NCBI RefSeq assembly: GCF_000708675.1 | Contig: NZ_JELR01000002.1 | Span: 124,001 to 188,000, forward strand | Direction: 5' to 3' | DNA length: 64,000 nt | DNA from: Microbulbifer sp. HZ11 | GTDB lineage: Bacteria > Pseudomonadota > Gammaproteobacteria > Pseudomonadales > Cellvibrionaceae | Shown here: in pieces, positions 1 to 64,000 of the stretch | How positions within the stretch are numbered: position 1 is the stretch's first letter | Layout of the letters: each line of letters opens with the position of its first letter | The notes under the pieces: generated by a model | Seen by the model: the letters and a program-made list of their open reading frames with translations, nothing else | Told to the model about the DNA's origin: nothing | The model's database searches: none | Position numbers and translations under genes: made by a program

Positions 1-1141
1 GGTTGTCCGCCGCGGTAGCGGAAAGCACCAGATTGCTGCGCCACTGATCGCTCCAGAAATGGCGTAGGGCCACATAGCCGCCGTGCTGGTCGATCAGATC
101 TATGCTGCCATCAACGGGATTGATAATACCGCCGCGGTAGCTGTTCAGCCCGAGGTAACGGCCCAGGGCATTGCCGTAGCTGTACATAAAGCGCAGGTCG
201 TCGCGACCCAGTTGCCATTTACCGGCGAGACTGATGGCGTAGCCCTGCTCGGATTCGTTGCTGCCATCTGCGTGGTCGTAGGCCAGTTCGCGGCTCATGG
301 AGGCAATGGAATAACTCAGGTCACCGATATTGTTGTCATAGCGCAACACCATATCCGGACGACTGTTGTCGTCGTAGGGGTTTTCGGCGCCGTTGTAGAG
401 GGTCGTGGCCGGGTTTTCCGCAGCAATCATCACCTTGCCACTGCCGAAGCCCTGGGTATAGCGCAGTTGCGGCTGGCGCTCGAAAATCGTGCCCACCGGG
501 CCGACAAAATCCAGCCCTTCCGGCAGGGTACCCACATTGAAAAACGTGGACCAGGCCTGACCGGCCAGCAGTGAACGGTCGCCATCGATATTCCAGTTCA
601 CATAGGCGTGACGCAGGCGCTGGGCATAAGAGTTACTGATACGTTCATCCCCCTGCCCGCCCGCCATGGCATCGATCTCGATATGGGTATCCACACTGCC
701 GGCACCGGCCTGAGTGGATGACTTGAAGAACAGGCGGGTGGATTTTGCGTGGGCGTTGTAGTGCACGCCCCCGCTCTCGCCACCGATTGGAATGGTGGAA
801 GGCACCAGGAAATCTTCACCGATACCCGCGGTTGCCGCACTGCCATCGGAGTAATCACTGAAAATGCTGTCCAGTTTGATGTAACCACCAATCTGGATCT
901 CGGTACTGCCAAAGGTGGCCGTTTTGGGCGGTTCCGGATTTTCCACAATCTGAGCCTGCTGACTGGCCGCCAACTGGTTCACCTGAGCCTGTAGCTGGGC
1001 AATGCGCTGCTGCAACTGTTCGGCGGTCATTGCTTGGGATGAAAGATTGTCTGACTCGGCCGCGGTTGCGGGTAAGCCATTCACCATCGCTGCCAGCGCG
1101 ATCGCACCGGCCAAACTGCTTTTTATTATTGTTACCGACAT
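1..1141 (-). CDS. DcaP-like outer-membrane porin (C-terminus beyond window)
   Basis: Reading the minus strand from the ATG at 1141 gives a signal peptide (MSVTIIKSSLAGAIALAAMV, cleavage near ATAAES), a short coiled coil rich in Q and L (residues ~36-58), then a beta-barrel start with GGYIKLDSIFSDYSDG and alternating aromatic/polar strands to the window edge. This is the layout of DcaP-type trimeric porins, which take up small carboxylates or aromatic acids across the outer membrane. An AAGGA Shine-Dalgarno lies 8 bases before the ATG. The gene is divergent from acs with a ~230 bp shared region, so uptake of a carboxylate that ends as acetate is a reasonable inference. The C-terminal barrel is outside the window. 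Family call is good; substrate is not known. Confidence 0.8.
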   Translation of the reverse strand, partial: MSVTIIKSSLAGAIALAAMVNGLPATAAESDNLSSQAMTAEQLQQRIAQLQAQVNQLAASQQAQIVENPEPPKTATFGSTEIQIGGYIKLDSIFSDYSDGSAATAGIGEDFLVPSTIPIGGESGGVHYNAHAKSTRLFFKSSTQAGAGSVDTHIEIDAMAGGQGDERISNSYAQRLRHAYVNWNIDGDRSLLAGQAWSTFFNVGTLPEGLDFVGPVGTIFERQPQLRYTQGFGSGKVMIAAENPATTLYNGAENPYDDNSRPDMVLRYDNNIGDLSYSIASMSRELAYDHADGSNESEQGYAISLAGKWQLGRDDLRFMYSYGNALGRYLGLNSYRGGIINPVDGSIDLIDQHGGYVALRHFWSDQWRSNLVLSATAADN

Positions 1142-1160
1142 AGTCTTTGTCCTTGCCGTC

Positions 1161-1189
1161 GTTTGTTGGAGTGAGCACTCCAAGCAAAC
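1161..1189. promoter_or_regulatory. Palindrome upstream of the porin start
   Basis: TTGGAGTG-AG-CACTCCAA is a perfect 8+8 bp inverted repeat, extended outward by GTTTG/CAAAC with one unpaired base. It lies 20-48 bp upstream of the porin ATG, so it could be an operator or a hairpin in the porin 5' leader. No regulator is assigned. Confidence 0.4.
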
Positions 1190-1214
1190 AACTTCGCGGA
1201 TCAATCTGGTATTA

Positions 1215-1243
1215 ACCAATGGTCTACATTCGACCAATGTCTA
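1215..1243. promoter_or_regulatory. Direct repeats in the porin/acs divergent promoter
   Basis: ACCAATGGTCTA (1215-1226) is followed 18 bp later by ACCAATGTCTA (1233-1243). Two direct sites about two helical turns apart, upstream of acs, fit an activator binding as a dimer. A possible acs -10 (TAATAC, ~1300) follows, with a poor -35, as expected for an activator-dependent promoter. CrbR encoded at 3498 is the natural candidate because CrbS/R is known to control acs in Vibrio and Pseudomonas, but binding is inferred. Confidence 0.4.
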
Positions 1244-1367
1244 GATAGAAACACATGGTAACCATCTCCCTCCAGTACAGCCTTTCGACTTTTGTCTAAT
1301 ACGACCTGTCGCGGCGCCAGTGCCAGAATGCACTGCATAAGAAATTGCACTGATGAGAGGCCTATCC

Positions 1368-3335
1368 GTGACCAGTCAACCAGAGACATACCTCGTTCCC
1401 GATAGCTACGCCGCCAGTTCACTGCTGGACGAAGCGGGTTACTTTGAAATGTACAACCGCTCCGTGCAGGACCCGGATGGTTTCTGGCGCGAGCAGGCCC
1501 AGCGCATCGACTGGATCCAACCATTTACCCAGGTACAGGACACGTCGTTTGCGAAAGACGACCTGCATATCCGCTGGTTTGCCGACGGCAAGCTGAACGT
1601 GGCCGCCAACTGTCTGGACCGACATCTGGAAAAACACGGCGATGACACCGCCATCCTGTGGGTGGGCGACGAACCGGGCACCTCCCGCGAGATCAGCTAC
1701 CGCGAGCTGCACCGGGATGTCTGCCGCTTTGCCAACGGTCTCAAGAGCCTGGGGGTTCAGAAGGGCGATGTGGTGACCATCTACATGCCCATGGTGCCGG
1801 AAGCGGCGGTAGCGATGCTGGCCTGCGCCCGCATTGGTGCGGTGCATTCGGTGGTGTTTGCCGGCTTCTCACCGGAGGCCCTGGCCGGGCGCATGGACGA
1901 CGGTCAGTCCCGCATCCTGATCACCGCCAATGCCGGTCGCCGCGGCGGCCGCTCGGTGCCACTCAAACAGAACGTGGACCGCGCCGTTGCCCTGTGCAAG
2001 GAAACCACCGTGGAAAACGTGGTGGTGTTCCGCTCTCCCCAGCACAGTACCGACGACGCCACCGACTGGAACCCGGCCATTGATCGCGACTATGCCGAAC
2101 TGGTGGCCGCCCAGAGCGACGACTGCCCGGCGGAAGTGATGGGTGCGGAAGACCCGCTGTTTATCCTCTACACCTCCGGCTCCACCGGCAAACCCAAGGG
2201 CGTGCTGCACACCAGCGGTGGCTACATCACCTACGCCTCCCTCACCCACGAATACGTCTTCGACTACCGCCGTGGCGAGCGCTACTGGTGCGCGGCGGAC
2301 GTGGGCTGGATTACCGGCCACAGCTATATCGTCTACGGGCCGCTGGCCAACGGCGCCACCACCGTAATGTACGAAGGGGTCCCCCACTACCCGGACGTGA
2401 CCCGGGTGGCGCAGATCATCGACGATCACCAGATCAATGTGCTGTATATCGCTCCCACCGCCATTCGCGCACTGATGGCCGAGGGCAACAAGCCAGTGGC
2501 CGGTGCCAGCCTGGAGAGCCTGCGTTTGCTGGGCACCGTGGGCGAACCGATCAACCCCGAAGCCTGGAAATGGTTCCACCGCACCTTCGGCCGCAACCAG
2601 TGCCCGATTGTGGATACCTGGTGGCAGACGGAAACCGGCGGCCATATGCTCACTCCGCTGCCTGGTGCCACGCCCCTCAAGCCCGGTTCCACCACCCGAC
2701 CCTTCTTCGGCGTACAGCCGGCACTGGTGGACAACGACGGCAATATTCTGGACGGTGCCGCCGACGGCAACCTGGTGTTATTGGGCAGCTGGCCCGGGCA
2801 GATGCGCACGGTGTTCGGCGACCACCAGCGCTTTGTCGATACCTATTTCAGCACCTTTGAAAACATGTATTTCACCGGCGACGGTGCCCGCCGCGACGAG
2901 GACGGCTACTACTGGATTACCGGTCGCGTGGACGATGTGCTCAATGTATCCGGCCACCGCATGGGCACCGCGGAGCTGGAGAGCGCACTGGTAGCCCATG
3001 AAGCGGTGGCCGAGGCCGCCGTGGTGGGCTACCCTCACGACATCAAGGGCCAGGGCATCTACATCTACGTCACTCTGAACAGCGGCGTGGAACCCAGCGA
3101 GGAAATGCACCAGACCCTGCGCAACTGGCTGCGCGCGGAAATCGGCCCCATCGCCACTCCGGATGTAATTCAGTGGGCGCCGGGGCTGCCGAAAACCCGC
3201 TCGGGCAAGATCATGCGCCGAATCCTGCGCAAGGTAGCCGCGGACGAGTGTGACCAGCTGGGCGACACTTCCACCCTCGCCGACCCCGGCGTGGTGGACA
3301 ACCTGGTGGCCAACCGCGCGGCGGCAACGGTTTAA
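1368..3335 (+). CDS. acs: Acetyl-CoA synthetase (AMP-forming)
   Basis: Activates acetate with ATP and CoA to acetyl-CoA (acetyl-AMP intermediate), the high-affinity acetate scavenging route. About 655 residues, the normal length. Visible motifs: phosphate loop [12 protein letters not shown] (~267-278), WWQTETGG (~418), [13 protein letters not shown] hinge region, and C-terminal [10 protein letters not shown] with the catalytic lysine (~614) that is acetylated in characterised enzymes. I prefer the GTG at 1368 because GAGAGG lies 7 bases upstream; the ATG at 1353 has no ribosome site and would overlap it. Sits between a divergent porin and a CrbR-type regulator, so it is probably induced by acetate through that two-component system. 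Confidence 0.96.
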
Positions 3336-3497
3336 GCGAACCTCCACCTCCGCCGCCAAAACACAGCAAAGCAGCAGACCCGCCAAAAAATAACAACAAG
3401 TAAAAATTTACAGGAAGTGGTGGGGTTTTCTCGGTACACTTTTCACCCGACGTTGTGAAAGTGAGCCGGGAAAATCTCCCGCTAGGGATGCAAAGCG

Positions 3498-4238
3498 ATG
3501 AACAATCAAGCCGCTTCCGGGCAAAGCGACAGCGGACACCCGGCCCGACAATTTATTATTGCGGACGACCACCCCCTGTTCCGCAATGCCCTGCGCCTGT
3601 CCATACAGCAAAGCTTTCCCGACGCGACCATTCATGAAGCCTGCGATATGCAGAGCCTGCAGCAGTGCGTGGCCGAGCACCCGGATTGCGATCTCCTGCT
3701 ACTGGATTTGCATATGCCCGGGGCCCACGGTTTCAGCGGGCTTATTTTTCTGAGTGGCCAGTATCCACAACTGCCGGTAATGGTGGTCTCCGCCAATGAA
3801 AAGCCGGAAATCATGTGCCGCGCCATCGATTACGGCGCCTGTGGTTTTCTGCCAAAATCTGCCCCGGTAGAACAGATTGCCACTTCCCTACAGCAGACCC
3901 TGAACGGAGAAATCTGGTTACCGCCGGCAGTTGCAGACCGCTATGAAGCCGGCAATAGTGCGGAAGAAAATGAAGTGGTGGATGTGATCGCCACGCTGAC
4001 ACCGCAACAGTTTCGCGTGGCCACCATGCTGGCAGAAGGATTGCTGAACAAGCAGATTGCCTATGAAATGCAGGTGACCGAGGCCACCGTAAAAGCTCAC
4101 CTCACCGCGCTATTTCGCAAGCTGGCCGTCAACTCCCGCACCCAGGCAGTACTGGCACTGAGCAGCCTGGATGTGGAAGCGCCAGGGCAGTTCGCCCCGC
4201 CGCAAAAACCCGCAGCCAAAAACAATTCAGTCAATTGA
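3498..4238 (+). CDS. crbR: LuxR-family response regulator (CrbR/ErdR type)
   Basis: 246 residues. The receiver domain has the acidic pair D23-D24 (IADDHP), phosphoacceptor D70 (LLLLDLHMPG) and K120 (GFLPKS); the C-terminal LuxR helix-turn-helix spans ~166-225 (LTPQQFRVATMLAEG...VKAHLTALFRKL). Together with the convergent SSS-type histidine kinase and the upstream acs this matches the CrbS/CrbR (MxtR/ErdR) system known to activate acs and other carbon genes in Vibrio and Pseudomonas. AGGGA lies 10 bases before the chosen ATG. The identification as CrbR rests on gene context; the response-regulator class is certain. Confidence 0.85.
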   Translation: MNNQAASGQSDSGHPARQFIIADDHPLFRNALRLSIQQSFPDATIHEACDMQSLQQCVAEHPDCDLLLLDLHMPGAHGFSGLIFLSGQYPQLPVMVVSANEKPEIMCRAIDYGACGFLPKSAPVEQIATSLQQTLNGEIWLPPAVADRYEAGNSAEENEVVDVIATLTPQQFRVATMLAEGLLNKQIAYEMQVTEATVKAHLTALFRKLAVNSRTQAVLALSSLDVEAPGQFAPPQKPAAKNNSVN

Positions 4239-4254
4239 TTCAAAGCCCGGCTTT

Positions 4255-4336
4255 GTTGGATGCGCTTCGCTTATCCAACCTACGGTTCTTACCCCGCAGT
4301 CCGCCCTGTAGGGTGAATAAGCGAAGCGCATCCACC
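4255..4336. repeat. Long inverted repeat between convergent genes, copy 1
   Basis: GTTGGATGCGCTTCGCTTAT...CCAACCTACGG is mirrored after a ~20 bp spacer by CCCTGTAGGGTGAATAAGCG...AAGCGCATCCACC, giving arms of ~28 bp with a few mismatches. The same sequence recurs at 43497-43575. It fills the gap between the convergent crbR and crbS genes and could act as a two-way transcription terminator; it is also REP-like in being a dispersed palindrome. Confidence 0.75.
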
Positions 4337-4355
4337 ATCCCCAGAACAGCCAAGA

Positions 4356-7300
4356 CTACCTCCGCCCTAATCGCCGCACCAGGTTACGCAATACCGCCGG
4401 CTTGACCGGCTTGGGTAAGTAGAACCAGCCGCGGCCGGTGGCCGCACTGCGCACTTCCTCGGACGTATCCGCACTCACCACAATGCCTGGCAGTTCGACC
4501 TGCCAGTGTTCGCACAGCGATTCCAATGCATCGACACCCGTCGCCCCGCCATTCAGGTGGTAATCCACAATCACCAGCGCCGGTGGCTTGCGCTGGCCCC
4601 AGTTTTCCAGCGCTTCATCCAGAGACGCTGCCGTAACCACCCGGCACCCCCAGCCACTCAGCAGACTTTGCATACCCCGCAGAATTTGTTGCTCGTTGTC
4701 GATACACAGCACAGGTATAGCGGACGTATTCTCCGCTTCACTGGCGCTATCGGATTCCACCGGCGCTACCCGACGCTCGCCCACCGGCACGCGAATACTG
4801 AACATGGAACCGCGCCCGGGGGTAGACGCCAACCCCAACTGGTGGCCCAACAGATCCGCACTGCGGCGGGCAATGGCAAGACCCAGACCAAGGCCTTTAT
4901 CGGCACTGCGCTCGCTGCTGCCGAGGCGCACAAACTCATCGAAGATCTGTTCTTTGGCGTCGTCGGTAATACCGGGACCGGTATCCCACACCTGAATTTC
5001 CAGCAACGAATTTCCCGCAGGGTCTGAGCGGTGACGCACCCCCAGTAACACGCGGCCGCGCGCGGTGTAGTGGATCGCATTGCTCAGGAAGTTCTGCAAA
5101 ATCCGGCGCAACAGATAGCGGTCGCTGTATACCCAGGCGTCGGTAGGCACATAGTGCAGCGTCAGGCCGCGCTCGCTGGCCAGTGCGGAGAATTCCGCAT
5201 TGAGGCCATCCAGTAAATGACGCAGGGGAAAATGGTCCCGCTTCGGTGTCAGGTTGCCCGCGTCCAGTCGGCTGATTTCCCGCAGGGCGCCAATCAATTG
5301 CTCGGCAGACGTCAGTGCGCTGTCGATGTAGTGAATGTCGTCACCCATCTCCCGCCAGCTGCCGGCGGCAGCCTTGTTTTGCAGTGAGGCAATAAACAGG
5401 CGCGCCGCATTGATCGGCTGCAACAGATCGTGACTGGTGTGGGCGAGGAAACGGGTTTTTGCCGAATGCAGTTCGCGAATTTTGATTTCCGCCTCCCCGC
5501 GGCGGCGGTTTTCTTCCTGCAGCGCACGATTACTTTCGGAGAGTTCTGCGGTGCGCTGTTGCACCCGGTCTTCGAGACTGCGGCGGGTTTCTTCCAGGGC
5601 ATCCACCGCTGCGCGGTATTCACTGATATCGGTAAAGGTTGTTACAAAGCCGCCACCAGGCATGGGTGTGCCGCGCACCTCGACAATGGCACCACTGGGC
5701 AGACGACGCTCGAAGCGGTGGGCGCTGCCGTGGCGCAGCAGATCAAGGCGCCGCTGTACATGGGCCTCCAACGCTTCGGGGTTATCAGAATCACCGTACA
5801 ACCCTCGCTGCGCGTTGTGGCGATACAGGGAAGCCACCGGACAACCGATATACAACAACCGCTCCGGGTAATCGAACAGTTCGAGGTACTGCCGGTTCCA
5901 GGCTACCAGCCTCAGATCCGCATCCACCACACTGATTCCCTGGCTGATGGTTTCCACCGTGGTCTGCAGCAATTCCTGGCTAAAGCGCAGGCGCTGAGAG
6001 GTACGGTCCACCAGCCGTGCAATGTCTTCCAGTTTCAGCGGGCGATTACTATAGAGCAGCCCCATTACCTGATTCGCCGCCGCGGAACCCACAATACCCG
6101 CGAGTATGTGCTCGGCGTCAGCAATCACAAAGCGCGAGGCTGCATCATCCGGCAACAGTCGCTGCTGACTGCGCAGCTCAAAATCATTCCAGATTTCCTC
6201 CAGTCGCGCCGGCCCGACGAAAGGTTGCAGCAAGCTACGTACCTGCCCCATGCGGATTCCGGTAGGCACCAGATCCGGTGCCGGCTCCCCGGACCGGGCA
6301 GGCGTGACAAACGCCCGCGCCTGCCGCCGATCATTCTCGTTCTGTCGGCAGGAAAACGACACACCGACCAATAGCAGGATATTCCCCAACAGGCTCCAGA
6401 AAACCCCATGGCTCAACGGGTCCAACCCAGAAACATCGAGCAGCTGTTGCGGATGAAGTAAAGCAACTCCAAATAAACCGTGACGCAAAACATCCGATTC
6501 CGGGTACATGGAGGGAAGTACCAGGCAGAAAAACCACAGGCCATAACCAGCGATCAACCCGGCCCAGACACCGCGGCGGTGTGCCCGTGGCCAATAGAGC
6601 CCTGCAATCAGTGCAGGGGCCAGTTGCGCCGCGGCGGCAAACGACAGTAGTCCAATAGAGGCCAACGCTTCGGTTCCGGAGATTCCGTGGTGTACACCCC
6701 AGCTCATCAACATCAGCAAAAGGATACTGAGGCTGCGGATCAGTCGAAGATGTGTGCCCAAAGACACCGCCGTCAGGCGAGTAAATCGACTCAGGAATAG
6801 CCAAAGCGGCGCTACCAACTCATTGGAAACCATGATCGAGAGCGTCAATACTGCAACGATCACCATTCCTGTGGCGGCAGAGAAACCTCCGATATACGCG
6901 AGGGTGGTCAGCGCGGTGCTACCGGCCTGCAACGGCAAAGTCAGAACCAGGGTATCCGGTGAACTCAACCCCGCTGCCACCAACGGTTGGCCGGCAAGAG
7001 ATATCGGTAAAATCAAAATAGAAAACAAGGCGAGATAGGCTGGCAGCAGCCAGCGGGCAGTATGCAGATCTTCCGGCGTGCGATATTCCACAACAGCCAT
7101 ATGAAACTGGCGCGGCAGACAGACGATCGCGGCCATCGCCAATAGCGTCTGGGTAACGAAATTAATATCCGGCATCAGCCATTGTAGCTGTGGTTGCCAG
7201 GGTACTTCGGGCAATCCGCTGCCACCAGTAATTAACAACCACAGAGCCAGCACTGCCACCGCAGCGAAGGCGAATAGCTTGACGAGGGATTCCAGGGCGA

Positions 7301-7874
7301 TGGCCGCCACCACCCCCACATTGCGTTCCCGCCCTTCCAGGTGACGAGTACCGAACAGTATCGCGAACAACCCCATCAACAGCGCGGTGGCGAGTGCCGT
7401 ATCCAAACTGGCAAACCTGTCCGTACCACTATCACCGCCGCCAATAACCTCCCAGCCCATGGTCACCGCGCGCAACTGCAGCGCGATATACGGCAGGCTG
7501 CCAACAATCGCCAACAGGGTGACCAAAGCGGATAGCCCGCGACTTTTGCCATAGCGGGAGCCAATAAAGTCGGCGATGGAAGTGATCTTCTGGCGCTCCC
7601 CCACCTGAACCAGCTTGTGCAAAAAGCCGCCGGCAAAAAGAAACAGCAGAATAGGCCCCAGATAGATTGGCAGGTAGCTCCAGGTATCGCTCACCGCCTG
7701 TCCCACGGCGCCAAAAAACGTCCACGAGCTGCAGTAGACCGCGAGGGTAAGGCCGTACAGAAGTGGGCGCACATGCTGGATCCACCCCATATGCCGCCCT
7801 GCCCGCCAGGCAACCACAAACAGGAGTGCCACGTAAAGCAGGGCAAACAACAGCAACAGAGATGTGCCGATCAT
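4356..7874 (-). CDS. crbS: Solute-symporter/PAS hybrid histidine kinase (CrbS/MxtR type)
   Basis: About 1172 residues in one chain. Residues ~1-510 form a sodium:solute symporter (SSS) membrane domain of about 13 helices. A PAS domain follows (~635-750, ETISQGISVVDADLRLVAWN), a coiled coil (~755-805), a HisKA domain with H815 (RFLAHTSHDLLQPINAARL), an HATPase with N932 (NFLSNAIHY), G1 DTGPGI and G2 GLGLGLAIA, and a C-terminal receiver with D1059, D1104 (VIVDYH) and K1155 (YLPKPV). This is the CrbS architecture, thought to sense acetate or a related metabolite and act on CrbR. The ATG at 7874 follows GAGGAA and begins at the first helix; a longer frame to 8033 adds 53 residues with no family match. 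Confidence 0.93.
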   Translation of the reverse strand: MIGTSLLLLFALLYVALLFVVAWRAGRHMGWIQHVRPLLYGLTLAVYCSSWTFFGAVGQAVSDTWSYLPIYLGPILLFLFAGGFLHKLVQVGERQKITSIADFIGSRYGKSRGLSALVTLLAIVGSLPYIALQLRAVTMGWEVIGGGDSGTDRFASLDTALATALLMGLFAILFGTRHLEGRERNVGVVAAIALESLVKLFAFAAVAVLALWLLITGGSGLPEVPWQPQLQWLMPDINFVTQTLLAMAAIVCLPRQFHMAVVEYRTPEDLHTARWLLPAYLALFSILILPISLAGQPLVAAGLSSPDTLVLTLPLQAGSTALTTLAYIGGFSAATGMVIVAVLTLSIMVSNELVAPLWLFLSRFTRLTAVSLGTHLRLIRSLSILLLMLMSWGVHHGISGTEALASIGLLSFAAAAQLAPALIAGLYWPRAHRRGVWAGLIAGYGLWFFCLVLPSMYPESDVLRHGLFGVALLHPQQLLDVSGLDPLSHGVFWSLLGNILLLVGVSFSCRQNENDRRQARAFVTPARSGEPAPDLVPTGIRMGQVRSLLQPFVGPARLEEIWNDFELRSQQRLLPDDAASRFVIADAEHILAGIVGSAAANQVMGLLYSNRPLKLEDIARLVDRTSQRLRFSQELLQTTVETISQGISVVDADLRLVAWNRQYLELFDYPERLLYIGCPVASLYRHNAQRGLYGDSDNPEALEAHVQRRLDLLRHGSAHRFERRLPSGAIVEVRGTPMPGGGFVTTFTDISEYRAAVDALEETRRSLEDRVQQRTAELSESNRALQEENRRRGEAEIKIRELHSAKTRFLAHTSHDLLQPINAARLFIASLQNKAAAGSWREMGDDIHYIDSALTSAEQLIGALREISRLDAGNLTPKRDHFPLRHLLDGLNAEFSALASERGLTLHYVPTDAWVYSDRYLLRRILQNFLSNAIHYTARGRVLLGVRHRSDPAGNSLLEIQVWDTGPGITDDAKEQIFDEFVRLGSSERSADKGLGLGLAIARRSADLLGHQLGLASTPGRGSMFSIRVPVGERRVAPVESDSASEAENTSAIPVLCIDNEQQILRGMQSLLSGWGCRVVTAASLDEALENWGQRKPPALVIVDYHLNGGATGVDALESLCEHWQVELPGIVVSADTSEEVRSAATGRGWFYLPKPVKPAVLRNLVRRLGRR

Positions 7875-8096
7875 GAGTTCCTCGCGCAACCGGTTCGGCG
7901 TACCTGTATACCCGATGGAATGGCCCCGGGGCAATTGGAGAAAGGTCGAAGCGTATGGTGCGCTTGAGACCCTCGAGCCCCGGTAGATCAGTTGGCCGGC
8001 AATCGATCGCTCCCACGTGGCTTGACTCGGCACGATGCTGAACTAGGCTTAATGGGGAAGTTTGGCCCTTCGACAATTATCAAAGAGTATCGCGCC

Positions 8097-8387
8097 ATGA
8101 TCATCGCCACCGATATGCCCGAAGTATCCAGCTGTACCGCCATCGAATGCGCTTACAACACCGATGCCGCCTGCCACGCCCGCGCCATTACGGTCGGCGA
8201 TGGCACCAGTCCGGACTGTGACACCTATTTCAGCAACAGCCATCACACCAAGCGCGAACGCAATGCCGGTGTTGGCGCCTGCAAGGTCACCGGGTGCAGC
8301 CATAATGTCGATTTCGAGTGCGGCGCAGATCAGATAGAACTCGGCTACAGTGGCGACTCCGTCAACTGCCTGACCTACGCCCACTGA
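8097..8387 (+). CDS. Small protein with two DUF1540-like cysteine motifs
   Basis: 96 residues with two copies of a C-x4-C-x7-C-x14-C unit: CTAIECAYNTDAACHARAI... and CKVTGCSHNVDFECGADQI..., each ending in a cysteine preceded by S/D. Eight cysteines in this spacing suggest two small metal-binding folds of the DUF1540 type, whose function is not established. It is cytoplasmic (no signal peptide), divergent from crbS with ~220 bp between. The ATG at 8097 begins at the conserved part; the frame is open further upstream (7992) without a ribosome site. Function unknown. Confidence 0.75.
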   Translation: MIIATDMPEVSSCTAIECAYNTDAACHARAITVGDGTSPDCDTYFSNSHHTKRERNAGVGACKVTGCSHNVDFECGADQIELGYSGDSVNCLTYAH

Positions 8388-8444
8388 GCCCCGACAGTAA
8401 GCCTCATCTGCACACGCAACCGAGTGCTGCCCTTGCCACAAATG

Positions 8445-8477
8445 AAAAAGGGCTGGCAGATTGCTTTCTGCCAGCCC
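8445..8477 (-). terminator. Rho-independent terminator of the cellulase gene
   Basis: On the minus strand GGGCTGGCAGA-AAGCAA-TCTGCCAGCCC (11 bp perfect stem) is followed directly by five T residues, 32 bp after the cellulase stop codon. Confidence 0.85.
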
Positions 8478-8508
8478 TCAACTGCAACCTCTAGATTACT
8501 CTCTGCAG

Positions 8509-10560
8509 TTACTGCTCGGGTGCATTGCCCCACAGGCGGTTCAACAGATTGGTTTTCCGCTGATCGAACTCAAGCCACTCACCCCACCCGGCAGTATTGC
8601 TCTGCGGGTCGTAGGCATGGCCGTACCAGCCACCGGTGTCACCAGACTCCGGGTTGATGGACCAGTAGCAGCCCTGGATATTTTTCTCGACCATGTAATC
8701 GACAAAAGTATCCTGCCACTGCGCATCAACCACACCCGGCTGAATGTGATCCCAGCGCGCCTGATCGCGCAGAGCGGCTTTTGCCGGCCAGTCCAGGTTG
8801 CCGCCGAACTCACCGACCACAATGGCATAGCCCATTTCCCGCAGGTAACCAAAGTGCTCGTCCCAACCGGCGCGCAGCAACTCTTCATCGATCACGATAT
8901 TACAGTCTGCATCGCCGGCCGCATCGCCCTCCAGGCCCTCACATTCCGGCTGCGACACCGGGTCCATAAAGCCTTTCTGCACAAATACGGACGGACCATA
9001 GGTATGCGGTGACCATACCAGGCGGTCTTTGGGGATATCCGGCGGATTGTCACCGGCTTCAAACAGATTTTCCCCCCAGTTCGGGTTGGTCAGTTCGTTG
9101 CCGTGCGGCACCTGGACAATGGTGTCCGGGGTACCGTCCTGATTACCGGCAGTGGCGGAAACACCCTGCACAAACAACAGCATATGCGGGCTGACTTCGT
9201 CGATAGCAGCAAACGCATCTTCGGTCAGGCTTTTCCACTCTTCCCAGGTGTAGTCCCAAGGCTCGTTGTAGATATCGATACCGATGATGTTATCCACACC
9301 CAGCGCTTCTTCGAGGCCAGCCAGCTCACGCAGGTTATCCAGCCAGATGTCGCGGTTATACGCCTGCACATTGGTGACGGAATCCGGGTTGCCGGTGGCG
9401 GCACAAGAGCTGTCTTCCCGCGGGTAATCGTACATTTCCCGATCCGCATCCACGTAGGGAGGACGGGCATCCAGGCGACCCGCACGCCAGCCCACATAGT
9501 TGGAGCAGGAATGCACATCGAGCATGACTTCAATGTTGTTCTGATCTGCGGCGATAATAAATTCTTCCATCGCCTGGCGCGCATTAGGTACACGCACAGA
9601 TTCATGGTTCTTCAACACTTCGCCGCTGGCCTGCGGATCGTTGGGGTCGAGTGTTTGCGGTACCACCGGGAAGCGCACCACGTTCACTCCCATTGCGGTG
9701 ATCTCACTCATGGTCTGCTGAATGGTACGACCGGTACCCGCACTGCCGTTGGCCCAGAAGGTGTTGCCCACGTAGAGCTCCAGAGGCGCACCGCTGGGGT
9801 TCACTTCTGCATCGGACGGCTCATGACGCCCTTCCAGACCGAACCAGGAACCACAATTTACCGGGATGACTTCTCCGTTTTTGGTGATATTACCGGTTGC
9901 GTCCACACGGAAACGACCTGCCGTGGGCTCACCACCGGAACTGCCACCGGAGGAGCTGGACGAGCTGGACGAGCCGCCACCTGAGCTGGAGCCACCGGAT
10001 GAGCTGGAGGAGCTGGAAGAACCACTGCCGGAACTTGAACCACCCGACGAACCGGAGGAGCTCGAGGAACTGGAAGAGCTGCCGCCAGAGGAGCCGGATG
10101 AACTGGAGGAGCTGGACGAGGAGCTACTGGACGAGCCGCCCGAGGAAGAACCACCACCATTTCCATCCACAACCACCGGCACGGGTGCCTGGCCGCCGGG
10201 GTTGGCGATAAAACCTATGATCACTTCACCGCCGGGTGCAATGGTACTGTTGTACGAGGCGGCTGCCACAACGTATTGGCTGGCACTTTGCGACTCGAGC
10301 ACACCGTTCCACAGGTTGTTGATATCCACATCCATGTCGAATGATACAGTCCAGTCGGTAAGTGGCTCACTGCCGTCATTGACGACAAGAATTTCCCCCT
10401 GGAATCCACCGCCCCAGTCACTGACAATCCGCATTTCCGCTTCCGCCGCCATCAACGCAGCCGATGACGAGGCCAGCCAGAAGGCCAACCCGGCCTTGGC
10501 GCAGGCCCGGTACAGCGATTGCCGCTGAAAGGGTCGTTTACCCGAAACACTTGCTTCCAT
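8509..10560 (-). CDS. Secreted cellulase, CBM2-polyserine linker-GH5
   Basis: 683 residues from the ATG at 10560, which has GGAG/GAGAG 6-8 bases upstream; a GTG 11 codons earlier is less likely. Signal peptide (hydrophobic LAFWLASSSAALMAAEAE), family-2 carbohydrate-binding module (~41-124, with conserved W residues in VSDWGGGFQG and LWNGVLES), a 75-residue Ser/Gly linker (~135-211), then a GH5 catalytic domain. Acid/base E432 (IYNEPWD) and nucleophile E583 (VGEFGGN) are present, with the VRFP strand and HTYGPS. It probably cleaves beta-1,4-glucan outside the cell; other beta-1,4-linked substrates are possible. Polyserine linkers of this kind are typical of Cellvibrionales. Flanked by its own terminator and an AT-rich promoter region. 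Confidence 0.93.
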   Translation of the reverse strand: MEASVSGKRPFQRQSLYRACAKAGLAFWLASSSAALMAAEAEMRIVSDWGGGFQGEILVVNDGSEPLTDWTVSFDMDVDINNLWNGVLESQSASQYVVAAASYNSTIAPGGEVIIGFIANPGGQAPVPVVVDGNGGGSSSGGSSSSSSSSSSSSSGSSGGSSSSSSSSSGSSGGSSSGSGSSSSSSSSGGSSSGGGSSSSSSSSGGSSGGEPTAGRFRVDATGNITKNGEVIPVNCGSWFGLEGRHEPSDAEVNPSGAPLELYVGNTFWANGSAGTGRTIQQTMSEITAMGVNVVRFPVVPQTLDPNDPQASGEVLKNHESVRVPNARQAMEEFIIAADQNNIEVMLDVHSCSNYVGWRAGRLDARPPYVDADREMYDYPREDSSCAATGNPDSVTNVQAYNRDIWLDNLRELAGLEEALGVDNIIGIDIYNEPWDYTWEEWKSLTEDAFAAIDEVSPHMLLFVQGVSATAGNQDGTPDTIVQVPHGNELTNPNWGENLFEAGDNPPDIPKDRLVWSPHTYGPSVFVQKGFMDPVSQPECEGLEGDAAGDADCNIVIDEELLRAGWDEHFGYLREMGYAIVVGEFGGNLDWPAKAALRDQARWDHIQPGVVDAQWQDTFVDYMVEKNIQGCYWSINPESGDTGGWYGHAYDPQSNTAGWGEWLEFDQRKTNLLNRLWGNAPEQ

Positions 10561-10636
10561 TTTTCTCTCCGGTCGTTGTAACTGATTCACCACCGATCAT
10601 CGATCTGTGGAAAATTGATAGGCACCAATTCCCCGA

Positions 10637-10675
10637 TAAAAAGCGGCGAAACAACGTATTTTCAATAGTATTTTC
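10637..10675 (-). promoter_or_regulatory. Possible cellulase promoter with direct repeats
   Basis: In the 300 bp between the cellulase start and the lipA terminator, the minus strand holds TTGAAA (10660-10665), a 17 bp spacer and TTTTTA (10637-10642). The octamer GAAAATAC occurs twice, 12 bp apart (10656-10663 and 10668-10675), overlapping the -35. I see no gene in the rest of this region; it is AT-rich compared with its neighbours. Confidence 0.35.
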
Positions 10676-10853
10676 ATAGTGCGTTCTCATTCGAGACGCT
10701 CTGATGCAACGTGCGGAAAAAGAAAATGAACCCCGTAAAAAGATGAGTTTCAGGCCATTTTTTTACAGTTGAGAAATAATTTATTTTTTCTGGATCACCA
10801 GCGTGAACCGTTACGGAAGTAAAACGAGGGGGATATCACAGTAAAAATTGGGC

Positions 10854-10885
10854 AAAAAAAATCCCGACACCAGGCCGGGATTTTT
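10854..10885 (-). terminator. Terminator downstream of lipA
   Basis: AAAAATCCCG/CGGGATTTTT stem with a 9-base loop, followed on the minus strand by a T tract, 17 bp after the lipA stop. The A/T runs on both sides would let it work in both directions. Confidence 0.8.
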
Positions 10886-10901
10886 CAGGCAGCGTACCTA
10901 A

Positions 10902-11966
10902 TCAGCTGACGACTTCACCGTGCGCCTGCTTATCTGCATGGTAAGACGAGCGTACCATTGGCCCACAGGCCGCGTGTTTAAAGCCAATTTTCTCGGCATA
11001 CACGCGATAGTCTTCGAACTCATCCGGGTGCACGTAACGTTGCACGGGCAGGTGTTCTTTACTCGGCTGCAGATACTGACCGATGGTGAGCATGTCGATA
11101 TCGTGCGCGCGCATATCGTCCATCACTTCAAAAATTTCTTCCCTGGTCTCACCGAGTCCTACCATCAGGCCAGATTTGGTGAGCACATCCGGGCGACGCT
11201 TTTTATACTCCTGCAGCAGTTTCAGCGACCACTTGTAGTTGGCACCCGGGCGGGATTCCCGATAGAGGCGCGGTACGGTTTCCAGGTTATGATTGAATAC
11301 GTCTGGAGCGTCCGCTTCCAGAATATCCAGAGCAATATCCATACGCCCGCGGAAATCCGGAGTCAGAATCTCGACCTGCAGATTGGGCGACAGTTCGCGG
11401 GAGCGTTTGATACATTCAGCAAAGTGCTCGGCACCGCCGTCGCGCAGATCGTCGCGGTCTACGGAGGTGATCACCACGTAGCGCAGGCTCATGGCGGCGA
11501 TGGCTTCGGCCAGGTGCTGCGGCTCATCCGGGTCCAGCGGGTTTGGTTTGCCGTGGCCCACATCGCAGAAGGGGCAGCGGCGGGTACAGATTTCCCCCAT
11601 GATCATGAAGGTGGCGGTACCACCACTGAAGCACTCGCCCAGGTTCGGGCAGCTGGCTTCTTCACACACGGTTGCGAGCTTCTGCGAGCGCAGGATACTC
11701 TTGATCCGATCCACTTCCTTGGACGCTTTGACCGAAGGCACCTTTACCCGGATCCAGTCCGGTTTACGCAGTGTCTGGTCGCTAGCGATCACCTTCACCG
11801 GGATGCGCTCTACCTTGTCGCCATCGCGGAGTTTTTCACCCTGTTGCAGGCGACGGGTGCGTTTTACCGGAGTGATTTCCGGCTTGGCGCTGGCACCCTT
11901 TCCTTCACCTGGATTCACGGTGGTCGCCTTGACTTCGGACTGGTCGGCGTCGAATCGTTCAGACAT
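10902..11966 (-). CDS. lipA: Lipoyl synthase
   Basis: Radical-SAM enzyme that inserts two sulfurs into the octanoyl group on lipoyl domains. 354 residues from the ATG at 11966 (AGGAACC upstream). The auxiliary cluster cysteines C101, C106, C112 ([12 protein letters not shown]) and the SAM cluster C127, C131, C134 (CTRRCPFC) are all present. The N-terminus carries ~35 extra basic, low-complexity residues compared with the E. coli protein. Its start overlaps the end of lipB by 8 bases (ATGTCTGA), suggesting translational coupling. Last gene of the dacA-ybeD-lipB-lipA set. Confidence 0.97.
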
Positions 11967-12726
11967 TGTTGGTTCCTGATTCGGCAGCCTGCGTAGGTGC
12001 GGCCGCCTCAATTACTTTCTCGTCAGACGAGGAGTCGTCAAATATTCGCTCATCCACCGGCTGCCAGTCGGCTCCCGGTAACTGCAGCTTATCCAGCAGA
12101 GCCGCGACAAAGCATTTCGCTACCGCATCCCACTGGGGGGTGGGCTGGATAATTTCCGCCATCTGTACCATCTGCATACCTGCGTAACCGCACGGGTTGA
12201 TCCGCAGAAAGGGACCCAGGTCCATATCGATATTGATGGCAATACCGTGGAAGCTGCAGCCCCGGCGTACCCGCAGACCGATAGAGGCAATCTTGTTGCC
12301 AGCGCGTGGGCCCTCGGTCAGATACACGCCGGGAGCATCGGCGCGCGGTGCGGCGGCAATGCCGAATTCCCCGAGCATCGCGACGGTGGCTTCTTCCAGA
12401 GCCGTGACCAGATCACGCACGCCAATTTTGCTGCGGCGCAGGTCCAGCAGCGGGTACACCACCAGCTGGCCGGGACCGTGGTAGGTGACCTGGCCACCGC
12501 GATCGACCTGGACTACGGGAATATCGCCGGTGTTGAGCAGGTGTTCGGCTTTGCCGGCCTGGCCCTGGGTGAATACCGGGGGGTGCTCGACACACCAGAT
12601 CTGATCCTCGGCGTCGTTGCCGCGGTTGTCTGTGTAGTGGGCCATGGCGCGCCATACGGTTTCGTAGTCGCGGCGGCCCAAATTGCAGATGGCCGGTTTG
12701 GTGATAACCGGTTCTGAAGCGGGCAT
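11959..12726 (-). CDS. lipB: Octanoyl-ACP:protein transferase
   Basis: Transfers octanoate from acyl carrier protein to lipoyl domains, feeding LipA. 255 residues. Motifs: [18 protein letters not shown], catalytic K145 ([11 protein letters not shown]) and C179 (NPCGYAGM) which forms the acyl-enzyme. The ATG at 12726 overlaps the ybeD stop as TGATG; a TTG one codon earlier is also possible. Longer than E. coli LipB at the C-terminus (acidic, Glu/Ser-rich tail of ~35 residues). Confidence 0.97.
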
Positions 12727-13007
12727 CAAATCACCATATAAACGCCCGAGTGGGCGGTGAGTTCGTCGGTCAGTGCCTGCAGCTGATCTTTGCCGGTGGC
12801 AAGGATGTAAAAGGTCACTGAGGTAAATTTGCCGTTGCGGCTGGGCTTGAGCGTCAGTTTGCTCTCGTCCAGCTCGGGGGCGTGACGGCGCATTACTTCG
12901 AGAACGAATTCGTGTACCTGGTCATCGGAGTCGCGTACGACTTTGACCATGTAGTCTTCACAGGGAAACTCGATTTTGGGAGGTTGCTGCTCTGAATCCT
13001 GGGTCAT
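12726..13007 (-). CDS. ybeD: YbeD/DUF493 family regulator-like protein
   Basis: 93 residues, start at the ATG 13007 preceded by GAGAG. The family is a small ACT-like alpha/beta fold (here [13 protein letters not shown]...[15 protein letters not shown]...[11 protein letters not shown]), suggested from the E. coli structure to be regulatory; its ligand and partner are not known. Its place between dacA and lipB is conserved in gammaproteobacteria. Translationally coupled to lipB through TGATG. Confidence 0.9.
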
Positions 13008-13172
13008 ACCACTCTCACTGGGCCGCAGGTCAGAAGTGGGATCGCCGGTCACTATTCCGGCAAGAGTTGCGGCCGGGCGGCGATTATACAGTGCCGACGA
13101 GGCACTGGACAGGGATGATAGATTGCAGATGAAACATGCTGGGCAGTTGCCGGGTTCTAGTTCTTGGAAAGT

Positions 13173-13300
13173 GCGGTGGCGGTACTGCCAGCAGGTACCG
13201 CCTACTGAGACACGCCGTGCACCCATCCCTGGGGGCTCTGTACCGCCATCCATGGCGGCGAAGGTCTCAGAAGGCGGTACCTTGCTAGCAGTGCCTTCGC
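13173..13300 (+). repeat. Variable-stem hairpin repeat, copy A
   Basis: Lies in the 328 bp gap between dacA and ybeD, which I find otherwise empty. Outer arms 13181-13211 and 13264-13295 pair over ~30 bp with few mismatches (inner part GGTACCGCCTACTGAGAC against GTCTCAGAAGGCGGTACC). Between them lie the conserved ACGCCGTGCACCCATCC and TGGGGGCTCT blocks, then a small inner hairpin with the loop CATCCATG. GGTGGCGGTACTGCC heads the element. Subtype without the AGCTAGGCG insert, like copy C. Confidence 0.85.
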
Positions 13301-13335
13301 ATCTGGTTTTGTCCGTTCTTGAGTTTTGGACTCAC

Positions 13336-14484
13336 TTACTGGAAGAACCCCATCACAAAGCGCTTGATGGAATCCCAAAGGCGCTTGAAGAAGCCGGCCT
13401 CTTCCACATCCTCGGCTACCACCGCCGCTACGTCGGCAACAGTCTCGCCGTCCAGATTCACCACGACTTTACCCACCTGCTGGCCTTTGGCCAGTGGGGC
13501 TTTGAGCTCGCCGTCAATGATCAGGTCGGCTTTGATGCTCTCTTCACCGCCGCGGGGGATGGTGACGAAAACATCGCGGGAGACGGCGACGCCGACGGTG
13601 TCGGCTTTACCGCCCCATACGCGTTCGGTCTGCAAGACGTCGTTGCTGCCATACACCTTGTGGGTCTGGAAGTAACGGAATCCATAGGCAAGCAGCTTCT
13701 GGGTTTCCGCAGCGCGCTTTTCGTCACTGTCGGTGCCGACGACAACGGAGATGAGGCGCATACCCCGCTTGACCGCGGAGGCTACCAGGCAGTACCCCGC
13801 TTCCTCAGTGTGACCGGTCTTGATGCCGTCAACAGCGGGATCACGCCATAACAGGCGGTTGCGATTGGGCTGGTTGATGCCGTTGAAACGGAAGTATTTT
13901 TCCGAGTACAGCGCGTAATGGCTGGGATGATCCTGAATCAACGCGCGCGCCAGTTTGCTGAGGTCACGAGCGGTGGTGAGGTGCCCTTCCGCGGGCCAGC
14001 CGGTGGCGTTGACGAAGTGGGTGTCGTCCATACCGAGCAGTTGCGCCTGCTGGTTCATGACTTCCGCGAAAACTTCCTCACTTCCGGAGACGTATTCCGC
14101 GAGAGCGATGCTGGCGTCGTTGCCGGACTGGACGATAACGCCGCGCAACAGGTCAATGACCGGCACTTTGTCGCCAACCTTGACGAACATTTTCGAGCCA
14201 CCCTTGCGCCAGGCCTTCTCAGAGATATTGACTGAGTCCTGCTCTTTGATGGTGCCCTTTTCCAGCTCTTCAGAAACGATGTAGCTGGTCATCATCTTGG
14301 TGAGGCTGGCCGGGGGAATCTGTTTATCGGCGTCGTGTTCCACCAGTACCTGACCGGTGTGGGCATCTACCAGGATGTAAGCGGTAGCCGCAAGTTGCGG
14401 GGGCGCGGGAATCAGGGGTTTATCGGCCTGGGCCACGCTGGCGCTGACGATCAGGAGCAGACAGGCAAATAAGCGTTTGAACAT
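13336..14484 (-). CDS. dacA: D-alanyl-D-alanine carboxypeptidase (PBP5/6 family)
   Basis: Removes the terminal D-Ala from peptidoglycan pentapeptides in the periplasm. 382 residues from the ATG at 14484 (GAGAG upstream). Signal peptide LFACLLLIVSASVAQA, catalytic S60-x-x-K63 (PPASLTKMM), S120-G-N (VQSGNDAS), K222-T-G (GIKTGHTEEAG), a PBP5 C-terminal beta domain and a C-terminal amphipathic helix (FKRLWDSIKRFVMGFF) that anchors it to the inner membrane. Part of the conserved mrd/rlpA/dacA/lip cluster. Confidence 0.97.
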   Translation of the reverse strand: MFKRLFACLLLIVSASVAQADKPLIPAPPQLAATAYILVDAHTGQVLVEHDADKQIPPASLTKMMTSYIVSEELEKGTIKEQDSVNISEKAWRKGGSKMFVKVGDKVPVIDLLRGVIVQSGNDASIALAEYVSGSEEVFAEVMNQQAQLLGMDDTHFVNATGWPAEGHLTTARDLSKLARALIQDHPSHYALYSEKYFRFNGINQPNRNRLLWRDPAVDGIKTGHTEEAGYCLVASAVKRGMRLISVVVGTDSDEKRAAETQKLLAYGFRYFQTHKVYGSNDVLQTERVWGGKADTVGVAVSRDVFVTIPRGGEESIKADLIIDGELKAPLAKGQQVGKVVVNLDGETVADVAAVVAEDVEEAGFFKRLWDSIKRFVMGFFQ

Positions 14485-14565
14485 GGGTCTCTCTTTATTC
14501 CTTGCAATCAATGTGTGTCAGATCCCCGGCGCCTGCCAGGGAAAAAGACGGTGCGAGTATAAGGG

Positions 14566-15468
14566 TTAATCCACCACTACCTGAGGTTGACCGAAGTTTT
14601 TCTGTTCAACGGATTCCCTCAAGGCAGCCAGTGCCCGCTGCTGTTCAATAGGCCCAATCCGGACCCTGTACAGCATTTTCCCGCCGCGATTTACCGGACT
14701 AACGGATACAGGATAGCCGAATGCGGCGGCGAGCTGCGCACGAATCTCTTCTGCCTGACTGGATGAGCTATAGGCACCTACCTGCAGGTAGGTATTATCG
14801 GGGAGTTTGAAGCTGGCATCCTGCGGAAGCCCTTTGCGTGCTGCGGCATCTTTTTCCACAGCAAGGGTTTCGATGGCACTGGGCAGACTTTCTGGGTCGA
14901 GCGCCTCTACCTCGACGCGCGCTACCCCCTTGTCGATATAACCGAGCTTCTGCGCAGCGGTGTAGCTGAGATCGATAATACGCCCGGGGACGAAGGGACC
15001 GCGGTCGTTTACCCGCACGATGATACTGCGGCCGTTATCCAGGTTGGTGACCTTTGCGTAACTTGGCAATGGCAGGGTTTTGTGGGCGGCAGACATGGCG
15101 TACATGTTGTACACCTCACCATTTGCGGTCTTGCGTCCGTGAAACTTGGTACCGTACCAAGAGGCGTGGCCCCGTTCACGATACCCTTTTACATCCTCAC
15201 GCACCCGATACTTGACGCCATTCACAACATATGGGGATTTGTTACCAGCGACACCTATTGGCTCACGCACCGGCGTTACCTCCGGAGTCGCCAGCATGTC
15301 TACCGGGACAGCCGGACCGCTGTCGCGGATCTGATCGAAAGGCACATCATCCGGCTCCACCTTGGCACGGCCACTATCGTTCAGTGGCACGGTGCTACAG
15401 GCCGACAGCAATAACAGCGCACAGGCGCCGCCTATTCGGGCGGAAAACCCGAGTCGTGGTTTTATCAT
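14566..15468 (-). CDS. rlpA: RlpA lipoprotein, septal lytic transglycosylase
   Basis: About 300 residues. The lipobox LLLLSAC gives an outer-membrane lipoprotein. A double-psi beta-barrel domain follows (GHASWYGTKFHGRKTANGE ... VRVNDRGPFVPGRIIDLS) with the conserved H and D used by RlpA to cleave glycan strands lacking stem peptides, then a C-terminal SPOR domain (YLQVGAYSSSSQAEEIRAQL) that binds denuded septal glycan. ATG at 15468 follows GGGGGAAG. The neighbours mltB and dacA work on the same wall material. Confidence 0.95.
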   Translation of the reverse strand: MIKPRLGFSARIGGACALLLLSACSTVPLNDSGRAKVEPDDVPFDQIRDSGPAVPVDMLATPEVTPVREPIGVAGNKSPYVVNGVKYRVREDVKGYRERGHASWYGTKFHGRKTANGEVYNMYAMSAAHKTLPLPSYAKVTNLDNGRSIIVRVNDRGPFVPGRIIDLSYTAAQKLGYIDKGVARVEVEALDPESLPSAIETLAVEKDAAARKGLPQDASFKLPDNTYLQVGAYSSSSQAEEIRAQLAAAFGYPVSVSPVNRGGKMLYRVRIGPIEQQRALAALRESVEQKNFGQPQVVVD

Positions 15469-15561
15469 GACTTCCCCCTGGTGCCGGGCAGACGCCGCCC
15501 GCAACCGTGTGTTATCGCTCTAATTCGTTATGTTTTCACTTTGTCTGGAGCTCGCGGCGGT

Positions 15562-16572
15562 TCAGGACCGGCCGCCACGGGCTTTTATGATTTCCTGCCC
15601 CAGCTCGTAAACCGCCATGGCGTAGAGGCGGCTGTGGTTGTACCGGGTGATGGTGTAGAAATTATTCAGCCCGATCCAGAACTGCTCGCCGTCTTCGGTT
15701 TTCAATGAAAACACATTGGCCGGCATATCTTTGGTCACCTGTGCCGTGGTTGGGAAGCCTTTGGCCTCAACCTCACCCACCGTCCAGTTGGGCTTGAGAT
15801 CATCGTTGACGATGGTCATATCCGCATTGGGTAACGGCTGGGTAATTACGGTGACCGGCTCACCGGTCTTCCAGCCATGCTCCACAAAATAGTTGGCCAC
15901 ACTGCCAATGGCATCTTCGGTATCTTCCCAGATATCCACTCGGCCATCGCCATTAAAGTCCACCGCGTAGTGGCGATAACTGGACGGCATAAACTGGCCG
16001 AACCCCATGGCACCGGCGTAAGATCCCTTGAGGCTGGTGGGATCGATTTTTTCATCCCGGGTCAGCAACAGATAATTTTCCAGTTCTTTGGTGAAAAACT
16101 TGGAGCGACGGGGATAGTTGAACGAGAGCGTGGAAAGCGCATCAATTACCCGGTAGCTTCCCATATTGCCACCGTAGCGGGTTTCAACTCCAATGATCGC
16201 CACAATCAGCTCCGGTGGCACCCCGTACTTTTCTTCAGCGGCCTTGAGCGCCTCGGCATTTTTATCCCAGAAGTCCACTCCGCCGCGAATACGGGAGTCG
16301 GTAATGAAGATTTTGCGGTATTCGTACCAAGGCTTGGCTTTTTCCGCCGGGCGCTTGATGGCTTTGAGAATGGACTCCTTACGCTTGGCTTCCCGCATCA
16401 GCCCCTGAAGTTCATCGCGGCTGAAATTGTGCTCGGCCACCATGTAATCCACAAAGGCCTTGGCCTGGGCATTTTCATCGTGCCCCTGCTCCTGGGCACA
16501 GGCGCCAAGCACCAGCCCCAAGCCGGCCAACAATCCCGTGGTCCACTTCAAAACAACCGCTCCTGTCTTCAT
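15562..16572 (-). CDS. mltB: Membrane-bound lytic murein transglycosylase B
   Basis: 336 residues from the ATG at 16572 (GGAAG 6 bases upstream). Lipobox LGAC with C25. GH103-type catalytic glutamate E130 in AIIGVETRYGGNMGSYR, then GSYAGAMGFGQFMPSSY and a calcium-loop-like DFNGDGRVDIWE. Cleaves peptidoglycan glycan strands with formation of 1,6-anhydroMurNAc, at the inner face of the outer membrane. Part of the wall cluster between rodA and rlpA. Confidence 0.95.
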   Translation of the reverse strand: MKTGAVVLKWTTGLLAGLGLVLGACAQEQGHDENAQAKAFVDYMVAEHNFSRDELQGLMREAKRKESILKAIKRPAEKAKPWYEYRKIFITDSRIRGGVDFWDKNAEALKAAEEKYGVPPELIVAIIGVETRYGGNMGSYRVIDALSTLSFNYPRRSKFFTKELENYLLLTRDEKIDPTSLKGSYAGAMGFGQFMPSSYRHYAVDFNGDGRVDIWEDTEDAIGSVANYFVEHGWKTGEPVTVITQPLPNADMTIVNDDLKPNWTVGEVEAKGFPTTAQVTKDMPANVFSLKTEDGEQFWIGLNNFYTITRYNHSRLYAMAVYELGQEIIKARGGRS

Positions 16573-16764
16573 AAAGTACTTCCAACTACTTTTCACTTAT
16601 CGATGTTTGCTGTTCAGTCGCGCCCGCTGGCCAACCGGTGACCGGTGCGTTTGGCTATTGTGACTACAACCGCGCCAAAAAGTGGCACGATACACCCGAA
16701 AAAGTGAAGGCAGCCTGAACCGGCTCACGTTCTTGCGTTCGCGATGGAATTCCAGCCTGCATCG

Positions 16765-17910
16765 TCAGAAAAGTACTCTGCGCCTTTCCGTGCTGACGGC
16801 CATGAGAATACCGAACCCCGCCATCAGGGTAATCACCGATGTGCCACCGTGGCTGACTAGCGGCAGAGGTACCCCTACCACTGGCAATAGACCGGTCACC
16901 ATTCCGATATTCACGAACACGTACACGAAGAAGGTCAGCGTGATACTGCCCGCCAATAACCGACCGAATACGTGCTGGGCCATAAAACTAATATAGATGC
17001 CCCGAGCGATGATCAACAGGTACAGGGCCAACAGGATCAGTGCACCCCGCATTCCCCACTCTTCTGCCAGTACCGCGATGATGAAATCCGTGTGACTTTC
17101 TGGCAGGAAATCCAGCTGCGACTGGGTGCCCTGCATAAAGCCCTTGCCAGACCACCCCCCGGAGCCGATAGCGGCCTTGGACTGGAAAATATTCCAGCCG
17201 GCGCCCAACCGATCTGCATCCGGATTGAACAGGGTGAGAATCCGCTGTCTCTGGTAATCCCGAAGTCCCCACATCCACATGGGCCAGGCCGCCATCAGTC
17301 CCATGACGATGGCACTGCCGATCATCTTCCAGCTGAGACCAGACAGATACAGGGCGAAAATGCCGGAGGCGGCGATCAGAATGGAGGTGCCCAGATCCGG
17401 CTGACGCACGATCAGTACCGCCGGCACCGCGATAATCACCAGCGCGCCCAGTACCGTCAGCAACGACGGTGGCAATGTGCGTTTGTGCAAATAGGCCGCC
17501 ACAGCAATGGGCACCGCCAGTTTGAGGGCTTCAGATGGCTGGAAGCGAAACCCACCCACTTGCAGCCAGCGCTGGGCCCCCTTGGCACCGACACCCACAA
17601 ACAGTACCGCCACCAACAGGCAGCAGCCGGCCAGATAAAACCAGGGGGACCAGCGGCGATAAAATTCCAGAGGAATCTGCGCCGCAATGAGCATGCCGAT
17701 AAACGCCAGCCCCATAAACACAGCCTGGCGTTTCACGTAATGGAATTCCTCGCCGGCTGCACTGTAGAGCACCACCAGCCCAACACCCGCCAGTGCCAAC
17801 AACAACAGCAGTAGCGGCAAGTCGATATGCCAGCGGCGGGAAAAGCTTTCCGGGCGGCGCAGACTACTGCCGGTATCCGGCAGCCGGTTCATATAATCGC
17901 GGCTCGCCAC
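16765..17910 (-). CDS. rodA: RodA peptidoglycan glycosyltransferase (SEDS family)
   Basis: 381 residues, ~10 membrane helices, forming the lateral-wall polymerase with PBP2. SEDS signature regions are visible: GAKGAQRWLQVGGFRFQPSE, RQPDLGTSILI and the C-terminal GLLPVVGVPLPLVSHGGTS. Starts at GTG 17910, immediately after the mrdA TAA (TAAGTG), with GGAGG 8 bases upstream inside mrdA, so it is coupled to PBP2 synthesis. An ATG six codons later is an alternative. Confidence 0.96.
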   Translation of the reverse strand: MASRDYMNRLPDTGSSLRRPESFSRRWHIDLPLLLLLLALAGVGLVVLYSAAGEEFHYVKRQAVFMGLAFIGMLIAAQIPLEFYRRWSPWFYLAGCCLLVAVLFVGVGAKGAQRWLQVGGFRFQPSEALKLAVPIAVAAYLHKRTLPPSLLTVLGALVIIAVPAVLIVRQPDLGTSILIAASGIFALYLSGLSWKMIGSAIVMGLMAAWPMWMWGLRDYQRQRILTLFNPDADRLGAGWNIFQSKAAIGSGGWSGKGFMQGTQSQLDFLPESHTDFIIAVLAEEWGMRGALILLALYLLIIARGIYISFMAQHVFGRLLAGSITLTFFVYVFVNIGMVTGLLPVVGVPLPLVSHGGTSVITLMAGFGILMAVSTERRRVLF

Positions 17911-19824
17911 TTACCCCGCCTCCCTGTGTCCGTTTAAGGCGGACGGCGACATTGGCGGCCGCCAGCCTGTGCCCATAGCGGTATCCTCATAGGTCCGCGA
18001 CATCCAGTCAAAGAACACTTCCCGGGCCACCGGTGCAGCGACTCTGCCTCCACCCTCGCCGTTTTCCACCAGGACCGACACCGCAATCTGCGGGTCGTCC
18101 ACCGGCGCGAAGGCCACAAACAATGCGTGGTCCCGATGGCGCTCTTTGAGCGCTTCGGAGTCGTATTTCTCCCCCTGGGCGATACCGACGACCTGAGCAG
18201 TACCGGACTTGCCCGCCACCTTGAAGTCGAGGCCGGCACCGGCGCGCTTACCGGTGCCATGGGTGCTGTAGACCACCGCCTCCATACCTTCGAACACCAG
18301 ATCCCAGTGTTCCGGGCGAGCGTCCACGTGGTGCAGTATCTCCGGTGGCTGTTCGATCCCATCCACCGCCATTACTACCTGCGGCCGATAGTGCGTACCG
18401 CGATTGGCGATGGTGGCGGTCATCACCGCAAGCTGCAGAGGCGTCGCCAGCACAAAGCCCTGCCCCAGCACCGCATTCAGGCTATCGCCGGGAAACCAGG
18501 GCACGCCGCGCGCGCCGCGCTTCCAGTCCCGTGAGGGGAACAGCCCCGGATATTCCCGGGGCAGGTCAATGCCGGTCTTCTCGCCGAGACCGAAACGGGT
18601 GGCGATATCGTACATGCCGTCAATGCCCCAGCGATGCGCCATGTCCCAGAAGTACACATCACAACTCTGCGCCAGGCCCTGGATCAGATCCACGTGCTTG
18701 CCGTGGCCCCAGCGCTTCCAGTCGCGATAGATACGAGAATCGTTGGGTAACTTGAAAAAACCCGGGTCCGCCACCTTGGTCTCAGCGGTGATGACCCCCG
18801 CGGCGAGCCCACCCAGCCCCATCATCGGCTTAAGGGTTGAGCCCGGCGGATATTGCCCCTGCACCACGCGATTGAACAACGGCACGTCCAGGGAATCCCG
18901 CAGCGCACTGTAGTCCTTGAAACTGATGCCGGTCACAAACAGATTGGGGTCGAAGGATGGCTGGCTGACAAAGGCAAGTACACCACCGGTTTTCACATCG
19001 ATGGCCACAACCGCGCCGCGGCTATCTCCCAGCGCCTCGGTCGCCACCTGTTGCAGACGGGTATCCAGGTGCAGGGTCAGCTCCGCGCCGGGTTTGGGGT
19101 CCTGGCGTTCCAACACCCGCAGAACCCGGCCACGGGCATTGGTCTCGACGTTTTCATAGCCGACTTCACCTAGAAGCAAGTCCTCGTAGGAACGCTCCAA
19201 TCCCACTTTGCCGATACTCTGGGTGCCCCGGTAGCGGCTCACGTCTTCCTCGGAAAAGCTCGATAGCTCACGCTCATTGATCCGCCCCACATACCCGACA
19301 CTGTGGGCGAACAGTTCCCTCTCCGGGTAGTAGCGGACCAGCTCCGCCTCTACAGACACCCCGAGCAGATGAAACTCATTGACGCTGATACGGGCAATTT
19401 CCTCCTCGCTCAGGCGGTAGCGCAGGGGAACGGGCTCGAATGGACGGCGACGAGGTAGACGGCGCTTGAATTTTTCTACATCGCTATCATCCAGCTCTAC
19501 CAGCTGGCCGAGCAGCTCCAGGGTCGCGTCCAGGTCTTTGACCCGCTCACGCACGATCGACAGGGTATAACTGGGGCGGTTGTCCGCAAGCAGTTCCCCG
19601 TTGCGGTCGTAGATCAGCCCGCGGGTGGGCGGCACCGGGCGAACCTGGATACGGTTTTGGTCGGATTGGGTGCGGTAGTCTTCATAATTGACTACCTGCA
19701 GATTGTACAGACGCGCCACTAGCACACTCAGCAGCGCCACGACACCGAAGATGGCCACCAGCATACGGTTGCGGAATAGCCGCTGTTCCGAGTGGTGATC
19801 TTTAAAGTGCAGGTTTTCAGACAT
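17911..19824 (-). CDS. mrdA: Penicillin-binding protein 2 (elongation transpeptidase)
   Basis: About 637 residues. Short cytoplasmic N-terminus, one membrane anchor (MLVAIFGVVALLSVLVARLY), pedestal domain, then the transpeptidase domain with S329-x-x-K332 (PPGSTLKPM), S387-C-D (AQSCDVYFW) and K539-S-G-T (VAGKSGTAQVV). Cross-links new peptidoglycan with RodA/MreBCD during elongation. Start chosen at ATG 19824 to match the family; the ribosome site is weak and the frame stays open to 19878. Confidence 0.96.
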   Translation of the reverse strand: MSENLHFKDHHSEQRLFRNRMLVAIFGVVALLSVLVARLYNLQVVNYEDYRTQSDQNRIQVRPVPPTRGLIYDRNGELLADNRPSYTLSIVRERVKDLDATLELLGQLVELDDSDVEKFKRRLPRRRPFEPVPLRYRLSEEEIARISVNEFHLLGVSVEAELVRYYPERELFAHSVGYVGRINERELSSFSEEDVSRYRGTQSIGKVGLERSYEDLLLGEVGYENVETNARGRVLRVLERQDPKPGAELTLHLDTRLQQVATEALGDSRGAVVAIDVKTGGVLAFVSQPSFDPNLFVTGISFKDYSALRDSLDVPLFNRVVQGQYPPGSTLKPMMGLGGLAAGVITAETKVADPGFFKLPNDSRIYRDWKRWGHGKHVDLIQGLAQSCDVYFWDMAHRWGIDGMYDIATRFGLGEKTGIDLPREYPGLFPSRDWKRGARGVPWFPGDSLNAVLGQGFVLATPLQLAVMTATIANRGTHYRPQVVMAVDGIEQPPEILHHVDARPEHWDLVFEGMEAVVYSTHGTGKRAGAGLDFKVAGKSGTAQVVGIAQGEKYDSEALKERHRDHALFVAFAPVDDPQIAVSVLVENGEGGGRVAAPVAREVFFDWMSRTYEDTAMGTGWRPPMSPSALNGHREAG

Positions 19825-20031
19825 GCTGGTGAAAACAGATTCTTCGGTGGCGCGAAAATGACCACGGAGTGTACACAAGTTTGCCGCTCATGCGGAGATA
19901 ACGGCGGAGATGACGCCAAATTCGAAACAGGTCAACGGGCAAATCGGTTGAACACCGCGCCACAGAAATATGACAACCAGTGCTGGCAGCAGTTCACTCT
20001 ACCGCGACGCTGATAGGGAACTGGCTAGCCG

Positions 20032-20508
20032 TTATTTGTGGTATGGGTGCCCGGCAAGCAATGTCCAGGCCCGGTAGATCTGTTCCGCCAGCAACACCCG
20101 AACCAGAGGATGGGGCATGGTGAGCGCGGACAGGGACCACTTCTGATTGGCTCGCGCCACGCACGCCGGTGCCAGCCCGTCTGGACCGCCGATCAGCAGA
20201 CAGACGTTGTCGCCGCCCATCTGCCAGTCCGCCAGCTCTCGGGACAGCTGCTCGGTGCTCCAGGCCTTGCCCTTTACCTCCAGCGCCACCACATGCTCCC
20301 GCGGATTGATCGCCGCCAGCATCGCCTCTCCCTCTTTCTGGCGGGCCTTTTCCGCCAGTGCCGGGGAATTTTTCTGGCCGCGATTGCCGAGGGGGATTTC
20401 CACCATTTCCAGGGTCAGTTCCCGGGGCAGGCGCTTGGCGTATTCGTTGTAACCCTCCTGCACCCACCCGGGCATCTTGCCACCGGCGGCGATGATTCGA
20501 ATCTTCAT
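20032..20508 (-). CDS. rlmH: 23S rRNA pseudouridine-1915 N3-methyltransferase
   Basis: 158 residues, the usual length for this SPOUT-class enzyme. The SAM-binding trefoil shows [12 protein letters not shown], and the C-terminal [25 protein letters not shown]...GHPYHK is the conserved knot and substrate end. Modifies helix 69 of the 50S subunit. Lies 23 bp downstream of rsfS, in the order conserved across gammaproteobacteria. Confidence 0.97.
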
Positions 20509-20532
20509 AGGAAGAACAAAGACACCTGGGGC

Positions 20533-20889
20533 TTAGTGAGGGTCGGACCCGTCCGCATCCTCGCGGGTGTTCGGGGTCATGGACCAGAGTTTTTCCAGGT
20601 CATAGAAGCCGCGGGTTTCCGCCTGCATCACATGAATCACCACGTCGCCATAGTCGACAAGTACCCACTCGCCCTGCTCCATGCCTTCCACACCGATGGG
20701 GCGAATGCCCGCTTCCTTACCGTCCTCGACCACATTGTTGGCCAGGGACTTCACCTGACGGTTGGAGGTACCGGTGCAGATGATGAGCGTGTCCATCACG
20801 TCACTGAGCTCCGACACGTCCATGGATACAATGTCTTTACCCTTGAGGTCTTCCAGTGCGTTTACCGCAATTGATCTGATATCCGTCAT
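20533..20889 (-). CDS. rsfS: Ribosomal silencing factor RsfS
   Basis: 118 residues. Binds L14 (uL14) on the 50S subunit and blocks subunit joining when nutrients are short. Family motifs DTLIICTGTSNRQVKSLANNV and GEWVLVDYGDVVIHVM are clear. AGGTG lies 5 bases before the ATG. Between nadD and rlmH as usual. Confidence 0.96.
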   Translation of the reverse strand: MTDIRSIAVNALEDLKGKDIVSMDVSELSDVMDTLIICTGTSNRQVKSLANNVVEDGKEAGIRPIGVEGMEQGEWVLVDYGDVVIHVMQAETRGFYDLEKLWSMTPNTREDADGSDPH

Positions 20890-20946
20890 AACACCTGTTT
20901 CGGGAGCCTGGGCTCCGCCGTTCTAGTCTGAGATCCGAGCTCTTTC

Positions 20947-21591
20947 TTACAGATAGAGCCGATGAGTTTGAATGTAGTCCAGCACCCGCTCCGGCAGTAG
21001 AAACTGCGGAGAATGACCGCTGTGAATTTGAGCGCGAATGTCTGTAGCGGAAATCGGCAGCAGGCTGAGTTCCTGCAGCAAAATAGAGCCCGCTGGCTGC
21101 TGTTGGATGTCCACCAAGGCGCCGCGCTTTGCCGCCACCAGTTCAGCCACCTCCCCTTCGCCGGGGATGTCGAATCCGGGGCGGGCGACAACCACCAGAT
21201 GCGCCAGCTCCAGCAGCCGCTGCCAACGATGCCAACCGGGCAGGCCCAGCAGGGAATCCATCCCCATACAGAAGCTGATAGAGATCTGATCTCCCAGCTC
21301 ACTGCGCAGTTCTTCCAGGGTATCCACCGTGTAGGTGGGGCCGGCTCGTTGCAACTCGCGTGGATCCAGCACCAGCTCAGGGCAGCCCTGCAATGCCAGT
21401 GCCAGCATGTCCCGCCGCCTTTCTGCGGTGACGCCAGGGGCGGCGCGGTGCGCCGGCTGATGGGACGGCAGCAAGCGCATCTCTTGAAAACCCAGGACCT
21501 GCTTCAGTTCCAGCGCCATACGCAGGTGACCGAAGTGCACCGGGTCAAAGGTGCCGCCAAACAGGGCCAGGGTTTTTGACGTCTGGTTCAT
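20947..21591 (-). CDS. nadD: Nicotinate-nucleotide adenylyltransferase
   Basis: 214 residues. Makes deamido-NAD from nicotinate mononucleotide and ATP. Nucleotidyltransferase signatures GGTFDPVHFGHLRMA (near the N-terminus) and the C-terminal SATDIRAQIHSG (ISxTxxR type) are present. 13 bp downstream of proA. holA and lptE, which sit beside nadD in E. coli, are not here; the arrangement is the Pseudomonas one. Confidence 0.96.
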   Translation of the reverse strand: MNQTSKTLALFGGTFDPVHFGHLRMALELKQVLGFQEMRLLPSHQPAHRAAPGVTAERRRDMLALALQGCPELVLDPRELQRAGPTYTVDTLEELRSELGDQISISFCMGMDSLLGLPGWHRWQRLLELAHLVVVARPGFDIPGEGEVAELVAAKRGALVDIQQQPAGSILLQELSLLPISATDIRAQIHSGHSPQFLLPERVLDYIQTHRLYL

Positions 21592-21604
21592 TATAGGTTC
21601 GGGT

Positions 21605-22909
21605 TCATTGACGAATCTGGCCGTCCCCGAACACGATCCATTTCTGCGATGTCAGGCCTTCCAGGCCCACCGGCCCGCGGGCGTGAATCTTGTCCGTACT
21701 GATACCGATTTCCGCACCGAGGCCGTATTCAAAGCCGTCCGCAAAGCGGGTGGAGGCATTGACAATCACCGAACTGGAATCCACTTCCGCCATAAACCGG
21801 CGGGCACGGCTGTAGTCCTCGGTGACAATGGCCTCGGTGTGGCCGGAGCTGTAACGGGCAATGTGCTCCATGGCGCCGTCCATATCCGCCACCACGCGAA
21901 TCGCCAGTACCGGGGCCAGGTACTCCGTACCCCAGTCTTCTTCCGTTGCCGGCAGTGCCTGGGGCAGGATGGCGCAGGTCTTGTCGCAACCCCGCAGCTC
22001 AACGCCCTTTTCCCCGTAGGCCGCGGCCAGGCGCGGCAGGAACTCTGCCGCCACCGCTTCCGCCACCAGCAGGGTTTCCATGGCGTTACACACACCATAG
22101 CGGTGGGTTTTGGCGTTCAGAGCAATGTTGAACGCCTTTTCCGTATCCGCGCGATCGTCCAGGTACACGTGGCAGATACCGTCGAGGTGCTTGATCACCG
22201 GCACCCGTGCATCGTTACTGATGCGTTCGATCAGCCCTTTGCCACCGCGGGGGACGATCACGTCCACGTATTCCGGCATGCTAATCAGTGCGCCAACCGC
22301 AGCGCGATCGGTGGTACCCACCACCTGTACCGCGGTTTCCGGCAGGCCGACCTGCTTCAGGCCTGCAGAGATACAGACCGCAATGGCGCGGTTGGAATGC
22401 AGCGCCTCGGAGCCGCCCCGCAGGATGGTGGCGTTACCGGATTTCAGGCACAGGCTGGCCGCATCGATGGTCACGTTGGGGCGGGACTCATAGATGATCC
22501 CCACTACCCCGAGAGGCACCCGCATCTTGCCCACCTGGATACCACTAGGGCGGTATTTGAGGTCGCTGACTTCACCCACCGGGTCCGGCAGCTCGGCAAT
22601 CTGGTTGAGCCCGTCGATCATGGCGTCGATGCGCGCATCGTTCAGCTCCAGGCGGTCCAACAGGGCCGCATCCAGGCCGTTGTCGCGGCCGTTCTGCATA
22701 TCCTGGGCGTTGGCCGCCGCCAGCTGTGGTCGCTGATTGTTCAGCTCCGTGGCGATGGCCTTGAGGGCAGCATTCTTGATTCCGGTGTCAGCGCGAGCCA
22801 TCAGGCGGGCAGCGGCGCGGGCCGCACGGCCCATGGCCTGCATTGTTTCCATGGCAGATGTAGAGCCGGTAGATTCCTGCTCTCGCTCGGTGGCGCTGAC
22901 ACTGTTCAT
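21605..22909 (-). CDS. proA: Glutamate-5-semialdehyde dehydrogenase
   Basis: 434 residues. Reduces gamma-glutamyl phosphate with NADPH, the second step of proline synthesis. Catalytic C274 in [15 protein letters not shown], and the family motifs [15 protein letters not shown] and [12 protein letters not shown] are present. AAGGAG 8 bases before the ATG. First gene of the minus-strand cluster that runs through nadD, rsfS and rlmH. Confidence 0.97.
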
Positions 22910-23067
22910 TGCTGATCTCCTTGCAAAACACGCTATCTCGCCGGGATTGTCGCCAATCCCGCGTCAAATCTCTCATCTCCCGGCATGGCCGCCGGAAAAC
23001 GGCCGCGCAGTATACCGCAACAGCGCCGGAAAATTGCCCAACGAAAGCGGTTATTGGCCAGAAATGG

Positions 23068-25728
23068 TTATTGAACCGTTTCTTCCGGCCGCTGCTGCCC
23101 CAGTTTCTGGTGGAGAAAGGCAATCCCCAATAGCGCCAGCCCCATCCCCATAAACGACGCCACCCGCAGCAGTCCTTCAAGACCCGACATATCCACCAGG
23201 AACAACTTGACGATGACGAGTGCCAGCACCGCCATACCACCCTGGTAACAGTTGCGCCAGCCGCGCCAGCTACCCAGTAAAATGGCCGTGACCGCCAACG
23301 CCAGCCATACCGCAGAATAGGTGTAGAGCTCACCGGTGGCAGCAGATGTATCCAGGCGGATACTGCCCTGCCACAGGTGCCGCACCTCCAGGGATACCCA
23401 TACAAACGCCGCAAATGCCGCCAGCAGCGCCGCGTAGCGGCGTACCGCAGGTAGATAGAGACGACTCACAGCGAAAGCCAGCAACACCGGCCCGGCAAAC
23501 GCCGGCAGCAGCATATTGAACAGTGGCCGCTCGCCGATGGCGCGCCACGCCCAGGGCTCGCTGGTGGCGGTGGCCAGCAGAATCCACAGGTAATTGATCA
23601 GCCCCCCAGCCATCAGCAGCCGACCGTAGCGGTCGTACCAGTTGACAAAGCTGCCGGCAATAAGGCTTTTGCGGTAGTACACCAGCCCCAGGGCGGTAAA
23701 CAGCCACATATTGATCACCGCCTCGGCAAATCGGTATTCCCCGGCCAGGGCATTGCCGTCGTAAAGCCAGTAGCGACATTCCGCCCACAGAGTCAGTACC
23801 AGCAGGTGCAGTGCCGCCGCCTCAGCCCAGCGGGCCAGGTTCAACTGAGATTCCCGCAAAAGACGCGCAGCCAGCCACGCGCACAGGGCGGAACCACCGT
23901 AGGTCCACAGGGACCAGTGGGCCACGTTGTCATAGGAAAGCAGCCAGGGATTCAGGGTAAGGCGCACAACCACCAGTACCAGTACTGCTTTCAGCAGCCA
24001 GCCCAGCGCCGGCACTTCAAACCGGCGAATCACCCAGGCCAGAGAAATTGCCTGCAGCGCCAGCGCAAGGGTCAGGCTCGCCTGCTTCAACCACAGGCAC
24101 ACCGCCAGGCTGTAGGCGAAATGGGCGGCGATAAACAGCCACACCACCATGCCCCGGGACCAGTGCCGGCCGACACCGCGACTGCCCAAAAACATAAACA
24201 CCGCACCAAAAATAGCGGCGTACAGACACCACCAGAACTTGGAGAGATAGTCCCCAGCCAGTGCGTATCCGATCAGCAGAGACAGCAGCGGGGCCATCAC
24301 CGCAAGGGACGCCCACCAGGCACCTGCAGCGCGATGGCTACCCTGTTTCGCCTGATTGATTGAGACATAGTTGTATATGGCCATAGCGCTGAACAGAACC
24401 GCAGTGACCAGCAGGTACGACAGAAAAGCGCCCTGCACCTCCGCGGCCACAGGTAACAGGCGCACCGCGTCCCCCTGATCCAGTCGGCTAGCGAACCAGG
24501 CCGCCAATTGTCCAAGGAACAGCGCCCATGACACCGGCGCCAGTGTGGAATTTCTGCGCCCGGCGATCAGCGCTACCAGGGCCAGCGGGCTCCAGGTGAC
24601 GAGCAGAGAGAGAACTGAAACCGCCGAAAGCTCAATACCTTCACGGAAAATCGACAAGCACTGAGCCGTCGCAATCACCAGCAGGCTCGGCAGCACCAGT
24701 GCCGCCGACGACCCGCTTGCCGGCAGCCGCTCCCGCAGCAGCCAGTTCCCGGGAATAACCGCAATCACCAGGTATCCCAGCGCCGCCAGGTATGGACCGC
24801 GCCAGCCATCGGCCTGGTGCCCGACCAGTGAAATCAACCACCACATCAGCGCGCCAGCCATCAGTCCGAGCCATAGCCAACTGCGGTATACATAACGCAA
24901 TAGCAACAATACCGAGATGGAAATAATCAGTGCGTACGCCATCGCACCCAGCACATTGCCTGAGCCAGTGGATACCAGAATGGGCACCGCATAGGCGCCT
25001 AGCATGCCAATGGCGGCGAGTACCGGGCCATGCAGTCGCGCCAGCCACATGGTGATCAGGGCCACCAGCGTCAGTACGCCGAAGGCCACGCCGGGCTCCA
25101 CCAGGGTGTACAGGTGCACCGCGGACAATACCGCGGCAAAGGCGGTAATGGCGCCGCCACCGGCGAGTGCGGCAAACGTGGGGTGGGTGTTACCGGTTTT
25201 GCGTCGCAGCACTTCTGCTGCCACATACAGAGCAAGCGCGGTCAGCAGTCCCAGGATCACCCGCACCTTCGGCCCCAGTAGCCCCTGCTCGATACCGTAA
25301 CGGGCCAGAAAAACCCCGGACAACGCAACACAGGCGCCGCCCAGCCACACCATCCAGTTTTCCTGCAGACTTTCGACAATGGGGTTGCCACGGCCACTTT
25401 TCGTTGGCGCCCCGGGCCTGGCATTCTGAGCACTCGACCAGCGCGCCTTATCGCTAGGGGCCTGCGGAGCCGGGGACGGAGCCGGCCTCGCCGTTTCTGG
25501 TTCGTCAATTTCGATATCGAGTTTCAGCTCATCCAGTGCCGGCTCTTGAGGCGGAGACACTGTGGCAGGAGGTTGTGCTAGCCCATCCACGACCTCATCC
25601 AGCCGCTCTCGCAGGCGAGTGACTTCGCGGCGCAATTGCCTGACTTCGGCGAATGCAAAAATGCCCAGAAAGGAACCGATGATGATGGCGAGAATCAGCA
25701 TCACACCGATAAAGATAAAGTTATCCAT
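23068..25728 (-). CDS. DUF2339 polytopic membrane protein
   Basis: 886 residues. One N-terminal helix (IFIGVMLILAIIIGSFLGIF), a coiled coil (VRQLRREVTRLRERLDEVV), a proline-rich cytoplasmic stretch (~55-120), then more than 20 predicted membrane helices starting with LGGACVALSGVFLARYGIEQG. This is the DUF2339 family (predicted membrane protein), found widely in proteobacteria without a known role. No ribosome site stands out. Nothing in the context reveals a function. Confidence 0.85.
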   Translation of the reverse strand: MDNFIFIGVMLILAIIIGSFLGIFAFAEVRQLRREVTRLRERLDEVVDGLAQPPATVSPPQEPALDELKLDIEIDEPETARPAPSPAPQAPSDKARWSSAQNARPGAPTKSGRGNPIVESLQENWMVWLGGACVALSGVFLARYGIEQGLLGPKVRVILGLLTALALYVAAEVLRRKTGNTHPTFAALAGGGAITAFAAVLSAVHLYTLVEPGVAFGVLTLVALITMWLARLHGPVLAAIGMLGAYAVPILVSTGSGNVLGAMAYALIISISVLLLLRYVYRSWLWLGLMAGALMWWLISLVGHQADGWRGPYLAALGYLVIAVIPGNWLLRERLPASGSSAALVLPSLLVIATAQCLSIFREGIELSAVSVLSLLVTWSPLALVALIAGRRNSTLAPVSWALFLGQLAAWFASRLDQGDAVRLLPVAAEVQGAFLSYLLVTAVLFSAMAIYNYVSINQAKQGSHRAAGAWWASLAVMAPLLSLLIGYALAGDYLSKFWWCLYAAIFGAVFMFLGSRGVGRHWSRGMVVWLFIAAHFAYSLAVCLWLKQASLTLALALQAISLAWVIRRFEVPALGWLLKAVLVLVVVRLTLNPWLLSYDNVAHWSLWTYGGSALCAWLAARLLRESQLNLARWAEAAALHLLVLTLWAECRYWLYDGNALAGEYRFAEAVINMWLFTALGLVYYRKSLIAGSFVNWYDRYGRLLMAGGLINYLWILLATATSEPWAWRAIGERPLFNMLLPAFAGPVLLAFAVSRLYLPAVRRYAALLAAFAAFVWVSLEVRHLWQGSIRLDTSAATGELYTYSAVWLALAVTAILLGSWRGWRNCYQGGMAVLALVIVKLFLVDMSGLEGLLRVASFMGMGLALLGIAFLHQKLGQQRPEETVQ

Positions 25729-25803
25729 AGGAAAATCGGGTTTCTTTATGTTTATTTATTGTCCGCCTGCGCAACCTCATTGCGCAATGTCACCACGCGA
25801 CGG

Positions 25804-26379
25804 TTACTCTTTAGCCCAGCGATCCAGATTCGCCGCGATATTTGCCAACCGCTCCAGAGGGTCGTGGCTGGCCAGTAACTCCACACGTGCGGCATCGTCC
25901 AGGGGAAGCAGTTGGGCGAGCTGCCAGGACAATGCTTCGGCAGTTTCCACCGGGGCAAACTTCAGCGAGAGCGTGGCGGTGTGTTGCTTGAGTTCGTTTA
26001 ACACGGCCATCAGCCCGTCGTAGGTTTCCGGTACCGGGTGGGCGTCTTCATCCGGCAACCACTCTACCTCTGCCATCAACAGGCCATCTTCCTCGGGGAA
26101 CGTTTCCACAATGCGGAAGCGGGACTCGCCGGCCACATCGATATGCAACAGCCCTTCCTCTCCCTGGCTCCAGTCGACGATACGCACATACAACCCCAGC
26201 GGCCAGACTTCCGCCGGCCCCACTTCCCTGCCACTACGGATAAGTGCCACCCCGAAGCCGGTATCGGATTTCAACGAGTCGGTCACCAGCCGCAGGTAAC
26301 GCTGCTCAAAAATTCGCAACGGCAGGGTCACACCAGGAAACAGCGCCATGTTGAGGGGAAAGAGTGGGATAAGGGACAA
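25804..26379 (-). CDS. Lon N-terminal-domain (substrate-binding) protein
   Basis: About 191 residues matching the N-terminal domain of Lon protease with no ATPase or protease part: LIPLFPLNMALFPGVTLPLRIFEQRYLRLV, then GFGVALIRSGREVG and LHIDVAGESRFRI. Stand-alone proteins of this type are common in gammaproteobacteria, with unproven roles in substrate recognition. No ATG precedes the conserved part. A TTG at 26379 has GAGAG 8 bases upstream and is my choice; the frame also has a GTG at 26439. Confidence 0.8.
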   Translation of the reverse strand: MSLIPLFPLNMALFPGVTLPLRIFEQRYLRLVTDSLKSDTGFGVALIRSGREVGPAEVWPLGLYVRIVDWSQGEEGLLHIDVAGESRFRIVETFPEEDGLLMAEVEWLPDEDAHPVPETYDGLMAVLNELKQHTATLSLKFAPVETAEALSWQLAQLLPLDDAARVELLASHDPLERLANIAANLDRWAKE

Positions 26380-26531
26380 AATTTCGACTCTCTGGCTATT
26401 TTGGGGTGGCGACAAAGATACCACTCCTGTGGATGGCACAAGAATAATCTCCCCACCTCAAAACAAAAACTCGCGCCAACTGTTCTATGCTCAAATCTAT
26501 ATGCGAACGGTTATTCAGTGAGAGGTATCCC

Positions 26532-27440
26532 ATGCGCTGGCGCGAAGGTCGCAGAAGTTCGAACGTTGAAGATCGCCGCGGGCAACGCTCTGCGGGAGGC
26601 GGCGGGGGCATGGGCGGCCTGGGCAACCTGGTGGCACTGGCACCCTTCCTACTGCGCAGCAAGAAAGGTTGGCTGATTCTGCTGGCACTGGCAGCGCTGT
26701 ATTACTTTGGCGGTAACCTGTTCAGCGGTATGCCGAGCACGGAATCTCCAAGCCTTGGGCCCGACGCGCAGACGGCACCTGGAGCGCCGGCAGCGGACGA
26801 CGAGGTCGCGGAGTTTGTTTCTGTTGTTCTGGGAACGACTGAGGATGTTTGGGGGCAGATTTTCCAGCAAGCGGGCTCACAGTACTCTGCCCCCAAACTG
26901 GTACTTTATACGGATGCTGTGCGCTCCGCGTGTGGCCTGAGTTCCGCAGCAGTCGGCCCCTTTTACTGCCCCGGGGACCAGAAGGTGTATCTGGACCTGA
27001 GCTTCTTAAACGAATTGAAAAAACTGGGGGCGCCGGGTGACTTCGCATTCGCCTATGTGATAGCCCACGAGGTGGGTCACCATGTGCAGAATCTGCAGGG
27101 TATCTCCGCGAAAGTACAGCAAGCGCGCATGCAGGCAGACAAGGTAACGGCGAACCGCCTTTCGGTAATGCTGGAGTTACAGGCAGACTGTTATGCAGGA
27201 GTTTGGGCGTTCTATGCCAATCGCGACAAGCAGATGCTGGAGCCCGGTGATGTTGAAGAAGGCCTTCGTGCCGCTGCGGCGGTAGGCGACGACCACCTGC
27301 AACGCCGAGCCGGCCGCGCCGTCTCCCCCGACGCCTTCACCCACGGCAGCGCCGAACAGCGGGCCTACTGGTTCCAGCAGGGGTTCAGCACCGGTGACGT
27401 CAACAAGTGCAATACCTTTGCGGCACTATCTGGGCAGTAA
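26532..27440 (+). CDS. YpfJ-type neutral zinc metallopeptidase
   Basis: 302 residues. Positively charged, Gly-rich N-terminus, one membrane helix (GWLILLALAALYYFGGNLF), then a periplasmic zincin domain with H179-E-x-x-H183 (VIAHEVGHHVQ) and a downstream ELQADCYAGVWA that supplies the third zinc ligand. The family (PF04228) is annotated as a putative neutral zinc metallopeptidase; its substrate is unknown. ATG with GAGAGG 6 bases upstream. Divergent from the Lon-domain gene. Confidence 0.9.
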   Translation: MRWREGRRSSNVEDRRGQRSAGGGGGMGGLGNLVALAPFLLRSKKGWLILLALAALYYFGGNLFSGMPSTESPSLGPDAQTAPGAPAADDEVAEFVSVVLGTTEDVWGQIFQQAGSQYSAPKLVLYTDAVRSACGLSSAAVGPFYCPGDQKVYLDLSFLNELKKLGAPGDFAFAYVIAHEVGHHVQNLQGISAKVQQARMQADKVTANRLSVMLELQADCYAGVWAFYANRDKQMLEPGDVEEGLRAAAAVGDDHLQRRAGRAVSPDAFTHGSAEQRAYWFQQGFSTGDVNKCNTFAALSGQ

Positions 27441-27479
27441 CAGTTCAGTACCTCGTAGTCCGAAAAAAACGTCGAAATC

Positions 27480-27612
27480 GAGCCCGGTGGCAGCGCCGCT
27501 ACCGGGTACTACCTTTTGAGACACGAGCTAGGCGCCCCCCTCAACCCATCCATGGGGGCTCTCCTAAAACATCCCTGTTTTAGAAGGTCTCGCGAAGCCG
27601 CACCCGGTATCG
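27480..27612 (+). repeat. Variable-stem hairpin repeat, copy B
   Basis: Lies in the 291 bp between the metallopeptidase and ppiC. Head hairpin CCCGGTGGCAGCGCCGCTACC (one unit, 27484-27503), then GAGACACGAGCTAGGCG, AACCCATCCATGGGGGCTCT, the inner hairpin CTAAAA-CATCCCTG-TTTTAG (27564-27583) and the closing GAAGGTCTC. Outer pairs are ACCGGGT/ACCCGGT and GAGAC/GTCTC with ~10 unpaired bases between. Confidence 0.85.
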
Positions 27613-27731
27613 ACACTTTCGCTTCGGCGTTTGAGTCCTTATAAGGCTGTGTATGCTGGCTCCTTAGTTCGTTACACACTAAGCTTGCCGCTCACGAAAT
27701 TATTCATTACCAAACTATTAGGGAGATTCCC

Positions 27732-28013
27732 GTGCCAAGAGCAACAGCCCGCCACATTCTGGTAGAAAGCGAAGCCCAGTGTCAGGACCTGAAAAAGCAA
27801 ATTGAAGACGGCGCCGATTTCGGAAAGGTTGCCCAGCAATACTCCAAGTGCCCCTCCGGCCGCAACGGTGGCGACCTGGGTGAGTTTGGTCAGGGTCAGA
27901 TGGTGCCGGAATTCGACAAGGTGGTTTTCAACGATGAGTTGAACAAGGTACACGGTCCGGTGAAAACCCAGTTTGGTTATCACCTGTTGGAAGTAACTAG
28001 CCGTACCGATTGA
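27732..28013 (+). CDS. ppiC: Parvulin-type peptidyl-prolyl isomerase
   Basis: 93 residues, the same size as E. coli PpiC, consisting of a single parvulin domain: ARHILVESEAQCQDL, KCPSGRNGGDLGEFGQGQMVPEFDKVVF and VKTQFGYHLLEV. Cytoplasmic prolyl cis-trans isomerase. Start is GTG with GGGAGA 6 bases upstream; no ATG is available. Flanked on both sides by variable-stem repeats (copies B and C). Confidence 0.95.
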   Translation: MPRATARHILVESEAQCQDLKKQIEDGADFGKVAQQYSKCPSGRNGGDLGEFGQGQMVPEFDKVVFNDELNKVHGPVKTQFGYHLLEVTSRTD

Positions 28014-28019
28014 TATCGC

Positions 28020-28057
28020 GATTCAGGCATCACGTAAGAAATACTGAAGCCTGAATC
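28020..28057. terminator. Hairpin after ppiC
   Basis: GATTCAGGC (28020-28028) pairs perfectly with GCCTGAATC (28049-28057), 7 bases after the ppiC stop. There is no T run, so it may be a weak terminator or an mRNA 3' stabiliser. Confidence 0.45.
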
Positions 28058-28060
28058 GAA

Positions 28061-28220
28061 GGTGCCGATGTCGGGGGCAGTCTTACGAGACCTTCAAAAA
28101 CAGGGCCGAAGGCGCCGTGAATACATGGAGCGGCTGGGTACTTTTTGCAGAGCCCCCAGGGATGGGTTCACGGCGTGTCTCGTAAGACTGCCCCCGACAG
28201 CGGAACCGCCACGGTGCCAG
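28061..28220 (-). repeat. Variable-stem hairpin repeat, copy C (reverse orientation)
   Basis: Perfect 23 bp outer arms: 28069-28091 against 28177-28199 (TGTCGGGGGCAG and TCTTACGAGAC parts). In the minus sense the loop reads ACGCCGTGAACCCATCC, TGGGGGCTCT, then a GCAAAAA/TTTTTG inner stem whose loop holds ~37 extra bases, and the closing GAAGGTCTC. Same subtype as copy A. It fills the gap between ppiC and the convergent membrane-protein gene. Confidence 0.85.
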
Positions 28221-28257
28221 ATACGAAGCGCCCGTGAACCACAAGACTACGAACACA

Positions 28258-29097
28258 TTACTCAGCGCTAGTCTCAGCCTGCCACTCGAACAGGTTCATC
28301 TCGATAAAGAAGAAGGCCACCAGCCACAGGAAGGCGTCCCAGAAATCCAGGAAGCTGCCGTTGATACCCCAGTAAATGGCGCACAGCAGCAGGGTGAAAT
28401 AGAGCAGGCCCTTGATGACCTGGGAATAACGCATGATGGAGTCCGACAGCTGGTGACGCAGTTGCAGCCACACATCGAATGCCAGGATCGCCACCACCAG
28501 CAGCCAGGCACCGGCATTGATCACATCCACCCACGCCAGCCACTGAATCTCTCGCCAGATCTCCGCATCACCCAAGATTTGTGCATCGGCAAGACGAAGC
28601 AAGCTCGTATCCGCCAGCGAACCGCAGTTTGCCGCCGTCAGCGCCACGTAATCGTCCTGTTCCAGCACCATCGACCAGCCACCGCTGGCCGCCAGATCAC
28701 AGGCAGAACCGGTTACCGGCAAAAGATGCGTCAGTGACACCATCTCCGAGAAATAGCCATAAAACGAATAGATGATAAATACATAACAGAATGCGGAAAC
28801 CGCATTGAGCGCCCACTTGGTAGCGCCTTTAAGCCGCTCATCAGAGAGCACCCAGGTTTCCAGCTCGAACACCAACAGCAGTAATACCCACGCCAGCGTA
28901 TCGATGGAATCGTTATAGGCCTCAATGATTTTGCTCAGGCTTACACCGTCGGCAAATACCGTACCGGCCGCTGCGTGGTTCTCGACGAAGAACGCATACA
29001 CGTTGTACGCCAAAAGGCAGTAAACGGTGTACTTGAAGATTTTGAACAGGGTATAGCGGTTAGCGGAAATACCAGCCAAAGAAACCACCTCGGACAT
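28258..29097 (-). CDS. Conserved membrane protein of unknown function
   Basis: 279 residues with about six predicted membrane helices (e.g. FKYTVYCLLAYNVYAFFVEN, LAWVLLLLVFELETWVL, VIKGLLYFTLLLCAIYWGIN, FLWLVAFFFIEMNLFEW) and a central non-membrane loop of ~60 residues with two cysteines (GSACDLAASGG, TAANCGSLAD) that may form a disulfide outside the cytoplasm. I do not recognise the family. GAGGTG lies 8 bases before the ATG. Its end abuts repeat copy C; the yhdP gene lies 151 bp upstream on the same strand. Confidence 0.7.
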   Translation of the reverse strand: MSEVVSLAGISANRYTLFKIFKYTVYCLLAYNVYAFFVENHAAAGTVFADGVSLSKIIEAYNDSIDTLAWVLLLLVFELETWVLSDERLKGATKWALNAVSAFCYVFIIYSFYGYFSEMVSLTHLLPVTGSACDLAASGGWSMVLEQDDYVALTAANCGSLADTSLLRLADAQILGDAEIWREIQWLAWVDVINAGAWLLVVAILAFDVWLQLRHQLSDSIMRYSQVIKGLLYFTLLLCAIYWGINGSFLDFWDAFLWLVAFFFIEMNLFEWQAETSAE

Positions 29098-29248
29098 TGG
29101 CGACGCACCTCGATCACGTAATTATTGTTTTATTCTGCCCAGCCCTAACCGAGAACCAACGGCCAGTAATCCACGGCAAGATACGTAAATATCGAATAAT
29201 TGTTCGGTTTATGCAACCATCCGTATGCAGATTGACCAACAGACAGAT

Positions 29249-32200
29249 TCAGTTCGCCCCCGCGCGCTCAGCCTCCTGTGCCCCGGCACCGTCATCAAAC
29301 AGGCGGTCGAACTGCACTTTCGGATCCGACCACTCGCCACTGATCCGATAGCTCACGCTAGCCACCCGGTCCACCTGCTTCTTGAACACCTTACTGATCA
29401 GGTAGACACCCGCCGCCGCCGGCAGGCCTCCGGCCAACGCTGCGACAAACGCGAGATTGTTCCCCACTGGCAAGGTTGCCACCAGCGTCAGATTGAGGTC
29501 TTCCCGGCGCAGATTCACCCGCCCCGCCATCTGTAGTTCACTGGTCGGGCCTTCCACCTGAATGGGCACCGCGATCAGCAACTCCCCATCCCCCTCAAAG
29601 TAAACTTCGCCGCGCACCTGGTCGAAGGTAAGACCACTCTGTACCAGGTCGGAAAAATCCAGACGCAAGCGACGTGCCCAGGTATCGAAATTGAAGAGTG
29701 ACAGCAGACGCAGCAGTGAAGTACCCGCGTTATCACTGGCGCGCAGGAAACGGCCATTGCGAATATCAATACTGATCTCGCCATTCATACCATTCGGGCT
29801 GACCATGGCGGGGGAACCGCTCCAACGCAAAGCCGTGTCAAATACCGCACTGCGGCTCTCGATCGCCGCTTCCTGCCCCCAGGCCTGCAAGACATCTCCA
29901 AGGTTGTCCCCACGCAGTCGACCGATAAACTGGGAGGACTCGGTACCATCCTCATCGCGCATCCACATCAACTGTGCGCCCAGCTTGTTTTCGCCCTCAC
30001 CGCGCCCTTCGACACGGATACCTCGTATGGCACCCTGAATTTCACTGATGACCAGGCGCTGCTCAGATGGGCGCAGGCGGAATGACCAGGGCCCCATGGC
30101 CTCGTCGCCCAACCACAGGTGTTCGGTAGAAAAGTCCACTCGTGGCAGACTGGTAAAATCAAAACCTTGCCAGCGATCCGGCCGGGAAAGTCCACTGTCT
30201 GACATCAGCGCATCTACAGGCTGCGCCTCTGACGCGTCTTCCCTCGGCGGGTTTTCTGCTGCGAACGCAGGCAAGCGCAGGTGTTCCAGTTTTACTCGCA
30301 GCGGTGACGCGGAGTTAAGCATGCCACTCAGTTCACCCGCGGCAATTTCACTGTCGAACGCAAGCTGCCAATCCGCACCAAGGCCGCGGCCACGCACGTG
30401 AATATTGTCAATCTGCACCGCATCAGACACCTTCAACAGATCTGTGCTGAGGTCCAGATTGATCGGCAGCGGTGACTCGCTCGGTTCCGCGCTGGATTCG
30501 GCGGTCGGCGCGGTGTATATCTCAAGCGCTTTCTTCCATGGCGCCAGCTCCACCAGCGAGAGGTCCCCCACAACCGAAATACCGGGTGTATCCGGCAATT
30601 TCGCCGGCGCATTCAGGGCAATGGCTGCACGCTCGAGCCTGCCATCCACCTGCCACAACTGCCCCTGCAGATGCTCGCCGTAGCTGATGTGATAGAGGTT
30701 CCCCTGATCGCCGACAGGCACGCGCATTACGAAACGGGACTTGTCGCCACTGGGCTTACCGAGAGGCACTGGCAGGTTGACCGCAACCTGCTGCAGGTCA
30801 GATGTCAGCTCCAGGATCGCACGATAGGGTTTTTCTTTGGATTTGGCAGGGATGGTCACTAGGGCCTGGTAATCGAGCTCTCCGTCCAACCACTGCAATT
30901 CCGGGCGTCCACTCCACACGCCGATACCATCGGTACTCGCTGTACCATTCACCACGACCTGGGTATCTCGCTCATCGCCATGCCCCAGGTGCTGAATTGA
31001 CGCCCGAAGCGGCTGTCCCCACAGCTGGCCGCGAAAACGCGAGCCCTCGAGGCCGGTCTCACTGTGATAGCGCACGCTGCCATTGAGCTGCTGAATTTCC
31101 AGATTCAGACGTTGCAGTTCCAGGCTGGCATCGGAAAGTGCCAGCTCGACGGTTTGTTCTGGGGTAAATTCGGCCCCCCCTAACGGTTGCGCAATCTCCA
31201 GTGTTCCCTGCATGGCGCCGTCCAACGACCAGCTGTCAAAGGCGTCCCCCAGGTTGTTACGCAATGGCGACTCCCGCAGCAATTTGAGGCCATCCGCCGC
31301 TGGCCCCTGCAATTCTGCAAATACATCCAGACGCGAGCCACCGGGCGCGGGAGATATCCGCACCGCGACATTGGTACCTTCGACATTCCACAACCTTGCC
31401 GTGGGAGCAATGACGACGACCTCGGTATCATTAATCCCCAGGTGTCCATCCACATCTTCGGCAGCTGGCCAGCCAGGACTGTACTGCAATCGACTATCGG
31501 CAATATCGGCCTGCAACTGCACTGTCTGACGCTGAGCATGCTGTCCCAGTGCGAGGAGCGCCGGGTCCTCCCCATCCCGATAGCTATATCCGCGGTAGAC
31601 AAAGCCCGCTGCGGGGATACGGCCCTTATTGTTTGCACCGATACCGCTGTTGAGCCAGTTACGCAGGTCGTCGCTCACCGCCGTGGGTACCAGATGGCGC
31701 TGTTCGGAAACGGCCACATCACGCAGCCCCAGCGCCAGGGTAAAGTCCGCAGCCCGGGTAAATGGCACCAGCGGGATCTGCAGCAGGAACTGCCCCATAA
31801 AGACCCCGCCACCGGGTATGGTTTCATTACCTGCATTATCCACTGCGTCCAGAGACAGCGGCCCCGAATACACCGATACGGTTTCGTGTTCCCGGTCGAC
31901 TTCCCAGGCTACGGTGCCGCGAGCCATAGAAAAGTGAAACGGGGTGTCATACAACTTGGGAAAATGGGCACTGAAACCCTGCTCACTGTCCAGTTCGACG
32001 CGCCCCCCCTTTCCATTCAACGACAGAAAACCGTTGACCCCGGTAACCGCCGGTGCGCCGCGATGCGCTCCCGCCGCGACATCGCGCAAGTTCGCGGAAA
32101 CCGTGACTTCACCATCCAACCGGGACAGACGCACATTCAGCAACTCCCCCGAGGGCTCAAGCGCCTGCAGCCATTCATCGGCTTTCGCAGGAATCAGTTC

Positions 32201-33346
32201 CAGCACCTTCAATACCCGGTGCCAGGCCTGCAGTTCAATCTGATCCACGGCGAGCTGCAAGCCACCATCCTGGTCACCGCTGGCCTGAATATTGACGGCG
32301 GGAACTTCCAGCTGCTGCCAGTTCAACCCCAGATCCTGTAACACCAACTCCCAGTTTTTCCCCGGCCGCCAATGACCGGAAATATTGCTGGAAGTCGCAT
32401 TCAGAGTCTCCAGTGCGCCGGCGGCACTTGTCGAGGCGACAGCACCGGCGGTTTCTTCCGATTGCTGGGCGAGACTCAAATTACCGCGCAGGCTGTACCC
32501 GGAGGTTGCATCCGAACTCAACCACAAGCGCCCACCGGCGAGCTTGCGTCCTGGCCAATACAGTTTTTCCGGTAGCGGTGACAGCTGGTACAGAAGCCCC
32601 ACCAGATCAGCATCGATCAATAGCTCATTGAGCTGAACGTATCCGCGCAGAGAAAAATCATCGCTGCGCCGCGGGTTACCGCGTCCTTCCAGTACCAGCC
32701 GCAGGCTTTCTTCGCCGCTGTGTAGACTCTCCATGGCGCCAGTGACAAATGCCCGGGCCACCAGCCGGTGAAACCCGCCGCTGTTCTCCAGCAGAATTTC
32801 CTTAAGATTCAGATTGGCGGACTGTCCATCGGTGAGAGACAGGCTGATGCTGGCATCCCGCACCAGCACCTTGGGGCCGAGCTGAAAGATACGCGCCGGA
32901 TCACCAAGGCGCACGCCGCCACGGCTTTCCTCTGCCGGTTTACTGGCCAGGGGAAAACCACGCACCTGCCAGCCGCCTTCCGGACGCTGCTCCAGTTCTG
33001 CGGAAAAACCGTCCACTTCCAGGTTTTTCCAGATCAGCTCGCGATTCCACAGGCTCGCCAGCAGATCCAGGTGGAACAGCCCCCGTTGCAGTTTTACCTG
33101 ACCCTCGGCGCCAATTTTCAGCCCATCGATCTGCAGCGCGACCTCCAGGGCCTGCCACTGTAGAGAAATGTGTTCCAGCGCTACCGGCGCTCCCAGGCGT
33201 TCTGATAGCGCCTGGCCAATCTGCGCGCTGTATTTGCCAACCTGTGGCGAGAGCATACGACCGGTCTGCACAAGGATTGCCAGAGTGATCACAGTGATCA
33301 CCACCAGCAACCAGAACTTGCGGGCAAACCAGCGCAACCACAGCAT
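29249..33346 (-). CDS. yhdP: YhdP family AsmA-like envelope protein
   Basis: 1365 residues. N-terminal membrane anchor (FWLLVVITVITLAILVQTGRML), a very long periplasmic beta-rich region (DUF3971-type) and the C-terminal AsmA-like part (GEISIDIRNGRFLRASDNAGTS, LNLTLVATLPVGNNLAFVAAL) typical of YhdP. Members bridge the envelope and help move phospholipids to the outer membrane, redundantly with TamB and YdbH in E. coli. GGGGGAGG lies 8 bases upstream. Lies 54 bp downstream of rng in the order rng-yhdP found in Pseudomonas. Confidence 0.92.
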   Translation of the reverse strand: MLWLRWFARKFWLLVVITVITLAILVQTGRMLSPQVGKYSAQIGQALSERLGAPVALEHISLQWQALEVALQIDGLKIGAEGQVKLQRGLFHLDLLASLWNRELIWKNLEVDGFSAELEQRPEGGWQVRGFPLASKPAEESRGGVRLGDPARIFQLGPKVLVRDASISLSLTDGQSANLNLKEILLENSGGFHRLVARAFVTGAMESLHSGEESLRLVLEGRGNPRRSDDFSLRGYVQLNELLIDADLVGLLYQLSPLPEKLYWPGRKLAGGRLWLSSDATSGYSLRGNLSLAQQSEETAGAVASTSAAGALETLNATSSNISGHWRPGKNWELVLQDLGLNWQQLEVPAVNIQASGDQDGGLQLAVDQIELQAWHRVLKVLELIPAKADEWLQALEPSGELLNVRLSRLDGEVTVSANLRDVAAGAHRGAPAVTGVNGFLSLNGKGGRVELDSEQGFSAHFPKLYDTPFHFSMARGTVAWEVDREHETVSVYSGPLSLDAVDNAGNETIPGGGVFMGQFLLQIPLVPFTRAADFTLALGLRDVAVSEQRHLVPTAVSDDLRNWLNSGIGANNKGRIPAAGFVYRGYSYRDGEDPALLALGQHAQRQTVQLQADIADSRLQYSPGWPAAEDVDGHLGINDTEVVVIAPTARLWNVEGTNVAVRISPAPGGSRLDVFAELQGPAADGLKLLRESPLRNNLGDAFDSWSLDGAMQGTLEIAQPLGGAEFTPEQTVELALSDASLELQRLNLEIQQLNGSVRYHSETGLEGSRFRGQLWGQPLRASIQHLGHGDERDTQVVVNGTASTDGIGVWSGRPELQWLDGELDYQALVTIPAKSKEKPYRAILELTSDLQQVAVNLPVPLGKPSGDKSRFVMRVPVGDQGNLYHISYGEHLQGQLWQVDGRLERAAIALNAPAKLPDTPGISVVGDLSLVELAPWKKALEIYTAPTAESSAEPSESPLPINLDLSTDLLKVSDAVQIDNIHVRGRGLGADWQLAFDSEIAAGELSGMLNSASPLRVKLEHLRLPAFAAENPPREDASEAQPVDALMSDSGLSRPDRWQGFDFTSLPRVDFSTEHLWLGDEAMGPWSFRLRPSEQRLVISEIQGAIRGIRVEGRGEGENKLGAQLMWMRDEDGTESSQFIGRLRGDNLGDVLQAWGQEAAIESRSAVFDTALRWSGSPAMVSPNGMNGEISIDIRNGRFLRASDNAGTSLLRLLSLFNFDTWARRLRLDFSDLVQSGLTFDQVRGEVYFEGDGELLIAVPIQVEGPTSELQMAGRVNLRREDLNLTLVATLPVGNNLAFVAALAGGLPAAAGVYLISKVFKKQVDRVASVSYRISGEWSDPKVQFDRLFDDGAGAQEAERAGAN

Positions 33347-33400
33347 CAGCCGGCCTCCCCCACAGGGGTGACACGCGCGAAAGCCGTCACAGTCGGGCGG

Positions 33401-34888
33401 TTACACCAGAACAATGTCGTACTGCTCCTGGTTGTAGATGGGTTCCACCTGAAACTGGATGGGGCGCGCGATAAATTCTTCCAGGTCCGCCACATTTGCG
33501 GACTCTTCATCCAGCAGTAAATCGATCACCACCTGGCTGGCCAGGACCATGATTTTGTCGCTGTCATAGGCTCGCGCCTCGCGAATGATCTCGCGAAAGA
33601 TTTCGTAGCAGACGGTTTCTGCCGTTTTCAGTGTGCCGCGGCCGGCACAGACGGAGCACGGCTCACAAAGCATCTGACCGAGAGATTCGCGAGTACGCTT
33701 ACGGGTCATCTCCACCAGGCCCAGTTCGGACACGCCGGTAATGCTGCTCTTGGCGTGATCCCGCTCCAGCGCTTTTTCCAGGGTGCGCAGGACCTGACGC
33801 TGGTGCTCGGTGTCCTGCATATCGATAAAGTCGATGATGATGATGCCACCCAGGTTGCGCAGGCGTAGTTGGCGGGCAATGGCAGTGGCCGCTTCCAGGT
33901 TGGTCTTGAAAATGGTCTCTTCGAGATTGCGATGGCCGACAAACGCACCGGTGTTCACATCGATGGTACTCATGGCCTCGGTCTGCTCGACGATCAGGTA
34001 GCCGCCGGATTTCAGGGTCACCTTGTTCTGTAGTGCCTTGCGGATTTCTTCTTCAACACCGTACAAATCAAACAGCGGGCGCTCACCGGGATAGTGCTCG
34101 ATACGCGGGGCAATTTCCGGCGCGTACTTGCTGGTGAACTTGGCCGCGCGGGCGTGTGCCTCGCGGGAATCGATACGGATCTTTTCCGTATGCGGCCGCG
34201 CCAGATCCCGCAGGGCGCGCATAAACAGCGGCAGGTCTTCGTAGATGATGGCCGGCTCTTTCTCCGACTTGATCCGCTGCTCCAGCTCTTTCCACAGTTT
34301 GTAAAGAAACGGGATATCCCGCAGTAACTCTTCCTCGCTGACACCTTCGGCCACGGTGCGTAGGATAAAACCACCATCGCCGCTCAATCCTTCATCGGCG
34401 AGTTTGGTCGAGGCAAGATCCACCAGCTCGCGCAGGCGCTCGCGCTCAGATTCGTCCTCGATGCGGTTGGAAATACCGATATGACGGGTCTGGGGCATAT
34501 ACACCAGGTAGCGTGCGGATACGGACAGATGCGTGGTGAGACGCGCGCCCTTGCTGGAGATGGGGTCTTTGACCACCTGCACCACCAGCGACTGCCCCTC
34601 CCGCACCAGAGCGCGAATATCGGCAACTTCGCCTTCGCGGGATTCCATGCCTTCATCGTCCAGGGGCGCGATATCCGATGCGTGGATAAACCCCGCCCGT
34701 TCCAGACCAATATCCACAAACGCAGCCTGCATCCCCGGCAGCACCCGTACAACTTTTCCTTTATAGATATTGCCGACGATGCCACGGCTGGCGGTTCGCT
34801 CCAGATACACTTCCTGCAGCACACCGTTTTCCACCAGCGCCACGCGGGTTTCCATGGGCGCCACGTTGATGAGTAATTCTTCGCTCAC
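33401..34888 (-). CDS. rng: Ribonuclease G
   Basis: 495 residues. S1 domain near the N-terminus (GNIYKGKVVRVLPGMQAAFVD), then the RNase E/G catalytic core with the magnesium aspartates in STIDVNTGAFVG and GGIIIIDFIDM and the zinc-link CEPCSVCAGRG. Matures 16S rRNA 5' ends and degrades mRNA. Lacks the long C-terminal scaffold of RNase E. GTG start with AGGAG 9 bases upstream. 11 bp after maf. Confidence 0.96.
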   Translation of the reverse strand: MSEELLINVAPMETRVALVENGVLQEVYLERTASRGIVGNIYKGKVVRVLPGMQAAFVDIGLERAGFIHASDIAPLDDEGMESREGEVADIRALVREGQSLVVQVVKDPISSKGARLTTHLSVSARYLVYMPQTRHIGISNRIEDESERERLRELVDLASTKLADEGLSGDGGFILRTVAEGVSEEELLRDIPFLYKLWKELEQRIKSEKEPAIIYEDLPLFMRALRDLARPHTEKIRIDSREAHARAAKFTSKYAPEIAPRIEHYPGERPLFDLYGVEEEIRKALQNKVTLKSGGYLIVEQTEAMSTIDVNTGAFVGHRNLEETIFKTNLEAATAIARQLRLRNLGGIIIIDFIDMQDTEHQRQVLRTLEKALERDHAKSSITGVSELGLVEMTRKRTRESLGQMLCEPCSVCAGRGTLKTAETVCYEIFREIIREARAYDSDKIMVLASQVVIDLLLDEESANVADLEEFIARPIQFQVEPIYNQEQYDIVLV

Positions 34889-34899
34889 GGGCGTAACTC

Positions 34900-35559
34900 C
34901 TAAATCGTCCCTGCATCCGCCCCAGAAGAGCGCTTGTCAAATTGCCAGTAGGGAATACCCGCTCGCTGCAGAAACCCGGCCAGGGTTTCCAGCGGCAGCC
35001 CCACTACGTTGCTGTAACTACCATGGATGGATTCCACTAACAGCGCCCCCATACCCTGGATACCGTAGCCACCGGCCTTGTCCTGGGGTTCACCGGTATT
35101 CCAGTAACCCTCAATCAGCGCTCGGTCCAGCGGGCGAAAACGCACCCGGGTTTCGACAACGTCACAAAATGACTGCTCCGTGCCAGTCAGGCTGATGGCG
35201 GTCAACACGGTATGCTCGCGCCCGGACATCAGCCGCATCATGCGCGCAAAATCGGTGAAATCACGGGGTTTCTCCAGGATCTCATCGTCTACCAGACCCA
35301 GCGTATCCGCCCCCAATGACCAGGCTGTCGCATCGTTATGGGCCAGTGCGAGGCCCGCACGGGATTTTTCCTGAGCGAGCCGCAGCACGTATTCACGCCC
35401 GGATTCACCGGGTTGGCGAATCTCTTCAACTGAGGTCGCTGCGGAGGAAAAGGGAACACCGATCTGCATCAGCAGCTCTGCACGCCGGGGGGACCCGGAG
35501 GCGAGAATGAGGCGCGAGGAAGGACTGGCTTGTCGGGAGTCTGATCGTGGCACGGGCAA
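34900..35559 (-). CDS. maf: Maf-like nucleoside triphosphate pyrophosphatase (YhdE type)
   Basis: 219 residues. [21 protein letters not shown], the [22 protein letters not shown] region, GADTLGLVD and the C-terminal [18 protein letters not shown] are the Maf signatures; such enzymes hydrolyse dTTP/UTP or modified nucleotides. The start is not clear: TTG at 35559 and GTG at 35553 both precede the conserved ASGSPRR by ~18-20 residues, and neither has a strong ribosome site. Conserved position between mreD and rng. Confidence 0.93.
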
Positions 35560-35724
35560 CGCTTATGATTATGTGTTTGCTGGCAGAAGGCCTGATTATA
35601 GCGGCCACGCTCGAAAAATAACCGGCCTGCGCGGACACTTAACACTATTTTTCAATTGTTCTTCTCGACTCCGGCAACGCCACAAATAAGACAACCGTCT
35701 ATTTAAGGACCCTACCACTTGCCA

Positions 35725-36204
35725 CTACCGGATTCGCAGACTGGTAGCCATACGGTGCAGCCAGGGAGTCACCAGCGGCCACAGCAATGCGGTAGTCAGC
35801 GCTGGCCACAGAAATGTCAGCCCGGGCACCGTCTTTCCCGCCAGACTGTGCACCCAATTGCCGAGGAGCTGATTGATCCCCACCAGCACAAATACCCACA
35901 TCAACTGCTGCCCGGGATTGAACGCCCGTGTGCGCCGATAAGTCAGCAGACTGAAATAAGCCAGTACCGCCAACGCCAGTGCGTGGGCGCCAAGGGTAGA
36001 ACCGGTGACCAGGTCTTCCGCCAGCCCGGCGATCCAGGCAAACCCCACTCCCAGCTCCTGGGGCATACGGGTGGTCCAGAAGATCACCAGCAGTGCACAG
36101 AAGGCGGGGCGAAACCACAACCAGTTTGCGGGCAGAGGCATCACCGCCAGCAGCAGGGCGACGACAAAGGTGAACAGGATAAACCAGCGATTGTGGGCAT
36201 CCAT
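35725..36204 (-). CDS. mreD: Rod shape-determining protein MreD
   Basis: 159 residues, five or so membrane helices (WFILFTFVVALLLAVMPLP, LVIFWTTRMPQELGVGFAWIAGL, LALAVLAYFSLLTYR). The inner-membrane partner of MreC in the elongasome. Four bases after the mreC stop. Small, divergent protein whose identity is secured by the mreB-mreC-mreD order. Confidence 0.93.
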   Translation of the reverse strand: MDAHNRWFILFTFVVALLLAVMPLPANWLWFRPAFCALLVIFWTTRMPQELGVGFAWIAGLAEDLVTGSTLGAHALALAVLAYFSLLTYRRTRAFNPGQQLMWVFVLVGINQLLGNWVHSLAGKTVPGLTFLWPALTTALLWPLVTPWLHRMATSLRIR

Positions 36205-36208
36205 GAGA

Positions 36209-37048
36209 TCAGTTCTGCCCGTCTGTCAACGTCTCGCTGAGCACCGCAAGCACGAAGCGACTGCGATTCATCAGACCGCGAGGCTGCACATCCACATCGG
36301 CAAACGCCCTCCCCGGGTCGCGCTTGACGGAGATCACCTCGCCCACCGGATATCCTGCGGGGAAGCGGCCACCAAGACCGGAACTCAGCAGCAGATCACC
36401 TTCGCGGATATCACTGGTATTCGCCAGATGACGCAGTTTGAGACGGTACAGGTCACCGGTGCCCTCGGCCACCGCACGCACACTGTTACGCAGCACCTGC
36501 ACCGGCAGAGCGTGGTTGGCGTCGGTAATCAGCAGTACCCGACTGGAAAAGTCTCCCGCTTCAATCACCTGCCCCAGCAGGCCACTGGCATCCATGATCG
36601 CGGTACCCTGCCGCACACCGTCACTGCGCCCCTTGTCGATAATCAGTACGTGCTCCAGGGGATCCGGAGAAACGCCGATCACCTGAGCCACCAGTACTCG
36701 CTCGTCCACGCTTTCCGCAGAGTTCATCAACTCTTTCAGCTGGGTATTTTCTGCGCGCACTGCGGCCAGCAGCTGAGCCTGCTGTTCCAGCAGCATCACC
36801 TGGTGCTTGAGGCGACTGTTTTCCTCCACCAGCTCTTCGCGGGTACGCAGCTGCTCACCGGCCCAGTCACCCACACGGGACGGGGTTCCGGTAATCCAGT
36901 AGAAAGGTGCAGCGAGACTGGAGAGGCGCTCGCGTACCGGGTCAAGCCAGTCGGTGTAAAGGTTGACCAGAATCAGCGCCGTCGCCAATGCCCCCAGCAC
37001 GATGATGCGGGACTCCGGCGACGGTCCTCGGGTAAATAGCGGTTTAAT
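36209..37048 (-). CDS. mreC: Rod shape-determining protein MreC (start unusual)
   Basis: Bitopic periplasmic scaffold of the elongasome: membrane helix (IIVLGALATALILVNLY), coiled coil (TREELVEENSRLKHQVMLLEQ as helix ~70-110), then the beta domain with SSRVLLITDANHALPVQVLR and SSGLGGRFPAGYPVGEV. Homology to other MreC proteins begins at IKPLFTRGPSPESR, upstream of the first possible GTG (37000). In that stretch no ATG, GTG or TTG is in frame; only ATT at 37048 aligns with the usual MKPLF start. An ATG at 37061 would join in frame if a run of five G (37055-37059) had one base fewer. So this is either a rare ATT start or a frameshift at the homopolymer. Confidence 0.88.
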   Translation of the reverse strand: MKPLFTRGPSPESRIIVLGALATALILVNLYTDWLDPVRERLSSLAAPFYWITGTPSRVGDWAGEQLRTREELVEENSRLKHQVMLLEQQAQLLAAVRAENTQLKELMNSAESVDERVLVAQVIGVSPDPLEHVLIIDKGRSDGVRQGTAIMDASGLLGQVIEAGDFSSRVLLITDANHALPVQVLRNSVRAVAEGTGDLYRLKLRHLANTSDIREGDLLLSSGLGGRFPAGYPVGEVISVKRDPGRAFADVDVQPRGLMNRSRFVLAVLSETLTDGQN

Positions 37049-37167
37049 GGGCGGCCCCCATTGACCAGTTCAGCAATGATGTTGTTATTGGCTGTGGCGC
37101 GATTCCGTGCGCGGGTGCAGCGGCGGCGCCCTATCCATGAGCACCACCATCAATCAGGCAGGCGTTA

Positions 37168-38569
<1,402 letters not shown>

Positions 38570-38857
38570 ATGGCCGTGGACGCGCAAACCGTTGAAAAGC
38601 TGGCCGAACTGGCCCGCATCGCCATTTCCGAAGAAACCATAGACGAAGTCAGCAGCCGCCTGGGCGATGTACTGCAACTGGTGGACCAGTTGCAGGCCGT
38701 CAATACCGACGGCGTCGCGCCTATGGCGCACCCCCTGGACGAAGTGCAGGTACTGCGCAAAGACGAAGTAACCGAGCCCAACCGTCGCGAAGACTTCCTC
38801 GCCCTGGCCCCACAGACAGAGGCGGGCCTGTATCTGGTGCCCAAGGTCATCGACTAA
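38570..38857 (+). CDS. gatC: Asp/Glu-tRNA amidotransferase subunit C
   Basis: 95 residues. Wraps around GatA/GatB and stabilises the amidotransferase that converts Glu-tRNA(Gln) or Asp-tRNA(Asn) to the amide form. Typical VEKLAELARIAISEE start, MAHPLDEVQVLRKDEV and the C-terminal LYLVPKVID. Opens the gatCAB operon. Confidence 0.96.
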   Translation: MAVDAQTVEKLAELARIAISEETIDEVSSRLGDVLQLVDQLQAVNTDGVAPMAHPLDEVQVLRKDEVTEPNRREDFLALAPQTEAGLYLVPKVID

Positions 38858-38923
38858 GAGGCCATTGATTATCGCATCACCAGTCCCGAGCGAATACAGA
38901 ATAGACAAGAAACCGGATTTCCA

Positions 38924-40378
38924 ATGCATCAGTTGACCATCGCCGAGATCATTCGCGGCCTGCGCGACAAACAGTTCTCCAGCGTCGAGATCACCAGCCA
39001 TCTGCTGGAGCGTATCCAGGAGCTGGACAACCAGTTCAACAGCTTCATTACCGTCACCGGCGACCAGGCGATCAAAGAAGCCGCCGCCGCCGACGCCCGC
39101 CTGGCCCAGGGCGACGCCCCGGCCCTGTGCGGCGTACCCATCGCCCACAAGGACATCTTCTGTACCAATGGCGTGCGCACCAGCTGCGGCTCGAAGATGC
39201 TCGACAACTTCGTGCCCCCCTACGACGCCACCGTTGTGGATAACTTCCAGCAGGCCGGCGCGGTCAGCCTGGGTAAAACCAATATGGACGAGTTCGCCAT
39301 GGGCTCCTCCAACGAATCCAGCTTCTACGGCGCGGTAAAAAACCCGTGGAATGTGGAGCGCATTCCCGGTGGTTCCTCCGGTGGTTCCGCCGCCGCGGTG
39401 GCCGCGCTGTTGGTACCCGGCACCACCGCCACCGACACCGGCGGCTCCATCCGCCAGCCCGCGGCCATGACCGGCACCACAGGCCTCAAACCCACCTACG
39501 GCCGCGTATCCCGCTGGGGCATGATTGCCTTCGCCTCCAGCCTCGACCAGGGCGGCCCCATTACCCGCACCGCGGAAGACGCCGCGCTGATGCTGTCGGT
39601 GATGGCAAGCCCAGACAAGAAAGATTCCACCTGCCTGGACCGCCCGACCCAGGACTACACCGCCAATCTGAACGACTCCATCAAGGGACTGAAGATCGGC
39701 GTGCCCAGCGAGTACTTCGGTGAAGGCCTGGATAGCGAAGTGGGTGCGCGTGTGCAGGAAGCACTGAAAGACTACGAAAAACTCGGCGCGGAACTGGTGG
39801 AAATCAGCCTGCCCCACAGCAAACTGGCGGTGCCAGCCTACTACGTGATCGCCCCGGCGGAAGCCTCCGCCAACCTGTCCCGCTTCGACGGCGTTCGCTA
39901 CGGCTACCGCTGTGAAAATCCGGCGGACCTGCGCGACCTGTATATGCGCTCTCGCGGCGAAGGTTTCGGTGAGGAAGTGAAGCGCCGCATCTTGGTGGGC
40001 AGCTACGCCCTGTCTGCCGGTTACTACGACGCCTACTACAACAAGGCCCAGCAGGTGCGCCGCCTGATCAAACAGGATTTTGTCGACGCCTTCGACAAGG
40101 TCGACGTCATTATGGGCCCCACCGCCCCCAACCCGGCGTTCAAGCTGGGCGAGAAAAATGCCGATCCGGTGGCCATGTATCTGGAAGACATTTACACCAT
40201 CGCCACCAACCTGGCCGGCCTGCCCGGCATGTCCATCCCCTGCGGTTTTGCCCACGGCCTGCCCGTCGGCCTGCAGATCATTGGCAACTATCTGGATGAA
40301 GCGCGCATGCTCAACGTCGCGCACCAGTTCCAGCAAGCCAGTGACTGGCACCAGAAAACCGCCCCGGCAGCAGAATAA
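38924..40378 (+). CDS. gatA: Asp/Glu-tRNA amidotransferase subunit A
   Basis: 484 residues, amidase-signature enzyme that releases ammonia from glutamine. The Ser-cisSer-Lys triad is visible as K76 (PIAHKD), S151 (GGSSGGSAA) and S175 ([10 protein letters not shown]). 66 bp after gatC and 11 bp before gatB. Full length and intact. Confidence 0.98.
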
Positions 40379-40389
40379 GGAGACGAGAC

Positions 40390-41841
40390 GTGGAATGGGA
40401 AGTCGTCATCGGGTTGGAAGTGCATGTGCAACTGGCCACCCAATCAAAAATTTTCTCCGGAGCCAGCACCGCCTTTGGTGCGGAGCCGAACACCCAGGCC
40501 TGCGCGGTCGACTTGGCCATGCCGGGCACCCTGCCGGTACCCAATGAAGAGGCTTTCCGCTTTGCGGTAATGTTCGGCCTCGCCATGAATGCGGAAATTG
40601 GCAAGCGCTCGGTATTCGAGCGCAAAAACTATTTCTACCCGGACCTGCCCAAGGGCTACCAGACCACCCAGTTGGAACAACCGATCGTCGGCGCCGGCCA
40701 GATCGAAATTCACCTGGAAGATGGCAGCAGCAAGACTGTGCGTTTGCACCACGCGCACCTGGAAGAGGATGCGGGCAAATCTTTACACGAAGACTTCCAC
40801 GGCATGTCCGGCATCGACCTCAACCGCGCCGGTACGCCGCTAATCGAAATCGTATCCGAACCTGATATGCGCAGCGCTGCGGAAGCGGTTGCCTACCTGA
40901 AAAAGATCCACAGCATCGTCACCTACCTGGGTATTTCCGACGGTGATATGTCTCAGGGCTCCCTGCGCTGTGACGCCAACGTTTCCGTGCGTTTGAAAGG
41001 CGAAGAGGAACTGGGTACCCGCACCGAGATCAAGAACCTGAACTCCTTCCGCTTTATCGAGAAGGCGATCAAGGTGGAAGCCCAGCGCCAGATCGATCTG
41101 ATCGAGGACGGTGGTAAGGTGACGCAGGAAACCCGCCTGTACGATGCGGACAAGAACGAAACCCGCTCCATGCGCAGCAAGGAAGTGGCCAACGACTACC
41201 GCTACTTCCCCTGCCCGGACCTGCTGCCGGTGGTTCTGACCGACGATTACGTGGAGCAGATTCGCAGCGAGCTGCCGGAGCTACCGGATGCGAAGTGTGC
41301 GCGTTTCGAGAAGGACTACGGCCTGTCTGCCTACGATGCGGATCAGCTGACCCAGGAGCGCGCCACTGCAGATTACTTTGAGCAGGTGGCAGCCAAGTCT
41401 GGCGAGCCTAAACTGGCAGCTAACTGGGTGATGGGTGAACTGGCGGCGCTGTTGAACCGCGAGGAAAAATCTATCGCCGATTCTCCGGTTTCTGCGGAGC
41501 ACCTGGCGGGCCTGATCGCGCGCATCAAGGACAACACCATTTCCTCAAAGATCGCCAAGCAGGTGTTTGAGGCGATGGCGAATGGTGACGGTGATGCGGA
41601 CACAGTCATCGAGGCCAAGGGCCTGAAGCAGGTTTCTGACACGGGTGCCATTGAGAAGATGGTGGACGATGTAATCGCGGCCTCTACTTCTCAAGTAGAA
41701 AACTACCGCAATGCCGACCCGGACAAGCGCCCGAAAATGATGGGCTTCTTTGTTGGCCAGATCATGAAGGCTTCCAAGGGGCAGGCGAATCCGCAGATGA
41801 TCAACAAGATTCTGAAAGAGAAACTGGACGCACTGCTGTAG
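40390..41841 (+). CDS. gatB: Asp/Glu-tRNA amidotransferase subunit B
   Basis: 483 residues. Kinase-like domain that phosphorylates the tRNA-bound Glu/Asp ([43 protein letters not shown]) and a C-terminal YqeY-like tRNA-binding domain ([19 protein letters not shown]). GTG start with AAGGAG 7 bases upstream. Ends the gatCAB operon. Confidence 0.98.
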
Positions 41842-41893
41842 AAGTCTTGCATGTCGGGTTCTTCTAGCTCAGAGGTCCCTACTAGCAACCTTC

Positions 41894-42020
41894 AGTGGCG
41901 GTCGTGCACCGGGTGAAGCTTTTCGAAACCGAACTAGGCGTCCCCCTGGGAATACGTCCCTGTACGCTGCGTCGCAAACGTCCCTGTTTGCGACGCTTTC
42001 GAAAAGCTTCACCCGGCACC
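41894..42020 (+). repeat. Variable-stem hairpin repeat, copy D
   Basis: First of two copies in the 455 bp gap after gatB. Perfect 19 bp outer arms 41910-41928 and 41997-42015 (CGGGTGAAGCTTTTCGAAA). Loop: ACCGAACTAGGCGTCCCCCT, a mini-hairpin TACGTCCCTGTA, and a perfect 10 bp inner stem GCGTCGCAAA/TTTGCGACGC around CGTCCCTG (41969-41996). The most divergent loop of the five copies. Confidence 0.85.
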
Positions 42021-42096
42021 CAACCTTAAATTTCGACAAATGTACTTCGTATCAACTCGGCGAGCTAACCAAGCACTCTAAAAATTGATGCGAAGG

Positions 42097-42226
42097 CGAT
42101 GTCGCCGGGATTTGTTTGCGAAACCTTCCGCGAGAGGGACCTCGCGGAAGAGCCCCCATGGATGGGTTAACGGGGGGCGCCTAGCTCGTGTTTCGCAAAC
42201 AAATACCGGCGGCAGCGCCGCCACCA
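42097..42226 (-). repeat. Variable-stem hairpin repeat, copy E (reverse orientation)
   Basis: Perfect 15 bp outer arms 42110-42124 and 42190-42204 (ATTTGTTTGCGAAAC) and a perfect 10 bp inner stem CTTCCGCGAG/CTCGCGGAAG (42125-42150). In the minus sense the loop reads ACACGAGCTAGGCGCCCCCC, then AACCCATCCATGGGGGCTCT, as in copy B. A GGCGGCAGCGCCGCC head lies at 42209-42222. The ~75 bp between copies D and E holds nothing recognisable. Confidence 0.85.
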
Positions 42227-42296
42227 AACCGCCCGACAAGGAGCGGAGGTGGTAAAGACACAAACGTAGAAAACAGACCACGAAAGGAATTAACAA

Positions 42297-42593
42297 GTGA
42301 GCCTGAAAAAAGACAAACAAAAAATCCTCGGTGAAGTATTCGACGATGAGCGTATCGCCGGTTTTCTGGAGGGTGACGCACCGGAAGGATTCAATCGGGA
42401 TTTCTACCTGCTGGAGCGCGCCTACCGCGGTATGAAAGCAGAGAACTTTGAAACCTTCGTGCGCCTGTTCAAAGAACAGGGCCTGGACCTGAACAGCCAG
42501 AGCCCCGAAGGCCAGACTCTGCTCGCGCGCATCAGCGAACACAACCAGAGTGCGGAATACGCCGCCATTCTGAAGGCAGCAGGAGCACAGTAA
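42297..42593 (+). CDS. PA4642-like small protein
   Basis: 98 residues, soluble, mostly helical: KKDKQKILGEVFDDERIAGF, then FNRDFYLLERAYRGMKAENFETFVRLFKEQG and SPEGQTLLARISEHNQSAEY, an ankyrin-like helical pair. It resembles the uncharacterised PA4642 family of Pseudomonas from memory; function unknown. GTG start with AAGGA 8 bases upstream. Only 3 bp separate it from cysZ, so the two are probably co-transcribed. Confidence 0.65.
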   Translation: MSLKKDKQKILGEVFDDERIAGFLEGDAPEGFNRDFYLLERAYRGMKAENFETFVRLFKEQGLDLNSQSPEGQTLLARISEHNQSAEYAAILKAAGAQ

Positions 42594-42596
42594 AAC

Positions 42597-43493
42597 ATGA
42601 CTTCCAACCCGGCACATGGCGTACACGCACTGATCCGGGGGGCGCAGCTGCTTACCCGGAAAGAGCTGCGCCCATTCATCATTATTCCCCTGCTCATCAA
42701 CCTGGTACTGTTTATCGGACTGGGTGTCCTGATGATCAGCCAGTTCGACGACCTCGGCCGCTATATCGGCAGCCTGCTCTCCGATACCCCCGTCGACACC
42801 TCCAACATGTCCTGGTGGCGTGCGATTCTCGCCAAAGGCGCAGACTGGGCCGCGAGTGTATTCCAGTGGCTCGCATGGCTGATCGCCATTGTCGTGGTGC
42901 TCCTGTTCTTCTTCGTCTACGGCTACCTGTTCGGCATTATCACCAACATCATCGCCGCCCCGTTTAACGGCTTTCTCGCAGAAAAAGTCGAAGAACTTCT
43001 TACCGGCCACCCACCGCCCCCGGAAGCCCTGCACAGCATGGTACTCCGAACGCTCGGCCGGGAACTGCGCAAACTGATGTACTTTATTGGCTGGGGACTC
43101 GTGATTTTTGTGATCGCCTTGCTTACCAGCTGGACGGTGTTTATCCCCGCAATTCTCGGCGCACTCTGGGGAGCCTGGTGTATGGCAATCCAGTATGTGG
43201 ACTATCCGCTGGACAACCATCAGCGCTCTTTCGGTGAGCTTAAAAGTGTCCTGATGCGCAAGAAGTTCACCACCTTGGGCTTTGGCGGTGCGGTGATGCT
43301 GGCAAAGATGGTGCCGATCCTGAATATTTTTGTAATGCCTGCCGCAGTGGCGGGGGGAACTGCGCTGTGGGTCGAGAGAATCTGGGCCGATGGTGACCCG
43401 GGCAAGGGCCCCAATGGAAGGAATATTCCGGTAGAGCAGTCGGCGGCCTCCGAAAAAAAATGGCCGAAAGGCATTCAGGGCCCGGATAAATAA
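42597..43493 (+). CDS. cysZ: CysZ-type sulfate permease (EI24 domain)
   Basis: 298 residues. GVHALIRGAQLLTRKELRPFIIIPLLINLVLF is the N-terminal signature; at least four membrane helices follow (LAWLIAIVVVLLFFFVYGYLFGIITNIIAAPFNGFLAEKVE region, LIFVIALLTSWTVF). The family imports sulfate for cysteine synthesis. About 45 residues longer than E. coli CysZ, with a polar C-terminal tail. Other cys genes are not nearby. Downstream is a long inverted repeat. Confidence 0.88.
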   Translation: MTSNPAHGVHALIRGAQLLTRKELRPFIIIPLLINLVLFIGLGVLMISQFDDLGRYIGSLLSDTPVDTSNMSWWRAILAKGADWAASVFQWLAWLIAIVVVLLFFFVYGYLFGIITNIIAAPFNGFLAEKVEELLTGHPPPPEALHSMVLRTLGRELRKLMYFIGWGLVIFVIALLTSWTVFIPAILGALWGAWCMAIQYVDYPLDNHQRSFGELKSVLMRKKFTTLGFGGAVMLAKMVPILNIFVMPAAVAGGTALWVERIWADGDPGKGPNGRNIPVEQSAASEKKWPKGIQGPDK

Positions 43494-43496
43494 CCT

Positions 43497-43575
43497 GGTG
43501 GATGCGCTGCGCTTATCCACCCTACGAACACAAGGATACCCCACCTGTAGGGTGGATAAGCGCAGCGCATCTACC
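43497..43575. repeat. Long inverted repeat between convergent genes, copy 2
   Basis: Arms 43497-43526 and 43545-43575: GGTGGATGCGCTGCGCTTAT plus CCACCCTAC, mirrored by GTAGGGTGGATAAGCGCAGC and GCATCTACC; ~28 bp with one or two mismatches and an 18 bp loop. Same family as 4255-4336, and again exactly between convergent genes (cysZ and the helicase), 3-6 bp from each stop codon. Confidence 0.8.
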
Positions 43576-43581
43576 GCTCAA

Positions 43582-45135
43582 TTAACGGCGCGGACGTCCA
43601 CCGCCGCGGCGCCCGTCACGGCTTCCACCCCGACCACCGCGGTCATTGCGATCACCACCGCTACTGCGCTTCACGTGTACTTTGGGTGGTGCCACCAGCA
43701 GCTCTTCCGGCGGGACTTCACATTTCAGTTTACTGCCCAGCAGCTTTTCGATGGGCTCCAGGCGCATCGCATCGTCTTCACAGGCAAAGCTGATAGACGT
43801 GCCGCTCTTGCCCGCGCGGCCGGTACGGCCGATGCGGTGTACGTAGTCTTCCGGCTCTTCCGGCAGGGTGTAGTTCACCACGTGGCTGATACCGTCGATA
43901 TGAATACCGCGGCCCGCTACATCGGTGGCCACCAGCACTTTGGACTTGCCGGTCTTGAAGTCTTCCAGGGTGCGCACACGCTTGTTCTGCGCCACTTCAC
44001 CGGACAGCAGGCCCGCCGCAATACCATGAGCCACCAGGTTTTCATGGAGGCGACGGCACTGATCGCGACGATTAGCAAAAACGATCAGGCTTTCTACATC
44101 GTCCTGCTGCACGATGTTGTACAGCAACGGATATTTTTCGTCGCCGGACAGCATGTAGACATGCTGGGTTACGGTATCCGTGGCCACGTGCTCCGGCTCG
44201 ATTTCCACGATGACGGGCTCCGACGTCCACTGCTCTACCAGGTCGTCCACTTCCGGCGTAAACGTGGCAGAGAAGAACATGGTCTGGCGGTGGGTCTTGC
44301 GCGGGGTCTGGCGCACGATGCGGCGCACGTCGGGAATAAAGCCCATATCCAGCATGCGATCCGCCTCGTCAATTACCAGTATCTCGGTCTGGTCGAGGAA
44401 GCAGTCGCGTTTGCTGACGAAGTCCAGCAGCCGGCCAGGGGTAGCAACGAGGATATCCACCAGGCGCTCGTTCAGCGCCTTCTGCTGCTTCTGGTAATCC
44501 ATACCGCCGACCAGGGTGTGTATTTCAAGATCGGTGTATTTACACAGCCCCTTGGCGTCGTCGGCGATCTGCATCACCAGCTCGCGGGTCGGCGCGATGA
44601 TCAGCGCGCGGGCCTCACCGGCGTAGCGCTCGCCCTCAAATGGGTTCTTGAGCAGGTCGTCGATCACGGTAATAAGGAAGGCCGCGGTCTTGCCGGTACC
44701 GGTCTGGGCCTTGCCCACCAGATCGTGGCCGTTAAGGGTGTGGGGCAGTGACTGCCCCTGAATCGGCGAGGCGTACTGGAAGCCGAGATCGGCAATGGCG
44801 TGCATCAGCGGCAGCGGCAGGTCCAGATCGTGGAAGCGCACCTTGCCTTCCTGCTCCGGGACCTGGAACTCGTCCAGGCTCCAGGGCTTTTCCGGTGCCT
44901 TCTGGCGAGTGTCTTTGCGCTTGTCGCGACCGCCCTGTCCGCCACCTTCACCCCCGCCGCGGCGACGGTTGCGCTGGCGACCGCCGGAGCGACCGTCCGC
45001 TTTGCCGCTCTCTGCGACGCGCTTTTCAGAGCCAGAAGCGGATTTCTTGGACTCGGGCTTCTGCCCTTTGGATGCGTTGTCAGACTTGTCTGCGCCTGAT
45101 TGCTCAGCGGAACGACGGAAAAACTTGCCTATCAA
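43582..45135 (-). CDS. rhlB: DEAD-box RNA helicase, RhlB-like
   Basis: 517 residues. Basic, Gly/Arg/Ser-rich N-terminal extension (~1-85), then the helicase core: Q-motif [13 protein letters not shown], Walker [28 protein letters not shown] and [11 protein letters not shown], and an RGG-type basic tail ([20 protein letters not shown]). The [19 protein letters not shown] start is RhlB-like, so a role in mRNA decay or ribosome assembly with RNase E is likely; RhlE/SrmB-type paralogues cannot be fully excluded. Confidence 0.88.
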
Positions 45136-45301
45136 AAGATTGCTCGCTCAATTGCGCCAGCGGGGCCGGAAATGGCCGGGCCGGGGTTGCAGCCGTGACC
45201 AGCGGGCCACGGAAACGGGTTAAATAATCGGCGAGTATATCATCTATATGCGAATTGCGAGTTACTGGCGCAAACTCCACTGTTCCAGCCATTACCGGCC
45301 A

Positions 45302-45928
45302 TCAATCCCGCAGCAGCCCCCGCCGGCGGGCGATCCAGTAATCCAGGCTCACATAACGTCCGCCACCGGTAAACAACAACGCCAGCAGCATGACGAAGTA
45401 AGTGGCCGCAAACTCGATCCCGTTCTTGAGCACGGTGAAGCTGCCCGCCTCTGTCAGCCACTGGTAGTTGCCGTGCGCCTTGAGCAGCTCTACCGCCTTC
45501 TCCTTGCGTACCACCGCCTCTTCGATCAGGTCCTTGCGCCACTCCCAGGGCATGGTCAGTGTTTGCTCCGGCAGCGCGTGCCAGCCGTACTGCCAGTGCG
45601 CCGTTAGCGCGGCAACCGCCATGGTGAACATCAGCGGAATGGCCGCGAGGCGCACCCCCAAACCCAGCACCAGGGCGATACCCCCGAAAAACTCGGTCAA
45701 CGCCGCCAGCCACGCCATTAACAGCGGCGCTGGCAGCCCCAGGCCCCAGTCAGGGTTACCAAACCAAGCCGCCACATTGTCGATGCCAGTGATTTTATTC
45801 CAGCCCGCGAGAATAAAGATTGGGCCGAGAAACAGGCGCAGTGCCAGTGGGCCCAATCCACTCAATGGCCGCAGTGCGTGCAGAAAACAGCTGTAAATCC
45901 GATTGAACCCGCTGTGTGCCCCATCCAT
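45302..45928 (-). CDS. DoxX family membrane protein
   Basis: 208 residues, four membrane helices in DoxX fashion: LALRLFLGPIFILAGWNKITG, AWLAALTEFFGGIALVLGLGVRLAAIPLMFTM, and ATYFVMLLALLFTGGGRYVSLDYW. A loop of ~50 residues (EWRKDLIEEAVVRKEKAVELLKAHG) between helices 3 and 4 is longer than in small DoxX proteins. The family is linked to redox or thiosulfate:quinone functions in some species; here the role is unknown. GGGAG upstream of the ATG. Divergent from the MATE gene. Confidence 0.85.
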   Translation of the reverse strand: MDGAHSGFNRIYSCFLHALRPLSGLGPLALRLFLGPIFILAGWNKITGIDNVAAWFGNPDWGLGLPAPLLMAWLAALTEFFGGIALVLGLGVRLAAIPLMFTMAVAALTAHWQYGWHALPEQTLTMPWEWRKDLIEEAVVRKEKAVELLKAHGNYQWLTEAGSFTVLKNGIEFAATYFVMLLALLFTGGGRYVSLDYWIARRRGLLRD

Positions 45929-45950
45929 AATCCGCTCCCGTTTTCGACAA

Positions 45951-45964
45951 TACTGAATTCAGTA
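45951..45964. promoter_or_regulatory. 14 bp perfect palindrome between doxX and the MATE gene
   Basis: TACTGAATTCAGTA, 22 bp before the doxX start, followed by a looser TACTGTTCACTGA nearby. Looks like an operator for a dimeric repressor; none is encoded next to it. Confidence 0.35.
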
Positions 45965-46074
45965 ACATACTGTTCACTGAAGACTGGTCGCCGGAGACAG
46001 TGGATTCTTACACGCTGTCCCGAACCAAGTTCGATCAGTTTAGCCAGCCTCTAGCTTTTACCCATACCAAATCC

Positions 46075-47430
46075 ATGTTCAGACTCTACAAACGCGCCAC
46101 AGCCACGGAGCTGCGCCATCTCACCAATCTCGGTGGGCCACTGGTTGTGAGCAATCTGGCGGTGGTCAGCATGGGCGTCACCGATACCATCGTTGCCGGC
46201 CAGTCCGGCGAGGTGGACCTGGCTGGGCTGGCGCTGGGTTCCAGTATCTGGGCGGTATGTGCGGTGACGCTGATCGGCATGCTCGCCGCTGTTTCGCCGG
46301 TGGTGGCAAACCTGCGCGGTGCTCGCGACGAACAGGGCTGCGCGCGACAGATGAGCCAGTCGGTGTGGATTGCGCTGATCGGCGGATTACTGGTAGCCGG
46401 CGCACTGCTGGCCTCGCCCCTCTGGAGCCAGTGGATCCAGACCGAGGAGCCGGTGCGCAAGGTGATGGTGCAATATTTGCTGGCACTGGCCACCGGCACC
46501 CTGCCCTTTGCCTTTGGCAGCGCCCTGCGCGGTTACTGCGAGGGAATGGCGCAGGTGCGACCGGTGATGCGGATCTATCTCGCCGCCGCAGCGCTCAATA
46601 TTCCCCTGGATGTCCTGCTGGTATTTGGCTGGGGGCCGATTCCCGCAATGGGTGGTGCCGGCTGTGGCTGGGCCACCAGTCTGGTGTGCTGGTGTATTGC
46701 CATCGCCCTATACTGGCACGCGGGTCACGATCCCGCCTACCGCGCGCTAAGCCTGAAACTGCTACCTCCGCGCCCCCACTGGCCTACCCTGAAGCACCTG
46801 TTGGCAGTGGGTATGCCCATCTGTATTGGCGCCGCCAGTGAAGTGACCTTCTTTGCCAGCCTTACCCTGCTGCTGGCCGCCTACGGCGCCACCATCGTTG
46901 CCGCGCACCAGATCGGCCTGAGTATCGGTTCGATTTTCTATCTGGTGGCACTGGCACTGGCGCAGGCCGTGAGTATTCGCACCGCCCAGGTACTCGGTCA
47001 GGGGCGCCCCAAACGGGCCAAATTTGTCAGTATCGTCGGCGTCGGCAGCGGCCTGATTTACGCCCTGTGTACCGGCATCGTGCTGATCAGCCTGCGCAAT
47101 CTGTTGGTGCTCGCTTACACCGACAACCCGGAAATCATTGCCGTTGCTACCAATCTGCTGTTGCTGGCCGCCGCCTTCCAGCTGGTGGACGTGGCTCAGG
47201 CCATGGCCTGGGGCGCTCTGCGCGGGTACAAGGACACCAGAGTGCCCATGTACCTGCAGCTGTTTTCCTACTGGCTGGTGGGGCTCAGCTCTGCCTATTG
47301 GTTGGGCGAGCAATTCTGGGGGGTATACGGCTACTGGGTGGGCATCTGTATCGGCCTCGGTACCGCTGCGGTATTACTGATCTTGCGATTGCGCCGCACC
47401 AGCCACAAAGCATTGGTACGCCCCCACTAA
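46075..47430 (+). CDS. MATE family multidrug/Na+ efflux transporter
   Basis: About 451 residues from the ATG at 46075, twelve membrane helices in two similar halves (PLVVSNLAVVSMGVTDTIVAGQ at helix 1-2; AVGMPICIGAASEVTFFASL at helix 7). NorM-like; exports cationic drugs or other compounds using Na+ or H+. A GTG at 46000 would add 25 hydrophilic residues and has GGAG too close to it. Nothing nearby shows the substrate. Confidence 0.9.
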   Translation: MFRLYKRATATELRHLTNLGGPLVVSNLAVVSMGVTDTIVAGQSGEVDLAGLALGSSIWAVCAVTLIGMLAAVSPVVANLRGARDEQGCARQMSQSVWIALIGGLLVAGALLASPLWSQWIQTEEPVRKVMVQYLLALATGTLPFAFGSALRGYCEGMAQVRPVMRIYLAAAALNIPLDVLLVFGWGPIPAMGGAGCGWATSLVCWCIAIALYWHAGHDPAYRALSLKLLPPRPHWPTLKHLLAVGMPICIGAASEVTFFASLTLLLAAYGATIVAAHQIGLSIGSIFYLVALALAQAVSIRTAQVLGQGRPKRAKFVSIVGVGSGLIYALCTGIVLISLRNLLVLAYTDNPEIIAVATNLLLLAAAFQLVDVAQAMAWGALRGYKDTRVPMYLQLFSYWLVGLSSAYWLGEQFWGVYGYWVGICIGLGTAAVLLILRLRRTSHKALVRPH

Positions 47431-47539
47431 CCCGCTTGCATTCCGAAATCGCCAAATGCCGCGCAAATCTGCGGGAACCGATTGGCTATACTCGCGCTCT
47501 CAGCAACCTGACACCTGTTTTCCCGCAATGGAGTTTTTC

Positions 47540-49099
47540 ATGCGCCGTCGCTCTCTGAGCCTCTCTGCAAGTCTGCCCCTGTTTTTTGCTCTCGCCAGTT
47601 ATGCCGTAAACCTGCCGGCGGAGGAGTCTGACGAGAACGGCGAGCCGGTGGAAATCCAGCAGCCGCTTGAGGCGGTAACGGAAAAGCAACAACAGGAATC
47701 ACAGCCACAGGAATCAGAACAGCCCAAGAGTGATCCGCCCGCGCAAGGACTGAGTGAAGGCGAGCAGCTGGAAACCGATGCCCAGCCGGAAAAGCCGATG
47801 CCGAAGGCAAAAAGCATCGAGCTGGATAAGCCGGTCAGTGAACAGGAACTGGTAGCGCCCCCGCAAGCGGACAATACCGAAGCCAAGTCAGAAACCATGC
47901 CTCAGGTACCCGCCGAGAGCGCCGCCCCGGAAGCATCAGAGCCGGAAGAGCCCGTCGGCCAGCCTTTGCAATTACTCGGCTCGGAAGTGTCTCCGGCGAC
48001 CTCCACCCGCCTGGCCTGGTCTCCCAGCCAGCATTTTGAAGGGGTCTATAGCGCAACGCCGGTGCTGGTGGTCAACGGTGCCGAAGCCGGACCTACCCTG
48101 TGCCTGTTTGCCGCGATTCACGGTGATGAGCTGAATGGCATCGAAACCGTGCGCCGGGTGATGTACAACCTGAACCCGAAAACACTTAAAGGCGCGGTTA
48201 TCGGTGTCCCCATCGTCAACCTGCAGGGGTTTCACCGCGGCTCCCGTTATCTCACTGACCGCCGGGATCTGAACCGCCACTTCCCCGGCCATCAGCAGGG
48301 CTCATCCGCCTCCCGTATCGCACGTTCGTTTTTCGATGAAGTAGTCACTCACTGTAACGCCATTGTGGATCTGCACACCGGCTCCTTCTACCGCACCAAC
48401 CTGCCGCAGCTGCGCGGCGACCTGACGAATCCGAAAGTGGTAAAACTCACCAAGGGCTTCGGTTCCACCGTGGTGCTGCACAGCGACGGCGCCGAGGGCA
48501 CTCTGCGCCGTGCGGCAGTAGAAGCCGGTATTCCCACGGTCACATTAGAGGCCGGCGCGCCCATGGTGCTGGACGAACCCTCCGTCAGCCACAGCGTAAA
48601 AGGTATTCGCACCCTGTTGAACCAATTGGGGATGGTGAGCAAATTCCGCCTGTGGGGTGACCCCGAGCCGGTGTACTACAACTCCACCTGGCAACGCGCC
48701 ACCACCGGCGGCATTATTTTCAGTAAGGTGGAGCTGGGTGAATCCGTCAGCAAAGGGGACCTATTGGGAACGGTAACCAACCCCATCACCAACGTCCGCA
48801 AGGAAATCCGCTCCGAATACAACGGCCGCATTCTGGGTATGGCGATGAACCAGGTGGTGCAACCGGGCTTTGCCGCCTACCACATAGGCATTCAGGCACC
48901 GGAAGAACAGATTCCGGCACCAGAGGAGGTTACAGCGGAAGCAGAGCCCGTTTCTGCAGAAACGGGAGCAGGAGCGGCAACCGCCACCCCCTCAACAGAA
49001 GCCGCGTCAGAAGATTCAAACGGGAGCCATGACGAAACACCGCTGAACAAGAGCGGCGAATCAACCATGGATCCTGATGAGGATCGCGAGGAAGACTGA
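47540..49099 (+). CDS. Exported M14-type succinylglutamate desuccinylase/aspartoacylase-like protein
   Basis: 519 residues from the ATG at 47540 (GGAG 7 bases upstream). Signal peptide (RRRSLSLSASLPLFFALASYAVNLPA), an acidic Glu/Gln/Pro-rich stretch (~25-140), a zinc carboxypeptidase-like domain with H194-x-x-E197 (AAIHGDELNG) and H279 (VDLHTGSFY), a downstream lipoyl-like beta domain (GGIIFSKVELGESVSKGDLL) and an acidic low-complexity tail. Such proteins hydrolyse N-acyl amino acids or peptide-like bonds; being exported, this one may act on the wall or on external amides. Substrate unknown. Confidence 0.82.
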   Translation: MRRRSLSLSASLPLFFALASYAVNLPAEESDENGEPVEIQQPLEAVTEKQQQESQPQESEQPKSDPPAQGLSEGEQLETDAQPEKPMPKAKSIELDKPVSEQELVAPPQADNTEAKSETMPQVPAESAAPEASEPEEPVGQPLQLLGSEVSPATSTRLAWSPSQHFEGVYSATPVLVVNGAEAGPTLCLFAAIHGDELNGIETVRRVMYNLNPKTLKGAVIGVPIVNLQGFHRGSRYLTDRRDLNRHFPGHQQGSSASRIARSFFDEVVTHCNAIVDLHTGSFYRTNLPQLRGDLTNPKVVKLTKGFGSTVVLHSDGAEGTLRRAAVEAGIPTVTLEAGAPMVLDEPSVSHSVKGIRTLLNQLGMVSKFRLWGDPEPVYYNSTWQRATTGGIIFSKVELGESVSKGDLLGTVTNPITNVRKEIRSEYNGRILGMAMNQVVQPGFAAYHIGIQAPEEQIPAPEEVTAEAEPVSAETGAGAATATPSTEAASEDSNGSHDETPLNKSGESTMDPDEDREED

Positions 49100-49101
49100 A
49101 A

Positions 49102-49803
49102 CTATTTATTACCCGGGCTCACACGATCAATAATCCGTATCGGATCCGGGCGCAACGGCTCAGGTTGTAGCGTAATATGCTGAATGGCGAATCGCTCCAT
49201 CAGTGTCTTTCGCAGGCGCCCCAGTACATCTGGCCATGCTGCGAGGTCGTCCACAACAATATGGGCAGACAGTGAAATCATATTGCTGTCCAGACGCCAG
49301 ATATGCAGATCGTGCACTGACCGCACCCCCTCTTCCGCTGCCATAGCTTCCCCAATCACCGGCAAGCTCAGCTCTCGCGGTACCCGGTGCAGTACCCAGG
49401 CCACGGCAATATTGACCATCAGCCCGATGGCCGCGATCACCATCACCATGCCACCCTGCACCGGCTGCGGGTCCCGCAGGCGATCAAAAGCGGCAATGGA
49501 AATTCCGATAACGATCAACAGCATCAACACCGCATTGGTCAAAGCAGCGAGCACTTCCGCGCGCCCCCAACCAAATGACATTTCCCGGCTGGCAGGTTTC
49601 TGTGCAAGTAATGCGGCAACTGCACCCAGGGCAAGCGAGAAGGAATCGGTGAGCATATGCCCAGCATCGCCGAGCAGTGCCAGGGAACCGGAAATCCAGC
49701 CGCCGATGGCTTCGACCATGGCGAAGGCGAGTGTGATGATGAGCCCCCAAATCAGGGGCCTGAGATGTTCACTGCCACGGTGATGATGGGCGTGATCGTG
49801 CAT
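49102..49803 (-). CDS. Cation diffusion facilitator missing helices 5-6
   Basis: 233 residues. His-rich N-terminus (MHDHAHHHRGSEH), helices 1-4 of a ZitB/CzcD-type zinc exporter with the H49-x3-D53 site (GDAGHMLTD), then the cytoplasmic domain (SVHDLHIWRLDSNMISLSAHIVV). Between residues 140 and 141 (VAWVLHR|VPRELSL) about 70 residues usual in the family are absent, including helices 5 and 6 and the second HxxxD half of the transport site. The join near 49383 has GTACCC repeated 12 bp apart. The frame is intact, but metal transport would be expected to fail. Convergent with the M14-like gene, 2 bp apart. Confidence 0.8.
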   Translation of the reverse strand: MHDHAHHHRGSEHLRPLIWGLIITLAFAMVEAIGGWISGSLALLGDAGHMLTDSFSLALGAVAALLAQKPASREMSFGWGRAEVLAALTNAVLMLLIVIGISIAAFDRLRDPQPVQGGMVMVIAAIGLMVNIAVAWVLHRVPRELSLPVIGEAMAAEEGVRSVHDLHIWRLDSNMISLSAHIVVDDLAAWPDVLGRLRKTLMERFAIQHITLQPEPLRPDPIRIIDRVSPGNK

Positions 49804-49988
49804 GGAGTTCTTTCCGATTGACGGAGGAGTTCATATGGTCAGCATCCATAGTGGGGTTCAACAAGTTGTCACTTTTCCCCGGTACTCTGTCCTGTACAAG
49901 AATATTAGTAGACTCGCACGCAGGGTTGTTTTGCTTACCTATGGCTACCAAATAAATTGCGAGCGCCTCACCGGGGACAACAGGGCAG

Positions 49989-50528
49989 ATGGAGCGTGGA
50001 TCGGCACTTTTAGGGGGAGCAGCCTCGACAGCACAGGATGAGACCTTCAGCAACCTGCTGGCAGAAAAGCCCAGTCTGCTCGCGTTTATCCGCAGGCGCA
50101 CGCGAAATGTTTGTGAGGCCGAAGATATCTACCAGGAAGCCATGATCCGAGTAACCCACAAACTGCAGAAAGGCGCAGTGCCGGAAAATCCGCTCGGCTA
50201 TCTGTACCGGGTAACCGCCAATCTGATTAACGATATCCAGCGCCAGAAAACACAACCCACCGAGGCACTGGACGATGTGGCTGACAGCTTACATTGCCAG
50301 CAACCACAGCCGGACCAGCAATTGCATGACCAGCAACACCTGGCACTATTCGTCAAACAACTGAACGAACTACCGATGGCACTCAGAACCATGATCGTGA
50401 TGAACAAGGTTCATGGCGTCACCATCAAGCAGATCGCCCAGCAATTCGGTCTCACCACCAAAGCGGCGGAAAAGCAGATCAATCGGGCCATTAAAAGTAT
50501 CGAAGCAAGAATGCGCCAGCAGTTTTAG
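49989..50528 (+). CDS. ECF sigma factor (FecI-like)
   Basis: 179 residues. Sigma region 2 (LLAFIRRRTRNVCEAEDIYQEAMIRVTHKL, LGYLYRVTANLINDIQR) and region 4 (LPMALRTMIVMNKVHGVTIKQIAQQFGLTTKAAEKQINRAI). FecI-type sigma factors respond to TonB receptors with an N-terminal signalling domain through a FecR protein; both such partners follow here. 32 bp before fecR. The 185 bp upstream shows no convincing promoter. Confidence 0.9.
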   Translation: MERGSALLGGAASTAQDETFSNLLAEKPSLLAFIRRRTRNVCEAEDIYQEAMIRVTHKLQKGAVPENPLGYLYRVTANLINDIQRQKTQPTEALDDVADSLHCQQPQPDQQLHDQQHLALFVKQLNELPMALRTMIVMNKVHGVTIKQIAQQFGLTTKAAEKQINRAIKSIEARMRQQF

Positions 50529-50560
50529 CGCAAGCCCTGAACCAGACACCAGTGACACCC

Positions 50561-51550
50561 ATGAACAGAGAACGCCCGCTCAGCGAGCAGGAAGAACAGA
50601 GAATTTACCGCTGGATCGTTCACGGCGGCGCCGAACAGGCCGATGCCGAAACACACCTGCAGCACCAGAATTGGCTGCAGGAGAATCCGGCCCGCCAGCG
50701 CAAAGCCAGCCAGGTAGATGGCGTCTGGAACCACCCGGACTTCGAGAAAGCCGTGCGCCTGGTTGCGGGCAGCACCCCCGCCGAGGCCATGCTCGCCGCG
50801 CCAGCGCCCCGGCGAGCAGGCCATCGCTGGCCCCTCACTGCCGCCGCGGGGTTCCTGATTGCCATTTCCATCACCGTCCTGCTGCAGCCGTTCAGCACCG
50901 GGCAGGATCCCGACACTCAGGTTTACGCTACCGAGCGCCAGCAGACCCGCCACACCGCACTGGCCGATGGCAGCACCCTCGATCTCAGCGCTCAATCCCG
51001 GGTGGCGGTGGATTACAGCGAGCGCAAGCGCCATATCCGCCTGTACGACGGCGAGGCACGCTTTACCGTGGCCAAAGACAGAGAGCGTCCCTTCGTAGTG
51101 GAATCTCTCCAGGCATCGATCAAAGCACTGGGGACCATATTCAACGTAGACCAGCGCGGTGATGTCACCGAACTTACGGTGCTGGAGGGATTGGTGTCGG
51201 TACACCCGCACAATCAACCGGGCAACACTCGCCATGTAGCCGCCGGCGAACGCGTGCGCATCGCCGGCGACGCCATCGGCCGCGTGCAGAAATTCGACCT
51301 GCACAACTACCGGGATTGGCTGCAGGGGCTGGTGCAGGTGGAGGATATACGGCTGGAAGAACTACTGGTGGAGTTCAACCGCTACGCGGATACGCCCGTG
51401 ACCGCGGCCGATTCCCGCACCCGCAACCTGCGCGTCGGAGGTACCTTCGATCTGCAGGATATGCACAGCAACCTGCAGATCCTCGCTGCCCTGCACGGAC
51501 TGGAAATCGCGGAAACCGGGAGCGGAATCGTTTTGCGCAGCGGGCCCTAG
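50561..51550 (+). CDS. FecR-like anti-sigma/sigma-regulator
   Basis: About 329 residues. N-terminal cytoplasmic sigma-binding part (EQRIYRWIVHGGAEQADAETH, WLQENPARQRKASQVDGVWN), one membrane helix (WPLTAAAGFLIAISITVLL), FecR periplasmic domain (HTALADGSTLDLSAQSRVAV ... FTVAKDRERPFVVES ... GTIFNVDQRGDVTELTVLEG) and a C-terminal domain resembling the secretin/TonB short fold (LEELLVEFNRYADTPVTAAD). Relays the receptor signal to the sigma factor. The tail faces the receptor gene, which is convergent 50 bp away. Confidence 0.9.
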   Translation: MNRERPLSEQEEQRIYRWIVHGGAEQADAETHLQHQNWLQENPARQRKASQVDGVWNHPDFEKAVRLVAGSTPAEAMLAAPAPRRAGHRWPLTAAAGFLIAISITVLLQPFSTGQDPDTQVYATERQQTRHTALADGSTLDLSAQSRVAVDYSERKRHIRLYDGEARFTVAKDRERPFVVESLQASIKALGTIFNVDQRGDVTELTVLEGLVSVHPHNQPGNTRHVAAGERVRIAGDAIGRVQKFDLHNYRDWLQGLVQVEDIRLEELLVEFNRYADTPVTAADSRTRNLRVGGTFDLQDMHSNLQILAALHGLEIAETGSGIVLRSGP

Positions 51551-51599
51551 TGGTCCATGCGGAAAGTTGTGTAACTGCTCGCTTCGCCAAAGCGGCCCG

Positions 51600-54524
51600 C
51601 TAAAACTCCACCCCCACCCGCAACTGATACCGGCGCCCGGATTGATACGCCATAAACGTCTCCTCGCCCTGGGAATAACGCCGCGTGTCATCCAGCAAAT
51701 TCTCCACAGACAAGGTCGCGTACATGCCATCCAATACGGGCGTGTTGACGATCAGCGCGAGGCTGTCGTACGGATCGCGGTACACATCCGGCACATTTCG
51801 ATTGTTACTTACAATCTCCAGTTCCCGGCCCGCGCGCTTGTACAACAGCGATACCCCGCACTCGCTGCCCAGGTGACGGTATTGCAGCTGCAGGCTGCCC
51901 AGATACGCGGGCTGCCCCTGCAGCGGGCGGCTTCCTCCTTCGCGCCAGTGGCCCGAGGGAATCGTCACATCCGAGACCATACTCGCATAGCTGGACTGCA
52001 GCACCAGCCGGTGGCTGTCGGCAAAAACCCGCTGATAATCAAGCTCCCATTCCACACCGTATAACCGCGCCGACCTGGAGTTGGCATAGCTGTAAATATT
52101 GAACGCGTGGCTGTTGTTGATAACAGGATCGAAAAATACACCTTCGATCGGATTGTCGATGGTTTTGTAGAAGCCGAGCAGTTTCATATCCAGGCCCAGG
52201 AGGTCATTGCGATACCGCCAGCGCAGGTCCCAGTTTTGCGCCGCGGCCATCTGCAGATTGGGATTGCCGGAAATTTCGATACGCAGATCGGTGTCTTCGT
52301 AACGCCGCGGCATCAGCTCATTGACCCCGGGCCACACCGCCGTTTCACTGTACCCCAGGTGCAGCTCCTGCTGCGCGGGCGGGTCAGGCACATACCCCAG
52401 CGCAGCGGAATACAGACTCTGCGTACCGTCCATCAGCGGCACCCACGACTGCGGCTGCGCATCCCAGAAATCCGCATCCACCCCATCCCGCTCGCGCCGA
52501 ACCCCCAACACGAGCTGCCAACGTTCGTCGAAGCGCGTGTCCGCCAGTACGTAGCTCGCGTGGTTGCGATGTTGTGCCGCGTAAAAACTGCCATCCAGTT
52601 CCGGGGGGCTCACAATCAGTTTCAGGTCGTCATCCAGCAGGAAACCGTCGCCACCGGGCGCGCCGAGAATCATTTCCGGTGTCAGAATATCCATGGGGTT
52701 GGTCTGCGCCATCCGTTCCCGGTCCTGTTCGATATCCCCCTTGGCGATAAAGGTGTACTCCAGCAGATAGCCGTCCTGACGCGCTTTCAGCCGCTCCAGC
52801 CCGGATTTCAGTTCTCCGCTCCAGTTATCTCCCCATTCCCACAAGTAAGCACCGCTTACACCGGCACTCAGGGTTTCCTCACGCATTTCTTCCCAGGACA
52901 CCTCAAACTGGTTGTAGCCTGGCTCGAAATAATAGGAATCGAAAAGACTGTTGCGCCGGTAGCGATAGCGCACATCAAAGGGACGGGTATAACGAGACTG
53001 CGCGGAGGTCAGGTGCCAGTTCAGCGCGATGCGCTCTTCCGGGCCAATAAAGTGATGCCCGTAAAACTGCCACAGCGCCATCTGGGTTTCGGTCCAGTTG
53101 GACAGGCTGCGCAGGCTGCCACTGCCGGCATAGTCGCCGAAGCCGTCGCGCTCGCGGGTTTCGATCTGCTCGGCGCGGTTCACACTCTGGCGCAGCAGCA
53201 GGAGATTACTGCCCAGTTGATGCCGCTCATCCAGCCCATAGCCCAGTGCCAGCAGCGCATTCAGATTGATGACATTTTCCAGCCGCCGGTGGTTACCGTC
53301 TTCCGTGGCGTAAAGACTGCCGGCGCTGTCTCCGTCTGCAGCGACAGAAAAGCGGTTCAGCACCTGAGACAAGAGTGCCCGCTGTTGCCATTCGTTCTGG
53401 TAACCGAGGGAGCCGGTCAGCCCCCAGTGGTGACGCCCGCGCTGCCAGGCGCGGCCACCGCTCAGGCTCAGCAGCCCGTCCACTCCGGCAGTGCCGTGGT
53501 AAATACCTGGATTGCGCGCACCATCCGCGCTGTTCAGAATCGCCTCTCCTGCCGCCTTGCGCTGCGCCGCCTCCCAATCGTCCGGGCTGCCCAGCCGCGC
53601 GTTCTTCGCCAGCACCTTTGGCAGTGCGCGGCCGCCGTCGTCGTAACCCAGCCAGTCATGCCCACCGGTGTAACCGCGGATCACCGGCGAGCCCGTTGTG
53701 CCGCTGCGGTAGCCACCGCCGGAAACCAGTGTGAGGTAGGGGGTTTCGGGAATACGCCGGGTTTCGATATTCACCACACCCGCGCTGGCATTGCCCGGTG
53801 CATCCGCAAATACCGATTTGCGCAGATCCACTTGATTCAGAATATTCACCGGAAACACATCCAGTGGCACCCGCTGGCCGGAGGGCTCAAGGCTCGGAAT
53901 GGTGGCACCATTCAACCGCACCGACTGGTAGCGCCCTTTCATACCGCGAATCACCGCATAGCGCTCCTGCTCCAGTTTTACCCCGGAGATCAGCTCCAGT
54001 GCAGAGGCGAGATCGGTAATGCCGAGGGAGTGAATGCGCTCATAGTCCAACACCGCGTCGGCGCTGCCCTGGTAGCGGCCAAACTGGTTGCCGCTGCCTG
54101 TGGCCAGCTGTGCCACATACGGGCTGGCCTCCACGCTCACTTCGGCAATCGAGGGGGGTGGTACTGGCGCTGGCGGGGCGGCTTTTGTCTGCGCAGGCTC
54201 GGCCCGGTAAACCACCAGGGTATCGTTGATCACCCGGTACGCCAGGCGGTTGGGCGCCAGCAGCTGGCTCGCCATTTTTTCCAGTGAGGGGGTTGGGGAT
54301 GAGCAATCCGGCTGCCATACCACCCGCTCGCCCTTTACAAGCTCGGGTATGGTGACCAGATGGTAGCCGGTTGCCTTCGCCAGTGCCTCGAGCGCCGATA
54401 GCAGGCTGCGCTCCTGATCCGCGGCACGGGTATCACAGGGCTGCCCCACCGCCGGCGGGGAAACGAGGGGCCCTAGACAGACACAGCACAGAGCCAGCGG
54501 ACGCAGTGCACAGGGAATAAACAG
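51600..54524 (-). CDS. TonB-dependent receptor with signalling (STN) domain
   Basis: Up to 974 residues. STN domain (SLLSALEALAKATGYHLVTIPELVKG ... MASQLLAPNRLAYRVINDTLVVY), a Pro/Ala spacer, plug domain (IHSLGITDLASALELISGVKLEQE, AVIRGMKGRYQSVRLNGATI, PLDVFPVNILNQVDLRKS) and a ~700-residue barrel ending in VEF. The first GTG (54449) would leave no signal peptide. In frame upstream lies a hydrophobic leader (LFIPCALRPLALCCVCLGPL) beginning at CTG 54524, 5 bases after GGAG, with no ATG/GTG/TTG between it and the stop. I take CTG as the likely start. The STN domain fits signalling through the convergent fecR/fecI. Confidence 0.88.
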   Translation of the reverse strand: MFIPCALRPLALCCVCLGPLVSPPAVGQPCDTRAADQERSLLSALEALAKATGYHLVTIPELVKGERVVWQPDCSSPTPSLEKMASQLLAPNRLAYRVINDTLVVYRAEPAQTKAAPPAPVPPPSIAEVSVEASPYVAQLATGSGNQFGRYQGSADAVLDYERIHSLGITDLASALELISGVKLEQERYAVIRGMKGRYQSVRLNGATIPSLEPSGQRVPLDVFPVNILNQVDLRKSVFADAPGNASAGVVNIETRRIPETPYLTLVSGGGYRSGTTGSPVIRGYTGGHDWLGYDDGGRALPKVLAKNARLGSPDDWEAAQRKAAGEAILNSADGARNPGIYHGTAGVDGLLSLSGGRAWQRGRHHWGLTGSLGYQNEWQQRALLSQVLNRFSVAADGDSAGSLYATEDGNHRRLENVINLNALLALGYGLDERHQLGSNLLLLRQSVNRAEQIETRERDGFGDYAGSGSLRSLSNWTETQMALWQFYGHHFIGPEERIALNWHLTSAQSRYTRPFDVRYRYRRNSLFDSYYFEPGYNQFEVSWEEMREETLSAGVSGAYLWEWGDNWSGELKSGLERLKARQDGYLLEYTFIAKGDIEQDRERMAQTNPMDILTPEMILGAPGGDGFLLDDDLKLIVSPPELDGSFYAAQHRNHASYVLADTRFDERWQLVLGVRRERDGVDADFWDAQPQSWVPLMDGTQSLYSAALGYVPDPPAQQELHLGYSETAVWPGVNELMPRRYEDTDLRIEISGNPNLQMAAAQNWDLRWRYRNDLLGLDMKLLGFYKTIDNPIEGVFFDPVINNSHAFNIYSYANSRSARLYGVEWELDYQRVFADSHRLVLQSSYASMVSDVTIPSGHWREGGSRPLQGQPAYLGSLQLQYRHLGSECGVSLLYKRAGRELEIVSNNRNVPDVYRDPYDSLALIVNTPVLDGMYATLSVENLLDDTRRYSQGEETFMAYQSGRRYQLRVGVEF

Positions 54525-54694
54525 AAAAACTCCGGGAACCGCAAAGTTAGGGGGACTTTACAACCTTGGCTCCCGGATAGTCGCAAATGGCTGTTGCGGA
54601 AAAATGACAAATTGACGGACACCCTGTATCCCGGGTTACCAAGCCACAGGGTCACAGCCCATGCCTCACACGCCAATTCCGCACAGCCCCGACA

Positions 54695-55258
54695 TCAGAA
54701 CTCTGAATCTGACGTCTTATCGACAAAAATCTGCACACCGCTGAACGAGAAAGTACCCAGCGGTTCAATACCCAGCAGACAGCTCAGGGTGGATACCGGC
54801 TCTTTGTTGAACAAAGTAGTAATGACCTGATTGTTGATGAACTCACCGATCAGCACATCGCCTTTGTAGGCACCGAGGGGGGCGCGCTCGCTCACCGCGG
54901 GCTCCAGGGTAACAAAATCGAACCCGCCATAATTCCAGGCCACAGACTGAAACAGGGAGAAGCTCTGCAGGGCGCAGTTCGCAATGCCGCCACCAGAAAT
55001 GACAACTTGCGCTTCGGCACCATCCACCGGGCCATTCTCGTCCACACAGGCAGAAATAGAGGCCTCTCCATAAACCTCATGCCACGCGTCTTCTTTTTCC
55101 AGCGGCGCCTGGAAAGACAGAAAGCCGGAAATGGCACACATACGGCCACTGACTTCCTGCGCCTGTACCGACCCAGCAGAAAACAGGGACGCGCCGATTA
55201 CCACCACCACAGGGCCCAGCAACTTGGACAAATCCAAACTGGCAATTACCTTTTTCAT
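54695..55258 (-). CDS. Small exported protein of unknown function
   Basis: 186 residues from the ATG at 55258 (GGAG 6 bases upstream). Signal peptide (GPVVVVIGASLFSAGSVQAQE), then a beta-rich mature part with four cysteines (GRMCAISGFL, SISACVDENG, IANCALQSF, LSCLLGIEP) that could form two disulfides. I do not recognise the family. It lies between a beta-helix protein and a TonB receptor gene on the same strand, so it may belong to the same uptake system. Confidence 0.7.
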   Translation of the reverse strand: MKKVIASLDLSKLLGPVVVVIGASLFSAGSVQAQEVSGRMCAISGFLSFQAPLEKEDAWHEVYGEASISACVDENGPVDGAEAQVVISGGGIANCALQSFSLFQSVAWNYGGFDFVTLEPAVSERAPLGAYKGDVLIGEFINNQVITTLFNKEPVSTLSCLLGIEPLGTFSFSGVQIFVDKTSDSEF

Positions 55259-55335
55259 AGCGAACTCCAAATGGAATCAAATTGTTTATTGCGTCTTAAG
55301 TTTTCAACGCACACATCCATTCACAAGGCAATCTG

Positions 55336-55360
55336 AAAAAGCGCAGGCAATGCCTGCGCT
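55336..55360 (-). terminator. Terminator after the single-module beta-helix gene
   Basis: GCGCAGGCA/TGCCTGCGC stem (tight loop) followed by TTTTT on the minus strand, 37 bp beyond the stop codon at 55397. Expression of the next gene would need read-through or its own promoter. Confidence 0.7.
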
Positions 55361-55396
55361 CAACAAACTACAACGTCTTATTCAACAAAATTCAGA

Positions 55397-56653
55397 TTAC
55401 GGGCAAGACGGAGCCGCCGCCCAAAAGGTGCTGGCGGTAAAACCGGTTGCGCTGCTGTTGGACGCCGGCAGGTTCCAGGCAGTGGGACCTGCATGAGTAG
55501 CATCACAGCCGTACTCGATCACACTCCAGTGCGAACCACCGGCAACTGCGGAATCGGTGCGCATGCACTTCACCGGGCTGTCGTAACCAGCGCCGATCAC
55601 CACGTTGGTGAACATACCGTCGGTACCCTGCTTCAGGTCAAAGGGAATACCGGAAGCCGCGGGCGCGGTGCTGCCGACAAAATCAATGCTCATGTTCGAC
55701 ACGATACCTTTGGAGCGCGGCAGGGCATTGGCATTGTCCGGGTTATTGGCCAGCTCAAGACCGTAGCCGGCACCGTCATTCTGCTTGATGTTCACATTGG
55801 ACAGAACACCCTGGTACCCCAGGTCCCAATCCACGCTGTCGTCTTCGTTGCAGGCCATCCACATATTGCTGATGCCAACGTTGCCACCAAAGAACTCGAC
55901 GCCGTCATCCGCGTTGCCCTGCACGTGGATGTTGTTGATGGTGGTCGTGCTGCTGACCGCATACAGCGTCAGGCCATTGATCTCGTTACCATCAGAAATC
56001 ACGTGGCCGCCCTCGGCGATAACCACATATTCCAAGGTACCGCTGCTCATGGCATTCGGCGCAGACAGGTGGCCACTGCCGAAGTAAGCCGCACTGGCAA
56101 CACCTTCCATGGTGCAGACATCACCCATCTGGCCACCGCTAATGGCGCCGCTCGGGCAGGCGTTGCTCTCGCCGAAACCGGCCACTACCAGACCGCCCCA
56201 CTCACCGGAGCCGTCATAGCCAGCATCGAGAGAGGAGAAAATGATCGGGTCGTTGGCGGTACCCTGTGCATCAATCTGTGCACCGCGGGAAATGATCAGT
56301 GCGGATGCGCTATCGACGGCACCGGCGATCTGGGCACCGGCTTCGATCTGCAGCACGGTATTGTCAACGGTGCTCGGATCGGCGTTCTGGGTATTGCCAT
56401 TACCGACGACCACGATACCCGGCAGCGTCCAGATGATCTGCTCACCTTCGTAGTCGCCATCCGCTACTTCTTTTGCCAGCACAACGGTATCGTCTTCAAC
56501 GATAGACAGCGGCAGCTCACACAGAACCGGCCCCTCGGAAACCTGATCCCAGGTACCGTTAAAGTTACACTCTTCGTCAAGACCGAGATCGGTAACGGCG
56601 TATGACATTGAAGCCAGCGCCATCAGGCTGACAGACAGAATTGTCTTTTTCAT
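55397..56653 (-). CDS. Exported beta-helix-like protein, single module
   Basis: 418 residues from the ATG at 56653 (AAGGA 8 bases upstream). Signal peptide (KKTILSVSLMALASMSYA), no lipobox. The body has the feel of a right-handed beta-helix: LQIEAGAQIAG, SALIISRGAQIDAQGTANDP, GEWGGLVVAGFG, LEYVVIAEGG, INGLTLYAVSSTTTINNIHV, VEFFGGNVGISNMW, VDWDLGYQGVLSNV, LPRSKGIVSNMSID. The same series occurs three times in the lipoprotein at 57042. It recalls secreted proteins next to SusC-like genes in Bacteroidota (from memory). Probably binds the ligand of the neighbouring TonB receptor; no catalytic motif is visible. Confidence 0.75.
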   Translation of the reverse strand: MKKTILSVSLMALASMSYAVTDLGLDEECNFNGTWDQVSEGPVLCELPLSIVEDDTVVLAKEVADGDYEGEQIIWTLPGIVVVGNGNTQNADPSTVDNTVLQIEAGAQIAGAVDSASALIISRGAQIDAQGTANDPIIFSSLDAGYDGSGEWGGLVVAGFGESNACPSGAISGGQMGDVCTMEGVASAAYFGSGHLSAPNAMSSGTLEYVVIAEGGHVISDGNEINGLTLYAVSSTTTINNIHVQGNADDGVEFFGGNVGISNMWMACNEDDSVDWDLGYQGVLSNVNIKQNDGAGYGLELANNPDNANALPRSKGIVSNMSIDFVGSTAPAASGIPFDLKQGTDGMFTNVVIGAGYDSPVKCMRTDSAVAGGSHWSVIEYGCDATHAGPTAWNLPASNSSATGFTASTFWAAAPSCP

Positions 56654-56992
56654 AACCAAGTCCTTTCAAGTTTATGCAGCAGCTTCCAGGAATTAAAAAT
56701 GTATCCCATTGAAAACCGGATGATTATTTACAAGAAGTACCTCACCGGAGAAAACTCAACCAAAATTGAGTGAACCCATATTAAAAAAAACACATTAACC
56801 TCTCGTTTCATATCCATATTAAATTCCACTAACCACCGAGGACTCTTGTTTTTTAAATTATTAAAAACTGCCTATAGACGAAAAATATACAGAAAGGCGA
56901 CATTAATTTTTTAATTAAAAAAAATTACACAGACAAGAAAAGATAATTAAAAATTCTCGCATAAATCCTCTACAACTTCTTAACAAAAAACA
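56654..56992. promoter_or_regulatory. AT-rich promoter region upstream of the beta-helix gene
   Basis: About 340 bp, far more AT-rich than the rest of the window, with many A and T runs and the small stem ACTCAA/TTGAGT (~56755-56772). No gene or clear sigma-70 promoter can be named. It separates the receptor/lipoprotein operon from the next beta-helix gene and probably carries that gene's promoter; H-NS-like silencing is possible. Confidence 0.45.
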
Positions 56993-57024
56993 CCCAAAAA
57001 AAAGGCCGGATCAAATCCGGCCTT
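56993..57024 (-). terminator. Terminator of the lipoprotein gene
   Basis: AAGGCCGGAT/ATCCGGCCTT, a perfect 10 bp stem with a 3-base loop (57002-57024), followed by a run of T on the minus strand, 18 bp past the stop codon. Confidence 0.9.
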
Positions 57025-57041
57025 CTAGAGCGCTATAAAAT

Positions 57042-60000
57042 CTACAATCTTTCATCCGCAACGGTTTCACCAGCATTGATCGGAATAAAGTAATCCACCA
57101 CACCGAAATAGTTGCTATCGGTGATAAACTCCTTATCCACGGTCAGCGAGGAGGAATAATCCAACGGCGCCCGCCCCTGGTTGATCAAATCAGTCGCAGG
57201 AAATCTACTTCCCCACTCGGTAAACACAAGCCCCTTGCTAGATTCGAAAGAACTTTCGTTGTAGTACGTACCCACCGTCCAATCCAGCTCATAAATATCG
57301 GAGCTTGCCTGGCTCGGGCTGGCAATGGTCGCAGAGTTACTGGCGTTGCCCGACATATTAACGATATCGCGGGTAACAAAGCTTTGCCGGACCGCGCTGG
57401 CAAATGTAGTGTTATCGGACAAGACACTGCACCCAAGCGCCAACTGCTTGAACGCGATTTCTTTGCCCACCAGGGGCTGGGTGCTTGCATCGGTTTTTAT
57501 ACAGTAATCCACTCGCTCGCCATAGCCCGGCTCATAGGGATTCGGCTCCCGGCCTTCGATGGTAAAGTGGCTGTAACTGCTTCCGACCACGCTGTTGTAA
57601 AGGAACAGTCCGGAGCCGCTGGCGAGTTCGATGGCAGCACTGTAGGCATCTGGAAAATCCCGCGGGTCCCACTCGGACACCTGTAGTGTCATATTGGCAA
57701 TGGTCGGCATGGAGCGCGGCAGGTCGTTCTCGTGCCCGGGCGCGCCATTCAGCCCCTGAACTACGGGGTAGAACCAGGTACTGCCATCACTGTCCTGTAC
57801 CAGTGCCTCGTACTCCGGTATATCGTCGTCATCGTCCTGCTCCAGGCGCCAGTCCAGCCACAGGTCCTGCATGGTGCCCTGGTAGCCGTGGTTCCAGCGG
57901 ATATGACTGCCCCAGGCCGGTTCTGGATCATCTATATACAGGTTGCGCAGATTGACCGCGCCGCCGTCGATATCAATGACCGGCGCACCGTAATTTTTTG
58001 CGGCGAGAAATTCCCAGTCGCCATCGTGATACAGGTTGTGGATCTCGCCGCGGCCGACGCTGTTCAACTGGATACGACCGCCGAGCATATGCAGGTTCTC
58101 GATCCGCAGATTTTTATGGCTGTTGTCGTAACCGCCGTGGTAGCCGTACTCGCCCTGGATATTGCACACGCGGGTGCCGGGCTCGGCTGTGGCGGCATCG
58201 GGGCACTGGTTGTTGCGACCGAAACCGTCGACGATCAGGCCATCCCAGGCAAGGATATCGACATCGGCCGGCTGCCCCGTTTCCAAGTCATGCTGCAAGT
58301 ACAACTGATCAATCACGCCGATCAGGTTTACCGGCCCCGCCGCATCCGTATCCCCTTCGACAAAGCTCTCTGCACCCACAATCTCGAGCGCTCCGCCGCG
58401 GGTAATATGCAGACCACCGCCGACAGACACCATCACGGTCGCGGAGGCTTCAATACCCAGCGTGGCCGGGTCCGCCTTCATGGCTTGCACCTGCGCCGGG
58501 TCGGTGAGTTCCAGATGGCCCTCGCCGATGCGCACCAGGCCATTGATCAGCCACAGGGTGGGCAGTGGATCGTAGGCCACGGAAAATTCGCGCTCCACCA
58601 ATTCGCCATCGACAAATACAGTGCGCTTGACCATATCCACAACCTGCCCGCCATTCTCCACGGCCAGCCTGTCGGCACCGGTATAAGCATTCAGCAGGAA
58701 ATCCTCGGTAATAGTGCCGCGCAGCCCGCAGACCTTGTACTGTGGAGAATAGAATCCCCAGGTCGTGCCGGTTTCGTCACGGATAGCAATTTCGTCCCCA
58801 AGATATTCATAGTCATCTTCCAGCACGCCCTTGAAGTCGCACTCCGCCGCCAGCAATACGCCGACGGAATCGCTCCAGCCCAGATACCAGTCGTCGATGG
58901 AATCCCGCACGGAGCCCATGAAATTCACGTTCGCGTTCAGGTAATTGGCAACCGCGCCGGCGAGGGTAAAGTCGATACTGGATTCGATGCCGGGAATATC
59001 GCTGCCACTCGGGACGAAGTTGCTGTCCAGCACTGCAGACACCTGATACACGCCGCTCAGCCCCTGGGTGCTGGCGGCGTAGTCCATTCCCGCTTCTTCG
59101 TCTTCTTCGGCAATGGTGGCACCGCAATCCAGCACCACGTTGTCGAAAAAGATTTCAGCCGGGTCACTGGTCTGCAGGCTGGCGGTGGCCGGGTCGTCGA
59201 TATCCAGGCAGGTGTTGAAGTCCGCCACCACCGAGTTGTACAGCAGCAGGCCGGAGCCCTGTTCCAGCAGTATGGCGGTATCCACCTGTTCTGCGCCTTT
59301 TACGGTGATATTCGCCATCACCGGGCGCGAGCGCGGTGCGGCATCGTGATCGTCGGCGTTATTGCGGCCGTGCAGGGCGTGGCCGACGCTTTCGGCTCCG
59401 GATTGCAGAATGGCGTACTGCAGGCTGCCGCGGTAGCCGGTGGCCCATTGCACCTGGTTGCCCACCACATCGGAGACCAACAGGTTGTCGATATTTACCG
59501 CACCGCCATTCAGTGACAGACCTGTGCTGGCAGAATCGGCAATGTCCAGGTAATTGATCTGACCCGCAGCGCTGACTTCATTCAGGGTCAGTGCCGGCTG
59601 GCCATTGCCGGCGTTCAGCACACGCAGGTAGTCGATTTCCACAAACTGCTGCTGCGCCAGCGCGCAGAGCTCGGCACTACTGCAGCTGTCTGCCAGGCCG
59701 TTGATGGTGATACCGCCCCAGCCCGCCTGTGCATCCAGCGCTTTTAACTCGATCGGGTCTGCGGCAGTGCCAGCGATGGTCAGGGCCACGCCGGGGTTTA
59801 CCGTCAGCGTTGCACCGGTAGCCACCTGAACGACGGAGGTGTGATCCAGAATGACTTTTTGCGGTCTGGCCAGTAATGCCTGTTGTTGTGCGGCGTCCAG
59901 TCCGCTGAAGCCTGTACCCAGGGTGACGTTTCCGCTCAGGCGCCACAACACCAGTTCGCCGTTGATATCGTTATCGAAATAGAGGTTATCGGTAATCCCA

Positions 60001-61412
60001 CCGGTCAGTTCGCATACGCGGTAATTACTGGTGCCGATACTGACGGTTTCCTCCAGCAATGCGCCGGCACCGTAACAGGGCGCGTAAACCAGACCCAGCT
60101 CGTAGCCGTAGACCTGGGTACTGCCGCTCAGTAGGGCCGCGTTGATACCGGAGATCTCGGTGTTGTCAATTTCCAGCCGGTTGGTGAGATCCGGATTCAA
60201 GGTGTAGAAATTTTCCGCGTTGGCCAGTACCTGGGCGGCATAGTCACTACCGTCGTCCGCAGCAGCGGTGGTTTCACTGCAATAAAAAGCGCTATTGGTA
60301 ATCGCAACACCGGTGTTGCCGTCGGCAATATCCAGGCAGGCGCCAAAGCCCTGCACCACCATATTGTCGATGCCGATTTTGCCGCCGCCGGCGAGCACCA
60401 GCGCGGCGCCGGCGTTGAGAGATTGATCCACCAGGGTGAGGCCGCTGATGGATACACCGCTGTCGCCGCTGCCACTGTTCTCGCCTTTAACCGCGGCGAG
60501 ATCGGACTGGTGGTGAATGATGCTGTTCACCACCTCGCCGCCAAAACCACTGTGCCAGTACAGCGCGTGGCCCTGGTTGCCCAGGGCTCTGAGCCTGTTA
60601 ATGCCCAGCGCTCCGCCATTCAGCTCCAGACCATTGGTCGCACTGTAAAAAACACCTTGGGGAGCAGAGGTCTGAACAAAATGCGGCGCATTGAGGGTGA
60701 TGGCCGCGGAGAGCCGCCCACCGCCACTCAGCTCACCGCCGGCTTCTGCCACGTAACCGTCAAAACCAGTTCCACGTGCCATGACACTTTCACGAGCTTC
60801 CTGTAGCGACAGCCCGCCGTAATAACCCCACTCACCCTGCACGTTGCAGAAATTGTCCGCACCACCGGTGGTGCCGCAGTCCGGGTGGTAGCCGATGCCG
60901 TTTACCACCACACCGCCCCACTCGCCACCGCCAGTATTGTTGTCGTCGATGGATTCAATATCCGGTGCGAAACTGCCATTGCGGTGCACCACCACCACGG
61001 TGCCCGGCATTGCATACACTTTTGACGCGTTGCCAACATAGTGGAGTGTATCTGCCTGCAGTTCCGCCAGAGTTGCGTAGCTCTTGCTCTCGCCGATTTC
61101 GTAGGTGCCGTCCAGCACCCACACCAGCGGCTCGAAATTGTGGCTGCTCTTGAGACGGACATCTACCTGCTGGCCGGCATCCGTGTTGAGCAGGCAAGCC
61201 TGGGTTTCCACGCCGTCGATCACTACCGGCTCTGTGGGGGTCCCCACTACACCACCGACACCCACCTCACACTGCTGCAGGCGGATCTCCAGGGAATCCT
61301 CCTGCGCGATATCGTCTGATATGTCCCCCTCACAGGCGGCGAGCAGCAGGGCGCTGGTGGCCAGCGCCAGCCCGCGGCACAGCGACGGGAATTTTGGTTT
61401 TACTGTAAACAT
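57042..61412 (-). CDS. Large lipoprotein with three beta-helix-like modules
   Basis: About 1456 residues from the ATG at 61412. Lipobox LLLAACEG makes it a lipoprotein, with an acidic DISDD after the cysteine. Three repeats of the module seen alone at 55397 can be followed by their signatures: GEWGGVVVNGIG, GWGGITINGLA, WDGLIVDGFGRN; then WHSGFGGEVVNS, WATGYRGSLQYA, WNHGYQGTMQDL; and APRSRPVMANITV, LPRSMPTIANMTL; SGLLLYNSVV and SGLFLYNSVV. Cysteines recur near the module starts (YRVCELTGGITDN, YKVCGLRGTITED). 70 bp downstream of a TonB receptor in the same orientation, so co-transcribed. A surface-exposed substrate-capturing partner is my inference; function is not known. Confidence 0.78.
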   Translation of the reverse strand: MFTVKPKFPSLCRGLALATSALLLAACEGDISDDIAQEDSLEIRLQQCEVGVGGVVGTPTEPVVIDGVETQACLLNTDAGQQVDVRLKSSHNFEPLVWVLDGTYEIGESKSYATLAELQADTLHYVGNASKVYAMPGTVVVVHRNGSFAPDIESIDDNNTGGGEWGGVVVNGIGYHPDCGTTGGADNFCNVQGEWGYYGGLSLQEARESVMARGTGFDGYVAEAGGELSGGGRLSAAITLNAPHFVQTSAPQGVFYSATNGLELNGGALGINRLRALGNQGHALYWHSGFGGEVVNSIIHHQSDLAAVKGENSGSGDSGVSISGLTLVDQSLNAGAALVLAGGGKIGIDNMVVQGFGACLDIADGNTGVAITNSAFYCSETTAAADDGSDYAAQVLANAENFYTLNPDLTNRLEIDNTEISGINAALLSGSTQVYGYELGLVYAPCYGAGALLEETVSIGTSNYRVCELTGGITDNLYFDNDINGELVLWRLSGNVTLGTGFSGLDAAQQQALLARPQKVILDHTSVVQVATGATLTVNPGVALTIAGTAADPIELKALDAQAGWGGITINGLADSCSSAELCALAQQQFVEIDYLRVLNAGNGQPALTLNEVSAAGQINYLDIADSASTGLSLNGGAVNIDNLLVSDVVGNQVQWATGYRGSLQYAILQSGAESVGHALHGRNNADDHDAAPRSRPVMANITVKGAEQVDTAILLEQGSGLLLYNSVVADFNTCLDIDDPATASLQTSDPAEIFFDNVVLDCGATIAEEDEEAGMDYAASTQGLSGVYQVSAVLDSNFVPSGSDIPGIESSIDFTLAGAVANYLNANVNFMGSVRDSIDDWYLGWSDSVGVLLAAECDFKGVLEDDYEYLGDEIAIRDETGTTWGFYSPQYKVCGLRGTITEDFLLNAYTGADRLAVENGGQVVDMVKRTVFVDGELVEREFSVAYDPLPTLWLINGLVRIGEGHLELTDPAQVQAMKADPATLGIEASATVMVSVGGGLHITRGGALEIVGAESFVEGDTDAAGPVNLIGVIDQLYLQHDLETGQPADVDILAWDGLIVDGFGRNNQCPDAATAEPGTRVCNIQGEYGYHGGYDNSHKNLRIENLHMLGGRIQLNSVGRGEIHNLYHDGDWEFLAAKNYGAPVIDIDGGAVNLRNLYIDDPEPAWGSHIRWNHGYQGTMQDLWLDWRLEQDDDDDIPEYEALVQDSDGSTWFYPVVQGLNGAPGHENDLPRSMPTIANMTLQVSEWDPRDFPDAYSAAIELASGSGLFLYNSVVGSSYSHFTIEGREPNPYEPGYGERVDYCIKTDASTQPLVGKEIAFKQLALGCSVLSDNTTFASAVRQSFVTRDIVNMSGNASNSATIASPSQASSDIYELDWTVGTYYNESSFESSKGLVFTEWGSRFPATDLINQGRAPLDYSSSLTVDKEFITDSNYFGVVDYFIPINAGETVADERL

Positions 61413-61482
61413 GGATTCACCCATTTATATCTGGTCTTGAAATACATTTGATCTTTTAACACTGGCCTATGAATTTTCTGGC

Positions 61483-64000
61483 TCAGAACTCGTAACTGGC
61501 AGAGAGCTTGAAGCGGCGCCCGGATTGGTAGCTCAGGTAGGGCACGTTGAACTTCACATATTCCAGGTTGCGCTCTTCATCCAGCAGGTTGTCTGCCGAG
61601 GCGGCAAGCGAGAGGCCATTCATAAAATTTTTCTTGTAGATCAGCCGCAGGTCACTGTAGGACTGCCGGTACACGTCACCCAAAAGAGCGGAGTTCGCCG
61701 TCGCACCGTTGGTAATGGCCAGTTCCTCCCCAGTCTGGTTAAACACCAGGGTCACTTCCTGGCCGCTGTCGACGTGGTCGTAGCCCAGTTGCAGGTTGGC
61801 GATATAGTCCGGCTGGCCCTGTAGCGGGCGGGTGACTTCGCGCACACCAACTCCAGAACCCTCGGTGACATCCACCGAGGACTCGATATGGGTGTAATTG
61901 AATTGCACAAACAGTTCGTGGCCGCGGTTGGGGCCGAGCACAAATTCCTTGCGCAGGTCCAGCTCCACCCCTTCCACTTCCGCCTGCTCGGCATTGTCGA
62001 AGGTGTAGTAGTCGTACACATTGCCAGTTTTGTCGAAGCGGTTTTCGATGGCGTTGGTGAGGTCTTTCTGGAACAGGGCGAGGGTGATGGACTCGGTATC
62101 CGACGGATACCACTCCAGACGCAGGTCGAGGTTTTCGATATCCGCCGGCTTCAGGTCCGGGTTGCCGGTGTAGACCTCCAGAGTTTCGATGTCGTTAAAC
62201 TTGCGCGGGAAAATCTCGAACACTTCCGGCCAGTTGACGGTTTCCGACCAGGCGGCGCGCAGCTGCCAGGCGTCGTTGAACATCCAGGTAAGGCCGAGGG
62301 ACGGGTTGGTGCGCTCCTTGTCCATCACATTGCGGAGTGGCTCCGGGGTGTAGGCGTATACCTCCCCTTCCAGAGTGAAGGTCTCTCTGCGTGCCCCCAG
62401 GTTGACCTTGAGTTTCTCGCGGATATTGGCCTCCACCAGTGCGTATTCCGCGGTGGTGCTGAGCTCGCTGAGGTAGTCGTCTCCTTCCCAGCCCACATCG
62501 TTTTCCGGCGGAATGCTGACGATGCCGATGGAGAGCAGCGTGCCACTCGAACCAATGGTGCCAAGGATGTTTTCGGACACAAAGTGCTTACGTGGATCGG
62601 GGATACCGCCGTCACCCACGGTGTAACCGCTTCCCTGGAGACGCCAGTTGTAGTTGGTGACATCGCCCTCCCGGTCCCGCTGCAGCGACTCCGCACCGGC
62701 CTTCAACAGCAGGGAGACGCCACTGATCTCGTCGATGGGCAACTCCAGATCCAGGCGGTAGCCTTCGTTGTCCTCCCGCATGGTTTCCCAGAGGTTGTAG
62801 TGGGCGGTCGGCTCATCGCTGAGTTGAAATGGCTGGATGAGTCGGCCTTCATAGGTGTACTGAGTGGCGTTGGGTCGGTCGTAGTCGGTGTTGGCGGTCA
62901 TGGCCTGCCACTTTACGCCGAGGTCCCCCAGATAGAGGGACCAGCCGCTGTCGGCGGAGATATCCAGACTGTGGGAGCCCCACAACTGATGACTGACCAG
63001 CTGTTCCTCGATCCAGTCGACCCGTTGACGCCAGAAAATATGTGCATCCGGAGAACTTTTCGCACCGCTGTCTTCACCGTTGCGCAGGCGTTCGGTGATT
63101 TCTCCTGTCGCATCGTAAATCTCGTATTTCGTTTCCAGCTCGCTGGAATTAGTGGTGTGGCGCAGGGCGATATTGTTGAGGCCCAGCTGGTGATTGTCGG
63201 CGATATCCCACTGCAGGTTCACCATGGCGCTGAGGTCGATCACATTGTTGGTGTCGAGGGTTTCCGCTTCGCTGTCGAGAAAGATCTTGTTTGCGTCGTT
63301 CTGGGTTCCCCTAAAGCGGGTGTTTTCCTTGGTGTTGCTGCTCCACTTGTTGGCGTAGCGCACCGCGCCGATCACACCCAGACGCTGCTCACCCAGCTCC
63401 CAGCTGTTGCCGCCGTTGAAGCTGACGCTGGTATCCGCCTGCGCCTCGCCGTAGACGATGGCATTGTGGGGAATGGACTCGCCCATGGCTTTAAAGAAGG
63501 CGGCATCGAAGCCGGCGTCGACACCGTTTTTGATATTCACGTACTGATCCACCGAGGGCTTGAGGATATCCGGCAGATCGCGGCTGCCGTCGTCCATGCC
63601 CAGCCAGTCCCTGTTGCCCTGGGTGCTGGACATCAGCAGGCCGTCACCGTGCATATCGCCGTGGCTGACGGAGGAGGAGATTTTAAAAAAGCCCTCATCG
63701 GGAATATCCCGGGTGCGCATGCTGATATGGCCGGCGGTTGCACCGAGAGGCACATCCGCGGTGGCGCTCTTCTGCAGGCTGAGGCCCTGCATGATGCCGG
63801 CGGGGAAGATATCGAACGGCAGATCGCGGCGCGCCGGGTCTGTACTCGGCAGGGTGGCGCCGTTCAGGTCGGTGGACTGGTAGCGGCCTTTCATACCGCG
63901 CACGATGGCAAAGCGGTCGTCTTCCATGGACACACCCACCACGCGCTTGAGCGCGCTGCTTACCATGGAATCGTCGAAGCGGGCGATCTGGGTGAAGTCG
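61483..64000 (-). CDS. TonB-dependent receptor (N-terminus beyond window)
   Basis: At least 839 residues in the window; the reading frame is open through the right edge (DFTQIARFDDSM...), so the signal peptide and first part of the plug are missing. Plug motifs FAIVRGMKGRYQSTDLNGAT, LPFDIFPAGIMQGLSLQKS and a long barrel ending GRRFKLSASYEF. Shares the RGMKGRYQS..LNGAT..P series and the C-terminal YQSGRR with the receptor at 51600, so the two are related. Imports a TonB-dependent substrate; the linked lipoprotein downstream is its probable partner. Whether it has an STN domain cannot be seen. Confidence 0.9.
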   Translation of the reverse strand, partial: DFTQIARFDDSMVSSALKRVVGVSMEDDRFAIVRGMKGRYQSTDLNGATLPSTDPARRDLPFDIFPAGIMQGLSLQKSATADVPLGATAGHISMRTRDIPDEGFFKISSSVSHGDMHGDGLLMSSTQGNRDWLGMDDGSRDLPDILKPSVDQYVNIKNGVDAGFDAAFFKAMGESIPHNAIVYGEAQADTSVSFNGGNSWELGEQRLGVIGAVRYANKWSSNTKENTRFRGTQNDANKIFLDSEAETLDTNNVIDLSAMVNLQWDIADNHQLGLNNIALRHTTNSSELETKYEIYDATGEITERLRNGEDSGAKSSPDAHIFWRQRVDWIEEQLVSHQLWGSHSLDISADSGWSLYLGDLGVKWQAMTANTDYDRPNATQYTYEGRLIQPFQLSDEPTAHYNLWETMREDNEGYRLDLELPIDEISGVSLLLKAGAESLQRDREGDVTNYNWRLQGSGYTVGDGGIPDPRKHFVSENILGTIGSSGTLLSIGIVSIPPENDVGWEGDDYLSELSTTAEYALVEANIREKLKVNLGARRETFTLEGEVYAYTPEPLRNVMDKERTNPSLGLTWMFNDAWQLRAAWSETVNWPEVFEIFPRKFNDIETLEVYTGNPDLKPADIENLDLRLEWYPSDTESITLALFQKDLTNAIENRFDKTGNVYDYYTFDNAEQAEVEGVELDLRKEFVLGPNRGHELFVQFNYTHIESSVDVTEGSGVGVREVTRPLQGQPDYIANLQLGYDHVDSGQEVTLVFNQTGEELAITNGATANSALLGDVYRQSYSDLRLIYKKNFMNGLSLAASADNLLDEERNLEYVKFNVPYLSYQSGRRFKLSASYEF

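Follow-up and report, generated by a model that had tools for sequence, protein, structure and literature searches.

A dispersed family of stem-variable, loop-conserved elements with candidate CsrA-type hairpin pairs in Microbulbifer sp. HZ11 and other gammaproteobacteria

The stretch of Microbulbifer sp. HZ11 DNA analysed here, 64,000 nucleotides long and hereafter called the window, carries five copies of an element of about 140 bases. All five match a covariance model and lie roughly where the original prediction had placed them: copy A at 13172–13309 (delimited as 13173–13307), copy B at 27483–27631 (delimited as 27480–27620), copy C at 28047–28216, copy D at 41891–42039 (delimited as 41888–42039), and copy E at 42081–42228. 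That prediction described the element on what we call the reader strand; the complement is referred to as the RNA strand. The five copies differ in orientation: A, B, and D are in plus (reader) orientation with the RNA strand on the minus strand, whereas C and E are in minus orientation with the RNA strand on the plus strand. D and E, 42 bp apart, form an inverted doublet. The loop blocks described as shared by most copies are different in D, a sister subtype with the blocks AACCG ... GCTGCGTCGC ... GCGACGC.

In the predicted folds, each copy has one fully unpaired GGA, the second being partly paired or not open. On the RNA strand of copy A, the GGA at 13249–13251 is unpaired and that at 13226–13228 has its last base paired; two bases are paired in the second GGA of both copy B (27549–27551; unpaired GGA at 27572–27574) and copy D (41957–41959; unpaired GGA at 41981–41983), again on the RNA strand. 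In copy E, the GGA at 42137–42139 is unpaired and the first base of that at 42160–42162 is paired. Copy C is predicted to have a sole unpaired ANGGA loop (GGA at 28160–28162) because of an extra insert in its second inner hairpin. A script search for outer stems (maximum 22 bp) paired 18 of 19 positions in A, 22 of 22 in C, and 21 of 22 in E; copy D, outside the core pattern of the script, has a 19-bp run in its fold. The middle arms of copy B are mismatched, and since a relative, G021, has at this site a copy whose arms nearly match (one A-C), copy B looks recombinant.

The expectation of many additional copies in the genome, as opposed to few or none, was borne out. A search of the source genome with a model derived from 32 copies yielded 143 matches (150 of 1589 first-look candidates scored), and removing four reverse-strand duplicates and the four weakest matches (E above 1e-5) leaves at least 135 copies, five of them inside the window; among the matches listed, the window holds no sixth copy. 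The D and E stretch alone, used as query, returned 53 genome matches. Among 194 sampled genomes from the source's order, 72 carry related copies, representing 39 of 96 genera, and relatives of the element are also found in Xanthomonas, Stenotrophomonas, Marinobacter, and others. The family apparently lacks a published name: six 16-letter core strings are absent from the 5.39 million papers searched, and word searches of the same scope, with subscription papers largely outside it, brought up no paper whose title and abstract opening describe it. No Rfam family reaches its gathering score in the window; in a 521-base segment containing D and E, the sole Rfam match up to E 5 is Ysr224, which at 18.5 bits falls far short of its gathering score (70) and was taken as chance. 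A phage origin was discarded, the core pattern having no exact match in a viral contig collection.

That the fold is conserved while the stem sequence is free, as had been proposed, is evident from the whole family. Outside their last 4 nt, arms show a mean identity of 31% between copies (106 elements), and yet standard pairs make up 93.6% of paired cells in 109 distinct aligned rows. (The aligned set, A3, holds 110 rows, 107 once overlaps are removed; the covariation test kept all 109 distinct rows.) Outer stems of 20–22 bp with zero mismatches, G-T being scored as a pair, are present in 33 of 44 copies, a list of 48 rows from which four were set aside as other palindromes or chance. Covariation, assessed by five measures, is strong: the alignment scores 0.629 where shuffles give 0.170, and none of 500 shuffles is as high; two-sided change is seen in 38 of 42 pairs; and two-sided compensated cells number 1167, compared with 333 ± 22 in shuffles of the 109 distinct rows and 120–214 when partner columns are slid. 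The lone measure not above shuffles is the count of further pair types (100 versus 97.7; 141 of 500 shuffles as high).

Compensated stems could also arise with no selection on the fold at all, if template switching or gene conversion copied one palindrome arm onto the other; pairing would then come automatically. Of 2109 core cells, 2049 hold Watson-Crick pairs, which would fit such copying, as would the loop modules, which combine differently from copy to copy, and copy B, which shows a replaced arm. We nevertheless consider arm copying very improbable and reject it as the main cause: recent changes affect a single side of the stem, and mismatches have a direction. Between two close relatives, 22 near-identical sites differ by 15 one-sided stem changes and 2 compensated ones; the corresponding numbers are 18 and 28 at intermediate sites and 22 and 83 at far sites. 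This course from one-sided to compensated with divergence is expected if selection restores pairing, and the directional excess of A-C over G-T mismatches (below) is unexpected under arm copying. The elements are only mildly more conserved than their surroundings at near-identical sites, with 3.2% divergence against 4.3% and 5.9% in the flanks (26 sites).

The direction of the mismatches bears on which strand functions. On the reader strand, stem mismatches number 152 A-C to 32 G-T (p 7e-20; 108 distinct elements at 117 loci, many genera), with ratios of 45:3 in G000 (30 elements), 63:2 in G008 (35 elements), and 65:3 in G039 (34 elements). These counts come from a stem finder rewarding Watson-Crick pairs alone and exclude elements whose stem scored below 14 or whose arm was repeated; in a model-selected set (A2), with 9 A-C and 15 G-T, the direction is absent. 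At least one A-C occurs in 74 of the 108 elements and at least one G-T in 23, and the A-C mismatches are distributed along the stem. An A-C on the reader strand is a G-U wobble on its complement, which points to the complement as the functional strand, although G-U on the RNA strand accounts for just 5–6% of stem cells. The strand used in the original prediction was therefore probably reversed, and the loop motif favours the same conclusion.

On the RNA strand, the inner loops read ANGGAN. Of 165 elements, 160 contain the motif CANGGANG (30/32, 104/107, and 26/26 by set) and 76 contain it twice; on the reader strand, one of the 165 does. Among 108 elements collected by patterns fixing the first hairpin alone, the second hairpin has ANGGA or AGGA in 101, in 81 cases as CANGGANG; the remaining seven comprise six with GGA only and one with none. 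When the RNA strands of 107 elements are folded, 84 are predicted to show GGA in both hairpin loops, 22 in one, and a single element in none; for predicted reader-strand folds, the two-loop count is 0 of 107. The gap from first to last interior A(N)GGA is 20–21 nt in 61, 36–37 nt in 34, and other in 5 of the 100 elements with at least two such motifs (the other 7 of the 107 have one or none).

The published portrait of CsrA/RsmA sites is similar. In vitro selection (SELEX) gave the consensus RUACARGGAUGU, RsmE structures present ANGGAN as a hexaloop, and CsrA is described as bridging sites 10–63 nt apart with an optimum over 18 nt (PMC7652899); another account gives the consensus as A/U-CANGGANG-U/A (PMC6849547). 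At the level of predicted loops, motif, and spacing, the last within the dimer-bridging range, the element matches these sites. The first of these sources also remarks that highly stable hairpins may be poor CsrA targets (PMC7652899). Many second hairpins of the element have long stems.

Our preferred reading, to which we give a probability of about one half, takes the five stretches for copies of a structured RNA that is dispersed, partly mobile, and equipped with a candidate CsrA-type hairpin pair. A long closing stem of about 25–35 bp, free in sequence and constrained in pairing, ends in a two-hairpin junction; each short hairpin, as a rule, presents an ANGGAN loop on a C-G closing pair, and the two loops, about 20 nt apart, would form a paired dock for a CsrA/RsmA dimer. 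The single fully open GGA in the predicted fold of each window copy counts against this reading. Copies may be transcribed by read-through out of adjacent genes and may then either hold CsrA on the host transcript, with possible influence on those genes, or jointly form a distributed sponge, the long stem serving to insulate and stabilise the loop pair while individual copies come and go over time.

The known CsrA-sequestering RNAs CsrB/C and RsmX/Y/Z provide the closest comparison. They are encoded by few genes with many motifs in each. Like them, the element is predicted to carry ANGGAN hairpin loops on one RNA at a spacing suited to a CsrA dimer; it differs in having about two motifs per copy, more than 100 dispersed copies, and a long variable closing stem, and in that a terminator consensus is not seen in the G008 flank profiles. 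A CsrB model found nothing in 19 genomes, G000 included, and an RsmZ model gave no match over its cut-off in the same number; two of the 19, G000 not among them, had a match below it. Genes for CsrA itself are present in 71 of the 72 element-bearing and 111 of the 122 element-free genomes (182 of 194 sampled; p 0.03), and because CsrA is nearly universal, its presence says little. In Xanthomonas, RsmA antagonism was stated to be unknown as of 2014 (PMC3937308), and in 2020, RsmU, a small RNA derived from a 3'-UTR, was reported to bind RsmA in vitro and in vivo (PMC7694677). RsmU, a GGA-bearing RNA produced from the 3' end of an mRNA, resembles the proposed RNA; it differs in being, as reported, a single locus with a terminator. 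We rejected RsmU as a family member: model R1 had no match (E up to 0.01) at four Xanthomonas ComEA-type loci (L284–L287). RsmA binding by RsmU is also reported to have persisted after all four predicted GGA motifs were changed (PMC7694677), so GGA loops by themselves do not settle binding.

An extension that we put forward tentatively, as a possibility we would not yet favour, is that this mobile high-copy RNA family acts as a genome-wide CsrA/RsmA sponge or landing grid in many gammaproteobacteria, in hosts without a recognised CsrB/RsmZ-type small RNA. More than 100 interchangeable two-site hairpins, carried on ordinary transcripts, would then set the CsrA level; a large class of gammaproteobacterial intergenic repeats, with neither name nor function in the literature searched, would be linked to a well-studied post-transcriptional regulator; CsrA titration would have an uncounted component; and CsrA/RsmA antagonism in such hosts would become testable. 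Even with another partner, the family would constitute a well-defined RNA or single-stranded DNA ligand, spread over at least 39 genera, in which stems vary freely, loops are fixed, and the strand preference is clear, and whose partner could be sought.

The gene context admits another structured RNA—a 3'-end stabiliser, a processing or termination element, or a dock for some other protein—with GGA loops that are not for CsrA. Convergent gaps are enriched: they hold 40 of the 110 multi-genus elements but make up 91 of 453 gaps in the background (p 6e-4). Divergent gaps are scarce in G008, G039, and the window (5 of 111 versus 36 of 252, p 0.006), and both results are in favour of such an RNA; the divergent deficit in the multi-genus set is not significant (16 of 110 versus 96 of 453, p 0.14). 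The multi-genus figures leave out 25 of 135 elements at locus edges. Against this, the loops have the CANGGANG consensus, as a rule in each of the two hairpins and spaced so that a dimer could bridge them, and flank profiles of 55 G008 copies show no T-run consensus after the stem; we regard the alternative as improbable. Over 90 nt on each side of those copies, no promoter- or terminator-like consensus was seen by eye, the short semi-conserved TAC.AAG...AAGTT.GA.GCGAA (RNA strand) not being promoter-like. Elements lie inside a predicted ORF in 14 of 135 multi-genus cases and in 10 of 112 from G008, G039, and the window. Among codirectional cases, the RNA strand is sense in 23 of 54 (multi-genus, p 0.34) and in 49 of 83 (G008, G039, and the window, p 0.12); a bias would be expected of a cis-acting mRNA element, and its absence from either set counts against one, and against the CsrA reading.

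The main rival to the CsrA reading, which we judge possible but doubtful, is a mobile DNA element whose complementary strand is recognised as a folded single strand, with loops as enzyme contacts and stem sequence free. REP/RAYT elements and integron attC sites are recognised in this way, and G-T wobble is tolerated within single-stranded DNA too, so the mismatch direction suits this explanation as well, as do the unbiased strand relative to genes and the inverted doublets (below). The supposition that the element is copied or mobile holds insofar as same sites in relatives show copies swapped, lost, or present in one and absent in the other, and a conjugative plasmid carries a complete copy next to a gene for an ISAs1 transposase. 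Of 44 G008 copies, four face solely an opposite-orientation copy in G039; a further 11 of the 55 lack a syntenic flank in the compared stretches, which were picked for holding elements, so that shared occupancy is biased upward. Two G008 doublets each face a single G039 copy, and opposite one G039 copy (L259:11107) the G008 site has no intact copy.

The enzyme anticipated alongside is another matter: searches for Y1 transposases established no linked gene. Y1 matches occur in 55 of 72 element-bearing and 68 of 122 element-free genomes, a weak association in favour of this rival (odds ratio 2.6, p 0.005), and are absent from 17 of the 72, including G086, G123, and G225 with 16–17 scored copies; dependence on Y1/RAYT was accordingly rejected, in contrast to the RAYT system. 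Further points speak against single-strand mobility: no duplicated target is seen at any of three sites compared in G008 and G039, 200-kb bins of G000 show no visible regional strand bias, and the fit of both loops to an RNA-binding consensus would have to be a coincidence. Short hairpins in G048 and G015 had been candidate pre-insertion targets, but centre deletion, which two of the three aligned sites resemble, is likelier. MITEs and small bacterial interspersed repeats are likewise dispersed, mostly non-coding, and folded; the element differs in conserving terminal repeat sequence at its short edges only, in lacking target duplication at the three sites, and in having no related transposon in the Y1 search.

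Comparison with REP/BIME sequences is more intricate. The proposed contrast stands as regards stems: the element is about 140 bp long and multi-branched, with conserved loops and variable arms (31% identical) in place of a conserved 20–40 bp stem. It does not extend to arrangement, since both are intergenic, high-copy, and palindromic, and close neighbours of the element form REP-like inverted doublets, in one arrangement, in 13 of 14 cases in G000. In G008, where 73 of 77 matches were counted after reverse-strand duplicates and one row were dropped, 7 of 10 close neighbours are in the G000-type inverted arrangement and three are in the reverse one.

The element is a dispersed repeat of about 140 bases in which a long, variable closing stem encloses two inner hairpins. 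The five window stretches named in the original prediction are all real (copies A–E, at 13173–13307, 27480–27620, 28047–28216, 41888–42039, and 42081–42228) and are the sole matches listed within the window for R1, the covariance model of the family, which was built from thirty-two copies (aligned as A1). The stretch containing copies D and E, used as a query, gave 53 matches in the Microbulbifer sp. HZ11 genome. A search of that genome with R1 gave 143 at E-values up to 0.01, of which 135 were kept; the further copies that had been anticipated therefore exist, their number (at least 135) being a lower bound because 150 of 1,589 first-look candidates were scored. The window also contains a short, REP-like palindromic repeat of another family (GGTGGATGCGCTTCGCTTATYCACCCTAC type; 4231–4355 and 43473–43594), unrelated to the five elements.

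The family extends to other genomes: of 194 sampled from the order, at least 72 contain R1 matches, and of 96 genera at least 39 do (17 candidates scored per genome). A strict core pattern is present in 11 of 38 close genomes (source genome counted), and its reversed control gave no matches in the same 38. Where the matches come from other genera, the junction is retained and both loops usually are, while the stem is different. A pattern scan of GTDB genomes found at least 117 stretches, the genera among the matches listed including Xanthomonas, Stenotrophomonas, Lysobacter, Marinobacter, Rheinheimera, Alteromonas, Methylotuvimicrobium, Sodalis, and Halopseudomonas. The family is real, widespread, and apparently unnamed.

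Read on the strand used in the original prediction (the reader strand), the element opens with GTGGCGG and a variable arm ending in GAGAC, followed by the junction ACGCCGTGAA or, alternatively, a longer ACGAGCTAGGCGCCCCCC module. The inner part comprises two hairpins, each around RTCCNT, with the block GGCTC between them; after it come A(A/C)GGTC, then the complementary arm, and finally CCTTCGC. A stem search with a limit of 22 bp found the outer stem free of mismatches over 20–22 bp in 33 of 44 copies, with arm sequences unlike from copy to copy. Copy D belongs with others to a sister subtype that carries the blocks AACCG and GCGTCGC...GCGACGC, and another form lies at locus L037:98–234. Loop modules are combined differently among copies, and extra hairpins that differ per copy are nested in the inner-hairpin tips (copy C, window 28047–28216; loci L061 and L073; genomes G055 and G001). 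A further subtype, in the gap after ppiC at L059, L069, L071, and L073, has arms (AAGGTGCTGGTGCGAGTATTTCGAA type) nearly identical across four relatives, in contrast to most of the family.

The proposal that the fold rather than the stem sequence is kept held up. In alignment A3, which comprises copies from two closely related genomes, G008 and G039 (109 distinct rows, 42 pairs), standard pairs fill 93.6% of cells, against 67.7% when shuffled and 37–45% with partners slid, and covariation scores 0.629, compared with 0.170 and at most 0.116, respectively; fitting A3 to the model works in the structure's favour, and two model-free stem finders agree. The number of further pair types in A3 showed no excess over shuffles. 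RNAalifold placed 34 pairs on A1, 28 of them with at least one two-sided change, and arm identity outside the last four bases is 31% among 106 multi-genus elements.

Stem mismatches, counted with a stem finder rewarding Watson–Crick pairs only, are asymmetric. On the reader strand, the ratio of A-C to G-T is 45:3, 63:2, and 65:3 in three individual genomes, and 152:32 across 108 distinct elements taken from many loci; the p-values are rough, since neither orthologs nor copies within one genome are independent. The A-C mismatches are spread over the whole stem. The within-genus excess is partly inherited, an A-C being fixed in the sister subtype; at core pairs away from the fixed A-C, the ratio is still 39:7. 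The direction was not seen in a small set (A2; nine A-C, fifteen G-T) picked by reader-strand model scores. An A-C mismatch becomes G-U when read on the opposite strand, so it is probably the folding of the complementary strand (the RNA strand) that counts, whether as RNA or as single-stranded DNA. Wobble direction and loop motif, two independent features, pick this same strand over the one originally read, and we put the probability that its fold is what is maintained at roughly 0.8.

On the RNA strand, both hairpin loops are as a rule ANGGAN, closed by C-G. The motif CANGGANG occurs there at least once in 30/32, 104/107, and 26/26 elements and twice in 76/165; on the reader strand, it occurs in 1/165. 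In the predicted RNA-strand folds of 107 elements, GGA lies in two hairpin loops in 84, in a single loop in 22, and in no loop in one, and in predicted reader-strand folds it is never in a loop; in their predicted folds, window copies A–E each have one GGA fully unpaired and a second partly paired. The second hairpin, which lay outside the multi-genus search patterns, bears ANGGA or AGGA in 101 of 108 multi-genus elements. Among 100 elements with two or more interior A(N)GGA motifs, the GGA-to-GGA gap is 20–21 nt in 61. Published descriptions of CsrA/RsmA sites include the SELEX consensus RUACARGGAUGU with an ANGGAN hexaloop and bridging of sites at 10–63 nt, optimally above 18 (PMC7652899), and the consensus A/U-CANGGANG-U/A (PMC6849547). 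We infer a putative binding of CsrA to the element, and consider the chances that its loops serve CsrA/RsmA evenly balanced.

CsrA is encoded in 182 of the 194 genomes of the order and in 71 of the 72 bearing elements, the sole exception being G230 (88% complete, 590 contigs). The HZ11 genome has one CsrA match, and searches of it with CsrB and RsmZ models found no matches among the candidates scored; because these models are narrow and the candidates limited, an unrecognised Rsm RNA may be present. CsrA-family matches number nineteen in G010 and nine in G006, both of the window's genus, and eleven in G114. The RsmA-binding RNA RsmU of Xanthomonas (PMC7694677) was rejected as a family member, R1 giving no match at E-values up to 0.01 in four Xanthomonas loci with ComEA-type genes. 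At one of these loci (L287), a stretch downstream of the ComEA-type gene has several GGA motifs, ends like a terminator, and is probably the published RsmU; it lies outside the family by R1. Y1 transposase matches occur in 123 of the 194 genomes and in 55 of the 72 with elements.

Turnover was followed by eye, in sequence and fold, around ppiC (window 27.7–28.0 kb) in sixteen relatives. Of the 15 relatives with both flanks found, 12 have an element in the downstream gap, mostly with different arms; those of G055 are shared with HZ11, and G042 shares the outermost part. Two relatives have a short hairpin alone, and one a truncated copy. Short hairpins replacing the full element of relatives, after ppiC in L068 (G048) and L075 (G015) and at L240:3644–3718, are probably centre-deleted remnants. 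Genomes G008 and G039 are 88.8–97.4% identical over long blocks, and all forty-four G008 copies with syntenic flanks face a G039 element (two doublets face a single copy), with a same-orientation partner for forty and only an opposite-orientation one for four. By arm identity, twenty-two of the forty same-orientation pairs are near-identical, eight intermediate, and ten far; the far pairs may reflect replacement by another copy rather than descent in place. Young stem changes are one-sided (15 vs 2 compensated) and old ones compensated (83 vs 22 one-sided). Among three aligned G008/G039 sites, sites 1 and 3 resemble centre deletions and site 2 a second copy gained or lost, with no target duplication seen at the three.

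By simple ORF calls made in this analysis, elements at multi-genus loci are enriched between convergent genes (40/110 elements vs 91/453 gaps); they favour neither strand (31 are reader-sense and 23 RNA-sense) and show no significant divergent-gap deficit. In G008, G039, and the window, elements are scarce between divergent genes (5/111 elements vs 36/252 gaps), and 49 of 83 codirectional cases are RNA-sense, an excess that is not significant (p 0.12). Close neighbours form inverted doublets (13/14 in HZ11; 7/10 and 3/10 in the two inverted arrangements in G008), so that, whichever side transcription comes from, one of the two copies is read in the sense proposed for the RNA. Contig 1 of G008 starts at dnaA (match at 109–591), and the 73 copies among the matches listed cluster around the origin (R 0.51, with a mean direction of 3.997 Mb out of 4.256 Mb). 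These copies are strongly concentrated in the origin-proximal chromosome half, with almost none between about 1.5 and 2.5 Mb.

The viral collection yielded no exact matches to the core pattern. Of 72,556 plasmid records, 2 share a 57-nt match with a Xanthomonas copy. In one of these two, that of the conjugative plasmid pDCA of the alphaproteobacterium Ancylobacter, the stretch (L279:1482–1577) folds as a complete element, with a haloalkane dehalogenase gene on one side and an ISAs1 transposase gene on the other.
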